Virus record (IMG/VR): IMGVR_UViG_3300045971_000364
Location: 1 to 46,350 of that record
Reading direction: 5' to 3' (one strand)
Source: a virus
DNA length: 46,350 nt
Shown: positions 1-46,350 of the stretch, piece after piece
Layout of the letters: every line of letters begins with the position of its first letter
How positions within the stretch are numbered: the first letter of the stretch is position 1
Translations under genes and position numbers: made by a program
The notes under the pieces: generated by a model
The model's database searches: none
Told to the model about the DNA's origin: nothing
Seen by the model: the letters and a program-made list of their open reading frames with translations, nothing else

Positions 1-239
1 TGCAGCAACCGAACCAATTCGTCAGCTTGAGCTTGGGAGCACCGGCATTCCTCGTCAAAAACGATATCATCTTTTTCAATGTCAAGGAATTCGAACCGAT
101 GAGATTCCGCAAAGGGAAACTTCGGGTCAGGGAACCACGATCCTGGATCGCTGATTTGGATCAGCATAGAGTTAGGTCCCGGGTCCTTGTGAAAGGCATG
201 AGGGATGTCGTCAGCGGCGACATTTTGAATGAATGGCAT
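1..239 (-). CDS. Partial gene, possibly dual-specificity-phosphatase-like
   Basis: The gene runs off the left edge of the window; the first 79 residues are visible, starting at ATG 239. That start overlaps the stop of the upstream gene by one base (TAATG). The visible N-terminus (MPFIQNVAADDIPHAF, then a PGSWFPDPKFPF stretch and an acidic segment ending in DELVRLL) resembles, from memory, the N-terminal part of small phage proteins whose missing C-terminal half carries a Cys-x5-Arg phosphatase loop. That loop is outside the window, so the assignment is only a suggestion. It is the last visible gene of the small-gene operon starting near 1178. Confidence 0.6.
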   Translation of the reverse strand, partial: MPFIQNVAADDIPHAFHKDPGPNSMLIQISDPGSWFPDPKFPFAESHRFEFLDIEKDDIVFDEECRCSQAQADELVRLL

Positions 240-559
240 TATTTGTTCGCTAAATCGGTTCGGTCTCGCTCGTCTCGGAGCAGTTCGTTTCGCAATTCTT
301 CGGGGACGGCGTCATATATTGCCGCGATGGTTTCTCGCCAGCCATATTTTTCCGAGAGCATGTCCTGATGGGTGCGGATTCGCTGAGTGAGTTTGTCCGA
401 CTCAGCCGAGTTTTTCTCAGCATATAACCGGATACGCTCCTTGACAAAATGGACGGTAACCGCCTTTTCATCTTCGGTGAAGGGCGCCGGGACAGTGGGT
501 GCCGGCTTAGGGGTAGGATGTGCCGCCTCGGCGAAAACTTTTTCAGATCGGTTGCTCAT
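239..559 (-). CDS. Small protein of unknown function
   Basis: This 106-residue protein is not recognised. Residues 10-30 are rich in Pro and Ala, suggesting a flexible N-terminus. The rest is charged and probably helical, with many Glu, Arg and Lys and a C-terminal ELRNELLRDERDRTD stretch. Its ATG lies in an ATGA overlap with the stop of the gene at 556-765, and its own TAA overlaps the next ATG, so it is translationally coupled on both sides. No catalytic motif is visible. Confidence 0.75.
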   Translation of the reverse strand: MSNRSEKVFAEAAHPTPKPAPTVPAPFTEDEKAVTVHFVKERIRLYAEKNSAESDKLTQRIRTHQDMLSEKYGWRETIAAIYDAVPEELRNELLRDERDRTDLANK

Positions 560-765
560 GCTTTTTCCTTTTGCTCGTATTGTCTGTAATGTTCGTTTTT
601 GATCGTGTCCAACATTTTGTTGGTATCGGCAGTCACGCGCTGGTGCGTTTTTCCGTAGATGAACGCGACCATTCCGACACCGTTGAACTGTCCGTATCCA
701 CCACTTAGGTAGTCGCCAAATGCGTTCTTTGCGATATACGAAATTGCCTGATTGTAAGTTCTCAT
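556..765 (-). CDS. Small protein of unknown function
   Basis: A 69-residue protein without a recognised family. It has a Gly/aromatic-rich centre (GDYLSGGYGQFNGVGM) and a basic, charged C-terminus. It overlaps both neighbours by 4 bases (ATGA) and so is part of the operon transcribed from the promoter at 1208-1236. No signal peptide or membrane segment is seen. Confidence 0.7.
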   Translation of the reverse strand: MRTYNQAISYIAKNAFGDYLSGGYGQFNGVGMVAFIYGKTHQRVTADTNKMLDTIKNEHYRQYEQKEKA

Positions 766-1178
766 TTTGACACCTTTGCTTTCATTGTTGCTAAACGTGC
801 TTCCATTTTCTTGATGTTGCGGGCAACAGTAGCCCGTTCGTTGCGCTCATAACGAGCCTTGTCTTCCAGATCCTTGGCAATGCTTGCTGCGCGATAATTG
901 AATTCGGCATCGGTTTCGGGTCTGTCGAACACCATGACCAGATCGCCGGGGCGAAAATACTCAAATTTGAAGCCGATGGCGTTTTCATAGCGCCCCGTGG
1001 TATGAAGGCGAATTGTCGATTCGTCTCCACCACAAGTACGGCAGGCTGACCGGGTAGCATTGTCAAGATTGAGCATCAATTCGGCAACATCCCGGGGTGA
1101 CTTTTCCTTCATTTCTTTCAGAAGGTTTGTCTCATGCCCGGCGGGTACAAAAAACTGCTTGACTGTGATGCGTTCCAT
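762..1178 (-). CDS. Hypothetical protein with a CxxC motif and C-terminal coiled coil
   Basis: A 138-residue protein, first gene after a consensus sigma70 promoter. The middle has a single CRTCGG motif, too little for a complete zinc ribbon. A folded-looking segment follows (FRPGDLVMVF), then a Lys/Glu/Arg-rich C-terminal third likely to be a coiled coil. The start at 1178 is supported by an AGGAA sequence seven to eight bases upstream. Function is unknown. Confidence 0.75.
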   Translation of the reverse strand: MERITVKQFFVPAGHETNLLKEMKEKSPRDVAELMLNLDNATRSACRTCGGDESTIRLHTTGRYENAIGFKFEYFRPGDLVMVFDRPETDAEFNYRAASIAKDLEDKARYERNERATVARNIKKMEARLATMKAKVSK

Positions 1179-1207
1179 TGCGTTCCTATGTCTGATTCAA
1201 TATAGAT

Positions 1208-1236
1208 ATTATAGCAGAAACGGTATTTATTGTCAA
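1208..1236 (-). promoter_or_regulatory. Consensus sigma70 promoter
   Basis: On the minus strand this reads TTGACA (1236-1231), a 17-base spacer, then TATAAT (1213-1208): an exact consensus with optimal spacing. It lies 29 bases upstream of ATG 1178 and should drive the operon running to the left edge. Host RNA polymerase recognition is inferred from the motif. Confidence 0.9.
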
Positions 1237-1282
1237 GGCGCAGGAAAGCCCCGTTTCCAGGGCCATCTTGGTAAGTTAGTGC

Positions 1283-1537
1283 TTACTTCGTTTTATTGAT
1301 GAAGCCGTACATTTTTTCGGCTGTCTGTAGAATCGTTTCCAGACCGGGGAATTCAGGCATTCCGACTGTGGTTACGATCTGTCCTGTTTTCTCGTCCTTG
1401 CCGACTTTAGCGGACCATCCGGCGAACTTCGCCTCGTAGTCTTTCTGTACCCATGCTGTAGCAAGTGCCAGGACTTCGGCCCGAATCTCGTAGCCGTTCT
1501 TTGTGAATTTTACTTCTGGTAGTTTTGGTAGTTCCAT
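1283..1537 (-). CDS. Small protein of unknown function
   Basis: An 84-residue protein beginning MELPKLPEVKF. A longer in-frame ORF reaches 1585, but its first 16 codons contain the promoter at 1557-1585. The ATG at 1537 also has a GGAG sequence seven bases upstream, so this start is preferred. The protein mixes helix-forming segments with a Gly-containing middle and has no motif that I recognise. Confidence 0.75.
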   Translation of the reverse strand: MELPKLPEVKFTKNGYEIRAEVLALATAWVQKDYEAKFAGWSAKVGKDEKTGQIVTTVGMPEFPGLETILQTAEKMYGFINKTK

Positions 1538-1556
1538 TTTGTGTCTCCGTGTGTGT

Positions 1557-1585
1557 ATTATACTCTGTGTTGCTTGAGAAATCAA
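1557..1585 (-). promoter_or_regulatory. sigma70-type promoter
   Basis: Minus strand: TTGATT (1585-1580), 17-base spacer, TATAAT (1562-1557). It overlaps the last codons of the upstream GNAT gene and lies 19 bases before ATG 1537, with a GGAG ribosome-binding site in between. Confidence 0.8.
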
Positions 1586-2142
1586 GCCTCCCTGGGAGTA
1601 TAGGTCCAGGGTAGTAGGGCGCGTTTTACCATAAAGTCAATTGATGCCATATGATGATCCGCAGTCTCTCGGAGGTAAGTGTCCGCGAGGGGTTTATCCA
1701 GTTCAATGTCAGCGAGTGTTTCGCCGTGTTCCGAGTGAATATGAATGTGGTGTTTCAGACAGAGATGCTTTATCCTGGCATTGTGACTGAGACACACCAT
1801 GTTACCTTTTAGGATATGGTGGGTGCGACACCACTGGATACATCTACGCATAAGCGCATCACCCATACCGTGTCCTTGGTAGTCTTTGAGAACCGAGAAC
1901 GCCAACTCCATTTCACCGTCTAGCGCAATGTGACCAATGGCAACGAATTCCAGTTTTGAGTTTTCAATACAGAACAGGACATGCTTCTTGGGATTGCTTT
2001 CAAAGGTGTCGCAGAGTCGGTCAATGACTTCAGGTTTTATTGCGAAGCCGAAGCGAAGGTGTTTAGACTCGGCATCCAGGGCATGTAAATGCGTCCTGTA
2101 CTTGCCGTATTCGTGTCGCTGTACCTTCCTTACGATATGCAT
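1582..2142 (-). CDS. GNAT-family N-acetyltransferase
   Basis: A 186-residue protein. Its middle carries the acetyl-CoA-binding motif A of GNAT enzymes, YQGHGMGDALMRRC (Q/R-x-x-G-x-G/A), preceded by a strand EMELAFSVL. This predicts transfer of an acetyl group to a small molecule or a protein amine; the substrate cannot be told. An in-frame TTG lies three codons upstream, but ATG 2142 shares its A with the TGA of the 31-codon gene upstream, so coupled initiation there is favoured. The C-terminal third is His-rich and has no recognised domain. It lacks the N-terminal tag of the late GNAT proteins at 24-36 kb. Confidence 0.8.
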   Translation of the reverse strand: MHIVRKVQRHEYGKYRTHLHALDAESKHLRFGFAIKPEVIDRLCDTFESNPKKHVLFCIENSKLEFVAIGHIALDGEMELAFSVLKDYQGHGMGDALMRRCIQWCRTHHILKGNMVCLSHNARIKHLCLKHHIHIHSEHGETLADIELDKPLADTYLRETADHHMASIDFMVKRALLPWTYTPREA

Positions 2143-2237
2143 CAGTACCAATATGCGTTAGGGTTTTTGCGGAAACGCTTGTAACGGTCTTCGCCGATCA
2201 TGCGTAAAAATTTCCAAATTGTTGCTAGTACGATCAT
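2142..2237 (-). CDS. 31-residue small protein, possibly membrane-associated
   Basis: A short gene supported by architecture. Its ATG (2237) lies in an ATGA overlap with the stop of the upstream gene, and its TGA overlaps the ATG of the GNAT gene. The product starts with a hydrophobic stretch (MIVLATIWKFLRMIG) followed by a basic tail ending in NPNAYWY. It could be a small membrane-tethered peptide or only a coupling ORF. Confidence 0.55.
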   Translation of the reverse strand: MIVLATIWKFLRMIGEDRYKRFRKNPNAYWY

Positions 2238-2425
2238 GGTTGTAACCAAGGTGTTTTGCCTTGGGCTCTGCGGTCGAATTGTCTGGTGTAATATTCCACT
2301 TCCTCGTTGGTCGTGGGATTCATTGAGATGATGTATTTTTCAAGATCAGAGTGATATGATTCTTGAGGTGATAACAGAGTCTTGAATAGACCTGCTATGT
2401 AGTCTGAAAACGGGGTCAGTACCAT
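2234..2425 (-). CDS. Small protein of unknown function
   Basis: A 63-residue protein with an amphipathic N-terminus (MVLTPFSDYIAGLFKTLL), then a charged helical segment with several Tyr residues ending in FDRRAQGKTPW. Its ATG overlaps the TAA of the upstream gene (TAATG) and its TGA overlaps the next ATG (ATGA). The spacing of helical charges is faintly like DUF3563 proteins, but I would not assign it. Confidence 0.65.
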   Translation of the reverse strand: MVLTPFSDYIAGLFKTLLSPQESYHSDLEKYIISMNPTTNEEVEYYTRQFDRRAQGKTPWLQP

Positions 2426-2655
2426 TATTTTACCTTCATGAGTTCAGCATAGAAGGATGGTGTCATCATCAACCGACTGAAATCGGTGAGAGTACTCAGG
2501 GATAACTTGGTTGCTTCTTTGGTGTATGCCGCTTGTACTTCAACGAATGTGTTGAATACCTCGGCGAGTTTTTCGTTCTGGACGAAAGTGGAGACGAATT
2601 TGCGTTTTGCGTCAACGACTGAATCGATGGCGTCTTGGGCGATTGAATTGATCAT
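2425..2655 (-). CDS. Small helical protein, weakly phasin-like
   Basis: A 76-residue, probably all-helical protein. The centre (FVEVQAAYTKEATKL) resembles the amphipathic helices of phasin-type proteins, but that is only a pattern impression. The leader upstream has an AGGAA ribosome-binding site and a 6-bp hairpin at 2686-2702. It starts a three- or four-gene coupled unit ending with the GNAT gene. Confidence 0.65.
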   Translation of the reverse strand: MINSIAQDAIDSVVDAKRKFVSTFVQNEKLAEVFNTFVEVQAAYTKEATKLSLSTLTDFSRLMMTPSFYAELMKVK

Positions 2656-2685
2656 AAATTTTCCTGTGTGTGTAGTGAGGGTTTT

Positions 2686-2702
2686 ACAGTTCCCTCAACT
2701 GT
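2686..2702. promoter_or_regulatory. Leader hairpin
   Basis: Perfect inverted repeat ACAGTT-CCCTC-AACTGT in the 5' leader of the gene at 2425-2655, about 30 bases before its ATG. No T-tract follows on either strand, so it is not an intrinsic terminator. It might be a translational or RNA-stability element. The upstream sequence contains only a weak promoter (a TATACT without a good -35). Confidence 0.35.
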
Positions 2703-2735
2703 TATTTAGCGGCTGAAACAGCACTAAGTATACTA

Positions 2736-2957
2736 CTATCCCCAGATTTCCTGATGGCGTTTCAAAGCCTTCATTCGAGCCAGAAATAATCTTACTCTGA
2801 CATGGTCCGACAGAGTTTCCTCTGTTTTGGACCCGTCTACCTTAGGACGCCTGAACCCAACATACACCGGTAAATCCGATGTGTCAAATTCATCGTCCTC
2901 GGCATTACTTAGCGGCTGAAGCTGGTGCTGAAGCCTTGACTGCGACCGGCTTAGCAC
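2736..2957 (-). CDS. Small acidic/basic protein of unknown function
   Basis: Up to 73 residues. The first ATG (2957) lies well inside the upstream exported-protein gene (53-bp overlap), so the true start may be downstream at a non-ATG codon; the convincing part begins near NAEDDEFDTSDL. It then has a basic region and a C-terminal helix ending in HQEIWG. No family is recognised. Confidence 0.5.
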   Translation of the reverse strand: MLSRSQSRLQHQLQPLSNAEDDEFDTSDLPVYVGFRRPKVDGSKTEETLSDHVRVRLFLARMKALKRHQEIWG

Positions 2958-3144
2958 TTTTGACAGGCTTATCTGCCTTCTTGACCTTCTTGGCCTTTAC
3001 GACCTTAGCCTTGGCTGGAGCGGAAGCAGCAGCGACTGGTGCTGATGCGGCAACAACTGGAGCGGAAGTAGCAGGAGCAACTGGGGTTGCTGCCATAGCA
3101 GCGGACATGCCAAGAGCGGCGATCATGGAGAGAATCAGTTTCAT
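2905..3144 (-). CDS. Exported Lys/Ala/Pro-rich protein
   Basis: A 79-residue protein with a textbook Sec signal peptide: basic start MKLIL, hydrophobic core, and an Ala-x-Ala-type cleavage site near residue 19 (SAAMA-A). The mature part is a low-complexity Ala/Pro/Val segment followed by a Lys/Ala-rich segment resembling histone H1 tails or bacterial Lys-rich periplasmic proteins. It should be secreted to the periplasm as a highly cationic, disordered peptide. A good AAAGGA ribosome-binding site precedes ATG 3144. Possible roles are envelope or superinfection interference, but nothing in the sequence decides. It may have been acquired from a host. Confidence 0.7.
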   Translation of the reverse strand: MKLILSMIAALGMSAAMAATPVAPATSAPVVAASAPVAAASAPAKAKVVKAKKVKKADKPVKSAKPVAVKASAPASAAK

Positions 3145-3228
3145 ATTTTTCCTTTGGTTATGAATAGACTTTTATAGTCATACATATATAACGCGCTAGC
3201 CTGCCAGGTAGTTGACAGAAACACTAAG

Positions 3229-3642
3229 TTATTTTACCGAATCCAAATAAGAGTAGAGGTCACCGTAGATGGTGAACAGCATGGCGATCTTGGAATCGTA
3301 CAGCCTGACTATCTTCTCGTTTGGGTCTACATAGTATGGGCATTTTATTTTGCGTGACATTGCCAGAGTGAGAGAAGCCCACGACATAACATCAGTTCCT
3401 TTTGGAACAACAGTTGAGCATATATAAAACTCAATACCTGCTTTTTGAAAGGCAGCATCACCCGCTGGAGTAAGGCGAAAACCGCCCTGTCTGGCTGTGA
3501 ACCACCACTGAAATATTCTCTGGTCACTGATTGACACGTTGGCATCAGCACCAGGGATTTGCTGTAGCACCGCAGTCATGATTCGCCGTTTAGCCTCTGC
3601 CGGTACAATTGGGTTGGCGACCATAACGAAGGTTTCACTCAT
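3229..3642 (-). CDS. Protein of unknown function
   Basis: A 137-residue protein, not recognised. It looks like a compact alpha/beta globular domain without Cys clusters. It overlaps the upstream gene by 8 bases and is the last gene of the unit coming from about 5.9 kb. The 84 bases downstream hold the leader of the exported-protein gene; AT-rich sequence is present there but I could not find a convincing promoter pair. Confidence 0.7.
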   Translation of the reverse strand: MSETFVMVANPIVPAEAKRRIMTAVLQQIPGADANVSISDQRIFQWWFTARQGGFRLTPAGDAAFQKAGIEFYICSTVVPKGTDVMSWASLTLAMSRKIKCPYYVDPNEKIVRLYDSKIAMLFTIYGDLYSYLDSVK

Positions 3643-3928
3643 CAGGGTAGACCTTGGTGCCGCTGTTCATGAACATGACTGAAAACTTGTCAGTTTTGAA
3701 CTGGACATTCAGTTTGCGGCACAGGTTCCTGGCGTGACCAGGATTTGAGAAACTTGTCTTTTTGTATTTGGGAGTATCTTCACTATCAAGGTAGTGTTGC
3801 GACTTCAGGTTGATTGGTTGTCCGTCATAGAATACGGACCAGATGCCACTGGCCTCAACGATTTGGTCGCACTTGTATGTTACCTTGTCAACGAGTTCAA
3901 GCAGAATTTTTGGCTGTGTGCGGCTCAT
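3635..3928 (-). CDS. Protein of unknown function
   Basis: A 97-residue protein of mixed strand and helix character. It has a tight GIWSVFYDGQPINL strand segment and a basic C-terminal half (HARNLCRKLNVQFKTDKF). Its ATG is in an ATGA overlap with the gene upstream. No known motif is visible. Confidence 0.7.
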   Translation of the reverse strand: MSRTQPKILLELVDKVTYKCDQIVEASGIWSVFYDGQPINLKSQHYLDSEDTPKYKKTSFSNPGHARNLCRKLNVQFKTDKFSVMFMNSGTKVYPDE

Positions 3929-4128
3929 CGGAACTTCCCGCCTGTGATTTCAACCTGAATAACTTCCTCTGACTTGGTGGTGTTCATCAGGGCATAGTTA
4001 TCTGCCATGAGCTTGAGAACCTCGTCCCTAAGCGACCGCGCCTCTGCCAATGGCAATACAAGGTCACGCGCCTGCCTCGCATCAAGCACTGCCATCTTAT
4101 CTATAAATCTTCTAATGTGTAAAGTCAT
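3925..4128 (-). CDS. Small protein of unknown function
   Basis: A 67-residue basic/helical protein (MTLHIRRFIDKMAVLDARQARDL...). Its start codon lies just four bases after a GATAAATA element (4133-4140), the same geometry as several late-type genes in this window, and no Shine-Dalgarno is present. This may be chance here because the element also contains the upstream stop codon. Confidence 0.65.
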   Translation of the reverse strand: MTLHIRRFIDKMAVLDARQARDLVLPLAEARSLRDEVLKLMADNYALMNTTKSEEVIQVEITGGKFR

Positions 4129-4132
4129 AGAC

Positions 4133-4140
4133 TATTTATC
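4133..4140 (-). promoter_or_regulatory. Possible late-type promoter element (GATAAATA)
   Basis: Minus-strand GATAAATA ending four bases before ATG 4128. It resembles the T4 late promoter TATAAATA but overlaps the TAA of the upstream gene, so it could be coincidental. Confidence 0.35.
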
Positions 4141-4558
4141 GCGCTGCCTCTTCCGCGGTCTTGAAAGGACCGGTGTATTCGTAGCGCTGAATGAAAATGT
4201 ACTTAGGACAGAACACCACACCGGACTCTACTCTGAACCATCCGGCGGCATAGTAGCACTTGCTCTTGGCAGTCTTGGTATACAGGTGAATCTTCTTCCT
4301 GACATCGTACAGCGAGTTGAAAACTCTTGGTGTCGTCGGGTATGTCTTCCACGGAATTTCCTTCTTACCAGTCGGTTTGTTCCGCACAAATTCAATGTGC
4401 GTCTTTTTCTTGATTGACTGCGTTGTATCAAAGTACGAAGTGGAACCATGAACATTGACCTGGTACTTACCATCATGGGCAACGACATTCCCGACTTTAC
4501 CGGAATCTCCTGTCACCACCCAATAATCAGATGACACTGGTTTTGCGACGAGGTTCAT
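4136..4558 (-). CDS. Protein of unknown function
   Basis: A 140-residue protein. A longer ORF starts at 4621, but ATG 4558 sits in an ATGA overlap with the upstream stop and gives the natural start MNLVAKPVSSDYWVV. The protein is Tyr/Lys-rich and looks mostly beta, with a WVVTGDSGKVGNVVAHDG stretch and a C-terminal RYEYTGPFKTAEEAAR. No family is recognised. Confidence 0.7.
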   Translation of the reverse strand: MNLVAKPVSSDYWVVTGDSGKVGNVVAHDGKYQVNVHGSTSYFDTTQSIKKKTHIEFVRNKPTGKKEIPWKTYPTTPRVFNSLYDVRKKIHLYTKTAKSKCYYAAGWFRVESGVVFCPKYIFIQRYEYTGPFKTAEEAAR

Positions 4559-4908
4559 TCGTATTCCTTTGTGATATCTTCCACTTCGGGATTGCCGCAG
4601 ATACCTTGCCAACGACCCCATACATACTGGGCGTCACCGTTGTATCCTGATGGACCGCTTAGCTCATACACCCTTCCGGATCCTGTCCGTCCGCGCTTGG
4701 TTTCTTTGTCGTATTCAAGTACCGGAGAAGATACACGACCTTCCCAACTTGCTCTGCCGTTGAAGTGAATAGTCGGGCCATCCTTGCCGGCCACTTTGTA
4801 AACGCGCCACTGAACCAGCGTAGTTTCTGGTTCATCCTTCACTGATGTAGGAACCCACACGCTTGTTGCTTCCATAACCTCACCAAGCCGTTGCAAATTT
4901 TCAATCAT
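4555..4908 (-). CDS. Protein of unknown function
   Basis: A 117-residue protein. The ATG at 4908 (MIENLQRLGEVMEAT) has a strong GGAGGA sequence five bases upstream, whereas the longer ORF would need a TTG at 4920. Aromatic and Gly content suggests a beta-rich fold. It overlaps the next gene by four bases. Function unknown. Confidence 0.7.
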   Translation of the reverse strand: MIENLQRLGEVMEATSVWVPTSVKDEPETTLVQWRVYKVAGKDGPTIHFNGRASWEGRVSSPVLEYDKETKRGRTGSGRVYELSGPSGYNGDAQYVWGRWQGICGNPEVEDITKEYE

Positions 4909-4909
4909 G

Positions 4910-5110
4910 CTATCCTCCAAAATATTCCAACACTTTCTTCATTGATTTTATAAGGAGTGCGTTGTTCATCATGTCCAGAGTCTGCGCCTCAGTCAGAGTC
5001 GGATCCTTTTCGGCAGCCTCGACCTCTTTTTTGAGGTATTTGAAATGCTGCCTGATATTAGCGCGGCAGATTCTGTCAGCCACTTCACCGTCGAGTTTGA
5101 TGTGTTTCAT
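4910..5110 (-). CDS. Small helical protein of unknown function
   Basis: A 66-residue protein starting MKHIKLDGEVADRI at ATG 5110, in an ATGA overlap with the upstream gene; an ATG two codons earlier is possible. It is Lys/Glu-rich and predicted helical throughout. I have seen similar short proteins in T4-like phages, without an assigned function. Confidence 0.7.
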   Translation of the reverse strand: MKHIKLDGEVADRICRANIRQHFKYLKKEVEAAEKDPTLTEAQTLDMMNNALLIKSMKKVLEYFGG

Positions 5111-5937
5111 GTCCAAAGACTCCTTCTTACTTTCATCAGGCGGATAAGCATTGCTTCATCTTCCGCCTCGTATTCTTCTTCAAGACGATTCAGTTCGTCA
5201 AGACAGCGACGAGATTCGGCTTTTTGCTCAGGTGTTTTGTCTGAACAGAACATGCCACCGTCTTCCTCGCGTTTAGATTCGCAATACGCGCTCCAACCGC
5301 TGATTTCATGTGGATCGGGTCTGGCAGCACGGGCATGTTTCCACCAGTAATACAGATCCATGATTTCTTGCGCTCCGGTGGCTTGACTAGATGGCTTGCC
5401 GTAGCCTTCACTGTCTTTTTCTATTCCCATACGCTCATCAAGCATAAGTGAAGCAGACCATTTCAAATGATCAAGACCGGCTTCGGGGCATCTCCAAGTA
5501 CGGAGTCTGAACGGACCAGTGGCATTCCATGGTGCGTTGTATTTGGCCTTAGTCTCTTTGTCTGCCCATGCGATATGAAACCATGCTGTTTCAACTTCGA
5601 CGAAATCAACGAGTTCATCAAAGGGAGCATGAAGCATACGCTCAGCGACATCATGCCATTGACCGCGTTTCAGCTTAGAAGTCAGCGCATGGGTTTTCGT
5701 GATGTAGCGATTTGCCAGGTAATACTTCGCATCGTACAGAGAACGAGTAGGGTAAGTAATGGCATCCTGGATTTTTCCAAGAGCCTCTTCCGCCATCCAG
5801 TAGCGGAACGGATAAGCTTCTTTGGATTGTTTGTTCCAGGCATCCCATTCTTCGGCTGTACCAGCTTCAAGCTTGGGTACGCCACGAAGCCAATCGGCGA
5901 ATGTAGAACAACTCCAGTAATGTGCGTGTTGTGCGAT
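5107..5937 (-). CDS. Phage protein of unknown function with an apparent ATC start
   Basis: The first in-frame ATG (5796) gives 229 residues, but the 47 codons upstream are open and clearly coding: they contain HYWSCSTFADWLRG and YPFRYW, typical of a conserved phage protein N-terminus. The frame is closed by a TAG just before AGGAG, and the codon at usual spacing after that ribosome-binding site is ATC (5937-5935). The natural product is therefore probably 276 residues, initiated at ATC or affected by an ATG-to-ATC change. It is rich in Trp, Tyr and charged residues with a Cys pair in the C-terminal half; function unknown. Confidence 0.65.
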   Translation of the reverse strand: MAQHAHYWSCSTFADWLRGVPKLEAGTAEEWDAWNKQSKEAYPFRYWMAEEALGKIQDAITYPTRSLYDAKYYLANRYITKTHALTSKLKRGQWHDVAERMLHAPFDELVDFVEVETAWFHIAWADKETKAKYNAPWNATGPFRLRTWRCPEAGLDHLKWSASLMLDERMGIEKDSEGYGKPSSQATGAQEIMDLYYWWKHARAARPDPHEISGWSAYCESKREEDGGMFCSDKTPEQKAESRRCLDELNRLEEEYEAEDEAMLIRLMKVRRSLWT

Positions 5938-5947
5938 GGTGTTTCTC

Positions 5948-6121
5948 CTAATCTTCCACTATTGCCAAATGGCCTTTGAACATATACCCGACTCCACGAA
6001 GCCAGTCTTCAATGTGGTCCAGCAGTTCTTCGTATTTTTGCTCACCTATGATGGTGTGTTCAATAACACGACCAGGACCATTGTCATCTTCATCCTCGAT
6101 TGCGATAAATTTATATTTCAT
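5948..6121 (-). CDS. 57-residue acidic protein of unknown function
   Basis: A short gene starting MKYKFIAIEDEDDNGPG and ending GHLAIVED at a TAG that precedes the ribosome-binding site of the next gene. Codon usage and the acidic, compact sequence look genuine. Its ATG lies six bases after the TATACT of a TTGCTT-N17-TATACT promoter and has no Shine-Dalgarno, so the mRNA may be leaderless. Confidence 0.65.
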   Translation of the reverse strand: MKYKFIAIEDEDDNGPGRVIEHTIIGEQKYEELLDHIEDWLRGVGYMFKGHLAIVED

Positions 6122-6127
6122 ATCGTA

Positions 6128-6156
6128 AGTATACTACTATTTAGTGCGAAAAGCAA
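6128..6156 (-). promoter_or_regulatory. sigma70-type promoter abutting a start codon
   Basis: Minus strand TTGCTT (6156-6151), 17-base spacer, TATACT (6133-6128). ATG 6121 follows after six bases, which would place the transcription start at or next to the start codon. Confidence 0.65.
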
Positions 6157-6175
6157 TCGTTTTGGGCAAACCGTT

Positions 6176-6766
6176 TTACGGTTCGTATGGCTCAGTTTCG
6201 TCCTCGGGTGTACCACCGTGAGTGGCACAGCGAACAGAAATCCATCCACCTGTTGAACGACGACCAGGAGCGCCGCATTCCTCGCATGTACAGGCAGACA
6301 TTGCTTCAGCCATGGAGACAAGACCATCAATATGGGCATCACCACCGGAGTAGTAGAAGCGCAGCGTACCGAACTTTTCTTTGACCTGACTGACCACGAC
6401 CTGTTGTATTTTCGGCTCTACCGGGCGAAACGCCTTCTCACCACGGGCAATGTCGGCATTGACATATTTCATGGTGTATTCAGACCCCGCGGCACCGTGG
6501 GTGTAATGCTTGATAAGCGCCGAGGTGTCACCGTCCAATGCCTTTTTCAGGGCACGATTGTATCGCAGAGCAGTCGCCCGAGACTTACGCGCCTGATCAA
6601 TGTGCCATTGAATGCCGGCGCATAGCGACATCAGAATGTTGCCCCAACCTGCCCCAGTCTCAAATCCCCAAACCATACAGGTCTGCTTCATGTCACCATT
6701 GCGGTTCACAAACATCTTTGGGTACGACTTACACAAAAATTCGTCAAGTTCTTTATTCGTTTTCAT
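6176..6766 (-). CDS. Hypothetical phage protein with C-terminal Cys/His cluster
   Basis: A 196-residue protein. The C-terminal part has a KFGTLRFYYSGGD segment followed by CTCEECGAPG and, further on, VRCATHGG. Together these look like a small zinc-binding knuckle (C-x2-C then C-x2-H). Similar proteins are common in phages but I know of no assigned function. It is the third gene of the operon starting with the 5' nuclease. Confidence 0.7.
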   Translation of the reverse strand: MKTNKELDEFLCKSYPKMFVNRNGDMKQTCMVWGFETGAGWGNILMSLCAGIQWHIDQARKSRATALRYNRALKKALDGDTSALIKHYTHGAAGSEYTMKYVNADIARGEKAFRPVEPKIQQVVVSQVKEKFGTLRFYYSGGDAHIDGLVSMAEAMSACTCEECGAPGRRSTGGWISVRCATHGGTPEDETEPYEP

Positions 6767-6767
6767 T

Positions 6768-6998
6768 TCAATCCTCTGCTAAACATTCAAAAGTATATTC
6801 CGAGCCCTTCATGAAGGCTACGGGCTTCAACCATCCATTGGCAATACACTCGTTGATGATCAACTTGTATTCACTGGGCATAAGCCTGTTCAGTTCAAAG
6901 CCGGCCCTTGGTGACACCACATGGCCATCGGTGATCATAAACTTGTGGTCGCCTTTACGCAATACCTTGATGCTCACGATGTATTCCTTTGTATTCAA
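6768..6998 (-). CDS. Small protein of unknown function
   Basis: A 76-residue protein if started at ATG 6998, which overlaps the end of the nuclease gene by 44 bases. A GTG at 6977 has a better ribosome-binding site (AAGGA six bases upstream) and may be the true start (MSIKVLRKGDHKF). No family is recognised. Confidence 0.6.
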   Translation of the reverse strand: MNTKEYIVSIKVLRKGDHKFMITDGHVVSPRAGFELNRLMPSEYKLIINECIANGWLKPVAFMKGSEYTFECLAED

Positions 6999-7986
6999 TA
7001 TTCAACCACCTGGCGTACATATCAGCTTGCTCACCGATCTTCACCAGTTCAAATTTACCACAAAACTTCATCAGGTGCAGCCCTACATTAGGGATGTGTG
7101 CTGTGCGTACTCCGGTGATGATAGCCTGATCACACGCATCTTTTATCTCTTGTGGCTGGCAAGTCAGATCAATCAATGCCTTGTTACGCTCGTAATCGTC
7201 GCGCACCCGATGCTCCAATCCATTGTGATCAACCCATCGCTGGAGCATGATGTTATTCCAGTTGAACCCTTGCTTGTCACGATCGGCAAACGCCTCAGTA
7301 AGACCAGTCTTGTTCTTTGAACCCACTGTTCTGACCCCAGGATACGCCGAGAACACATTGTCAGTGCCGTCGCCTCGCATACACTTTTCAAAGAGGATGA
7401 ACTCAGGGTTGCCAAGCAACTTCGGCATTTTTGTTTTCTTATCCACGATCAGGTTATATTTATGATCGTGATAACCCTCAAGCGTAATGTACTGATCTGT
7501 GATGCCGTTGTACTGGAATACATTCTCGGCAAGCAACTGTAAAAAGTCAGTGTCAGAGGAGATGATGTAATGGATATCGTCGGGATGAAGGTGAATGAAC
7601 CTGGCAATCAGGTCGTCGCCTTCGGCGTTCGGCTCGCGTAGAACACTACAGTTGGTTTTCTCCCTAAGGTATGTGATAAGCGAGTCAAAAGTTTCCCAAA
7701 ACAGTTTGGATTCTTCGCGTTCGGACTCAGTAAGATCCTGATCATTTACAACTCGATTCTTTTTGTATGGCGCATAAAATTCTTTGCGCCAGGAATGACC
7801 CTCAAGCAGGAACACCACATGAATGTCCGGGCCGAATTTTTTCACGATTTTGTTCACTGATGCGAAGATCAGATGAAGGGCATGACCGACCTTTTCCCAA
7901 GGATCAGCTTTCTTTGAAGCCGTGTGCTTCATACGGAAATAAAGGTTTGCCGTGTCAATGAGGGCGTATTTTTGAGGTATTTTCAT
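6955..7986 (-). CDS. T4 RNase H-like 5'-3' exonuclease / flap endonuclease
   Basis: A 343-residue PIN/FEN-superfamily nuclease. Metal-binding motifs are visible in order: YALIDTAN near residue 8, EGDDLIARF in the middle, SSDTDFLQL, and RGDGTDNVFSAYPGVRTVG, which is the helix-hairpin-helix region with catalytic Asp residues. In T4 this enzyme removes RNA primers from lagging-strand fragments, and the same role fits here. ATG 7986 is chosen over the ORF start at 8010 because the promoter's TATAAT occupies 7999-8004. The start lies 12 bases from it without a Shine-Dalgarno. Confidence 0.9.
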   Translation of the reverse strand: MKIPQKYALIDTANLYFRMKHTASKKADPWEKVGHALHLIFASVNKIVKKFGPDIHVVFLLEGHSWRKEFYAPYKKNRVVNDQDLTESEREESKLFWETFDSLITYLREKTNCSVLREPNAEGDDLIARFIHLHPDDIHYIISSDTDFLQLLAENVFQYNGITDQYITLEGYHDHKYNLIVDKKTKMPKLLGNPEFILFEKCMRGDGTDNVFSAYPGVRTVGSKNKTGLTEAFADRDKQGFNWNNIMLQRWVDHNGLEHRVRDDYERNKALIDLTCQPQEIKDACDQAIITGVRTAHIPNVGLHLMKFCGKFELVKIGEQADMYARWLNIEYKGIHREHQGIA

Positions 7987-7998
7987 AAGTATGCTGCT

Positions 7999-8027
7999 AT
8001 TATAGCGCATTTGCGGTTTTTTGTCAA
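7999..8027 (-). promoter_or_regulatory. Consensus sigma70 promoter
   Basis: Minus strand TTGACA (8027-8022), 17 bases, TATAAT (8004-7999). Exact consensus. The nuclease ATG (7986) is 12 bases further, giving a predicted leader of only about six bases. Confidence 0.9.
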
Positions 8028-8042
8028 AACTGGCTTACCCAT

Positions 8043-8627
8043 TTACTTGTATGAAAAATTCTTGTTGAAGTGCGTGATACTGACGTTACAGGATCGATAT
8101 GCGTCATTTTTTGTAGGATCCTGTATATTGAGGATTGGCAATTTTCCAAAATTCATACTCTTGTATTGCCGAGCCAGTTCCCCTTCAACCCACAATGGAA
8201 TATCATTTTCTTTTCGGGTAAAAACTGAAACCTTATTTCTTCGGGCATCAAGGTTCCATATGGCAAACGTAAGTGAATTTTTTGTAATGTTTGGTAAATT
8301 TTTGTTGACTATTTCTCGCTGTACGTTCATCCAAAAATCCATGCCATGGGAACTATAGTGTGGAGGATCATTCCATCCAGGTACATGCTCTAGTTGACGT
8401 TTGATACGCTCTCCCACAGCCTTTTCAGTATTTTCTCCGGGGTTAGGACAACTTTGACCAATCTTGATGAAGTCATACATCAACGGCGTCTTTTTATACA
8501 GGATTCCGTACGCATACATTTTTTCAAGACCAATGGACCGGAGTTGATCGTACACTTGTACCGAAGCCGTTAGCAATCGACAATCGACTGCGATGTCCGG
8601 GTTATGTAAGTTGATATCATCGAACAT
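8043..8627 (-). CDS. Protein of unknown function, possibly GIY-YIG-like
   Basis: A 194-residue protein. Residues 37-60 read MYAYGILYKK...YDFIKIGQSC, and an ER-IKRQL motif follows. The spacing of YGI, KIG and Arg recalls the GIY-YIG/T5orf172 fold, but the match is weak. The C-terminal half has no motif. Its ATG overlaps the TAA of the gene upstream (TAATG), so both are expressed from the promoter at 9082-9110. Confidence 0.6.
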   Translation of the reverse strand: MFDDINLHNPDIAVDCRLLTASVQVYDQLRSIGLEKMYAYGILYKKTPLMYDFIKIGQSCPNPGENTEKAVGERIKRQLEHVPGWNDPPHYSSHGMDFWMNVQREIVNKNLPNITKNSLTFAIWNLDARRNKVSVFTRKENDIPLWVEGELARQYKSMNFGKLPILNIQDPTKNDAYRSCNVSITHFNKNFSYK

Positions 8628-9076
8628 TACGAAACCTCAGTACGACCACCGCCAAGTGGTTTTTGAATGATGATCCGTTCTCCGGTAACAGGATCACGGT
8701 TTGATGGATCCGCTGCCTCTTGCTCGTACACTTCCATGACGACATTGCGACAAACGGTGTGAAACCAACGATCAACGATATCGGAATCCTTGTCGTCCTC
8801 GCGCATCTTGTACCCGGCCTTGATCAGATTTACCAGAAACTTGTCGTTCCAATCTAGCTCAAATGCCCCGTTGTTGATATTGCTTGGGTCAACATCCACC
8901 GACAGAATAGCCACATATGGCTCTCCTTTGGCAGTAGCAATCGCTTTAGCATCAGGCGTCAACCGATCAACAACTGGTTTCTTTACTCGTGGTTTGCGAG
9001 GACGCGGCGCTGGTGTAATCGGCGTACCAAGCGGAATGGTAGTTGGTTTGAATAGTTTTTTGAATGAATCGAACAT
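8627..9076 (-). CDS. Phage protein of unknown function
   Basis: A 149-residue protein. It has a basic, Pro-rich N-terminus (residues 20-40, PAPRPRKPRVKKP) and a globular part containing FELDWNDKFLVNLI and VDRWFHTVCRNVV. It looks like a conserved phage protein but I cannot name a function. ATG 9076 is only five bases from the TATAAT upstream and lacks a Shine-Dalgarno; there is no other Met near the N-terminus. Confidence 0.75.
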   Translation of the reverse strand: MFDSFKKLFKPTTIPLGTPITPAPRPRKPRVKKPVVDRLTPDAKAIATAKGEPYVAILSVDVDPSNINNGAFELDWNDKFLVNLIKAGYKMREDDKDSDIVDRWFHTVCRNVVMEVYEQEAADPSNRDPVTGERIIIQKPLGGGRTEVS

Positions 9077-9081
9077 GGTTT

Positions 9082-9110
9082 ATTATAGCATACTATTTAT
9101 GATTTGTCAA
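9082..9110 (-). promoter_or_regulatory. Consensus sigma70 promoter abutting a start codon
   Basis: Minus strand TTGACA (9110-9105), 17 bases, TATAAT (9087-9082): exact consensus. The ATG of the next gene (9076) follows after five bases. The spacer also contains CATAAATA, a late-type element. Confidence 0.85.
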
Positions 9111-9423
9111 GCTTCTTTCGGTCAATACAGAGAATGAGGTCCATCCAATGATCAGCTACACCTTTGACATCAGCACCAAACATTCTTGGTTGATGGATTT
9201 TACCGGCTTCGTACAGCCGACGAACCATTGAGCGAAACAGGATCGCCGATGCCTTGTGTCGTCGCCAGATTGTGTCTTTGTAGGTGTCCCACACCACTGT
9301 CCACTGACGGTCGTTGTCAGGGTGAAGTTGAGTGCCGGCAATAATCACCAGAACATCGTCGAATTTCACGCGACCCTCAATGATATCCAGTACACATCTG
9401 CCAAGACTCAAGCCAACCTTCAT
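9097..9423 (-). CDS. Conserved phage protein of unknown function
   Basis: A 108-residue protein starting MKVGLSLGRCVLDII. ATG 9423 is in an ATGA overlap with the stop of the gene upstream, and similar phage proteins appear to begin the same way, so the longer ORF from 9465 is not used. The segment FDDVLVIIAGTQ is strand-like, followed by helical, Arg/His-rich sequence. Function unknown. Confidence 0.75.
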   Translation of the reverse strand: MKVGLSLGRCVLDIIEGRVKFDDVLVIIAGTQLHPDNDRQWTVVWDTYKDTIWRRHKASAILFRSMVRRLYEAGKIHQPRMFGADVKGVADHWMDLILCIDRKKLDKS

Positions 9424-9617
9424 GCTTCTAACAACATCCATGTATATTCGATTGGTGTCAACCATCGCGAGGATTCAAAAAAGTGAATGTCGTCGTAACG
9501 GAGAGGATCGGTGTGACCACGGTATGCATACCGGAGCCAGATGATTTCACCTGTGGCATCACAAAAATGTGGTGTCAGGGCAAATTTTCTTTCCCATTTC
9601 TCTATTGGATCATTCAT
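9420..9617 (-). CDS. Small phage protein, paralogue of 11045-11260
   Basis: A 65-residue protein with the pattern WERKFALTPHFC, G-x-IIWL, RG and a C-terminal EYTWMLLEA. The gene at 11045-11260 shares this whole layout, so the two are paralogues. They flank the plus-strand GP88-like gene. A conserved Cys and several Trp suggest a small compact fold. Start 9617 has a GGA ribosome-binding site; the promoter is at 9663-9691. Confidence 0.75.
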   Translation of the reverse strand: MNDPIEKWERKFALTPHFCDATGEIIWLRYAYRGHTDPLRYDDIHFFESSRWLTPIEYTWMLLEA

Positions 9618-9658
9618 GTATTTCCTGCTTGATAACTTTATGCCGTACGGCCCATATT

Positions 9659-9666
9659 GATAAATA
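9659..9666 (+). promoter_or_regulatory. Late-type promoter element (GATAAATA)
   Basis: Plus-strand GATAAATA resembles the T4 late promoter TATAAATA. It lies 42 bases upstream of ATG 9709 and overlaps the -10 of the divergent minus-strand promoter. Confidence 0.6.
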
Positions 9667-9691
9667 TATCATACCGGCAGTAATTTGTCAA
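9663..9691 (-). promoter_or_regulatory. sigma70-type promoter with extended -10
   Basis: Minus strand TTGACA (9691-9686), 17 bases, TATATT (9668-9663), preceded by TGA, giving an extended -10 (TGnTATATT). It drives the gene at 9420-9617 and overlaps the plus-strand late-type element. Confidence 0.75.
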
Positions 9692-9708
9692 TACATTTGG
9701 GATAATTT

Positions 9709-11055
9709 ATGAAAATACAAGAACTTTTTGAAGGTGCTACACCAGATTTACCCGGAGCAGAACCCGGAATAAAAATTATGAGTATGGACCAGTTCCTAAA
9801 GTACGGTTCCGATGGTCGTCCAGGTGGAGATGAACCAGCAGATATGGATGAACCTGAAGATGACGAAGAAGAAGAGGAGCCAAAGGGTGTTGGTCGGTCT
9901 AAAAGAACTGACGAAGCAACCAAACTTCCAGCACAACAGCGCGACTTCAAAGGTAAGGAACTGACTGACTACCTTGATAGAATCCGCGGAACTGCCAAAC
10001 TTGACAAAACGGGAAAGCCCGCCGTAGACAAGAAAGGCATTGAGAAGTACGACAGTGGCAAGACTAAGACTGACAAGTACAAGCTGCCATATATTCACCG
10101 TAGTAGTGTAATCTCGTACTACAGTGAAAGTGGAAAGACATACGATGTAGACGCAATCAAGAAGGCAATGGGAACTCGCCCAAAGAAACTACTCAAACAA
10201 AACGAAAAAATGAAGCACTCAAATGGTGCGTATGAACAATTCTTCAATATCGGTTTTGCTGCTCTGACAGGACTGGCACTTGACGAAAACACCAACGAGT
10301 TGATCGTGGTAAATACCTGTCCTGGCGCCGGAGCATGTAAGGTTGACTGCTTTGCCATGAAGGGCGGTAAGGTACAGTTTGCCGGCCCATGGGTAAGCGA
10401 TGGAAGAATCCTTACATACCTGTTGAATGATCCTGATGGTTTCAAAGATCAGTTGAAGAAGGAAATCAAGAAGGAATACGAGGATGGTAAGAAGGGTTCC
10501 AAAGGATTTGAAGATGGATGGAAAGTAACTGTTCGTTGGCATGACGCCGGCGATTTCTTCAGCCCTGAGTACATGGAACTGGCATTTGACATTGCCAAAG
10601 AATTCCCAGAGGTGAAGTTCTACGCTTACACTAAGATGGCTGGTGCTGCGCTAGGAGATAAGCCCGATAACTTCATTGTCAACTGGAGCGAAGGTGCGAA
10701 TACCACACAAGAAAAACAGATCAAAGCGCAAGATCCTGAACTAGAAAAGACCAAGAACAGCAGAATTGTTCCTGAGAAATTGTTTTATGATCTGTTGAAG
10801 AAAGACGCCAAGGGCAATCTTGAAAAGACTACTGGTGGAGCATGGCAACCGCGTGATGCTGCCGCCCTGAAAGAATTGAAACAACGGCTGGCAACAGAAT
10901 ACGGCATAAGCGCACACAGCATTTTGTCATACGATGAGTGGATGGCAAAAAATCACGGCAACGGAATGAAGTGGAATGTTATCGTGGCACCTGGTGAGGG
11001 TGATGTCAGTGCTAACAGTCACGATGTACTGAGTACGCTGTTACTCAGGCACTAA
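9709..11055 (+). CDS. GP88-family protein with capsid-tag-like N-terminus
   Basis: A 448-residue protein and the only clear plus-strand gene. It opens with MKIQELFEGATP, a short tag like those of the 24-43 kb genes, with an L-F-E prohead-protease-type site. An acidic linker follows (run of Asp/Glu near residues 45-60). The core has NTCPGAGACKVDCFAMKGG near residue 202, then VRWHDAGDFFSPEYMELAF and KFYAYTKMAG. This Cys motif, (H)DxGDF and FYAYTK order is that of the GP88 family known from mycobacteriophages, whose activity is not established. Late-type expression (9659-9666) and the tag suggest a packaged protein; this is inference. Confidence 0.75.
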   Translation: MKIQELFEGATPDLPGAEPGIKIMSMDQFLKYGSDGRPGGDEPADMDEPEDDEEEEEPKGVGRSKRTDEATKLPAQQRDFKGKELTDYLDRIRGTAKLDKTGKPAVDKKGIEKYDSGKTKTDKYKLPYIHRSSVISYYSESGKTYDVDAIKKAMGTRPKKLLKQNEKMKHSNGAYEQFFNIGFAALTGLALDENTNELIVVNTCPGAGACKVDCFAMKGGKVQFAGPWVSDGRILTYLLNDPDGFKDQLKKEIKKEYEDGKKGSKGFEDGWKVTVRWHDAGDFFSPEYMELAFDIAKEFPEVKFYAYTKMAGAALGDKPDNFIVNWSEGANTTQEKQIKAQDPELEKTKNSRIVPEKLFYDLLKKDAKGNLEKTTGGAWQPRDAAALKELKQRLATEYGISAHSILSYDEWMAKNHGNGMKWNVIVAPGEGDVSANSHDVLSTLLLRH

Positions 11056-11260
11056 GCATATACCAAGTATATTCCTTCTTGGTCATCCACTTGACTTCAA
11101 CGATGGGTTCACCTGGACCTGTCCACATCGCCATTCCGCGTACTCCATTTTCAAGCCATATAAGCCTGCCACTGTAAATACAGAAATGTGGTAACCAGGC
11201 GAAAGTTTCTTTCCAGGTTGCCCTGCCATGAAAATAGTAATCAATGAAACCAGTGGCCAT
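11045..11260 (-). CDS. Small phage protein, paralogue of 9420-9617
   Basis: A 71-residue protein with the motifs WKETFAWLPHFC, SGRLIWL, RG, and EYTWYMLSA at the C-terminus. It shares a common pattern with the gene at 9420-9617. It is convergent with the plus-strand GP88-like gene and overlaps it by 11 bases at the 3' ends. ATG 11260 follows the upstream TAA directly. Function unknown. Confidence 0.75.
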   Translation of the reverse strand: MATGFIDYYFHGRATWKETFAWLPHFCIYSGRLIWLENGVRGMAMWTGPGEPIVEVKWMTKKEYTWYMLSA

Positions 11261-11587
11261 TTACTTCACATCATCAAAAACTATGTACTTCTTCACGACG
11301 GCAAATCCTGCCAACCGCTGAAGCTCTTCCTCAGTCACATCCTGCTTCGGAGCCAATCCGAAGCCCACTGACCAGTCAGCTTCTTCCTGCGTCATGATAG
11401 GGAGTCCGTTGTCTCTAAGTGCTTTATCAAACATATCAACAGTGGCTTGTTCAGCCGCGGTGTATCTGCCTGGTTTCAGCTTTCCACTGAATAGTTGTGT
11501 GCCGACTCCGTTTTCGGAATAGGTAATTTGGAGAACCGGTTCAAATGTGTTCGGGTCCATGACGATAGTTGATCGTAGTTTTCTCAT
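11261..11587 (-). CDS. Protein of unknown function
   Basis: A 108-residue protein from ATG 11587 (MRKLRSTIVMDPNTFEPVL), which is preceded by an AGGAAA ribosome-binding site; the longer open frame to 11839 lies inside queE and is an antisense-free overlap artefact. It has beta-rich N-terminal and helical C-terminal halves (TAAEQATVDMFDKAL, TEEELQRLAGFAVV). No domain is recognised. Confidence 0.7.
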   Translation of the reverse strand: MRKLRSTIVMDPNTFEPVLQITYSENGVGTQLFSGKLKPGRYTAAEQATVDMFDKALRDNGLPIMTQEEADWSVGFGLAPKQDVTEEELQRLAGFAVVKKYIVFDDVK

Positions 11588-11601
11588 ATATTTCCTAAAA
11601 G

Positions 11602-12483
11602 TTATGCCATGCTGACATATAGATGTTGCTGGAGATTCAGCTTGAAGCCGTGGTCCAGACAGTATTTGCCGGTGTATTCGTGGTTGCGCTGATTTGCCTC
11701 GAGGTCTAAAAGGCCGGGTTCCCAGAACGAAATAATTTCGTCTACGGTGGATCGTTCTGCCATCGTAATCGTGCCCTTCTCGGCACGGAGCAGCTTGATC
11801 TTTTGCGGGAATGTATTGTAGACATTCATCGGAGAGCAATAGATTTCCTTCTCAGGGTTGTTCCGCTTCCACTCATGCGCCCATTCGGGGACGACATTGT
11901 AAGGTGAGTCCGCATCAGAACTCATCACAAACTTGAGACAGTTGGCGCGTTCCATAATGAACTTAGTCGGTTCCAGGTACTTGATTGCTACACCATTCTT
12001 CTCGGCACACTTCGGAGAGCATACCACAGTGACTTCATCGCCGAGACCGGAATCAATCGTGCCGTTGGTTTCAATCTGCATTGCCTTCCAGCTTCCGCCT
12101 TGTATCATCAGAAATTTTCCAAGATTAGACTGGAGCATTGGTTCACCACCGGTGATCACCAGAACAACGTTAGGGAAACAATCCATATCACCATTGCGTG
12201 ATACCCACTTGGGTACTGGTTGTCCTTGTTTGTCCCAATATGTCTGAATAGTGTCTGACATCTTATCTTCAATCTCGACAAAAGTCATCCAGTTACCATC
12301 GTCAAAGAAGGTGTCGCAAAAGGAGCAAGCAAGATTACACTTTGCCAACCTGATGAACAACGCCGGCATACCTGCGTAAGGCCCCTCACCCTGGAGAGTG
12401 AAAAACATTGAGGTGACATAGAGGGAATCCTCTGGTGCATCCTTGAAAAACTTCTTACCCGTTATATTATTTGTTCCAAACAT
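11602..12483 (-). CDS. queE: QueE, 7-carboxy-7-deazaguanine synthase
   Basis: A 293-residue radical SAM enzyme. The cluster-binding motif is C49-x3-C53-x2-C56 (CNLACSFCDT), preceded by SMFFTLQGEGPYAG, the typical QueE N-terminus, and followed by VITGGEPM. QueE converts 6-carboxytetrahydropterin to 7-carboxy-7-deazaguanine in preQ0 biosynthesis. It is longer than many bacterial QueE proteins because of a segment between the cluster motif and GGEP. Together with QueD, FolE, QueC and DpdA in this window it makes a full route from GTP to a 7-deazaguanine in DNA. Confidence 0.92.
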   Translation of the reverse strand: MFGTNNITGKKFFKDAPEDSLYVTSMFFTLQGEGPYAGMPALFIRLAKCNLACSFCDTFFDDGNWMTFVEIEDKMSDTIQTYWDKQGQPVPKWVSRNGDMDCFPNVVLVITGGEPMLQSNLGKFLMIQGGSWKAMQIETNGTIDSGLGDEVTVVCSPKCAEKNGVAIKYLEPTKFIMERANCLKFVMSSDADSPYNVVPEWAHEWKRNNPEKEIYCSPMNVYNTFPQKIKLLRAEKGTITMAERSTVDEIISFWEPGLLDLEANQRNHEYTGKYCLDHGFKLNLQQHLYVSMA

Positions 12484-12485
12484 GA

Positions 12486-12851
12486 TTATCCTTCAAACTC
12501 AATCCAATCTTTGACATCGCGCAAACACGGCATGAGACCAACGGTGTAGTCATATGTCTGCTTCTCTGTCATCATAACACTTTTGAACACGGTTGTCAAG
12601 GTCTGTCCCTTCCCACTAAGTGGGGAACACCAGAAGAAGATTTTACCGTTGTTCATCGCAATCATTTTCTGGGTGTCATAGGTAATATCGGGCTTCAACC
12701 AAGTAGGGACTTCCCAGAGTCTGGTCTTGAACTGTTGGTTGAATGACTTGACCTCATCTAACGATGGCAACAACACGGCGATGGCATAGTGCTGTGGTGA
12801 CAACACCGCTACCTGCGCCAGCTGTAAAATTACTTCGTCTCTGGTAAACAT
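12486..12851 (-). CDS. Protein of unknown function
   Basis: A 121-residue protein just upstream of queE. It has an N-terminal helical part, a middle GKIFFWCSPLSGKGQTL and a C-terminal acidic end. The middle vaguely recalls a P-loop/terminase-like strand-loop but lacks a proper Walker A motif, so I make no assignment. It overlaps the small gene upstream by 22 bases. Confidence 0.65.
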   Translation of the reverse strand: MFTRDEVILQLAQVAVLSPQHYAIAVLLPSLDEVKSFNQQFKTRLWEVPTWLKPDITYDTQKMIAMNNGKIFFWCSPLSGKGQTLTTVFKSVMMTEKQTYDYTVGLMPCLRDVKDWIEFEG

Positions 12852-12994
12852 TTGGTCCGCTCCAATGACAACTTGATTTCTTGAATGAGCGCCTCAAGTA
12901 TGTGCGAGTCAAAACCGTGGTCGACGGTTTCCTCTCCGAGAAAAGCCCAAGATGCTATCACCTTGTCATCGTCGTCATAAAATATGGCTTTCAT
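12830..12994 (-). CDS. 54-residue protein of unknown function
   Basis: A short gene whose ATG (12994) overlaps the TAA of the upstream gene (TAATG). It starts MKAIFYDDDDKVIASWAFLG, a strand-like acidic N-terminus, and continues with an amphipathic helix (ALIQEIKLSLERTK). The coupling and normal composition support it as a real gene. Confidence 0.6.
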   Translation of the reverse strand: MKAIFYDDDDKVIASWAFLGEETVDHGFDSHILEALIQEIKLSLERTKCLPETK

Positions 12995-13371
12995 TATACC
13001 TTTGAAATTTGATTTAGGAAGTCCCTGGTGTACACGATCTTGTCATTTTCAAAATCGTGTAGCACTTTAGCGTTTAGGGTGATCCATTGAAGGATATTTT
13101 TCATGGTGTCTCCTCGGATCCACCTTGCAACAGCGGCTGGATCGTAATCCAGATTAGGTAGCATTATGACAAAATTGTCATCACTCCACTGATCTTTCAG
13201 ATTGGATACTTTTATTCGTAGACCGTGACGCTTGTTAGCCTTACCTACCCATATAACTACGTGTGCGATTCCATGATCATCGGCACCTAAATTAGCCATC
13301 TCATGTAAGATATCGTTGACTTCCTCATCAATGACCATGTTGATGTAATTCCGTAACTCCTCGGTGAGCAT
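12994..13371 (-). CDS. Conserved phage protein of unknown function
   Basis: A 125-residue protein. The stretch ANLGADDHGIAHVVIWVGKA followed by HGLRIKVSNL and a C-terminal WITLNAKVLHDFEN is a pattern I have seen in many phage proteins (DUF4160-like in feel), without a known function. Its ATG overlaps the stop of queD (TAATG) and its TAA overlaps the next ATG. Confidence 0.7.
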   Translation of the reverse strand: MLTEELRNYINMVIDEEVNDILHEMANLGADDHGIAHVVIWVGKANKRHGLRIKVSNLKDQWSDDNFVIMLPNLDYDPAAVARWIRGDTMKNILQWITLNAKVLHDFENDKIVYTRDFLNQISKV

Positions 13372-13847
13372 TATGCGAACTCTCCATCTTCTCTATGTCC
13401 CACCCGCATTGCCATGTTTGCGTCGGTCTCACGCACTTCTACCTTGCAGCACCATACGCGCTCCGATTCGGCCTTGCCACAGTTCGGCAGGAAAATGGTG
13501 TTTACATATTCGTAAAGGAAGTCAGCAATGCCTTCGCATCCTGTCTTTTCTACGACGGTGATCTTTGCCAGTTTCAACTCACCAAGACGCAGCAGGTGTT
13601 CCTTCATCGGATCATCCTGTGCCACTAGTAAGGTGTGATCGAACCAGTCTTCCAGTACACCTTTCAACGGTTTCAGTCCGCCGAAATCAGTGACCCAGTT
13701 CCTGGCATCAAGTGTGTCAGCTTCAAACTCAAAGTGAAAGCTCATGGCATAACCATGAATGAGGTTGCAGTGAGAGTCGGCGCGCCATTGACGGTATGCC
13801 ACTGGGCCGATTTGTTTGTATGATTTAGTGCTGATATATTTAGACAT
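13371..13847 (-). CDS. queD: QueD, 6-carboxytetrahydropterin synthase
   Basis: A 158-residue member of the 6-pyruvoyl-tetrahydropterin synthase/QueD family. ATG 13847 (MSKYISTKSYKQ) gives the usual start; the longer frame to 14021 overlaps the denV gene. Visible family features are the Cys/His region HCNLIHGYAMSFHFEFEA (the metal-binding HGH is here HGY), VTDFGGLK, the FDHTLL motif and a C-terminal glutamate motif (VEVRET). QueD makes 6-carboxytetrahydropterin from dihydroneopterin triphosphate, the FolE product. HGY for HGH is a deviation worth noting. Confidence 0.87.
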   Translation of the reverse strand: MSKYISTKSYKQIGPVAYRQWRADSHCNLIHGYAMSFHFEFEADTLDARNWVTDFGGLKPLKGVLEDWFDHTLLVAQDDPMKEHLLRLGELKLAKITVVEKTGCEGIADFLYEYVNTIFLPNCGKAESERVWCCKVEVRETDANMAMRVGHREDGEFA

Positions 13848-14238
13848 ATAGGTGCGGTTTCTGTTGTTTTCGTTCGTCAATTCGGGTCTGGACGATTCTA
13901 TCATCTTCGGGCGTAGGGTTCCAGTCTTTGTTCCATACTGAATCAAACCCGTGAAAGGCGTCAATCCGTTTTGTATCCGGAGTGTATCCTCGGCGTTCCA
14001 TCTCTTTTGTAAGCGCATCAAACCGTCGTCTTAGGAATCCCATCTTATCGTAGAAAAAGGTGACATGACCCTTTCCAAGAGAAAACTGTGTGGGGATGCC
14101 CTTTAGAATGTCTGCCATAGTCCGTGTCAGCATAGACCTACGCAACGAGGCAGGCACCATAGTGATTTCACGAAGCTCGGCAACGAGGTGCCGACGATGT
14201 AGGGTCACAGGATCAATGTTTGAATTTATGCGTGTCAT
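13840..14238 (-). CDS. denV: DenV, pyrimidine dimer DNA glycosylase / endonuclease V
   Basis: A 132-residue homologue of T4 endonuclease V. It begins MTRINSNIDP, keeping the catalytic Thr2 whose alpha-amine forms the Schiff base, and carries AELREI (the catalytic Glu of AEYRE in T4) and LGKGHVTFFYDKMGFLRRR, almost the same as T4. It removes cyclobutane pyrimidine dimers and cleaves the abasic site. Its ATG lies eight bases after a TATAAT with no Shine-Dalgarno. It overlaps queD by 8 bases, so both are co-expressed. Confidence 0.93.
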   Translation of the reverse strand: MTRINSNIDPVTLHRRHLVAELREITMVPASLRRSMLTRTMADILKGIPTQFSLGKGHVTFFYDKMGFLRRRFDALTKEMERRGYTPDTKRIDAFHGFDSVWNKDWNPTPEDDRIVQTRIDERKQQKPHLYV

Positions 14239-14267
14239 TATAGTCGATTATAGTCGATTATAGATTA
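14238..14267. repeat. Three 10-bp tandem repeats in a promoter
   Basis: The plus-strand unit TTATAGTCGA occurs twice and is followed by a third, diverged copy, TTATAGATTA. On the minus strand each unit supplies a TATAA box, so the promoter has several possible -10 elements. Confidence 0.7.
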
Positions 14268-14275
14268 GAAGTCAA
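14247..14275 (-). promoter_or_regulatory. sigma70-type promoter for denV-queD-queE
   Basis: Minus strand TTGACT (14275-14270), 17 bases, TATAAT (14252-14247). The last base of the -10 is eight bases before ATG 14238. Slippage within the tandem repeats would change the spacing. Confidence 0.8.
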
Positions 14276-14459
14276 CTGGTTCGGTCAGTCGGAAAGTCAT
14301 ATGGGGAGCGATATCGTTGTCAAACAGTTTGGACATAAGGTCATGGATGTATTCGCGTTCCGATTTGTTCGTTCCGCTTAGATCGCCGTTCGTTCGGTCA
14401 AGACCATAATCGTGCCTAAATGTGTAGCACATTGACATGATGATCTGCTCCCGATTCAT
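14265..14459 (-). CDS. Small protein of unknown function
   Basis: A 64-residue protein (MNREQIIMSMCYTFRHDYGLDR...). Its ATG overlaps the stop of the membrane-protein gene upstream by four bases (ATGA). It is charged and probably helical; nothing is recognised. Confidence 0.65.
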   Translation of the reverse strand: MNREQIIMSMCYTFRHDYGLDRTNGDLSGTNKSEREYIHDLMSKLFDNDIAPHMTFRLTEPVDF

Positions 14460-14638
14460 ACAAGTTCCTCGGCGATACCAAGGATTTCCGCCCCGATGAT
14501 CAGCACCCCGGCGACTGCCAGATAGATGCTTAGGTTGGTTGCGATCATTGCGCCTCCGGCGATGATTCGTAACAGGCTCTTTACGAAGCTAATCTGTTGA
14601 TGTAGTTTTGGATCAGGTTGGGTCTTTATCTTTGTCAT
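14456..14638 (-). CDS. Small membrane protein
   Basis: A 60-residue protein from ATG 14638 (MTKIKTQPDPKL); an ATG at 14686 is possible but lies deeper in the upstream gene. The N-terminal half is basic and the C-terminal half is one long or two short hydrophobic segments (AGGAMIATNLSIYLAVAGVLIIGAEILGI shown as residues 30-58). It is probably an inner-membrane protein of unknown role. Confidence 0.65.
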   Translation of the reverse strand: MTKIKTQPDPKLHQQISFVKSLLRIIAGGAMIATNLSIYLAVAGVLIIGAEILGIAEELV

Positions 14639-14777
14639 TGGTGTCTTTCTTTTCACAGGTGCATTTACGACCTTGTTCACAGTCATGCGTACATCGTGAT
14701 TTCGTAGTTATTGTTTTGGCTACAATGTATATTATCACAACATATATCGCAGTCACAGCGAACATGGTACTCATCAT
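14613..14777 (-). CDS. 54-residue membrane-anchored Cys-rich protein
   Basis: A short gene right after folE. ATG 14777 has an AGGAAA ribosome-binding site overlapping the folE 3' end. The product has an N-terminal transmembrane segment (residues 4-20, hydrophobic Val/Ile/Tyr) and then a soluble tail with CTHDCEQGRKCTC, four Cys in a compact motif that could bind metal or form disulfides. The tail ends in Asp/Lys repeats. No family is recognised. Confidence 0.6.
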   Translation of the reverse strand: MMSTMFAVTAIYVVIIYIVAKTITTKSRCTHDCEQGRKCTCEKKDTNDKDKDPT

Positions 14778-14778
14778 T

Positions 14779-15456
14779 TTACTTTCCTTGTCTGGCCATT
14801 TGGTAGAACTCAGCGCGAGTTGCCGGATCGGTCATGAACCGTCCTCCGAGCCTGCTTGTCACGGTGCTGGATCCGACATCCTCGACGCCACGCGACTTCA
14901 CGCAAAAGTGTTGTGCCTCAATCATCACTGCCACATCGTCTGTGCTAAGGATGAGTTGGAGGGCATGATACACCTGCTCAGTGAGGCGTTCCTGGATCTG
15001 AGGACGCTTGCTGAAATATTCAACGATACGATTGATCTTGCTCAGACCAAGTACCTCTTTGTTCGGAATGTATGCCACTGTCGCCAGACCGTCGATCACA
15101 ACGAAGTGGTGTTCGCAGTTGGATTGTACCGAGATGTTACGCTCGACAACCATGGCATCGTATTTCATCTTGTTCTGAACAGTGGTGCATTTCGGGAATG
15201 CCTCGTAGTCAAGAGCCCAGAAAATCTCCCCGACAAACATTTTAGCAACGCGTTTTGGGGTTTCTGTAAGCGAATCATCATCAAGATCCAACCCCAATGC
15301 TTCCATGATGTCTCGGAACTTAGTTTCAATTATGGCTATCTTGTCAGTCCTGCTAAGATTGTTTTCTTTCAATGGTGTCTCTACACCTGCGTTCATCAGG
15401 TGTTCGTGAACTCGTTTGCCCAGTGTAGGGTCTGTCTTATTTTTGTTGAAACTCAT
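14779..15456 (-). CDS. folE: FolE, GTP cyclohydrolase I
   Basis: A 225-residue type IA/B-like GTP cyclohydrolase. Zinc ligands are visible: C114-E-H116-H117 in SNCEHHFVVIDG and C185 in AQHFCVKSRGVEDVGSSTVTS (written here in part). The substrate-binding RxxK-like segment LGLSKINRIVEYFSKRPQIQERLTEQ is also present as a split motif. It converts GTP to dihydroneopterin triphosphate, the first step of preQ0 synthesis, so it supplies QueD. ATG 15456 lies in an ATGA overlap with the GIY-YIG gene and has a GGA ribosome-binding site. Confidence 0.92.
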   Translation of the reverse strand: MSFNKNKTDPTLGKRVHEHLMNAGVETPLKENNLSRTDKIAIIETKFRDIMEALGLDLDDDSLTETPKRVAKMFVGEIFWALDYEAFPKCTTVQNKMKYDAMVVERNISVQSNCEHHFVVIDGLATVAYIPNKEVLGLSKINRIVEYFSKRPQIQERLTEQVYHALQLILSTDDVAVMIEAQHFCVKSRGVEDVGSSTVTSRLGGRFMTDPATRAEFYQMARQGK

Positions 15457-16103
15457 TTTGTAATCCTTCTTATGTGTTGTGCGAAATTTCCCAAGTCCCA
15501 TTCCTTATTACAGCAGAGACAACTGATCCTCCTCATTATAGCAGCTTTTTTGTAGTTTTCAATAGCATTTGGAGAACGCACCTTACCTTTATTACCCGTT
15601 GCTATCTTTTCTTTGGAAACAGCATCATGTGGTTTATCTTTTCTATGGGAATTGCCCTTCATTTTCTCGGCTTGTGTCATCCTACCCGGGTCGTTCTCCT
15701 TAGTCTTTCCTAAATTTCTCAGCCGCAGTCGTTCTTTCCACTGGGCATTTCTTTCCGATGAGTAGTTCCGGATAGTCTCCAGTCGCTTGGTAGTTGCTTC
15801 TGGTCCCAGATTACCTCCATAACCGCCCTTGGCCACATTATAGCCGTTTGTAGTTACATGAGTCATCAATCGCTGAATAGTGGGTTCTTCCAACTCACTG
15901 ATGAGTTTACGATCCTCGCTTTCTGTTAGCACTATGATCGTAAAGTTGTGGGCGCCATATTTTGCTATAGCGTGTTGTAACGGATATTTAGGGTCTTTAG
16001 AATGAGAGACATGAATCGTCCATCGATTTTCTACTGATAGTTGGGTGATGCCAATATACGATTTTCCATTGACCGTATTCGTGATTTGATAAAGCTTATA
16101 CAT
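15453..16103 (-). mobile_element. GIY-YIG homing endonuclease gene (free-standing)
   Basis: A 216-residue protein with an N-terminal GIY-YIG domain: MYKLYQITN...GKSYIGIT supplies the YxI and YIG parts, then the Arg of ENRW and Glu of SELEE are in place. The C-terminal half has basic NUMOD3-like repeats (KMKGNSHRKDKPH, ATGNKGKV) for DNA binding, and a small CLCCNKEW Cys motif at the end. It is expected to nick or cut related phage DNA and spread its own gene, like T4 Seg proteins. It overlaps folE by four bases and separates it from the cupin gene. Confidence 0.9.
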
Positions 16104-16153
16104 TGAATCCTTTCAAAGCGTCTTTCGTTTACGCGCAACGAGGTTTTCACCTG

Positions 16154-16180
16154 TTGTAGGAAACCGCATGCCCCCTACAA
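16154..16180. promoter_or_regulatory. Intergenic hairpin between cupin and GIY-YIG genes
   Basis: Inverted repeat TTGTAGG ... CCTACAA (7-bp stem, 13-base loop). No T-tract follows on the minus strand. It lies in the 83-base gap upstream of the endonuclease gene and may mark the insertion edge or act in mRNA processing. Confidence 0.35.
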
Positions 16181-16186
16181 ATGTAT

Positions 16187-16513
16187 TTAGTCCGCGAGAT
16201 AGCGCACTTCTAAAATGTGGCACTCACCATCGGAAGTATTTTTTGCCAGATGCCAGACTCCGGCGCCGATACAGTAGCTATGAGCTTGCGCGACATGGAT
16301 GGTCTGTGGTGATTCAAGATACACCGTTTCAATGATACACTCTCCTTGGAGAACGAACCAGTGCTTGTTCATCGGGTATTGCTTCGTCGGCAGTGATTTG
16401 CCTGGAAGCAACACCAGTTCCTTGATCTTGTACTGGGGCTGATCCTCGAGGATTCGATGATTGCCCCAGTCACGGACTATTTTAGGGCCGTGCATGTTCC
16501 GTCCAATAATCAC
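16187..16513 (-). CDS. Cupin, mannose-6-phosphate-isomerase-like
   Basis: A 108-residue single-domain cupin. RDWGNHRILE, YKIKELVLLPGKSL, HWFVLQGE and CIGAGVWHLAKN follow the order of type II phosphomannose isomerase cupins. The usual His pair in the first cupin motif is partly lost (the position reads TKQYPMNKHW), so metal binding and activity are uncertain. It lies just downstream of the queC transcription unit. It could modify a nucleotide sugar or a deazaguanine intermediate; the sequence does not decide. Confidence 0.75.
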   Translation of the reverse strand: MIIGRNMHGPKIVRDWGNHRILEDQPQYKIKELVLLPGKSLPTKQYPMNKHWFVLQGECIIETVYLESPQTIHVAQAHSYCIGAGVWHLAKNTSDGECHILEVRYLAD

Positions 16514-16688
16514 GGGCGACTTTGCCAGTAAGGTTCTTCACATGCTGACGATATGCGTAGTCGCGCATGTCGTACAGAGTTGCCTCGTCGTACCTGTACC
16601 CGAAGTCCTTACAGAACTCCAAGTATGCCTCAAGGTCGTTGAACAATTGGGCCACTCGTGGGTTAGGTTGAAAAGTTTGCTTTGCCAT
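16482..16688 (-). CDS. Small protein of unknown function
   Basis: A 68-residue helical protein (MAKQTFQPNPRVAQLFNDL...), Tyr/Asp-rich in the middle. It lies between queC and the cupin gene, overlapping the latter by 32 bases. No motif is recognised. Confidence 0.65.
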   Translation of the reverse strand: MAKQTFQPNPRVAQLFNDLEAYLEFCKDFGYRYDEATLYDMRDYAYRQHVKNLTGKVARDYWTEHARP

Positions 16689-16697
16689 TTTTTATCC

Positions 16698-17441
16698 TTA
16701 TTGGATTTTTGATAATAACTCGACGAATTGCCGAGCGCGTTTTTCAGTAAATCTACTGAAATCTAGGTTCACCAGTGCCTGTGGAATACCTTCCCGAAGT
16801 TCTCGGAAGTATTCACTTGACAGTGGATCATGTTTGTAGCCGGGTTCCATGATGTTGTTCTCAAGGAAAGCGATGTAGCGTTTGACGCAAGTAAGGCATT
16901 CGCCGCACTTGAGGTCTGTGGGATGGTAGCAGCTTGTCGTGGCGAACAGTGCGTCAAGCGGGATGCCGAATTTCAGTGCCCACGTGATTGTCTCGCCCTT
17001 GCTCATATGCCTGAACGGTGACTCTACTGTGGTAGTTGACTGAAAGAACTCGTTGGTGAATGACAGCAACGATTGCGTATCCGAGAAGAACCGATCCGAC
17101 TTGTCATGCTCTTTACCGTTTTGTTCACCGTCAAGTGCGTTGATCCACACTGTATCAGCGATCATGCTTCCGATAACGCTCAGTAGCACATTGCGACTTG
17201 GGATGATCTGGTTTGACAACCTGCGGGCAATCAACGGCATCAATCCCTCGATGTCAATGATTTCCACTTTGGGGAACCATGGTCCAACCCTGGTGATGGC
17301 ATCGTATTCCTTCGTTGAATAAGCCTGACCGAAGCGAACATGGACGCAGGTGATTTCTTCAAAGCGTTCAGTTGCGCGGGCATAGTGATAGGCTATGAGG
17401 CTGTCGAGGCCTCCCGAATACATAAGTGCGAGTTTACTCAT
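16698..17441 (-). CDS. queC: QueC, preQ0 synthase
   Basis: A 247-residue ATP-dependent enzyme. The PP-loop SGGLDS is at residues 9-14. The C-terminal zinc site of QueC is present: C171, C179, C182 and C185 (SCYHPTDLKCGECLTC). It converts 7-carboxy-7-deazaguanine to preQ0. ATG 17441 (MSKLALMYSGGLDS) is used; it overlaps the upstream small gene by 8 bases, and the longer frame to 17486 lies inside it. No fused glutamine amidotransferase or amidinotransferase domain is present. Confidence 0.93.
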   Translation of the reverse strand: MSKLALMYSGGLDSLIAYHYARATERFEEITCVHVRFGQAYSTKEYDAITRVGPWFPKVEIIDIEGLMPLIARRLSNQIIPSRNVLLSVIGSMIADTVWINALDGEQNGKEHDKSDRFFSDTQSLLSFTNEFFQSTTTVESPFRHMSKGETITWALKFGIPLDALFATTSCYHPTDLKCGECLTCVKRYIAFLENNIMEPGYKHDPLSSEYFRELREGIPQALVNLDFSRFTEKRARQFVELLSKIQ

Positions 17442-17625
17442 CAGATTTGTTCCTAAATTCGTGTTCCAGTTCGTTGACCCGATCAATGAGCCGTTGCTGT
17501 GCTTTCACCTCAATACCGATGATTTCACATTCCTCAACGGCGTCGGTGAGAAAGGTGGCATACAACATAAGAGCTGTGGCGATGATTCCGTTGTCAGAAT
17601 CCAAAATCAATGTTTCTTTTTCCAT
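17434..17625 (-). CDS. Small helical protein of unknown function
   Basis: A 63-residue protein from ATG 17625 (MEKETLILDSDNG). The hydrophobic middle (ATALMLYATFL) is followed by a charged coiled-coil-like C-terminus (QQRLIDRVNELEHEFRNK). It lies between the methyltransferase and queC genes. No family is recognised. Confidence 0.65.
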   Translation of the reverse strand: MEKETLILDSDNGIIATALMLYATFLTDAVEECEIIGIEVKAQQRLIDRVNELEHEFRNKSDE

Positions 17626-17627
17626 GA

Positions 17628-18236
17628 TTAGTGCTTGATGGCGAACGCCCACAGTTCTTTTGCCCCAGGACGAAATTCCCGACGACTGATTTGAACTTGA
17701 TATCCGAAGCGTTGTAACAGAGTGCTTAGGAAGCCTTCGGTGAAGCAACTGAAATGCGTGGTGCTACTGGTGATGCCATAGCCGAACTCAGTGTCACCGT
17801 CAGGGACAGCCACGAACAGAGCGCCGCCAGACCGATGACTATTGGCAACTTGCTCCATGAGAGCATACGGATTTGCCGCATGTTCTAACGAATGGTTGAT
17901 GAATATGGCATCGAACCGATTACTACCATAGACCTTGTCCATGTTGTACCAGTCGTAGTTGTCAATCAGCGGGTATTCCACTGGATCAATATACAGGTCA
18001 ATGCCCCGTGTCTCAGCAAAGTGCGGTTTCATCATGTCCATGACGAATGTATCGCCGGGACCAACATCAAGAAACGACCCGCATTTTTGAGTGGGAACAT
18101 TGGTCATGAAATGGGTGAAGGCGTCTGCTGACTTTTTCTGGTACTCTTGGAGTTTCTCCTTGAGTCCGGGTAGTTGGTAGTCGTGACGCATTACGACATC
18201 AAGTCCGAATTGTTTTAGATAGAACGGTTTTGCCAT
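17628..18236 (-). CDS. Class I SAM-dependent methyltransferase
   Basis: A 202-residue protein. The AdoMet-binding motif I is SFLDVGPGDTFV, and motif II/III residues follow (RGIDLYIDP, DAIFINHSLEHAANP), the last being typical of Methyltransf_11-like enzymes acting on small molecules or lipids. It is the first gene after a promoter and is followed by queC. It might methylate a preQ0 derivative or another DNA- or envelope-related substrate; this is inference from position only. The start at 18236 has an AAGGA ribosome-binding site. Confidence 0.85.
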   Translation of the reverse strand: MAKPFYLKQFGLDVVMRHDYQLPGLKEKLQEYQKKSADAFTHFMTNVPTQKCGSFLDVGPGDTFVMDMMKPHFAETRGIDLYIDPVEYPLIDNYDWYNMDKVYGSNRFDAIFINHSLEHAANPYALMEQVANSHRSGGALFVAVPDGDTEFGYGITSSTTHFSCFTEGFLSTLLQRFGYQVQISRREFRPGAKELWAFAIKH

Positions 18237-18254
18237 GTTATTTCCTTGTAGTGT

Positions 18255-18283
18255 ATTATAGCAGACTATTTTACAGTCCGCAA
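18255..18283 (-). promoter_or_regulatory. sigma70-type promoter
   Basis: Minus strand TTGCGG (18283-18278), 17 bases, TATAAT (18260-18255), 18 bases before ATG 18236 with an AAGGA ribosome-binding site between. It should drive the methyltransferase-queC-cupin unit. Confidence 0.75.
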
Positions 18284-18293
18284 GAGTTTTAGG

Positions 18294-19802
18294 TCAATCA
18301 ACTGCGATAACACAGTCGGGGTCTTCCTCTACGGGAAGTTCATCAACGGGTTCCACGCCGGCGACAGTGAACAGACTATTGAATGATGTCAGACTGTTTG
18401 GAACGCCACCACGGAATTTCTTCCAGAGCCAGGCATGGTCGTCGATGATCTGGAGGCTCTTTGTCCTGTCCTTCTCAGCGAAGATTTTCTCAATTACATC
18501 GCTTACCATAACCCGTTCAAAGCGTTCGTCCATGAGCATTTTGGGAATGACTCCGGAGTCAAATTTACGGTTGGCTTCCTGGACAGAGGTGATGTGCATC
18601 CAGACATTGTGCGACTGAACAAGAACATAACTAAGGGTGTCCCAACTAGTTTTGGTTAGCTTACCGTGCTTGCCCACAGCGCCAATGCCGCGATAGCAGA
18701 GGTCACCTAATGTCATCCGATCGGTTATAGGTGAGTCTGTGAACTCAGGGTGGATGCCCTCGGCAACTACCGCCTGACTGAACTTTCGGGTGTCGCCGGC
18801 ATACTTTTTGTTTTCCGCAGTTGACATCATCTTGTACGACCATTTAGCACCATGCTCGTGAATGTTCTTGTAGTACATCTGACCCTTGGCAGCACCGTAG
18901 AACGGGCTGGCGCAGTCAAAGCTTATGGTGAAGTCAGGGTTATGATGCTTCCTGATGGCTCGCTGGATACAGGTGAACACCACAGCATATTCCAGCCAAC
19001 TAGTGCCCAAATAGTGAATCCAATCCTGCTTACCTTGCTCAAGCAAACCATCGTGTATGATCGTCACCAGCCGTTTCAGGATCAGGTGAATGTCCTGTAC
19101 ATTCATGCCACCGGCAGACCAACCATTGAAGTGCTTACCGGGATATTTCACCGGGTCACAGTAGTCCTTCATTTCCTCGTACCAGTCGTCAGACTCGGCA
19201 TGATTACCACCCTGTAGCACATTCAAAAACTTGCAGGTTTCAGACTTGCGGTTCTTGATAAAGTATTGGTTGTTGATGTGAGTTGCCTTCACAGCATCAT
19301 CATAGGTGTAAATGCCGGTGATCTTCTTGATGTCAGACGAGGCGTGTTCAATGCGACTTGGAACGTCAAGAATCATGGCGTAGTCAGAATATGCTTCCAA
19401 CCATGACAACACCTCGGCGCGTTTCTTCGCAGCCTTTGGACAGTTAGGATCCTTCCAGTCAGCAGGCCATTGTCCGGTGAAGATTTGAAATCCTCCTGAG
19501 TCTCCGAGTACGAATGTCCCTGGCTCACGCCCTCTGATCACGGCATCGTTTGGAGCCGGCTTATTCACATCAAGCTCGGCATGACCCGCAGAGTATAGAC
19601 ACCATTTGTAGTTATACAGTCCGGTCTTACTGAAAAAGTTCAGCATGTCAGAGTTAGGAATACCTTGTGGCATCCTGGTTGGATCGAAATATGTCTCTCC
19701 GGACATTTGTTTTCCGATACCAGAGATGTAAAAACTGGACATAGCAGGCAGAAACAGCGCATAGTCTGGCTTGTTCGTTGCTGATAGGTTATCTTGTTCC
19801 AT
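18294..19802 (-). CDS. dpdA: DpdA-type DNA guanine transglycosylase
   Basis: A 502-residue protein of the tRNA-guanine transglycosylase superfamily. DSGGFQ is at 101-106 (the TGT substrate motif), ILDVPSR at 144-150 and SFDCASP near 294-300, together with GWSAGG and HYLGTS. This layout matches the phage DpdA proteins that exchange guanine in DNA for a 7-deazaguanine base. With FolE, QueD, QueE and QueC here the predicted mark is preQ0 or a derivative. It lies in a TAATG overlap with the gene upstream and shares the transcription unit of the sliding clamp. Confidence 0.9.
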   Translation of the reverse strand: MEQDNLSATNKPDYALFLPAMSSFYISGIGKQMSGETYFDPTRMPQGIPNSDMLNFFSKTGLYNYKWCLYSAGHAELDVNKPAPNDAVIRGREPGTFVLGDSGGFQIFTGQWPADWKDPNCPKAAKKRAEVLSWLEAYSDYAMILDVPSRIEHASSDIKKITGIYTYDDAVKATHINNQYFIKNRKSETCKFLNVLQGGNHAESDDWYEEMKDYCDPVKYPGKHFNGWSAGGMNVQDIHLILKRLVTIIHDGLLEQGKQDWIHYLGTSWLEYAVVFTCIQRAIRKHHNPDFTISFDCASPFYGAAKGQMYYKNIHEHGAKWSYKMMSTAENKKYAGDTRKFSQAVVAEGIHPEFTDSPITDRMTLGDLCYRGIGAVGKHGKLTKTSWDTLSYVLVQSHNVWMHITSVQEANRKFDSGVIPKMLMDERFERVMVSDVIEKIFAEKDRTKSLQIIDDHAWLWKKFRGGVPNSLTSFNSLFTVAGVEPVDELPVEEDPDCVIAVD

Positions 19803-20170
19803 TAGACTTTCGCTTCTGTTTTGACCAGTGCCACCACCATGTCTATTTTGTGTTTGATGTTGTTTTGCTGATCAAGGAGGTCTTTGATAACAGGATACTC
19901 TCTGGACAGACCAAGAACATATGCTTCTTCTTCCATCTTCTTCTTGGCCCATTCAATTGCCTTCTCTGAGTCTGGTGCTAATCCCACCATTGGTATGCTG
20001 CCGTTGAGCAACAACCACCCGGACCCATCAAACACTTCAACGTTCTGACTGATAGAGTTGAACCGCATCGCACCTATGATGGGGTTATTTGGGTTCATAG
20101 AAAACGACGGGTAACTTGGCCACCCGCCGTGTATCACGACACCAGGACCGTTGACTATGCCTTTGATCAT
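19802..20170 (-). CDS. Protein of unknown function, virion-like N-terminus
   Basis: A 122-residue protein. The N-terminal half (NGPGVVIHGG, then GAMRFNSISQNVEVFDGSGW) resembles the G-x-MRYN...VYDG-W pattern of phage tail-fibre/structural modules. The C-terminal half is helical and charged. It sits between the clamp and dpdA with ATGA overlap upstream, so it may be expressed early with them. Function is not known. Confidence 0.65.
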   Translation of the reverse strand: MIKGIVNGPGVVIHGGWPSYPSFSMNPNNPIIGAMRFNSISQNVEVFDGSGWLLLNGSIPMVGLAPDSEKAIEWAKKKMEEEAYVLGLSREYPVIKDLLDQQNNIKHKIDMVVALVKTEAKV

Positions 20171-20895
20171 TTTGCTTGCGCCGGGAGCCAGTATGTGTAA
20201 ACTGCTGATCCGCTGTCAACGACAATTTCGGCTGCGCCTTGATCACTGAAACGAATCTTCTTGTCACCGAGCAGGTCCATGATCGCCAGGAACTGCTTGA
20301 CAGGCCATTGCCATTGCCGAGCCATCGAACCAACGATCATCGGGTGGAACACAAAGTTGCCTGAGTGTGTAGCCGGGTCACCGAAATATACTCGCAGATC
20401 GCCACCCTCAATCTTGGTAGTGAAGGTTGTCTCGCCGCTGTTTGCCTGATACTGTTTCTTCATCCGCATGACGCCAGAGATAGTAGGCTCAAACTCAACA
20501 TGCCAGGTGACGCCAAGAGAGACATTCTTGACCTTGTCCTCAACGAGTGCCTTAGTCATCAGGCGATAGTCATTGACGAAATCACCGTTCTTGGTTTCAA
20601 AGTGGATGCTACTTGGAGCATCAATGCCATCACGGACTGTCCGATGAACTGCCAACTTTGATTTGTCGTCATAGTCGTCAAAGCTCAGAACCGTTTTCAG
20701 TTGACCCAGACTGGGCATACCGAAGATGCCCTCAAAATCAGGCACCACTGTCTTTAGCACCCCGTTGACGATAACCGATTTGTCGTCGGCAATCGCAGCG
20801 ATTGTGGTGGTGTTTGCGGTTCCGGTCACCTTGATAAGATCAACGTTTCCGAGTGCGAATGTATGGGCGATAACGTCCTGGAGAATATTTTTCAT
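20167..20895 (-). CDS. 45: Sliding clamp (gp45-like)
   Basis: A 242-residue protein resembling T4 gp45, the trimeric processivity clamp. The first residues MKNILQDVIAHTFALGNVDLI, given here in part, and the pattern of alternating strands with the DYRLMTKALVEDK connector fit. The clamp tethers the polymerase and, in T4, also activates late transcription. It is immediately followed by the polymerase promoter-proximal order clamp-then-DpdA. Start 20895 has an AAGGA ribosome-binding site and lies behind a consensus promoter. Confidence 0.87.
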   Translation of the reverse strand: MKNILQDVIAHTFALGNVDLIKVTGTANTTTIAAIADDKSVIVNGVLKTVVPDFEGIFGMPSLGQLKTVLSFDDYDDKSKLAVHRTVRDGIDAPSSIHFETKNGDFVNDYRLMTKALVEDKVKNVSLGVTWHVEFEPTISGVMRMKKQYQANSGETTFTTKIEGGDLRVYFGDPATHSGNFVFHPMIVGSMARQWQWPVKQFLAIMDLLGDKKIRFSDQGAAEIVVDSGSAVYTYWLPAQAK

Positions 20896-20909
20896 GTGTT
20901 TCCTTGTGT

Positions 20910-20927
20910 AACTGTACTTAGGCAGTT
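20910..20927. promoter_or_regulatory. Leader hairpin of the clamp gene
   Basis: Inverted repeat AACTG-TACTTAGG-CAGTT in the 5' leader of the clamp gene. No T-tract follows. It has a similar stem sequence to the hairpin at 2686-2702, so it could be a shared control site, but the match is short. Confidence 0.3.
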
Positions 20928-20936
20928 GTAAAATGT

Positions 20937-20965
20937 ATTATAGTGGATTTCATTGCGTATGTCAA
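20937..20965 (-). promoter_or_regulatory. Consensus sigma70 promoter for the clamp gene
   Basis: Minus strand TTGACA (20965-20960), 17 bases, TATAAT (20942-20937). Exact consensus. The leader is about 35 bases and contains a small hairpin. Confidence 0.9.
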
Positions 20966-20972
20966 CGCCAGT

Positions 20973-23681
20973 TTATCCGAATGTGAAGATTGAGTCAAAG
21001 GTGGAGTTGGTGTCTGTGCTGCCTCGCATGTCCCAGTTCATAACACCAAGCAGGTTTTCAATCTTGTCATCAACGAGGGTTGCTTCCATCAGCAGGTTGT
21101 CAAACGGCATGTCCTTGAACCATTGTGGCAGACGTTGTTCGTCCGTCGGGTATGCCACCGAAGTGTAGCCCAATGGATTATCCCGTAGCTTACATACCAC
21201 GATCTTCATACCGTCAACGATCTTCATGGAGTAGTTGTCCCCGTGAATCCGACGCATGTTGTTCCAGTTGAGGGCTGCGCGGACATGTCCGGGCATATTT
21301 GCCCGACCTGTCTTGCTGCTCTCTTCCAGATGACCATACGAGGTCAGTTTGTTCACAGACTTAGGAGAACCCTTTGTCCATGGATCCTTGCTACCCATCA
21401 TGATCTTGAAGTCCTTGACTGCGGCAATGATATCCTCGCGTGTCTTACCACTGAGAACCATCGTCAGGATGCTCATCAGGAAGTCCTGGACATACTTGGG
21501 TGTGTCAGCCCGTTTCAGATCCAACCCCATGGCCTTGATCTTACCAGTCTTACCATCCTTGTCCAGACGCTTACCTTCGTTGTCGTAAATGTTGACGGCG
21601 TAGCGTTTCTTTGTGATGAACAGAGAGCGGTCAGCCACCAACTCACGACCAGCCCGAATGATGGAACCGTTCTTGCGAGGAGCATGAAATGCCTTCTCCA
21701 TGAATCCTGGGAACCCATCATTGATCTGATCGGCAATCGTGTCATATAACTGAACGGCGATTTCCTTAGACCATTCCATTGTCCCAGCCTTGACTTCATC
21801 CTTCATCATCGGCCATGCTGAGAAGTAGCACGAGTCAGTGTCACCATAGACGATTGCCTCACCGGTGAAGTCGTACTTGCCAGTCACCAGTTCATTGATG
21901 TGGGCGCTCATATGACGGACAATCTGCCTGCCACATAGAGTAACGCTCTGACCAATGCGCTTATCGTAGAATCGGCAATGCTCATTCAACAGAGCACCGT
22001 AAGCGGAGTTCAACAAAATCTTTCGGACCAGTTGTCGCTTATCCCAGTATGCTCTCTCGGCGGGATCAGTAGCTTCCGCTTTCTTCTTCTGCATGACCTT
22101 ACGATCTGCATACCACTTACCAAGAAGACCAGGGATGATGCCCTCTTTCTCATACGAGAAGATTGTGCCATTGGCACTGATCATTATGGCTCGATTGCTG
22201 TCGAACACCATCTTCCAGATTTCGGCTGCGCTCATCTCTTTGGATGAACCGTCCTCATAGTCAAGAGTCAGCATGGTACCTCGTTCTTGTCTCATCACGG
22301 CTTCGTATTCAAGTGAACCGAACAATCCTTCCCACAACCGAGAACCAGTTACTTCGTCGTCACCGTCCTTGAACCGTTTCTTCTCCATGGCCAAACTCAT
22401 GCCCTTCTCGTGCATGTACTTTTCGGTCAGTGTTTGACGGATTTGTCCGATGATGGTTTCTGGTGCCATGTTAAGGGCACGAATAGCCGAGGGATAGAGC
22501 GAGTTGATGTCAACTGCTCCGACCCATTCATGGATGCCCTTTTTGGGAGTAGCAACATAGGCACCTGCCGCTGCGGTATGAACATTTTCTTCCTTTCGGT
22601 TTTTATCGGGAACAACCATATTGTGATCATGCGCTTCGTTCATGATCGCCATTTCAATCATCGCCACACTTCCCATGACAGTTGGTAGCAACACGGTATT
22701 TTCGTGCGCCAACTGATTAGCAAGTTCAAGGAACTGTAGCTTGTGGTGGATCTTGTACACCAGCATGGTGTCTTGACGATTGTACTCAATGAACTTTCTG
22801 AAATCGTTGTTATACAACTGGTCCAGTGTTCCTTCGTATGAAGTCTTGTTCTCTCCTACTTCCAACTCGCCAATGGCATCAAGTTTGTACGAGTGCCTAC
22901 TTTCATAGTTGTACTTCTTGTAGAGTTGAAGATAGTCAAGGTGGATGCGACCGACCAGGTCGTATGTCGTTTCTTCTTTACCAAAGCGTTCGTAGGTACG
23001 CGGCTTCGGCATCTGTCCCATGAGACAGAACTTTCTGGTGTCGTCTTTGCTCATAACCCGGGTGACGCGATTTACCATGTAGGGTATGTCGTATCCTTCT
23101 GAGTTCCAACCAGTAAGCACATCAGCATCCTCGATCAACTGAAAGAACACATCAAACATGTCCTTCTCGTTGGTGAATAGCATGGTGTTTTCAAACGTTT
23201 CGCATATCTCCTGCGCCGTTTCCGGAGTCATGTGCTTCGGGGCAATGACCAGAGTGATCAGTTTGTCCAACCAGTCCAGATAGACCGTTATGGCAGTGAT
23301 CTTGTTGAAGGCTTCCGAGGCAGGACTAAATCCCTTCTCAGGGTCAAAGTCAGTTTCAATGTCAAAGAAACAGGTGTGGAGAATTGGTGCGTCTTTGTCG
23401 CGGTAGTTCTCGCTCAGGCACCGGAAGATGACGTTGACATCACTCTCAAACAATTTCTTGCTGGAGTGAATACGGCGTTCCTTTTCAAACTCACCACGAC
23501 TTCGTGAGGTGAACCTGGTGACAGGTGTTCCAAACAAAGAGCGTTGCTTCCCTTTAGGGTCAGAGTAGTAAAAGGTATAAGTAGCGGGATGCTCTACATA
23601 CTGCCGCTTACCGTTCTTGTCCCGTTCAACGACATATATCCGATCCTCATTCCTAGAGTGGATGGCGTCAACGTATGACAT
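20973..23681 (-). CDS. 43: Family-B DNA polymerase (gp43-like)
   Basis: A 902-residue replicative polymerase. The 3'-5' exonuclease motif DIETD is at 107-111 and GWNSEGYDIPYM at 191-202. The polymerase motifs are DINSLYPSAI at 391-400, KILLNSAYGALLNE near 554-567 and YGDTDS at 612-617. A large insertion lies between polymerase motifs A and B, as in T4 gp43. The C-terminus ends FDSIFTFG, a plausible clamp-binding tail. No intein or missing catalytic Asp is seen. Its ATG overlaps the TAA of the gene upstream, and the clamp gene follows at once. Confidence 0.95.
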   Translation of the reverse strand: MSYVDAIHSRNEDRIYVVERDKNGKRQYVEHPATYTFYYSDPKGKQRSLFGTPVTRFTSRSRGEFEKERRIHSSKKLFESDVNVIFRCLSENYRDKDAPILHTCFFDIETDFDPEKGFSPASEAFNKITAITVYLDWLDKLITLVIAPKHMTPETAQEICETFENTMLFTNEKDMFDVFFQLIEDADVLTGWNSEGYDIPYMVNRVTRVMSKDDTRKFCLMGQMPKPRTYERFGKEETTYDLVGRIHLDYLQLYKKYNYESRHSYKLDAIGELEVGENKTSYEGTLDQLYNNDFRKFIEYNRQDTMLVYKIHHKLQFLELANQLAHENTVLLPTVMGSVAMIEMAIMNEAHDHNMVVPDKNRKEENVHTAAAGAYVATPKKGIHEWVGAVDINSLYPSAIRALNMAPETIIGQIRQTLTEKYMHEKGMSLAMEKKRFKDGDDEVTGSRLWEGLFGSLEYEAVMRQERGTMLTLDYEDGSSKEMSAAEIWKMVFDSNRAIMISANGTIFSYEKEGIIPGLLGKWYADRKVMQKKKAEATDPAERAYWDKRQLVRKILLNSAYGALLNEHCRFYDKRIGQSVTLCGRQIVRHMSAHINELVTGKYDFTGEAIVYGDTDSCYFSAWPMMKDEVKAGTMEWSKEIAVQLYDTIADQINDGFPGFMEKAFHAPRKNGSIIRAGRELVADRSLFITKKRYAVNIYDNEGKRLDKDGKTGKIKAMGLDLKRADTPKYVQDFLMSILTMVLSGKTREDIIAAVKDFKIMMGSKDPWTKGSPKSVNKLTSYGHLEESSKTGRANMPGHVRAALNWNNMRRIHGDNYSMKIVDGMKIVVCKLRDNPLGYTSVAYPTDEQRLPQWFKDMPFDNLLMEATLVDDKIENLLGVMNWDMRGSTDTNSTFDSIFTFG

Positions 23682-23938
23682 TATAGGGTCTTGCCCACTG
23701 CCTGAAGAACGGTATTGAGTGCTTCGTGATCTTGGTTAGATTGACCAAGAGATGCCTTGTGGGCGGTGCGAATAGCTTTCTTGAGAATAGATGGTTTGAT
23801 CTCCATTTCTTCTGCTACTGCTTTGATTGTGTCTGACAGCCCGCCTGTTAGTGTTTCCACTTCTGTTAGAACTGCCATTCCTTCGTTGACCAGTTGGGTC
23901 AACTTTGCCTTTTCGGCGCCACTAAAAATCTTGTCCAT
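23681..23938 (-). CDS. Possible DsbA-like double-stranded DNA-binding protein
   Basis: An 85-residue helical protein from ATG 23938 (MDKIFSGAEKAKL), supported by a GGAG ribosome-binding site; the longer frame to 23968 covers the promoter. The C-terminal half (AVAEEMEIKPSILKKAIRTAHKASLG) has the form of the helical DNA-binding DsbA proteins of T4-like phages, which bind near late promoters. The match is by pattern only and T4 DsbA itself is not close in sequence. It is co-transcribed with the polymerase. Confidence 0.6.
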   Translation of the reverse strand: MDKIFSGAEKAKLTQLVNEGMAVLTEVETLTGGLSDTIKAVAEEMEIKPSILKKAIRTAHKASLGQSNQDHEALNTVLQAVGKTL

Positions 23939-23952
23939 AAAATGCTCCTGTG

Positions 23953-23976
23953 ATTCAACAGTATACACTATTGAAT
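23953..23976. promoter_or_regulatory. Imperfect 24-bp palindrome, candidate operator
   Basis: ATTCAA ... TTGAAT outer arms, with AGT/ACT inner arms, around a TATAC core; mismatches only at two paired positions. It covers the TATACT -10 (23960-23965) and part of the spacer, so a protein bound there would block this promoter. Confidence 0.5.
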
Positions 23977-23988
23977 AGGAGAAGTCAA
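23960..23988 (-). promoter_or_regulatory. sigma70-type promoter for the DsbA-like gene and polymerase
   Basis: Minus strand TTGACT (23988-23983), 17 bases, TATACT (23965-23960), with a GGAG ribosome-binding site before ATG 23938. Confidence 0.8.
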
Positions 23989-24002
23989 CAGTTAGTTTAC
24001 CG

Positions 24003-24827
24003 TTATCCTACCCATTTTGCGAACAATCCGACTTCGGCGTGCTGACCACCTTCCTCACCATGGTACAGTCTTACATCGGATCCGCGCACAGCATTGACAA
24101 CTTCTGTGTTGGATGTTGTTATCGGAAACGAGAAGAAATGATATAGCGAGTTGTTCTTCGTTTTCTGTCCGAGATACGCGCCGCCGAGGTTCATAATCCG
24201 ATCAATCGTTTTCTCGGCTCGTTCATTACGGTCAATGATCATTTGCTCTGCGTGAGTTCGGGCTCGTTTCGGAGCATTCGTCGTGGTGATAACCTGATCC
24301 ATTACTCTGAGATAACCGGATACCTCGACACCAGGTAGTGTGGCCAGATTCACCCAGTTTTTTCTGCCGGCTGGAGTCTGACTGCTTCCTGAAATGAGAG
24401 TGAGCTTTAGTATAGTAAGGGCTATGCCGTATAGAGCGAATCCAATTCCTTTGCCGCGATAAGCTTCGTCAGTGGTGATGATGGTTATTTTATAGGCTTT
24501 GAACGGAGTAGGCGCCATATAGAGTTGTAGTCGCCCGATCATTTGCGGCCCATTGGGATTTGCGTGCCAGTCGGCCATATCGTCATAAAATTTCTCATCA
24601 TCGTCGTAGTGATAATACTGCGGGCGCGCCCGCTTACCATTGGGGTCGATAATGGAGATTTTGATATGATCACCGAGGGATTCAACCTGATAGGTGTATC
24701 CACTTCCACCTGGTAGCGGATGCTGTTGATCCGAAGTTATTTTGAATCCGGTGAGCGATTCTCTTCCACCTTCGTAATCGTAGGAAGTAAGTCGTTCTAT
24801 CTCAGCAAGGAACTCTTTTGCCCTCAT
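24003..24827 (-). CDS. GNAT acetyltransferase with capsid-tag-like N-terminus
   Basis: A 274-residue protein starting MRAKEFLAEIERL; the EFLAE part has an L-A-E prohead-protease-type site. A GNAT domain follows, with the acetyl-CoA motif TDEAYRGKGIGFALYGIAL in the middle (shown in part). The C-terminal 100 residues are charged and have no recognised domain. It is the last gene of the long late-type operon, in ATGA overlap with the Nudix gene. Predicted to acetylate a host target if injected; the target is not visible. Confidence 0.8.
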   Translation of the reverse strand: MRAKEFLAEIERLTSYDYEGGRESLTGFKITSDQQHPLPGGSGYTYQVESLGDHIKISIIDPNGKRARPQYYHYDDDEKFYDDMADWHANPNGPQMIGRLQLYMAPTPFKAYKITIITTDEAYRGKGIGFALYGIALTILKLTLISGSSQTPAGRKNWVNLATLPGVEVSGYLRVMDQVITTTNAPKRARTHAEQMIIDRNERAEKTIDRIMNLGGAYLGQKTKNNSLYHFFSFPITTSNTEVVNAVRGSDVRLYHGEEGGQHAEVGLFAKWVG

Positions 24828-25306
24828 TTCAGCAGATACTCCTTGATCGTATCTACAGACGCCGGATCATTCAGCAGAGTAATCATGCCAGGGTGTAGTG
24901 GTTTCGGCCATTGTCCGAACTTGAACCACGAAGAACCTTGGGTCTCCCAGTCAAATTCAGGGGCAAACTCACTTGCCACCAATGCTAAAAAGTTGTGATA
25001 CTCGAATCCAGATGAGTGCCTGAATACAAATAGCGGGACAAGCTTCATTGGGCCGTCGTAGCCTGCCTCTTCACGCACCTCTCGCTTTGCAGCCACTTCA
25101 GGTGCTTCGCCGGCATCAATGGCTCCGCCCCATGTGCCCCAAGTATTTGGTTGTTCAACTTGAGATGAGCGATGTGACAGGCACAATCGTCTTGTGTCCA
25201 TTGCCATGAATACGCATCCGGCTGCCTTCGCGCCCCAGAAACCTGTTTTTTCAAGGGCTGCACGGTGCTCAGCCTCGGATTCAAAAATAAATTCGTATGC
25301 TCTCAT
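24824..25306 (-). CDS. Nudix hydrolase with capsid-tag-like N-terminus
   Basis: A 160-residue protein starting MRAYEFIFESE (I-F-E cleavage-type site). The complete Nudix box G-x5-E-x7-REVREEAGY lies at residues 61-83. Nudix enzymes hydrolyse nucleoside diphosphates linked to another group, such as NAD, ADP-ribose, Ap4A or mRNA caps. If packaged with an ADP-ribosyltransferase (35747-36625) it might process NAD or ADP-ribose; this is inference. It overlaps the GNAT gene and follows the first kinase-like gene by a few bases. Confidence 0.9.
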   Translation of the reverse strand: MRAYEFIFESEAEHRAALEKTGFWGAKAAGCVFMAMDTRRLCLSHRSSQVEQPNTWGTWGGAIDAGEAPEVAAKREVREEAGYDGPMKLVPLFVFRHSSGFEYHNFLALVASEFAPEFDWETQGSSWFKFGQWPKPLHPGMITLLNDPASVDTIKEYLLK

Positions 25307-25309
25307 CGG

Positions 25310-25972
25310 TTATCTTGACAAGAATGGATCGTTGATGACAATATGGCCATCGGAGCCGAGCATGAAATTACCACTGTGTAGATCAAGTTGGAAGCGGCCG
25401 AGCTTGGCTATAGTGGCCAACTCATTGATTGTGTCCCAAAGTAAGTTGAATCCCTTGGTGCCAAGGTGACTAAGAAGTTCAGCACCGGCGCGGTTGTAGC
25501 GATTTCCGTCAGGATCATATTTATCGTAATCGGAACTATTACTCATTACCATATTTATATACCGTTGTTTTCTGACTTCCTCCTTGTAATATCTGGCTTG
25601 TCCGACGAGGATTTCCAGTTGATCACCCCAGGAGATATTGGTGAATTCAAATAGTCGTTCCATTCTTATCTGTAGATAGGTGTTGCCATCAAAATAGAAG
25701 GTTTCCCATCCACTGAACTGTGGTAGAAATGGATTGTCTTGGTGGGTGTGGCAGTAGTCAGCAAATACCTTGAAAATTTTCTGGTCTAGGGTAAGATTTG
25801 TTCCTGATCCATATTGTGTTCCAAATATCTTCAGAACCATTCCGGTTCCAGGTTCAAGAAAGGCCGCTGCATCGGCACCTTCTCCACCCAATTGGCGATA
25901 CCCTTTCGTCCTCATTATATCAAGGAGTCTCGATGGCAGTTCAGACTCAACCAAAAATTCTTTTGCTCTCAT
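25310..25972 (-). CDS. Kinase-like protein 1 with capsid-tag-like N-terminus
   Basis: A 220-residue protein starting MRAKEFLVESE. Residues 33-50 form an N-lobe-like Gly/Ala-rich stretch ending in MVLKIF (K48 as candidate ATP-binding Lys). The catalytic loop is D197-L-H-S-G-N202 and the metal-binding motif is IVINDPF (D215), like the DFG/DxD of protein-kinase-fold enzymes. It is small for a kinase and lacks an obvious extended activation segment. The gene at 25972-26649 is a close paralogue and 33352-34062 a more distant one. Targets might be host proteins or small molecules. Confidence 0.75.
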   Translation of the reverse strand: MRAKEFLVESELPSRLLDIMRTKGYRQLGGEGADAAAFLEPGTGMVLKIFGTQYGSGTNLTLDQKIFKVFADYCHTHQDNPFLPQFSGWETFYFDGNTYLQIRMERLFEFTNISWGDQLEILVGQARYYKEEVRKQRYINMVMSNSSDYDKYDPDGNRYNRAGAELLSHLGTKGFNLLWDTINELATIAKLGRFQLDLHSGNFMLGSDGHIVINDPFLSR

Positions 25973-26649
25973 CAGAAGTTTCCTGACCAGAACGGATCGT
26001 TGATGACGATTTCACCATCAGATCCGAGCATGAAATTCCCGCAGTGTAGGTCAAGTCTGAAACCACCGTGTCCAGCTATAATTGCCAGATCATGGATGGT
26101 GTCCCACAGTAGGTTGAAGCCCTTGGTACCAAGATGTGTCAGCAGTTCAACACCGGCGTTTTCTTCATCCTTTGAATCCTCAAAGCCCTCATCGTCTGCG
26201 TAATTATCGGAATCATAATCCATTACATTATCAAGATATCGTTGTTTCTTGTATGGTTCATTGGAATATCTGGCCGAATTAGCGATGCCTTCCAGTTGAT
26301 CACCCCAAGAGGCATTGGTGAATTCAAACAACCGTTCCATGCGGATTTGTAGATATGTGTTACCGTCGAAGTGGAAGGTTTCCCATCCGAAGAACTGTGG
26401 CAGGAACGGATTATTCGGGTTAGCCATGCAGTAGTCAGCAAATTCTTTGAAAATCATCTGATCGTGTGTCATGACTTCTGAGCCATCCCGTGTTCCAAAT
26501 ATCTTCAGAACCAGCCCGGTTCCTGGCTCAAGGAAAGCAGCAGCATCAGCGCCGGGTTCTCCCAATTGGGTATACCCTTTCCGCTTCATCAGATTGATGA
26601 GAACCAGGGGTATATCGTCCGACTCAACTAAAAATTCTTTTGCTCTCAT
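25972..26649 (-). CDS. Kinase-like protein 2 with capsid-tag-like N-terminus
   Basis: A 225-residue paralogue of the neighbouring gene, with the same start MRAKEFLVES, the same FLEPGTGLVLKIFG segment, RMERLFEFTN, and the loop DLHCGNFMLGSDG then IVINDPF. The main differences are an acidic insert in the middle and the Cys in the loop. ATG 26649 in an ATGA overlap is preferred over the longer frame from 26685. Tandem duplication is clear; different substrates are possible. Confidence 0.75.
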   Translation of the reverse strand: MRAKEFLVESDDIPLVLINLMKRKGYTQLGEPGADAAAFLEPGTGLVLKIFGTRDGSEVMTHDQMIFKEFADYCMANPNNPFLPQFFGWETFHFDGNTYLQIRMERLFEFTNASWGDQLEGIANSARYSNEPYKKQRYLDNVMDYDSDNYADDEGFEDSKDEENAGVELLTHLGTKGFNLLWDTIHDLAIIAGHGGFRLDLHCGNFMLGSDGEIVINDPFWSGNF

Positions 26650-27389
26650 CGCAGTTCCACTTCCTCTCTGTCGTCTTTCCCCCACATGCGCCCGGGCGTA
26701 ATAGTCAGGGCAACGATCTGTGGTGGCAGTCCTCGACGAGGAGGACTTCTGTGTTGTAGGAGCATTCCGATATTCATCTGAGGATCATACACCTGGCAGA
26801 CTTGCCCTGGGGCAATGGTGTTCATTATAAGTTCGCGGTTTCTGACGATTTTTTGTAGGACTTTCTCTACTTCTTCATCTCTGATCGGGCGATATCCTTC
26901 GCGGGTTTGACGCTCCACGGTGTGCGGGTTGATTTCCAGAGTGGCAACTGGCATAGTCCCCTTACCATACATATTTCGCTTGATGATGATGGGACTAAGT
27001 CCAACTGATTCAAAAATCTCATGATGCTGTTCGCCGTATATCTTGATATATTTCCCAGCCATCATATCTGCCATAGCTTCAATAGGACTGCCGGGATACG
27101 ATGCTCCTGGCTTGATCATGTTCAACTGAGCTTGGCGAGTATGAACCAGTTCATGGAAGATCGTTCTGAAGATATCCACAAGGTTGCGATTTTTGACATA
27201 CACCCAGATGGTGTTGTCACTTGGGTTATTGGCACCGGTATGATGGTTATTCTGTGCGTCCTCTGTGTCCTGACTTAGATTGAATTTAGGATATGGCTGC
27301 TGAATATTGAGCGTCTTGATGGACCAGTTGATGAAGTCTTGGACCTTACTCTGATCAATGTTTTCTCTGATGAATTCTCTGGCTCTCAT
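26646..27389 (-). CDS. HExxH metalloprotease-like protein with capsid-tag-like N-terminus
   Basis: A 247-residue protein starting MRAREFIRENI (I-R-E site). The zincin motif HELVH is at residues 79-83 and a downstream SPIEAMADMM supplies the likely third ligand, E104, as in HExxH...E metallopeptidases. The remainder has no recognised domain. If injected it could cleave a host protein; alternatively it could act on a phage protein in the head. It is in ATGA overlap with both neighbours. Confidence 0.8.
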   Translation of the reverse strand: MRAREFIRENIDQSKVQDFINWSIKTLNIQQPYPKFNLSQDTEDAQNNHHTGANNPSDNTIWVYVKNRNLVDIFRTIFHELVHTRQAQLNMIKPGASYPGSPIEAMADMMAGKYIKIYGEQHHEIFESVGLSPIIIKRNMYGKGTMPVATLEINPHTVERQTREGYRPIRDEEVEKVLQKIVRNRELIMNTIAPGQVCQVYDPQMNIGMLLQHRSPPRRGLPPQIVALTITPGRMWGKDDREEVELR

Positions 27390-27826
27390 ATAGCATCCCT
27401 TATTTGATCAAGGGAGATGCCAGCGTGGCGATAGCCATTGACCAGCCGTTGTATGTATTTCTCGGATGGCTGCGAGTCAAGTAGATTGTCGCGTGATTCT
27501 GGTGTCATGGTATAAATGTTAGCCTCGTATTTAGTGCCTTGACAATATGCCGGAACGGTCTTGCGATCATAAAAATCGGGGTAGCCCTCAACGCGATCTA
27601 GCTCAGCCATCATCTTGCGGTTAATAGCCCAAAGACTGCCTTCCAATTGAGAACCAGCCTGTGGGAACACATTGGCGAACGACAGTAATTCAAACGCAAA
27701 GTTACGAACCACTGCCTTACCAATGAGCGTGGCACCAGGCATAAGCTCCGGATCGGTAAGCATACCGTATGCCAGGTAATGGATCGGTGCTTCACCGTCC
27801 TCAAGGATGATTTCGCGTATTAGCAT
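27386..27826 (-). CDS. Gamma-glutamylcyclotransferase-like protein with tag-like N-terminus
   Basis: A 146-residue protein starting MLIREIILEDG (I-L-E site; a looser version of the tag). YLAYGMLTDPELM corresponds to the YGSN loop of the AIG2/GGCT fold, GSLWAINRKMMAELDRVEGYP carries the conserved Glu, and FYDRKTV follows. GGCT-like enzymes release 5-oxoproline from gamma-glutamyl compounds. It lies directly downstream of two amidoligase genes, and GGCT-like and amidoligase genes are known to be associated, so a gamma-glutamyl amide pathway is plausible. Confidence 0.8.
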   Translation of the reverse strand: MLIREIILEDGEAPIHYLAYGMLTDPELMPGATLIGKAVVRNFAFELLSFANVFPQAGSQLEGSLWAINRKMMAELDRVEGYPDFYDRKTVPAYCQGTKYEANIYTMTPESRDNLLDSQPSEKYIQRLVNGYRHAGISLDQIRDAI

Positions 27827-27829
27827 AGT

Positions 27830-29746
27830 TTACAATCGCAGGTTCCATTGACGGCCACTAGACCTCACCGCCGGTGCCGGCTTCTTGCCCTTCAACTGTT
27901 GCTTCCTTAGCGAGAGGATCAGCTTGGCAACACGAGGATCATTGGCGGGAATAGTCACGCGCTTATATATTCCATAGCCGGCTTTTTGACCGCGCCAGCT
28001 GGTGTAGATCGGTTGAATAACATGCTCGGCGCGAGACATATTCATCCCCTTGAGGGTGTCTATATCTTCCTGTGTCCCTGGAATCACCAAGACAGTAGCA
28101 CAGTTAGCAATGTTACCTTTCCGTATTTTCTCCTCCAGCGCCGGGAATCCCGAGTCTAACTTAGAAACAATTTCCTCTCTTGCAGGAACACTGTTTGGAG
28201 TGACAATATACGAATACTCGCCATCGTCCAATGACTTTTTAGCAAGAAGATCAAACCTAGTTCGTTGGTTGTTTCTGTATACGCTCATCTCTATAGCAGG
28301 AACACCTTGCGTTCTAATTGTATCTATGAAGCCGGCGTCTGTTACTGGCTGAGACATTTTCGCCAGTGCCGTTTTGTATTCGTTCGCATAGAGTGTAGGG
28401 TCACTGGCAATGATCATGGCGCGCACAAAGCGTCCGACGACATTGAATATTGATGTGTAGTCACTAAGGTAGTCACCGCCGGCATGTCTGAATGACACCC
28501 ACTTGCCGTTGTAGCTGATACTGGCCATGTGGTCTTCGGTGTGTTCTTTTGCGACACCGAGAAGATACTTCATGTCAAGCTTCGTCGTTTGTTTTTTCCC
28601 GCGACCTACTTGTGTGAGTCCAGCATCCGGAGCATCTTTGCGAACATTCCTTTCGGAACTATCAGCATAGTGACTATCCTCGCGACCGAATTGTTTCAGC
28701 ACATGCAGGTCACCTGTGAATACAGCAAGTTTCAACAGGTCAAGCTTCGCCGGAATACTGACATTGATATGAAGGCCAGTTGTGTCGTTTGTGTAGATGC
28801 CAAGACGACCTGCCATGGCATAGAAGTTTTTCAGTGCTGCCACTGCATCTTTAGCAGGAAGTGGAGGGCTGACAATTTCAGCGATGGCGTCCTGATCCGA
28901 ATTCGGATTCAGGCTACCATCGGGTTCAATATACCACGAGGTCATGTTCTTCTTCTTTTCGTGATACTCCTGGAACACAATGACATGGGCGTTCATAGCC
29001 TTTTCTAATTCCGGCTTCAGAACCTTGGTGCCCTTGTTGTAGTTAGGATAATCTTCGTAATCGTCGTAATCACTATCAACAAAGTCAGCAAGCCCAAGTA
29101 GCTCCCACGCTGCTTTTGGATCGAATGTGAAATACTGAGATACGCCAACGTGGCCGTCACGATCAACGCCAAAAACAAACTCAAGCATAGCTGACCATTT
29201 TGTTTTATATGTATACTTCTCCAAAGCATCCACTGCCTTTTCAGTAGCCGCGCCGGCTCTGTAGGCTGGCCATGACGCATCGTTCACGAAGGATTTGGCA
29301 AAACCCATTTCCGGTGACTCACGACTGAAATGGTGGGCATCCTTCATAGCTTTTTTAGCATACTTCAACCGAAATTTTTCAGGAATCTTTTCGTATGTCG
29401 CCTTCAGGTTGGCATGCTTCTCGTCCATGAATGCCTTGTATGCCACTGACATGTTGGGGTATTTACCAGGGCGTTTCATTTTGAAGCACCCATCAAATTC
29501 TTCTGGAGTTATTTCAATAACATCCTTGCTATTCAATACATAGTTATCAACGATGGTTTGTTCTACATAAGCAGGGGTTATTTTCTCGCCTCGGTCCATG
29601 TTCAGAGTTTTCTCAGGAACAAAGCACTCAAACTCAAATCCGACAAGAACACCTTGGCCATGGCCGGTATCAATTGCTTTGTTGAATTCGCCCGGGTTCA
29701 TCGGGGCTTCGTCTAGTGTTGGATTGGTGAGTTCTGAATAGCGCAT
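27830..29746 (-). CDS. Amidoligase-family protein 1 with tag-like N-terminus
   Basis: A 638-residue protein beginning MRYSELTNPTLDEAP; L-D-E is a prohead-protease-type site. The amidoligase (ATP-grasp-like, glutamine-synthetase fold) features are visible: GVLVGFEFECFVP at residues 32-44, IEPDGSL, AEIVSPPLP, TGLHINVSIP and WVSFRHAGGDYL. Such enzymes join a carboxyl group to an amine using ATP. The protein is larger than a lone amidoligase domain and has a C-terminal part of unknown fold. Start 29746 (or the adjacent ATG at 29749) lies just after a late-type element. It is a paralogue of 29868-31817. Confidence 0.8.
   Translation of the reverse strand: MRYSELTNPTLDEAPMNPGEFNKAIDTGHGQGVLVGFEFECFVPEKTLNMDRGEKITPAYVEQTIVDNYVLNSKDVIEITPEEFDGCFKMKRPGKYPNMSVAYKAFMDEKHANLKATYEKIPEKFRLKYAKKAMKDAHHFSRESPEMGFAKSFVNDASWPAYRAGAATEKAVDALEKYTYKTKWSAMLEFVFGVDRDGHVGVSQYFTFDPKAAWELLGLADFVDSDYDDYEDYPNYNKGTKVLKPELEKAMNAHVIVFQEYHEKKKNMTSWYIEPDGSLNPNSDQDAIAEIVSPPLPAKDAVAALKNFYAMAGRLGIYTNDTTGLHINVSIPAKLDLLKLAVFTGDLHVLKQFGREDSHYADSSERNVRKDAPDAGLTQVGRGKKQTTKLDMKYLLGVAKEHTEDHMASISYNGKWVSFRHAGGDYLSDYTSIFNVVGRFVRAMIIASDPTLYANEYKTALAKMSQPVTDAGFIDTIRTQGVPAIEMSVYRNNQRTRFDLLAKKSLDDGEYSYIVTPNSVPAREEIVSKLDSGFPALEEKIRKGNIANCATVLVIPGTQEDIDTLKGMNMSRAEHVIQPIYTSWRGQKAGYGIYKRVTIPANDPRVAKLILSLRKQQLKGKKPAPAVRSSGRQWNLRL
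29664..29712. repeat. 49-bp direct repeat, copy 1
   Basis: Perfect match to 31747-31795. It encodes the conserved start of the two amidoligases (EAPMNPGEFNKAIDTG). The copies are about 2.1 kb apart in the same orientation. In this copy a 12-base insertion lies just outside the repeat on the start-codon side. Confidence 0.9.
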
Positions 29747-29750
29747 CATG

Positions 29751-29758
29751 TATTTATC
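29751..29758 (-). promoter_or_regulatory. Late-type promoter element (GATAAATA)
   Basis: Minus-strand GATAAATA ends four bases before ATG 29746 (one before the alternative ATG 29749). No Shine-Dalgarno is present. Confidence 0.6.
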
Positions 29759-29761
29759 ACC

Positions 29762-29798
29762 AAAGGGAAAAGAGCTACTTTTTGAAATTCCCAGTAGC
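29762..29798 (-). terminator. Terminator-like hairpin upstream of amidoligase 1
   Basis: On the minus strand GCTACT ... AGTAGC (6-bp stem, 13-base loop, 29798-29774) is followed by TCTTTTCCCTTT. It lies between the stop of amidoligase 2 and the next late-type element, as expected for separating two units. The stem is short. Confidence 0.45.
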
Positions 29799-29867
29799 GA
29801 ATTGGGCCGTCTCAAGGCAGTAGCCGCCTGCCCTACCTGGTAGTAACTACCACAGTCCTAAGGGTGT
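29799..29867. other. Structured intergenic segment
   Basis: Non-coding on inspection of both strands. It contains two further small hairpins on the minus strand, GGTAG-TTA-CTACC and GGCAG-gcggcta-CTGCC. Together with the terminator-like hairpin this gives three or four stems in about 110 bases. No tRNA or known riboswitch pattern is seen. Confidence 0.4.
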
Positions 29868-31817
29868 TCATCTACGCTGTTTTTTCTCACGGTAGTATTG
29901 CTTGCGAATTTCAAGCATCATTTTTCTTGCTCTTGGGTCAGTTGCCGGAAGGTGCCCCAGACTTATGGCGTAAAAGCCGTCCTTGGTGCGGTATCTGTTG
30001 AGAGTATTCCACACGGTGTTCGGGTAATTTCTCCGGAGAAACAGAGCCACTTGGTATTCATTCTTGGGCATAAGGATCACAGTGCCAAACTTATCTGGTG
30101 TAGCGGTTTCGGCCCATGTCATGAAAGAACCACCTGACACTGCCTTATCACTCATCTTTTGTTTTGCTGTTGGACTATTTGGAATGAATTCCAGCTGAGC
30201 CGGCGTGATGCTCTGGTATGATGGCATCGTGCCGGATGCGTTGGCTACAAACTTGAACATCTTTTTCAGATCAGGATTGCCGTCACCTTTATACGCAAGT
30301 TGAACCTCAATGACAGGTAAGCCTTTGGTCATGATATAATTCACAGTCGCCTGTAAATCTTGCGGAACAGTAACCTCTGGGGCGGCCATTTTGGCTACTG
30401 CTGCATTGTATTCATTCGCATAAAGAGCAGGGTCACTGGCGATGATAATGGCGCGAACAAATCTTCCAACTACATTGTAGATTTCAGTGTAGTCTTTTAG
30501 GTAGTTGCCGCCGGCATGTCTGAAAGACACCCACTTGCCGTTATAGCTGATGCTGGCCATGTGATCGTTGCTGATTTCTTTGGCGATTCTTTGTAGCAGC
30601 TTGGAATTTATCTCAGTGTTTTGTTTTCGCTGTCCGAACAGATTTGGATCCTTCTTAGGACCTTTATCAACTGATATAGCTCGGCCGTTCGCCTGTTGCG
30701 GAATCTCTCTGGTGACGCTTTGTGCGTAATCGCTGTTCAGACGATTGAAGTTTTTCAGCACATACTGGTCACCGGCAAACACAGCCAACTTCAGTATGTC
30801 AAGAGTCTCCGGGATGCTGACATTGATGTGAAGCCCGGTTGATTGGTTGGTGTAGATACCAAGTTGTCCTGCCATGGCATAGAAGTTTTTCAACGCTGTA
30901 ATGGCGTCTTTAGCTGGCAGTGGAGGGCTGACAACTTCAACAGTTCCGTCACCGTCGTTGTCTGCTTCCAACGATCCATCTGGTTCAATATACCAGTCTG
31001 TCATGTTCTTTTTATGCTCGTGATAACTATCAAACACAATGACTTTTCTTCCTTGTGTTTTCTCAATGATTGGTGTTAGCACTCTTGCAGCACCTTGGTA
31101 GTCATCGTCATCATCACCGAAGTCATCTACATAATCCTTTAGATCCAACTTATTATATACGACATCAGGGTCAAAGTCAAGAAAGCGCGAGATGGCATTG
31201 TAATCTTGTCTAGGAAATACAAACTTGAACAGATCAACATAGCAGGTGTCTCCTTCTCTGGCCAATGTTAGCATTTTCTCTCCCAGCTCAGATAAGGCCT
31301 TGCTGCCACCTTTTTCTCTTTTATTGTAGTTGTGCATCACCAATCTACCTAGATGGTAGGCAAAGTTTATTTGCTTATTGGCGCCTGGTTGATACCGATC
31401 ACTATCACCTGATGCTTCCTTAGCATTAGCATTTTCTTTGGCTCGTATGGCGGCAGGGATTTTGTCAAACATCACCTTGATCTTTGCTATAAGATTCTGA
31501 ATATATGCGTCATACGCCTCGACCATATTAGGATATTTGCTGTTGCCTTGGGCAAAGGTAAATAACTTGTCAAACTTCTTCGGTGAAAAACTGCTCACAT
31601 ACATATTTTCAACATAGTCATTTTCACCGAAGATGTCTTCCACCTCCTCTTTGGTGTGAGTTGGTCCGACACCGCGTGATCCGACAATAGTTTTTTTAGG
31701 GACAACACATTCAAACTCAAAGCCGACAAGAACGCCCTTGTCATGCCCGGTATCAATTGCTTTGTTGAATTCGCCCGGGTTCATCGGGGCTTCGTTGGTG
31801 AGTTCTGAGTAGCGCAT
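29868..31817 (-). CDS. Amidoligase-family protein 2 with tag-like N-terminus
   Basis: A 649-residue paralogue of amidoligase 1. It begins MRYSELTNEAPMNPGEF; relative to its paralogue it lacks four residues (PTLD) and so lacks the L-D-E site. The same enzyme motifs are present: GVLVGFEFECVVP, IEPDGSL, EVVSPPLP, TGLHINVSIP and WVSFRHAGGNYL. The two proteins diverge in their middle and C-terminal parts. It starts four bases after CATAAATA, without a Shine-Dalgarno. Predicted ATP-dependent carboxylate-amine ligase; substrate unknown. Confidence 0.8.
   Translation of the reverse strand: MRYSELTNEAPMNPGEFNKAIDTGHDKGVLVGFEFECVVPKKTIVGSRGVGPTHTKEEVEDIFGENDYVENMYVSSFSPKKFDKLFTFAQGNSKYPNMVEAYDAYIQNLIAKIKVMFDKIPAAIRAKENANAKEASGDSDRYQPGANKQINFAYHLGRLVMHNYNKREKGGSKALSELGEKMLTLAREGDTCYVDLFKFVFPRQDYNAISRFLDFDPDVVYNKLDLKDYVDDFGDDDDDYQGAARVLTPIIEKTQGRKVIVFDSYHEHKKNMTDWYIEPDGSLEADNDGDGTVEVVSPPLPAKDAITALKNFYAMAGQLGIYTNQSTGLHINVSIPETLDILKLAVFAGDQYVLKNFNRLNSDYAQSVTREIPQQANGRAISVDKGPKKDPNLFGQRKQNTEINSKLLQRIAKEISNDHMASISYNGKWVSFRHAGGNYLKDYTEIYNVVGRFVRAIIIASDPALYANEYNAAVAKMAAPEVTVPQDLQATVNYIMTKGLPVIEVQLAYKGDGNPDLKKMFKFVANASGTMPSYQSITPAQLEFIPNSPTAKQKMSDKAVSGGSFMTWAETATPDKFGTVILMPKNEYQVALFLRRNYPNTVWNTLNRYRTKDGFYAISLGHLPATDPRARKMMLEIRKQYYREKKQRR
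31747..31795. repeat. 49-bp direct repeat, copy 2
   Basis: Perfect match to 29664-29712, at the 5' end of amidoligase 2. Confidence 0.9.
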
Positions 31818-31821
31818 TGTA

Positions 31822-31829
31822 TATTTATG
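31822..31829 (-). promoter_or_regulatory. Late-type promoter element (CATAAATA)
   Basis: Minus-strand CATAAATA ends four bases before ATG 31817. It overlaps the stop codon of the small gene upstream. No Shine-Dalgarno precedes the ATG. Confidence 0.6.
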
Positions 31830-31899
31830 CCGGCGAGTAAGGATTCAACGGCCGGTCCTCTTCGCCGTTTTGTTCTGGATATACTGGGTATTCGTTCAT
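31825..31899 (-). CDS. 24-residue acidic mini-gene
   Basis: A 25-codon frame whose ATG (31899) is in an ATGA overlap with the stop of the GNAT-ParB gene and whose TAA lies inside the late-type element. The product starts MNEYPVYPEQNGEEDRP and is Pro/Glu-rich and disordered. The coupling suggests translation; function is not guessed. Confidence 0.4.
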   Translation of the reverse strand: MNEYPVYPEQNGEEDRPLNPYSPA

Positions 31900-32816
31900 G
31901 TTAGTATGTCAAATAGATAGACCTGAACCATTTTGTTGTTCTTCAGGGCATTAGCGCATCTGTGGTGACCGTCAAGGATGATTAGCTCACCGTGATTATC
32001 AAGAACCACTGGCTTATCTCTGTATTGCGGGAAAACAACTTCGTCGCTGCCGTGGTCACTGAGCCAGTCTTGTGATGCTAAAAGATGCCGAGGGCTAATA
32101 TTGACGACCTTAGGCTTGATGCCGTTCTCAATCATCTCATCAACAACATCGTGTAGGTCCATGGCACTTTTGAAGTTATCAGGATACGGCTCCATTGTCT
32201 CTGGATGATACGGACCACGATGGTCGCCAAGCTTCAGTGTAGTCGGACGGAAATCTGATTCTTTCATGAGCTTTACCACACGAGGTTTGAACAACTGAAT
32301 GTCACCCTTGTTCGTTTTCAGAACGGGTTGATTGTGTTTGTCCTTCTTGAAGCCTTTGATTTCGGCAGGACTATTCTTGAACTTGCCCTTGAGGATTTTG
32401 TCCCCGACTTCAAGCTCAGGTGGCTGATACGATTCTTCAGCGACGAGGTGTTTATCATCTCCTGCTTTTTTCCAGGCATCCCACATTGCTATTCCTCGTC
32501 GCAACTGATAATCACTGGGTTTGATGTCGTTACCGAGCATCTTGGCATAAGCATACATAGTAGAGGCTATTCCTCTTCGCCTGTGGGAAGGCGCGACTGA
32601 TGAATATGCGCTCGTTAGTGACCCAGGATCATCATCTGTAGTTTCAAAATCTGCACGGCCAACGGGTTGCCCCCTGAAACTGCATCTTACATTTAATGCG
32701 CCACGCCCGGCATAATTAGCGGTATAGGTATAATCACCTATCTGCTGACTGTGTGAGAACCTCGGATCTAGTATATCCGGGTTGATTGTCTCTGGTAGGA
32801 ATTCTGATGCTCTCAT
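31896..32816 (-). CDS. GNAT-ParB fusion with capsid-tag-like N-terminus
   Basis: A 306-residue protein starting MRASEFLPETI (L-P-E site). Residues 12-125 are a GNAT-like module with VAPSHRRRGIASTMYAYAKMLG. A linker with KGKFKNSPAEIKGF-like sequence follows. The C-terminal 90 residues are a ParB/sulfiredoxin-type domain: VVNISPRHLL, then ILDGHHR (D282-R286) and CANALKNNK. ParB-type domains bind or cleave nucleic acid or hydrolyse CTP. The GNAT module is shared with the gene at 34059-35750, down to a 38-bp identical DNA stretch. Confidence 0.78.
   Translation of the reverse strand: MRASEFLPETINPDILDPRFSHSQQIGDYTYTANYAGRGALNVRCSFRGQPVGRADFETTDDDPGSLTSAYSSVAPSHRRRGIASTMYAYAKMLGNDIKPSDYQLRRGIAMWDAWKKAGDDKHLVAEESYQPPELEVGDKILKGKFKNSPAEIKGFKKDKHNQPVLKTNKGDIQLFKPRVVKLMKESDFRPTTLKLGDHRGPYHPETMEPYPDNFKSAMDLHDVVDEMIENGIKPKVVNISPRHLLASQDWLSDHGSDEVVFPQYRDKPVVLDNHGELIILDGHHRCANALKNNKMVQVYLFDILT
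32521..32558. repeat. 38-bp direct repeat, copy 1
   Basis: Identical to 34558-34595. It encodes the MYAYAKMLGNDIK part of the shared GNAT module. Confidence 0.9.
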
Positions 32817-33355
32817 TTTAGTGTCGGCTTTCCGAATACTGTCTCGCGTAGCATGATGCCGTTAGAGAGTTTTCTGGTGTATGTATCTTCGTCAACCATC
32901 TTCAGATGGGGGTCATTGAATAGTCGCATCAGGAAGCGTTGGTCGCTCACCGGAGTCATGCTCAATCTTTTCAGGATGTGCTCCATGGCATCAGACGATT
33001 CAATCCACCAGCCCGGTTTTGTCAGCAGGAACTGGACCTTGGCAATGGCTCGCTCTTTGCTGATCTTCTGTCCGTCATGTCCAATGCCCTGTATCTTGTA
33101 TCCTTTCCATGCTTCGCCAGATCGCTCAGCACGGTAGAACACTGTGGCATCAACATCAGGATCCTGGTCCCAGTCAATGACCTGCCAGTCACTTGGCACT
33201 ACATCCTGAATGCTCTTGACAAAGCTGCCATGTGGTGTCAACGAATAGGCGTGCTTGACCAGATCAACAAGCTCTCCGCCGACTTCATGTTTATCAGCAT
33301 TGGAGACCAGCATCGTCCATTCATTTTTCGGCAGAGTAAATTCGTCTATTCTCAT
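32813..33355 (-). CDS. Late protein of unknown function with tag-like N-terminus
   Basis: A 180-residue protein starting MRIDEFTLPKNEW, a looser version of the tag without a clean L-x-E site. The core contains GYKIQGIGHDGQKIS, a WWIESSDAMEHIL segment and LFNDPHLKMVDEDTY. I have seen this pattern in other phage proteins but cannot name a function. It sits between the third kinase-like gene and the GNAT-ParB gene with ATGA overlaps on both sides. Confidence 0.7.
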   Translation of the reverse strand: MRIDEFTLPKNEWTMLVSNADKHEVGGELVDLVKHAYSLTPHGSFVKSIQDVVPSDWQVIDWDQDPDVDATVFYRAERSGEAWKGYKIQGIGHDGQKISKERAIAKVQFLLTKPGWWIESSDAMEHILKRLSMTPVSDQRFLMRLFNDPHLKMVDEDTYTRKLSNGIMLRETVFGKPTLK

Positions 33356-34062
33356 GTTCCCCTCTTATCCCATCCAACAAAAAACGGATCACTGATGACA
33401 ATATGGCCATCGGATCCTAGCATGAAGTTGCCACCATGTAAATCTAACTTGAATCTACCGCGCACAGCAATAGCATTCAACTCCTTTATCGTCTTCCACA
33501 ACTCTCTGAGTCCTTCCATGCCAATGTCAGCTACTAGAAGCTCATCCGACGATCCGTCGCCTTGGCCACCAATATCCAACTCCTTGATGAAATGATCAAA
33601 TGTTGCTCCGGGCTCCTTGGCCCAGATTGCCATGGACATAAGCGCACTGGTAACACGGTTCCTGCCAAACTCAAACAGTCTTTCCATGCGGATCTGAAGG
33701 TAGTGTTGATTCTCCCATTCAAATCGTTCCCATCCTGTGAAGCTCGGGAGGAATTCGTTGTGTGGGTTGGCATGACAGTAGTTGATGAAGGCCAGTATAG
33801 TTTTCTGTGCAAGGGAATGCTGAAGATGAGTGTCGTTGTCATTGGCGGTGAATATCTTCAGCACATAGCCGGTGCCTGGTTCCAGGAATGCCATTTGATC
33901 TACTCCACCACCTAGGAATTTGTAATTGCGTTGCTCCAGATGGTCCAGCAGCGAGTGGGGGAAGCCGGCGTCATTTTCCCAATCGTCAGACGGTGTATAT
34001 TGTTCCGACGAGTGATAAGAGCGAGGTATGCGCTGTGTCTCAATAAATTCTACTGCTCTCAT
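33352..34062 (-). CDS. Kinase-like protein 3 with capsid-tag-like N-terminus
   Basis: A 236-residue, more distant paralogue of the kinase-like proteins at 25.3-26.6 kb. It begins MRAVEFIETQR and keeps MAFLEPGTGYVLKIF, RMERLFEFG and FKLDLHGGNFMLGSDG followed by IVISDPFF. The region after the tag is longer and polar. ATG 34062 sits in an ATGA overlap. Its separation from the other two by about 7 kb suggests dispersal, not only tandem duplication. Confidence 0.75.
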   Translation of the reverse strand: MRAVEFIETQRIPRSYHSSEQYTPSDDWENDAGFPHSLLDHLEQRNYKFLGGGVDQMAFLEPGTGYVLKIFTANDNDTHLQHSLAQKTILAFINYCHANPHNEFLPSFTGWERFEWENQHYLQIRMERLFEFGRNRVTSALMSMAIWAKEPGATFDHFIKELDIGGQGDGSSDELLVADIGMEGLRELWKTIKELNAIAVRGRFKLDLHGGNFMLGSDGHIVISDPFFVGWDKRGT

Positions 34063-35750
34063 ATGTGCTTCTTCCATGCCTTTTCGACGGCGTTTTCATC
34101 TTCGGACCATGACTTCAGGTGCTTCCAACCTGCCGATGGTCCCAGCCGTTTCTCGTTGTCGTCGGGTTCTTTGTCTCTGTAATACTTCTCAACTTGAACT
34201 ACCTTTGTTCCACCATACGAGAATGTGAATTGTAGCATAATCTGCGGGCGAATTCTACCTTCTGGTGTTGTATGTGCTTCGCGGAAGAACGGGAACATAT
34301 CAACTTTGTGGAAGCCTGCGCGGGAGACACCATGCCTGAAGGCATGTTCGTAGTTGCGATACTCTTGAAACCATGGATGTCTGATCATGGCATTCATCTT
34401 ACCTCTGCCTAATGCTCGTTGTAGGTCTTGGGCGGAACACTGCGTCATTTCTTTTTCTTGTTGTGTCTTGACTTCGGCTACTAGATGCTTTGCTTCACCT
34501 GATCTCCTCCATGCATTCCACATTTCTCTTCCCGCAGGCAGTTGATCACTACTTGGCTTGATGTCGTTACCGAGCATCTTGGCATAAGCATACATCGTGC
34601 TGGCAATACCTTTACCACGATGGTCTCTGGCAACCCATGTGATTTCGCTTTCTAACCAGCCACTTTTGACACCAGTCGGATGTAGAGCGAAGCGAGCCTC
34701 TCCTACTCGGTCACCTTTTGAATAACAATAGATAGTTAGTTGTGAGTTTTCCCCTACATCACTGGAAGTGGACTTGGCTGTCAGCACAAAATCACCTATT
34801 TGTTGAAGATGCTTGAACTGTGGGTCCAGACTTAGAATGTCAGGGTTGATCATCTCAGTAATCTCAGGAGACCATGCCATTGATCGACCACCCCGGGCAA
34901 TCGGCTTGTATCCTTGCTTCTTGTAGAAGCGTGTCAGTGCTGCTTGACTAACTTGTCCCTTATCCCATGGGAATAGCGTCAGAGAGATGCCATCTGCCCT
35001 GGCAAGTCGCTGTAGCTCCTGCATCCCGCGACTGCCAACGCCACCTCGCATCGGATAAGCCTGAAACCACTTCACCTCAACGGCATCTTTCTTGGAAAAA
35101 CTCGGAACCAATTCAAACATACAGAACTGTTGAGCTTCACCTTCTCCCCATGTCATGACATGATTGTTTTGCCAGGTGCCTGGGTATAGGTCATAGACCT
35201 TGCTGATCCAGTCTTTCGCTCGCTGGTCGCTTGAAAGCTTTATCGTGTCTTCGGTAAGATTTTCTAACGGGGGTAGTGATATGTCAAAATGCAGCGACAA
35301 CCACGTCTGTAGCTTACGGTAAGTTGCCGAGTCGCGCACTGCTATAACTGTTGAATATCCGTAAGCCGATATGCGTTTGTTTGGCCACTGGTTCTTACCA
35401 AATCGCACGAATCCAGACTCATCAGCTTCTTCTGCCGTTATGAACCTTGCCGCATCTTTTGCAGGGGAATTACCATTGACATCAAAAACCATCATGGCAT
35501 CCCCATGGGAAAACATGGCAACCGGGATATATTTATTACCAATGACAATTGTGGAACCGAATGCCTTCTCCATTGATTGTACAGCCGTAACATTAGCTTG
35601 GTTTGTTGCCTCATTGAGCAACATGCTTCCTGCTAAGCAGTGTTGTTCCATTATTGAACACCAAACTTCCAATGGCACTACTCTATCCTGGTTCAATTCC
35701 ATGATAGAACGCAGTTCAGCCGCCTTGTCAGTAAATTCTAGGGCTCTCAT
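34059..35750 (-). CDS. Multi-domain double-GNAT late protein
   Basis: A 563-residue protein starting MRALEFTDKAAELRSIMEL (I-M-E site at 16-18). Residues 200-300 hold one GNAT-like part (GGVGSRGMQELQRLARADG, then ALTRFYKKQGYKPIARGG). Residues 300-430 are a second GNAT module with ARDHRGKGIASTMYAYAKMLG, the same module as in the GNAT-ParB protein. A charged C-terminal part follows with no recognised domain. The architecture looks assembled from re-used modules. Acceptor substrates are unknown. Confidence 0.75.
   Translation of the reverse strand: MRALEFTDKAAELRSIMELNQDRVVPLEVWCSIMEQHCLAGSMLLNEATNQANVTAVQSMEKAFGSTIVIGNKYIPVAMFSHGDAMMVFDVNGNSPAKDAARFITAEEADESGFVRFGKNQWPNKRISAYGYSTVIAVRDSATYRKLQTWLSLHFDISLPPLENLTEDTIKLSSDQRAKDWISKVYDLYPGTWQNNHVMTWGEGEAQQFCMFELVPSFSKKDAVEVKWFQAYPMRGGVGSRGMQELQRLARADGISLTLFPWDKGQVSQAALTRFYKKQGYKPIARGGRSMAWSPEITEMINPDILSLDPQFKHLQQIGDFVLTAKSTSSDVGENSQLTIYCYSKGDRVGEARFALHPTGVKSGWLESEITWVARDHRGKGIASTMYAYAKMLGNDIKPSSDQLPAGREMWNAWRRSGEAKHLVAEVKTQQEKEMTQCSAQDLQRALGRGKMNAMIRHPWFQEYRNYEHAFRHGVSRAGFHKVDMFPFFREAHTTPEGRIRPQIMLQFTFSYGGTKVVQVEKYYRDKEPDDNEKRLGPSAGWKHLKSWSEDENAVEKAWKKHI
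34558..34595. repeat. 38-bp direct repeat, copy 2
   Basis: Identical to 32521-32558, inside the second GNAT module of this gene. Confidence 0.9.
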
Positions 35751-36625
35751 GATATTTTATCCCACTTGTCGCACAGGGCGTTCTTCAGATCAACAGTGTT
35801 CGCAATCTTGTTGCGTAGCATATATGTGGTGATCTTGTTCGCCGTGTCATATTCTTTGCCAGACTCTGGCTTTCTGGCATTGCTCAGGTCAATAGCCAGG
35901 TTGTTATCTTCGTTGCGATATCTGCTGCCATAATATACGAGGTTATAGCGCAGCTTCTCTCCAACTTCGCTCAGGTCTTCTTTACGATTCTTGTAGATCA
36001 GTTCAAGCCATGCACCGATGTAGTTCCTGCCTGGCCTGCGCGTGTATCCTGCTGATGTTGGGCCTCGGAGAAGATCACCTGATGCCGATGGTTGAACAGC
36101 CTTTCGTGTATCCTGCAGTCTCCATGCATTTTCGTCAGTGTAGAGGAACGCCGGTATTTTACGAGTCTTAGCCAGAATCATGATGTTTCTTACTTCAGCC
36201 GATCTGTTTTCCATTTGTGACTTCAGTAACAAATGAATGGCTGTGACACCGTCTATTGGCATACTTGGCTCACGACTGAATACACGATCTTCGGCTTCGC
36301 GGGTTCTTCCGCTACCAGGATGGTCCCACATACGCTCCCAGTAATCAACTGGTTTAGTTCTGTATCTGTTGTTCAGCCAGTTGCCATCAATGACAAACAT
36401 ACACGCTGATGTGCCGACATAACGATGATAGTCACCGACCTTAGATCGTGTCAGACTGAGGAAGAATGGGAATCCAGCTGGGGCATGTGTCTGTTCAGAT
36501 TTGTTGCCGGTGATGTTGGACATCTGAAACTGACCAGTCTTCAGTATCTTCAGCGCACTATAAGTGGAACAATAGTGATACAAGACTGCCGATGCCGACT
36601 CTGTAAGGAAATCAGTGGCTCGCAT
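35747..36625 (-). CDS. Possible ADP-ribosyltransferase with capsid-tag-like N-terminus
   Basis: A 292-residue protein starting MRATDFLTESA (L-T-E site). It has an ART-like order: LYHYCSTYSALKILK with H17 (NAD-binding His/Arg position), FFLSLTRS at 55-61 (Ser-Thr-type strand), and E110-A-E112 in REAEDRVFS (the ExE-like catalytic pair). The spacing suits a small ART domain; the C-terminal 150 residues are of unknown fold. T4 packages the ADP-ribosyltransferase Alt and injects it to modify host RNA polymerase, so an analogous role is attractive. The assignment is from pattern, not alignment. Confidence 0.55.
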   Translation of the reverse strand: MRATDFLTESASAVLYHYCSTYSALKILKTGQFQMSNITGNKSEQTHAPAGFPFFLSLTRSKVGDYHRYVGTSACMFVIDGNWLNNRYRTKPVDYWERMWDHPGSGRTREAEDRVFSREPSMPIDGVTAIHLLLKSQMENRSAEVRNIMILAKTRKIPAFLYTDENAWRLQDTRKAVQPSASGDLLRGPTSAGYTRRPGRNYIGAWLELIYKNRKEDLSEVGEKLRYNLVYYGSRYRNEDNNLAIDLSNARKPESGKEYDTANKITTYMLRNKIANTVDLKNALCDKWDKIS

Positions 36626-38881
36626 TTAGTCCACCAGTTGAACCATTAGGTTAGAGTGATTCTCTGGGGCGATGCCAAGCTCGTCGGCCACTTCAAGCGC
36701 CGTTGCAAGGGCTCCGTTGCTCAGTGATCCTCCAGGTGCCTGGAACGGTTCACCAAGATGTTCTCCGGTGCGACGATCAACGAGCGTCCAATTCACAAGC
36801 GCATCTCCAGGTTCAGGTTCTGCGGCTGCCCTGCGGGCATTTGTCTGTTGCGTGTTCTGTTGTGTGCGTGATTGTGCCGGCTGATGTTGCCATGCTGCGG
36901 CTGAGTTTTGTTGCGGGGGCACTGGACCGCGTGTGGCGCGACGGATAGCTATTTGGTCTTGAACAGCCATTGATATTCCTTGCTGATCCATATATTGCGA
37001 ACCAAAGATGCTGGCTCCCGCAATGCTGTCAGCATAAATCGGCGGCCCAACATTTTCACCTGTCCTTAGATTGAATAACTGCCACTTCTGTTCAGTGTTT
37101 GCGGTAGGCATTCCATGGAAATCTTTTGGATCGCCATCTCTCCTCTTTAGCACAACCGTCAGTCTAGAATCTGGAAAGGTATCGGGCAACTCCCACTCCA
37201 TACGCGCTGCCATCTTTGCGGTCTGCGGGGAGGTAGCGTGAACATCTAATACGCGCGGCATGGCGCTGCTGCATGTGACACTATACACCCCTTCAACCTC
37301 TTTCTCGGTTCGCTTAGCTTCCCGTCTATTCTGAATAGTTCTGATGAAGTTTTTCATTCCCATCATGGTCAAATCTCCGGAGGCATACTTAGCGAAGATA
37401 GCTATAGGATCTGCTCCGCCTTTCGGGGCAAGCAGTTTGTATAGCTTCTTCATGTATTCTTTACGATATTTCTGCGGATCACCGGCGGCATCAAGTGCCA
37501 CTACAGCGCGATACAGAGTGTTCTCAATAAGGTCAAACTTTTCGTCAAGCCAGTCACCGCCAGGAGACCTGAACTCAACATATCCGCCTTTGTTATTGAC
37601 GCTGACAAACTTCTGGGTGTCGCCTGAGTGGATAGACTCAGATGCGAGTTTATCCAAGCCTTGGCGCATGGTATCAAATAGATTGGCAACTCGTTGCTCC
37701 GTCATGTTATTGGCCTGCTCCTTGAGTTTATCCAATGCTGACCGACAGTAAGTATTTCCTTGTCGCTCAAATTGTTCCAGGATGTGATTGTCACCGAGTA
37801 GCAGAACCAGCTTGACATAATCCATGGTGCTTTTATCAACACCAGGAACGCTCACATTGATGTGGAGTCCAGTCGATTCATTGGTGTAGCAACCCTTTCT
37901 ATCGGCCCAGTTTTTGATTTTATGTAGATCACTGATCATCTTGACCAGAGACAACGGCGGGCTGATGAACTCAAGCCCGGCATCACCTTCATCATTCGTA
38001 TCATCAAGACTACCATCTGGTTCCAGATTGTAGGTGTTTGGTGCTCTCTTGCTCTGATGATATGCGCCGTGATTTACTGGTCGGTCGATCATTCTTGAGA
38101 ACTCGTCTGCTACTGAGGCGACATCAATAGAAGATTCGCCAGATGGTTCCCACTGGGTGTAATGTGGCCAGGTGACTGTAAAATTGTTCTCAATGTCAGA
38201 CATGCGGTTGTAGCCTTCATCATCTAACCAGTTCTCTACATCAAACAAATCATCCCCATCATCATAGAACTTCTCTTTGACACGCTCATAATCACTACCT
38301 TCATTGGTCCATTCTTCATCGACAAGAGTATCAATCTCTCTTTCGGCGACATCTACGGCTCTCAACCAGTTGTTATGTGCCTCTGAGTCTTCCATTTCTT
38401 TGCTTGAGGTTTTGTCTTTGTTGCGGAGGTATGCTTCTTTGGCGTCATCTTTCTCTTGTGCTGTGAAGCCAAGATCATTCATTGCGCGGTTAATGGCTTC
38501 GTCCTGGTCAAAGTCTTCTTCCATGTCTGCTTTCAGAAGATCCTTACCTTCATCATGCCACTTGGTGAGCATTGCTTCATCTCGCCATTCCATATAAGCC
38601 TCATCAAGGTCATTGCGCAATCGTTGTAGGTCTCTACGGCTCATGTTCCCGTCACCACCACTGAAAAAATCAATGATGCCATCGATGTCGTAGCCGGTCC
38701 GTTCGTCCATCCCGTAATCTGGTTCAGGTTCAAAGTCTGAACCATCGTCCTCCGATTCAACATCAGGGACATACATCTCAAACTCCATACCAGCTTTTGC
38801 GGGAATTTTGGCAACAAGGGACTTCAACGCATTTGGCGTCATTGCGACCTCATTCAACGGCTGGACTTCATGTATCTTCAT
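36626..38881 (-). CDS. Amidoligase-family protein 3 with tag-like N-terminus
   Basis: A 751-residue protein from ATG 38881 (MKIHEVQPLNEVAM; L-N-E site); the longer frame to 38965 covers the late-type promoter and the membrane gene. Amidoligase motifs are KAGMEFEMYVP, LEPDGSL, LEFISPPLS, TGLHINVSVP and YVEFRSPGGDWL. A long acidic segment separates the first motif from the rest. The C-terminal 150 residues have a low-complexity Gln/Ala stretch and two short similar segments, WQLFNLRTGENVG and WTLVDRRTGEHLG. It is the most divergent of the three amidoligases. Confidence 0.78.
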   Translation of the reverse strand: MKIHEVQPLNEVAMTPNALKSLVAKIPAKAGMEFEMYVPDVESEDDGSDFEPEPDYGMDERTGYDIDGIIDFFSGGDGNMSRRDLQRLRNDLDEAYMEWRDEAMLTKWHDEGKDLLKADMEEDFDQDEAINRAMNDLGFTAQEKDDAKEAYLRNKDKTSSKEMEDSEAHNNWLRAVDVAEREIDTLVDEEWTNEGSDYERVKEKFYDDGDDLFDVENWLDDEGYNRMSDIENNFTVTWPHYTQWEPSGESSIDVASVADEFSRMIDRPVNHGAYHQSKRAPNTYNLEPDGSLDDTNDEGDAGLEFISPPLSLVKMISDLHKIKNWADRKGCYTNESTGLHINVSVPGVDKSTMDYVKLVLLLGDNHILEQFERQGNTYCRSALDKLKEQANNMTEQRVANLFDTMRQGLDKLASESIHSGDTQKFVSVNNKGGYVEFRSPGGDWLDEKFDLIENTLYRAVVALDAAGDPQKYRKEYMKKLYKLLAPKGGADPIAIFAKYASGDLTMMGMKNFIRTIQNRREAKRTEKEVEGVYSVTCSSAMPRVLDVHATSPQTAKMAARMEWELPDTFPDSRLTVVLKRRDGDPKDFHGMPTANTEQKWQLFNLRTGENVGPPIYADSIAGASIFGSQYMDQQGISMAVQDQIAIRRATRGPVPPQQNSAAAWQHQPAQSRTQQNTQQTNARRAAAEPEPGDALVNWTLVDRRTGEHLGEPFQAPGGSLSNGALATALEVADELGIAPENHSNLMVQLVD

Positions 38882-39296
38882 TTTTGATCCTAGTCGAGTA
38901 TTTATCAGGCTTCCAAACATGGTAAATACTCTCCTCGACGGTCCTTGCCAGTATCCATATCTCACCGACTACCGCTGACACAAACAGCAGACCAAGTGTT
39001 TCAGATGGTGTTGCCAGCATACTTGCCGTGAACAGTAATGAGAATACCCATATAGATATTATTGATGTCAGAAATTGAATGATGACACGAGATTTTTGTA
39101 GCACAAGTTCAACGGCCCTAGACAGAATAGAACCTGACAAAACAAGCATCCAGAAGTGCTCAGGAAATATCTCAGTAAGAGCCTTCAATGCCTGATCTGG
39201 CTGGTAGTGAATCGCAATTATGCTGACAAGCATTGTCAAAATTGAGAATACTTTAGTTGGTCGCATACCCTCAGAATATATTGAATGGAATGGCAT
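38868..39296 (-). CDS. Membrane protein A of a four-gene cassette
   Basis: A 142-residue protein with about four hydrophobic segments. Its C-terminal half (SIIS-IWVFSLLFTASMLAT, then VGEIWILARTVEE) is similar to that of the gene at 39963-40418, so the two are paralogues. ATG 39296 shares its A with the upstream TAA. Position between packaged-type proteins suggests a membrane or virion-entry role, or lysis; no known holin signature is visible. Confidence 0.7.
   Translation of the reverse strand: MPFHSIYSEGMRPTKVFSILTMLVSIIAIHYQPDQALKALTEIFPEHFWMLVLSGSILSRAVELVLQKSRVIIQFLTSIISIWVFSLLFTASMLATPSETLGLLFVSAVVGEIWILARTVEESIYHVWKPDKYSTRIKNEDT
38899..38906 (-). promoter_or_regulatory. Late-type promoter element (GATAAATA)
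   Basis: Minus-strand GATAAATA, 17 bases before ATG 38881, with a weak AGGAT in between. It lies within the 3' part of the membrane gene upstream. Confidence 0.55.
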
Positions 39297-39589
39297 TATG
39301 CTCTCCTGTCCATGGCGATATAGATGAACGCAGCCTCTACAGATGTTTTGTACACCGTCCAGACTATATCAACTGCCCAGGTGCCGGCATAGTTTGCCTC
39401 AACGAAATAAGAATACCAACGATATCCCTGCGCGCCGATGAGAAACACCGATAACCAGACGAAAATAATCATGGTTCGCCGGTCACTGTCTCGTTGTTCT
39501 ACTCTGCGACGAACAAGACAGGCGTAGATTGCGACGAATGCCAAAATTATAGGAAGTAATTGGAATACGGCGTGTAGTAGTTCTTTCAT
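39296..39589 (-). CDS. Small membrane protein B
   Basis: A 97-residue protein with two or three transmembrane segments (LLPIILAFVAIYACLV; MIIFVWLSVFLIGA; WAVDIVWTVYKTSV less hydrophobic) and a basic loop (RRRVEQRDSDRR) between the first two. It is coupled by overlap to both neighbours. It is holin-sized, but I see no holin family signature. Confidence 0.65.
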   Translation of the reverse strand: MKELLHAVFQLLPIILAFVAIYACLVRRRVEQRDSDRRTMIIFVWLSVFLIGAQGYRWYSYFVEANYAGTWAVDIVWTVYKTSVEAAFIYIAMDRRA

Positions 39590-39966
39590 TGCTTATGCTC
39601 CTCGATATTCAGCAGATGATCAATTTCCGCCTGTATATGATCCGGTACCGGGACTGTGTGAGTGTTCAGCAGACCGCGCATATGGATGATCACTACGATC
39701 AGGCGAGTAATTTTGACTGCCTGAGTATGAATGAGTTGATCCATCGCCTCTACTTTTTCTTCCAGCTTACGCATACGCTCATCGCGTATGACATTCTGTT
39801 TCTCATATGAGGTTTGAATGTCGCCGACCAAAGCCTGTTGCGTTGATGACATGGTGCCATCGAGCTTGTCCCTCTTGAACATAGCCAAAAGCTTTGGCAG
39901 GAAGAGCGCTCCGCTAACCAGACTTCCGGCGATCATGCTACCTATAGTTAGTAAATCGTTGTTCAT
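39586..39966 (-). CDS. Membrane-anchored coiled-coil protein C
   Basis: A 126-residue protein with an N-terminal transmembrane segment (residues 5-28) and a long charged coiled coil (MRKLEEKVEAMDQLIHTQ). The layout is spanin-like (Rz) in outline, but a C-terminal His/Glu helix and the lack of a partner lipoprotein argue against a firm call. It overlaps the next gene by four bases. Confidence 0.6.
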   Translation of the reverse strand: MNNDLLTIGSMIAGSLVSGALFLPKLLAMFKRDKLDGTMSSTQQALVGDIQTSYEKQNVIRDERMRKLEEKVEAMDQLIHTQAVKITRLIVVIIHMRGLLNTHTVPVPDHIQAEIDHLLNIEEHKQ

Positions 39967-40418
39967 GTGCGCCTCTCAAATCTGCCATTTATCTTATCGT
40001 CAATGGTCCTATATAGGATCCACACCTCAAGAGCCATTGGGATGAGAACTAACATGCTCATCCCGTCAATTGGTGTCATAATCATGCTGCCTGTCATAAC
40101 AATGGACCAGGTCCAGATTCCGATGATTGGGCCGGTGTATGTTGCTATCTCATTTACTATTGTGGCGAAGCGATCAGCGGGGACGATGAATAATTCAATA
40201 ATCCGGCATATGGCATGAAATGATAAAAATATCACCCAAATATACCATGGCATCATCTGAATCAAGAAGGACAGATCATCATGCGGATCATGACTTGGTT
40301 CCATGCATACCCCAATGACACCAAGTAACGATGCGACTATCGCAAGTAACTTGATTGGTCTGGTGCTATCTCGGAGTATTGACTTGATTTTGGTCCAAGC
40401 TGATATTTGACGAGGCAT
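39963..40418 (-). CDS. Membrane protein D, paralogue of A
   Basis: A 151-residue protein from ATG 40418 (MPRQISAWTKI), preferred over 40442 because AAGGTG lies five bases upstream. It has about four hydrophobic segments. GIWTWSIVMTGSMIMT and ALEVWILYRTIDDKI align with the gene at 38868-39296. It directly follows the 896-residue late protein gene. Confidence 0.7.
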   Translation of the reverse strand: MPRQISAWTKIKSILRDSTRPIKLLAIVASLLGVIGVCMEPSHDPHDDLSFLIQMMPWYIWVIFLSFHAICRIIELFIVPADRFATIVNEIATYTGPIIGIWTWSIVMTGSMIMTPIDGMSMLVLIPMALEVWILYRTIDDKINGRFERRT

Positions 40419-40419
40419 A

Positions 40420-43110
40420 TTACACCTTACGGAAGACATCAATCTTCTTCAGTTCATCTCGGTGAATTCTGTCCTGCGCCTTTTCTTGTCCTCGAAAGTG
40501 CATGATCGCCTGGTGAATTGATTTGACTGGAGCCGCCTTGACTTTTTCAGAATAGTCCCTTACCTTGCCAATTGAAAGCTCGTCAAGTTTTTCATCCGGT
40601 TGTTCCGCATCAGCTTCACCATGAGCTTCTTGCCATTGCTTGAACGCTGCTCTTGCGGAGATTGGCTTGTCAGACTCGGTGCCCATGAATGTCAGGAACG
40701 ATGGTTGTTTCTTCAGATCAATATTCCAACCGCCTTGACCGTCTTTGACATCGACTCGGCATCCGTCTTCCGTCTGTTCCATACCTGTCACTGCGAATGT
40801 TCCTACTGGTGTGCTTGGATCAACTGGGTTGCTTCTGGCAGTCACTCTGATGACCAACTGTCCTTCTGCTTCGTCCAATGGTTCTTCGTAGCCGTAGTCA
40901 CCATCTTTGAAGTGATCATAATATGCGTACATATCGTTGAAGCCGTTCAGACGACAAGCCTTGTCAAGTATGTCACCGATCCTGAATTCTTGAACGCCAC
41001 CCTTCTTCAACCACGGTGCCATGTAATCAATTGGGTCACCATCTGGGAAAATCTGTCCGACGACTGCTTCAAGCTTGCGCCATACTTTTGAGTAGTCTTC
41101 CTTAGTAAGACCGTTCTTGTCACGGACAACACGAGGACCAGCTGGTGCTTTCGGTGGAATTGGATTGCCTTGGCGATCAAGCGGAACTCCACCTGGACCT
41201 GCTATCATTCTTCCTTCGTCAACTTCTGGGTTTGCGTCCGGGGCTATTGATCGAACTGCCATGTGTGCTTGCTGTCCTTGCAATTTAGCCATTGCCCGGT
41301 GGATTCTGGCGACTTCTTTTGGATATTTGTAGCGACCTGTCTCAATCTCCCCAAGCCGTTTTTTGTAGTAGGCCATCATGTAGTCAGGTGTCATGTATGA
41401 TGAATTCCCACCGTTGTCAGCACCACCGTATTTCTCTGTGTATCGACGACCGGTGTGTAAATTCATCCAATCACCGACGTTAGTTTTCACCCAGTTATTA
41501 TCTCCTCTGGTTTCGTCAACTTCTTGTTCAGGTTGCTTAGGAGCAACTTCAGGCACGACACTTTCGTAGTCGCGCATCGTCAGTGTCTTACCACGGGCAC
41601 CAGCAGCAATCAGTTTTTCAGCAAGATCATGCAGGTCCATGTCTGTGTTGGCATCTTCCCGAGCGAACTCAAGCAATCTGATCAACAGAGGAATATCTAC
41701 TTTGACGGTGTCAGTTGGATTCACGGAGACTTCTGGTTTGTTCAACAGACCAGGATGATACTGACGACCTTTGCCTGGAGCACGGATCAAATCGGATTCG
41801 GTGACTTCTGCTTCGGTCACGTTTTTCCTCAACAACGGAAGACGATCTTCTACACCAAACGTCATTACTAATTCTTTTAGTGGCGCGGCTAGATAACGAC
41901 GATTTTGGTCGGTAAAGGCATTGTCATAACCTTCTTCAAAATCAGCGTTTGACTTTGTTCCTGTAGGATAGGGATTACTCGGCTCTTCTTTTTGTTTGGC
42001 AGTAATAGCATAATACGCAAACTTACCAAGGGCCTTGGCCTTGGGGTCATCACCACCGGTGCTTTCCCCCATATTTCTTGGATCGGAATGAACTTCGTCA
42101 TGTGGTTTCCACTGGCCGTCTATCTTTCGTTGTGCCCTACCTTTGCTGAATTCGGCTTTGAAGATTGGCTGATCTTCCGGGGAGTAGTGTGATCTGACAT
42201 ATTCGGCATTCCATGGAAAATTGTTATACCCATTATGCCAACCTTGCTTCTTTGGATCTAATTGAAAGGGGACAGACTCATCTCCTAGGGCGCCTTCAGT
42301 CACACTTTGCTTCAGGCAATGTTTTAGTTCTGCTACGGCTTCTTCATATGAATCATATCCGGAGTTATCTATGTTATTGGCGTAGCACTTCATATACCAG
42401 TTACCATTGCCAGGACTTGCTTCGGGGTCAATACCAACTTCTCCCACTGGCTTGCCGTTCTTCTTGAACACCTTTGTAACTTGGTCTGCTGATTCGTTGA
42501 CGAGGTTGATGCCCTCAATGATTCCTGGTTTTCTTTTCATATCAATAACTTTCTTGAGAGAGGCAACATCACCAGTTAGTTTGTCAAGGGTTCTGTTTTG
42601 TTTTTCGTCATCCTTCTTGGCATGAGACAACGAGCGTTGAACCCATTTCTTGAACGCAAGTTCGGGATTCTCAGCCGTGGTGTAATGATCTTTGGCGTTC
42701 TGCATCACCGCGGCGAGTTCGGCGTCAGTAGTGCGGGTAAGGTCTGCGAGTCGTTTGTCCTCGGCCGAGCCTTCCCACAGACTTTTTAGTTCGCCAGTTG
42801 ATGGGAGTAAGTCCTCGCGGTCTATAACTTCCTTTTGCCCATTGTTAAATTTGACCTGAGCTTTATCGCTGGTGAGAGCCAGCAAAACCACATGACCGTC
42901 ATAGCCACGGATGAAACAAGTCTCTCCAACCATGGGTTCACGCCCTCCGAGGCCTTCTTCAACAGACTTACTATTAGGGAACTTCTCGCTGGTGCTGATT
43001 CCAGAGAATATGGAGCCTTTACCGCGGCGTTGAATGGGTCCGGCGGCTACAGCAGCAGGTGCTATTGCGCCCGACGTTGTTGATGTTTCTGTTAGGTGCG
43101 ATATTTTCAT
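40420..43110 (-). CDS. 896-residue late protein with capsid-tag-like N-terminus
   Basis: A large protein starting MKISHLTETST (L-T-E site). It is made of charged, low-complexity linkers between small folded segments, such as GETCFIRGYDGHVVLLAL near residue 60, GNWYMKCYANNIDNSGYDSY, and DYSKVWRKLEAVVG with FRIGDILDKACRLNGF in the last third. Many L/I-x-E triplets occur in the linkers, fitting a packaged, protease-processed protein. No enzyme motif is recognised. It could be an internal head or scaffold-type protein. It starts seven bases after CATAAATA. Confidence 0.7.
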   Translation of the reverse strand: MKISHLTETSTTSGAIAPAAVAAGPIQRRGKGSIFSGISTSEKFPNSKSVEEGLGGREPMVGETCFIRGYDGHVVLLALTSDKAQVKFNNGQKEVIDREDLLPSTGELKSLWEGSAEDKRLADLTRTTDAELAAVMQNAKDHYTTAENPELAFKKWVQRSLSHAKKDDEKQNRTLDKLTGDVASLKKVIDMKRKPGIIEGINLVNESADQVTKVFKKNGKPVGEVGIDPEASPGNGNWYMKCYANNIDNSGYDSYEEAVAELKHCLKQSVTEGALGDESVPFQLDPKKQGWHNGYNNFPWNAEYVRSHYSPEDQPIFKAEFSKGRAQRKIDGQWKPHDEVHSDPRNMGESTGGDDPKAKALGKFAYYAITAKQKEEPSNPYPTGTKSNADFEEGYDNAFTDQNRRYLAAPLKELVMTFGVEDRLPLLRKNVTEAEVTESDLIRAPGKGRQYHPGLLNKPEVSVNPTDTVKVDIPLLIRLLEFAREDANTDMDLHDLAEKLIAAGARGKTLTMRDYESVVPEVAPKQPEQEVDETRGDNNWVKTNVGDWMNLHTGRRYTEKYGGADNGGNSSYMTPDYMMAYYKKRLGEIETGRYKYPKEVARIHRAMAKLQGQQAHMAVRSIAPDANPEVDEGRMIAGPGGVPLDRQGNPIPPKAPAGPRVVRDKNGLTKEDYSKVWRKLEAVVGQIFPDGDPIDYMAPWLKKGGVQEFRIGDILDKACRLNGFNDMYAYYDHFKDGDYGYEEPLDEAEGQLVIRVTARSNPVDPSTPVGTFAVTGMEQTEDGCRVDVKDGQGGWNIDLKKQPSFLTFMGTESDKPISARAAFKQWQEAHGEADAEQPDEKLDELSIGKVRDYSEKVKAAPVKSIHQAIMHFRGQEKAQDRIHRDELKKIDVFRKV

Positions 43111-43117
43111 AGTATTG

Positions 43118-43125
43118 TATTTATG
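43118..43125 (-). promoter_or_regulatory. Late-type promoter element (CATAAATA)
   Basis: Minus-strand CATAAATA ends seven bases before ATG 43110. It directly adjoins the stop of the upstream nucleotidyltransferase gene. Confidence 0.6.
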
Positions 43126-44013
43126 CTACTTTCTCAATAACGGAGGAATCCCGGCCCTTGAGATGTTCCAGCCGAACTTTTTAGCACTCTTTTTCATGGT
43201 ATATGGGTTGATATCAACCGATAACGCCGTTTTGAATCTGGGGTCGTTCTTTTCAGCATTGCTTGGGATGTATCCTGATGCACCTTCAGTAGTGTATTGC
43301 CCTTCAACACTCAGGCGTTTGCTGTGTAGTCTGTCACGCAACGCATACAACTTGGTGAGGGTGCCTTGAGTTCTGACTACCTTGTATGCCAGATTCTCCG
43401 GGGAGAATTCACCACCCTTAGACAGTCCGGCGCGGCGATAGCGATGTATAGTGTCAAGCACAGCTCCGATTTTTACAATGTCAGAGGTCTCCAGCGCCAG
43501 TTCAGCCAGGGTAGCAAGCTTTTCGTATTTGGCTTTGGTGGCATCTTGATCAAAATTAGCACGGCGCTTGCTTGGAATCTTGATCCACTTGTCATTCTTG
43601 ACGGAGTATTCACCAACACTGACCACTGGTTTCGCCGCATCTTGGATGTAGAGTTCAACAGGGATGTCCTTGACAAGGATGTCATGCGTGTCGTTGTATA
43701 TCGTTTTCTTTGCTGAAAACAGCTCCTGATACACTGAATCATTTGACAGTTTTGACATATCAACCTGAATGTGTAGGTCTAGGTCCGAGTGATCGGTGTA
43801 GCTAAATGCTGCGTTGGAGCCTGAGATTGTGATGTCAACGATGTGTATGTTATCTATCCCCATCTCATCCATGAAATCGTTGGCAATCTCCATCAACCGA
43901 GAGCGAATAGGTCCAATTAGTTTATTGTGAAGGAACAGCTTGGTATTCAGGGTATCGTGAAAAGTTACGGCATCTGATAACTTGAAGGATTCAATCTCTT
44001 TGATAGTAGTCAT
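43126..44013 (-). CDS. Nucleotidyltransferase (Pol beta-like)
   Basis: A 295-residue protein from ATG 44013 (MTTIKEIESFKL). ISGSNAAFSYTDHSDLDLHI has the GS-x(n)-D-x-D signature of minimal nucleotidyltransferases, here GSN...SDLDL, and PVELYIQD supplies the likely third Asp region. It would transfer a nucleotide to a protein, RNA or small molecule; the substrate is unknown. The C-terminal half is basic. The start is four bases from GATAAATA; an alternative ATG at 44034 would place the promoter inside the gene. Confidence 0.8.
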   Translation of the reverse strand: MTTIKEIESFKLSDAVTFHDTLNTKLFLHNKLIGPIRSRLMEIANDFMDEMGIDNIHIVDITISGSNAAFSYTDHSDLDLHIQVDMSKLSNDSVYQELFSAKKTIYNDTHDILVKDIPVELYIQDAAKPVVSVGEYSVKNDKWIKIPSKRRANFDQDATKAKYEKLATLAELALETSDIVKIGAVLDTIHRYRRAGLSKGGEFSPENLAYKVVRTQGTLTKLYALRDRLHSKRLSVEGQYTTEGASGYIPSNAEKNDPRFKTALSVDINPYTMKKSAKKFGWNISRAGIPPLLRK

Positions 44014-44017
44014 ACAG

Positions 44018-44025
44018 TATTTATC
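44018..44025 (-). promoter_or_regulatory. Late-type promoter element (GATAAATA)
   Basis: Minus-strand GATAAATA ends four bases before ATG 44013. A GC-rich hairpin (44037-44060) lies immediately upstream. Confidence 0.6.
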
Positions 44026-44036
44026 AGTAGGCATAG

Positions 44037-44060
44037 GAAGAGGGCAAACCTGCCCTCTTC
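44037..44060. terminator. GC-rich hairpin, terminator-like
   Basis: Perfect inverted repeat GAAGAGGGC-AAACCT-GCCCTCTTC (9-bp stem, 6-base loop) just after the stop of the glycosyltransferase gene. There is no T-tract, so it may work as a processing or stability element instead of an intrinsic terminator. Confidence 0.5.
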
Positions 44061-44065
44061 ATCCA

Positions 44066-44962
44066 TCACTTGATTTCGTTGCCGTCCTGATCAACGAGCT
44101 TCATTCCCTTGGCTCGTTGTTGGTCCATATACAGAGGACCAATCGTATTCATCAGGTAGTCTTGATTTTCCTGACAGAATGTGTATGTTCCGGTGTGACG
44201 CAACAGAATGCGTTTGTCAACCCAGATTTTACCGCCCATGTCGCGCCAGTTCTCGCAGAAGGTCCAATCCTCGCTGTAGTAGCGATTTTGACGGACTGCC
44301 GTGTCAAAATAGGTCTTCAAATACTTGTCATACTTCGGATCAAGACCAATGTCATTGACATATTGCTTGACCGCAGGGTGTGCGTTCAGCTTTTCAAAGA
44401 CATGCTTTTTCATCAACAGAAAACCGGTACCAGCCTTGCTGACTTCCTGAAGATGATCAGGTCCAGTTTCTGCGCCGTCGAATCCGTTGACAACCCATTT
44501 CACCGGCATCGTTTTCATTGGATACAGTCCACCGATGACATCCTTATCACGGTTCAGCAGCACCAATAAATGCCATGGTTCCCAGCCAATGTCAGCATCA
44601 ACGAAGAACAGGTGCGTTGAGTCTGGCATTTCCAGAAACTTAGCCGTGAGGGTGTTTCGTGCGCGACTGATCAACGATTCATTGACCATCGTTTCCAGAG
44701 TCCAATCAATGTTCAACTGTCGTGCGGTATTTGCCCACTTGATGAAGCTCATGAATGTGGATTCAGTGAGCATACCGCCGTAGCAGGGCATGGAGATATG
44801 AACCTTGGTTGTTTTCAGGAAGTCAACATTGACTTGCACCGAACCTGGTGCTGGCTCCGGGGCTTTTGGTGCTTCAGCAGGGGCCGTCTCCTGAATCTGC
44901 TCGACTACCTCTTGTAGTTGTTCGACTGGGATAGTCGCCTTTTTTGATTTGCGTGTTGCCAT
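44066..44962 (-). CDS. GT-A-type glycosyltransferase
   Basis: A 298-residue protein. After a basic N-terminus and an Ala/Pro/Glu-rich segment comes VHISMPCYGG, then ESLISRARNTL, and HLFFVDADIGW, where DAD is the metal/nucleotide-sugar-binding DxD motif. IGGLYP follows. This layout matches phage glycosyltransferase-2-like proteins. It would transfer a sugar from a nucleotide sugar to phage DNA, virion protein or host target. ATG 44962 has a GAGG ribosome-binding site. A weak TTGACC-type -35 upstream is not convincing. Confidence 0.85.
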   Translation of the reverse strand: MATRKSKKATIPVEQLQEVVEQIQETAPAEAPKAPEPAPGSVQVNVDFLKTTKVHISMPCYGGMLTESTFMSFIKWANTARQLNIDWTLETMVNESLISRARNTLTAKFLEMPDSTHLFFVDADIGWEPWHLLVLLNRDKDVIGGLYPMKTMPVKWVVNGFDGAETGPDHLQEVSKAGTGFLLMKKHVFEKLNAHPAVKQYVNDIGLDPKYDKYLKTYFDTAVRQNRYYSEDWTFCENWRDMGGKIWVDKRILLRHTGTYTFCQENQDYLMNTIGPLYMDQQRAKGMKLVDQDGNEIK

Positions 44963-45022
44963 AGTATCCTCATGTTAGATACTAATATTTAGACTGGCAA
45001 GGTCAAGGCGAAATATTTTTAT

Positions 45023-46051
45023 TTACCCGATGTCATCCCAGTCCTGATCGTGATCATCAGCCGGGTAACCATCTTTGACACGATCATTGGTGTCGTTGCG
45101 TTGACCGACGACTTGTTTGTTCCGGCGAGTTTCACGGCGATACTCAGGATCAGCCTTTAGCTCGGTGCCATCGCCGTGACCTGTCAGCAGAGCATCAAGT
45201 GGGAACTGCTTCACCTGAGAGAATGGTTTGATTGGTTTCGTCACCACCTCGTCAGCTTCAGATATCCGATCGGGAGCAAACACCGTTCCGTTATTGGTAT
45301 TACGGTTGTATGATCCGACTATTTTTCTATCGGGGGTGCTGTTGTTGTAGGCAACGATGGTATCAACATAGCTTGCCTTCTTATTGAAAAACTTCACCTC
45401 AGGTCCGTGTTCTCTGCGAACTTGATTCATCCATGTACGAACCGATGGCATCCCAACATAACGATGATCAACTGCTTCATTGACAGCACCAGACAAATAC
45501 TTGTTGAAAATCTGTAGGATCTTGCCCTTTTTTTGACTACGAGGATACAGACCGTTGATCAACTCTTGCTTTCCAGCTGGATTCGCCTTGGCGAACAACG
45601 ACCGCACCTGACTACCTGAATAAATCTCAACACCACCAATGTCAAATACATGCTTCTTCGAAACGAAAACATAACCATGCTTGCCGAACGGTTCGCATTT
45701 GTTCAGCGCAACAAATGGCTGAAAGTATCCTGGGGTTCCGTCTTTTTTGGTGTATCCAACTGGGTCACGCTCTGAACGAACAAGGATGAAGATGTCAGTC
45801 TCAGGGTTGTACTTCTGAAGGACTTCTTTAGGATTGATTGGTGCTGCTACTTGTACGAACGGATCTGCCACTCCGGCTTGTTGAGCCAGAAACTTCTTGT
45901 CGTCAAAGGGGATAGGGCGCACCTTGGTGTCATTACTGGCAACAACATAAAGGTCAGCATCAGGAAAAGCATTCTTTGCCTGTAGGTAACTACTCATGTG
46001 CCCGGTATGAAACGGCTGGAAACCCCCACCATATATGACGACGACACTCAT
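45023..46051 (-). CDS. HxGH-motif nucleotidylyltransferase (NMN adenylyltransferase-like)
   Basis: A 342-residue protein. VVIYGGGFQPFHTGHMSSYL holds the HTGH signature of the cytidylyltransferase/NadM/NadR superfamily, and EIYSGSQVRSLFAK is the equivalent of the second (ISSTxxR) motif. The first ~190 residues are the enzyme; the last 150 are basic/polar and unassigned. Such enzymes make NAD, CDP-linked compounds or dephospho-CoA. NAD synthesis would fit a phage with a possible ART and Nudix hydrolase. ATG overlaps the upstream TAA. Confidence 0.85.
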   Translation of the reverse strand: MSVVVIYGGGFQPFHTGHMSSYLQAKNAFPDADLYVVASNDTKVRPIPFDDKKFLAQQAGVADPFVQVAAPINPKEVLQKYNPETDIFILVRSERDPVGYTKKDGTPGYFQPFVALNKCEPFGKHGYVFVSKKHVFDIGGVEIYSGSQVRSLFAKANPAGKQELINGLYPRSQKKGKILQIFNKYLSGAVNEAVDHRYVGMPSVRTWMNQVRREHGPEVKFFNKKASYVDTIVAYNNSTPDRKIVGSYNRNTNNGTVFAPDRISEADEVVTKPIKPFSQVKQFPLDALLTGHGDGTELKADPEYRRETRRNKQVVGQRNDTNDRVKDGYPADDHDQDWDDIG

Positions 46052-46350
46052 TAGTAGCTAAGCCTTACATATTGAACGGTGCCGGTGGCAAAGTCTTCAA
46101 CTTTAGCACGGACATACACGAAGTTTCCTTCGAGGTTTGAGTATGAACAGAGGGTGTTGTTGACATTGGCAGCGTTGTTTGCTGATACTGTCATCACATT
46201 GAACCAGTCATTCTCAGATGGTGCGCTTGCCAGTGTAGCCTGAATATTGAGGTTACCAGTGACTGCTGAAAAACTGTAGGTGAGTGTCTGTAGAGCGTGA
46301 TTGCCAAGATAGTACGATGCCGCGGGTTTTGAATCGCCGACCACGGTATA
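46051..46350 (-). CDS. Probable virion protein, 5' end beyond the window
   Basis: The frame is open to the right edge, so the GTG at 46344 is probably not the start. About 100 residues are visible. The segment NDWFNVMTVSANNAAN followed by LEGNFVYVRAKVEDFATGTV is beta-rich and recalls small structural or tail-associated proteins of T4-like phages. The stop overlaps the ATG of the nucleotidylyltransferase gene. Confidence 0.65.
   Translation of the reverse strand, partial: YTVVGDSKPAASYYLGNHALQTLTYSFSAVTGNLNIQATLASAPSENDWFNVMTVSANNAANVNNTLCSYSNLEGNFVYVRAKVEDFATGTVQYVRLSY

What the first reader, a model, noticed from the sequence alone, without database searches (positions are those of the whole stretch)
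24003..43110. A large set of unrelated enzymes share one short N-terminal tag resembling the T4 capsid-targeting sequence: a probable injected-effector arsenal
Seen: at least 15 proteins here, plus the plus-strand protein at 9709, start with variants of M(R/K)xxEF(L/I)xE: MRAKEFLAE, MRAYEFIFE, MRAKEFLVE (twice), MRAREFIRE, MRASEFLPE, MRAVEFIET, MRALEFTDK, MRATDFLTE, MRIDEFTLP, MRYSELTN (twice), MKIHEVQPLNE, MKISHLTE, MLIREIILE, MKIQELFE. Most contain (L/I)-x-E. Bodies differ completely: GNAT, Nudix, kinase-like, metalloprotease, GGCT, amidoligase, ParB, ART-like. Known: T4 internal proteins and Alt carry MKTYQEF(I/V)xE-type targeting sequences cleaved by gp21 at (L/I)-x-E. Inference: these proteins are packaged, processed and injected. 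ATGA overlaps constrain only codon 2, so they do not explain residues 3-10.
Basis: partly seen in the sequence, partly recalled or inferred. Interest (0 to 1): 0.95.

Follow-up and report, generated by a model that had tools for sequence, protein, structure and literature searches.

The report
Phage enzyme arsenal with capsid-packaging tags
A giant lake phage and its relatives put the same nine-residue address label on dozens of unrelated enzymes, and the label matches the one phage T4 uses to load proteins into its head and inject them, so these phages probably deliver a whole toolkit of enzymes into the cell with their DNA.

Summary
In the window the strict tag M(R/K)xx(E/D)(F/L)(aliphatic)xE opens 8 of 60 first-ATG reading frames and 0 of 378 internal ATGs. 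In related contigs not chosen for the tag it is 54 of 2,337 against 0 of 16,163. Codons vary synonymously, so selection acts on the peptide. The 201 tagged proteins collected fall into about 40 unrelated body clusters.

Evidence for capsid targeting: a profile trained only on these tags ranks T4 IPII and IPIII first among 255 T4 starts. Relatives encode an S77 (gp21-type) prohead protease, and their capsid-protein propeptide ends in LxE. Where a tagged body is fused inside a longer protein the tag is lost but (L/I/V/M)xE stays in exact register (37 of 70, background 1.6%). In published virion proteomes of three T4-like cyanophages, CTS-like N-termini sit on virion-detected enzymes (SAM hydrolase, kinase, NMNAT types). 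Late-promoter-like ATAAATA precedes five tagged genes.

Not shown: virion presence, cleavage or injection for this phage, an uncultured fragment without head genes. The kind (T4 internal proteins) is known. New are the scale, the shorter MRAxEF(I/L)xE form, the enzyme cargo and the polyprotein-like joints.

The parts
24003..24827 (-). tagged GNAT-like protein, MRAKEFLAE|IERL
   Evidence: GNAT E 0.0011, just under cut-off
24824..25306 (-). tagged Nudix hydrolase, MRAYEFIFE|SEAE; the Nudix domain starts only at residue ~27
   Evidence: (E 1.4e-14)
25310..25972 (-). tagged kinase-like protein, MRAKEFLVE|SELP
   Evidence: phrog_15752 T7-type protein kinase, E 1e-7
25972..26649 (-). tagged kinase-like paralogue, MRAKEFLVE|SDDI (ATG at 26649; the ORF is open from a GTG at 26685)
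26646..27389 (-). tagged HExxH metalloprotease-like protein, MRAREFIRE|NIDQ
   Evidence: large family in relatives; HExxH read by eye
27386..27826 (-). gamma-glutamyl cyclotransferase-like (GGACT), weak tag MLIREIILE|DGEA
   Evidence: E 5e-12; relative L004 keeps MLIREIIMEAGEA
27830..29746 (-). amidoligase-related protein, tag MRYSELTNPTLDEAP
29868..31817 (-). amidoligase, tag MRYSELTNEAP
   Evidence: Amidoligase_2, E 1e-7
31896..32816 (-). tagged GNAT + ParB-like C-terminus (by eye), MRASEFLPE|TINPDIL
32813..33355 (-). weakly tagged protein of unknown function, MRIDEFTLPKNE
   Evidence: 72% orthologue in L004
33352..34062 (-). third kinase-like paralogue, MRAVEFIET (ATG at 34062)
34059..35750 (-). 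multi-module protein, tag MRALEFTDK, with two GNAT-like modules that are free-standing and tagged elsewhere
35250..35258 (-). internal joint LTE (residues 165-167) at or next to the tag position of stand-alone relatives
34854..34862 (-). internal joint ITE (residues 297-299) in exact register with stand-alone MRASEFLPE|TINPDIL
35747..36625 (-). tagged ADP-ribosyltransferase-fold protein (KptA/DarT-like), MRATDFLTE|SASAVLYHY
36626..38881 (-). amidoligase-related protein, weak tag MKIHEVQPLNE; orthologues carry the full tag
38868..40442 (-). four small untagged proteins, hydrophobic by eye, inside the block
40420..43110 (-). 896-residue modular protein, weak tag MKISHLTE, nine (L/I)xE sites
   Evidence: no Pfam match
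9709..11055 (+). GP88-family protein, weak tag MKIQELFE
   Evidence: GP88, E 2.5e-25
43118..43125 (-). late-promoter-like CATAAATA before MKISHLTE
38899..38906 (-). late-promoter-like GATAAATA before MKIHEVQPLNE
31822..31829 (-). late-promoter-like CATAAATA before MRYSELTNE
29751..29758 (-). late-promoter-like GATAAATA before MRYSELTNP
9659..9666 (+). late-promoter-like GATAAATA, the only plus-strand match in the window, upstream of 9709

Best explanation
The N-terminal peptide MRAxEF(I/L)xE and its degenerate forms are a capsid-targeting sequence that works like that of T4 internal proteins. Late in infection the tagged enzymes are made, dock through the peptide to the scaffolding core of the prohead, and are enclosed by the shell. 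The gp21-type prohead protease then cuts after (L/I/V)xE, which releases the mature enzymes among the DNA, and they enter the next host with the genome as early-acting effectors. In longer fusions the same (L/I/V)xE site at each joint lets one targeted chain be cut into several proteins. Shown here: the tag and its N-terminal, protein-level conservation; its match to T4 internal proteins; the protease and LxE capsid-protein site in relatives; conserved sites at joints; virion detection (published) of CTS-like enzymes in related cyanophages. Inferred: packaging, cleavage and injection in this phage, and the anti-host role.
For: Start-specific tag: 54/2,337 first ATGs vs 0/16,163 internal; window 8/60 vs 0/378. 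Synonymous codons vary at every conserved position. About 40 unrelated body clusters among 201 tagged proteins. Blind T4 scan: ranks 1-2 of 255 starts are ipII/ipIII, next score is 3.5 bits lower. S77 protease in the 335-kb relative and in all five large relatives picked by portal, which also each carry 2-4 exact tags with 0 in the reversed-pattern control. Capsid-protein propeptide ends LLxE|(S/N), aligned with T4 FLTE|A. Fusion joints: [LIVM]xE in exact register 37/70 vs 1.6% per position. S-CREM2: 5/5 genes with T4-spaced CTS-like starts are in the CsCl-virion MS list (50/214 overall, p 6e-4), among them SAM hydrolase, kinase and cytidylyltransferase. Pre-stated prediction met: S-SCSM1 NMNAT MKSFLQFLKE and S-SZBM1 cytidylyltransferase MRFRQFIIE, both virion proteins. 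Late-promoter-like sites before five tagged genes. Phosso gp67-like core protein itself starts MRYNEFSKE.
Against: No virion data for this phage or its close kin; the window lacks the head module and protease. The common tag is one residue shorter than the T4 CTS and lacks the aromatic residue 4 that matters for T4 targeting (PMC9026906). The S-CREM2 pattern was written after seeing the virion proteins. In S-SZBM1 and S-SCSM1 only 2 of 7 ATG-start hits of the two fixed patterns are known virion proteins. Jumbo isolates CBB and Atu_ph07 have virtually no such tags. The gp67-like core protein of close relatives starts MKLFEMFD, not with the tag. The NMNAT-like protein in the window (45023-46051) is untagged. 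Starts are predicted, not verified.
Confidence: 0.82

Rival explanations
1. The tagged proteins are packaged and processed, but serve as internal head or scaffold components rather than injected effectors.
For: Some tagged modules are small, basic or Cys-rich and recur in long proteins; S-CREM2 ORF137, which shares such a module, is a virion protein of unknown role.
Against: Most window bodies are recognisable enzymes (Nudix, GGACT, amidoligase, kinase-like, ART fold) and the set differs between close relatives, unlike structural genes. T4 proteins with the same tag are injected inhibitors.
Confidence: 0.1
2. The peptide is a docking or sorting signal for another phage structure (replisome, a compartment, a partner enzyme) unrelated to the capsid.
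For: The block lies directly upstream of the DNA polymerase gene in many relatives.
Against: Tags also occur far from the polymerase (G001 75 kb; G028-G032). The profile finds T4 internal proteins, not replisome proteins. Conservation of xxE at joints without the rest of the tag fits a protease site. Cyanophage bearers are in virions.
Confidence: 0.05
3. The shared 5' end is a nucleic-acid element (translation-initiation region, promoter or recombination seam) and the peptide is a by-product.
For: Late-promoter-like ATAAATA lies 4-7 nt before many tagged ATGs.
Against: Synonymous codons vary freely at Arg2, Ala3, Glu5, Phe6, Ile7 and Glu9; the ATAAATA spacing is as common at untagged genes; the cross-match to T4 is at protein level.
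Confidence: 0.02

Closest known systems
Phage T4 internal proteins IPI/IPII/IPIII with capsid-targeting sequence (MKTYQEFIAE), cleaved by gp21
   Same: Short N-terminal peptide with EF(I/L)xE on otherwise unrelated proteins; LxE/IxE cleavage grammar; S77 protease in the lineage; late-promoter-like sites; diverse bodies at variable loci.
   Different: Tag one residue shorter (MRAxEF(I/L)xE), no aromatic residue 4; about 16 bearers in 46 kb instead of 3-4 per genome; bodies are often enzymes; tagged bodies also occur as modules in fusions with cleavage sites at joints.
T4 Alt ADP-ribosyltransferase (processed at ITE-6 and LTE-619)
   Same: An ART-superfamily enzyme with an N-terminal (I/L)xE propeptide.
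   Different: The window's enzyme is a KptA/DarT-type fold by model, not the Alt/VIP2 family, and carries the (E/D)F(I/L)xE tag that Alt lacks.
Virion-associated regulatory proteins of T4-like cyanophages (S-CREM2, S-SCSM1, S-SZBM1)
   Same: SAM hydrolase, kinase and NMNAT-type enzymes detected in CsCl virions carry the same F(L/I)xE type of N-terminus; the authors did not know whether they are packaged.
   Different: T4-length form MKxFxxFLxE in most, few bearers per genome; the S-SZBM1 enzyme MRFRQFIIE has the jumbo-phage length.
Polyvalent proteins (Aravind and co-workers) and phiKZ/SPN3US head ejection proteins
   Same: Packaged or predicted packaged multi-domain effectors; protease processing of head proteins.
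   Different: No short shared tag; SPN3US propeptides are mostly over 100 residues with A/S/G-x-E sites.

Membership tests
T4-type CTS internal proteins | Short N-terminal peptide ending in (E)F(I/L)xE shared by unrelated proteins | tested here: met
T4-type CTS internal proteins | T4 length of ten residues with hydrophobic/aromatic residue 4 (targeting residues 4 and 7) | tested here: not met
   Common form has nine residues and mostly R/K/T/S at 4; Phe at the residue-7 equivalent is kept (PMC9026906). Hence filed as a variant.
T4-type CTS internal proteins | Genome encodes a gp21 (S77) prohead protease | tested here: inconclusive
   Not in this 46-kb fragment; present in the 335-kb relative and all large portal-selected relatives.
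T4-type CTS internal proteins | Protease cleaves after (L/I)xE of the tag | not testable with these tools
   Indirect: LxE at the capsid-protein site and at fusion joints.
T4-type CTS internal proteins | Protein present in the virion | tested here: inconclusive
   No data for this lineage; CTS-like bearers are in cyanophage virions, 5/5 in S-CREM2 plus both NMNAT-type enzymes, but 5 of 7 hits in the two further genomes were not listed as virion proteins.
T4-type CTS internal proteins | Injected with DNA and active early | not testable with these tools
   No experiment available.
ADP-ribosyltransferase superfamily (35747-36625) | ART fold | tested here: met
   AF2 pLDDT 82; VIA Z 10.1 to yeast Tpt1, 8.4 to DarT; Foldseek best E only 2e-3. 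Activity untested.

The most novel reading that the evidence does not exclude
These phages run a modular secretion-like system: any protein body becomes injected cargo by gaining a nine-residue tag, and multi-module fusions are packaged as polyproteins and cut by the prohead protease at (L/I/V)xE joints into several separate effectors, so one genome may carry tens of injected enzymes that differ between close relatives.
Probability: 0.5. Interest if true: 0.87.

Novelty: new variant of a known kind. Interest (0 to 1): 0.78.

Why it matters
T4 internal proteins were treated as a small T-even speciality of three to about ten proteins. Here the same targeting logic appears across abundant uncultured freshwater T4-superfamily phages on about 40 unrelated body types, many of them enzymes. 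It gives a sequence rule for predicting injected proteins, offers an explanation for the puzzling 'regulatory proteins' in cyanophage virions, points to new candidate counter-defence enzymes, and yields a ready test (tag-reporter packaging, N-terminal peptide mapping).

Tried and rejected
1) Tag in phage isolates: the recurring 123-residue tagged family and the kinase-like body have no match in 50,697 phage records; S-SM1, Syn9, S-PM2 and HTVC008M show no convincing tag. 2) Atu_ph07 virion proteomics (131 proteins, PMC6102473) could not be used: the list is in a supplement that is not readable, and the genome has no strong tags. 3) CBB (virion MS, PMC5259590): strict T4-spaced pattern 0 hits; the loose pattern hits starts no more than internal ATGs, apart from the scaffold protein MSKLDKFLNE, probably CBB_256. 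4) gp67-like core proteins of close relatives: MKLFEMFDxxxxGYQD, not the tag. 5) One apparent tagged tail-tube protein (L260) is a chance internal match with 41 open codons upstream. 6) Shared nucleotide element: rejected by codon variation. 7) Leaderless late transcripts as a feature of tagged genes: the spacing is equally common at untagged genes.
Full report
What the window is. The record is a 46,350-base linear IMG/VR virus fragment without tRNAs or head genes. Its B-family DNA polymerase (20973-23681) is about 75-80% identical to those of the best-matching IMG/VR contigs, 48% to Sinorhizobium phage Phosso and 47% to Agrobacterium phage Atu_ph07. It belongs to a T4-superfamily jumbo lineage; one relative, G001, is 335 kb and has a complete head module: capsid protein, scaffold, S77 protease, acidic core protein, small core protein, portal.

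The observation. Every quoted tag is present at a gene start. With the regex M[RK]xx[ED][FL][LIVFMT]xE the window gives 8 of 60 first ATGs and 0 of 378 internal ATGs. Relatives' loci fetched by polymerase or portal, not by tag, give together with the window 54 of 2,337 and 0 of 16,163. Among 175 distinct tags, positions M1 R2 A3 E5 F6 I/L7 E9 carry 3-4.3 bits, while 4 and 8 carry about 1 bit and residues after E9 half a bit or less: the signal stops at E9. Codons for R, A, E, F and I are mixed, so the peptide, not the DNA, is conserved.

Bodies. The 201 tagged ORFs form about 40 clusters that BLAST cannot join. Domains include GNAT, amidoligase, Nudix, GGACT, zeta-toxin/AAA kinase, muralytic domains and T7-like kinase; most have none. 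In the window, tags lie outside the domain: Nudix starts at residue 27, GGACT at 19. The 292-residue protein at 35747-36625 folds as an ADP-ribosyltransferase (pLDDT 82; Tpt1 Z 10.1, DarT Z 8.4); its tag has low confidence in the model and E9 is invariant in all 14 homologues.

Link to T4. A profile from 37 distinct tags of these phages was run over T4, which it had never seen. The two best of 255 starts are ipII and ipIII (8.4 bits); third is gp61.1, MKTFKEFIKE (4.9); the rest fall to 0 and below, and ipI is tenth. Published work shows that T4's first ten IPIII residues suffice for packaging, residues 4 and 7 act in targeting, 8 and 10 in processing (PMC9026906), that Alt is cut at ITE-6 (PMC5694885), and that Ip1-3 share only this leader and each blocks a different GmrSD restriction enzyme (PMC12373910).

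Protease and its site. All five large relatives chosen by portal (166-364 kb) have both an S77 protease and 2-4 exact tags; the reversed pattern gives none in 23 records. Aligned with T4 gp23, cut in FLTE|AEIGG, the capsid proteins of 46 relatives read LLAE|S, LLSE|S, LLNE|N with few exceptions.

Fusion joints. Bodies of tagged proteins also occur inside longer proteins. At 101 such joints (L/I)xE lies within five residues of the position of the tag's Glu in 58, against 8.5% elsewhere in the same proteins. After collapsing similar contexts and removing full tags, [LIVM]xE is in exact register at 37 of 70 joints in 13 families (background 1.6%; family mean 48%). Examples: SIEE|NFADGK, AVAE|NFADGK, QLNE|RATSVVFHY, and in the window SPEITE|MINPDIL beside stand-alone MRASEFLPE|TINPDIL. 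The EF part is usually gone, the cut site kept: what a protease-processed polyprotein would show. Families are not fully independent and single-linkage families are coarse.

Virion evidence in relatives. S-CREM2, a T4-like cyanophage with an S77 protease, has a published CsCl-virion proteome (PMC10665884 Table 3). Its virion-detected SAM hydrolase, kinase, cytidylyltransferase and two unknowns start MKDFDSFLEE, (V)KRFDAFLTE, MKNFSSFLTE, MKDLHSFLTE, MQTFSMFFSE; these are all five such starts in the genome (5/5 vs 50/214 called ORFs, p 6e-4). I wrote that pattern after seeing them, so I then fixed it and stated a prediction for two other cyanophages. The named enzymes complied: S-SCSM1 NMNAT MKSFLQFLKE, annotated as a virion protein, and S-SZBM1 cytidylyltransferase MRFRQFIIE, in the virion list. 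The second part, that most hits would be virion proteins, failed: 2 of 7 ATG-start hits; one of the others, a 105-106-residue protein, is flanked by virion genes. The authors of two of these papers left open whether such enzymes are packaged or contaminants; the tag favours packaging.

Expression. On the minus strand (C/G)ATAAATA, the T4 late-promoter type, lies just upstream of 43110, 38881, 31817 and 29749; the only plus-strand match precedes tagged gene 9709. This fits late synthesis, needed for packaging. The neighbour 43126-44034 is homologous (E 5e-64) to S-CREM2 ORF156, a virion protein.

Judgement. The class (CTS-tagged internal proteins) is known from T-even phages; the nine-residue form, the number and enzymatic nature of the cargo, and the joint sites are not described in the papers I could search; most subscription papers were not searchable. 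What is missing is direct proof in this lineage: virion mass spectrometry, an N-terminus cut after E9, and delivery.

Noticed in passing
L382:467-631 (T4 NC_000866 18966-19130): T4 gp61.1 (54 residues, hypothetical) starts MKTFKEFIKED and ranks third after ipII and ipIII in the blind tag scan: predicted additional T4 internal protein.
   Followed up: partly
L089:10380-11006 and relatives; Atu_ph07 84393-85160: A conserved ~200-residue family in these phages starts MKxFxxYLxES, a second tag form with T4 spacing (F4, Y7, L8, E10); also in Atu_ph07 (MKTLQDYLTES).
   Followed up: partly
window 11602-17486: FolE (7e-61), QueD/PTPS (2.5e-14), a radical-SAM QueE-like protein and QueC (4e-18) lie together: probable 7-deazaguanine DNA modification; 18294-19802 may be the transglycosylase but has no Pfam match.
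   Followed up: partly
window 45023-46051: NMNAT/cytidylyltransferase-like protein next to virion-type genes; untagged here, although its functional counterparts in cyanophage virions are tagged.
   Followed up: partly
window 43126-44034: Homologue of virion protein S-CREM2 ORF156; the real start is probably MTTIKEIES (~44010), right after GATAAATA; its C-terminal GYIPSNAEKNDPRF module is a separate small protein elsewhere, with ITE at the equivalent joint.
   Followed up: partly
relatives' loci L001-L381: TAAATA ends 4-7 nt before the ATG in many genes, tagged or not, which would place late transcription starts at or near the start codon (leaderless or nearly so).
   Followed up: partly
L169:17360-17602 (Phosso 237360-237602): The gp67-like core protein of Sinorhizobium phage Phosso starts MRYNEFSKE, i.e. 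a prohead core protein bears a tag-like N-terminus.
   Followed up: no
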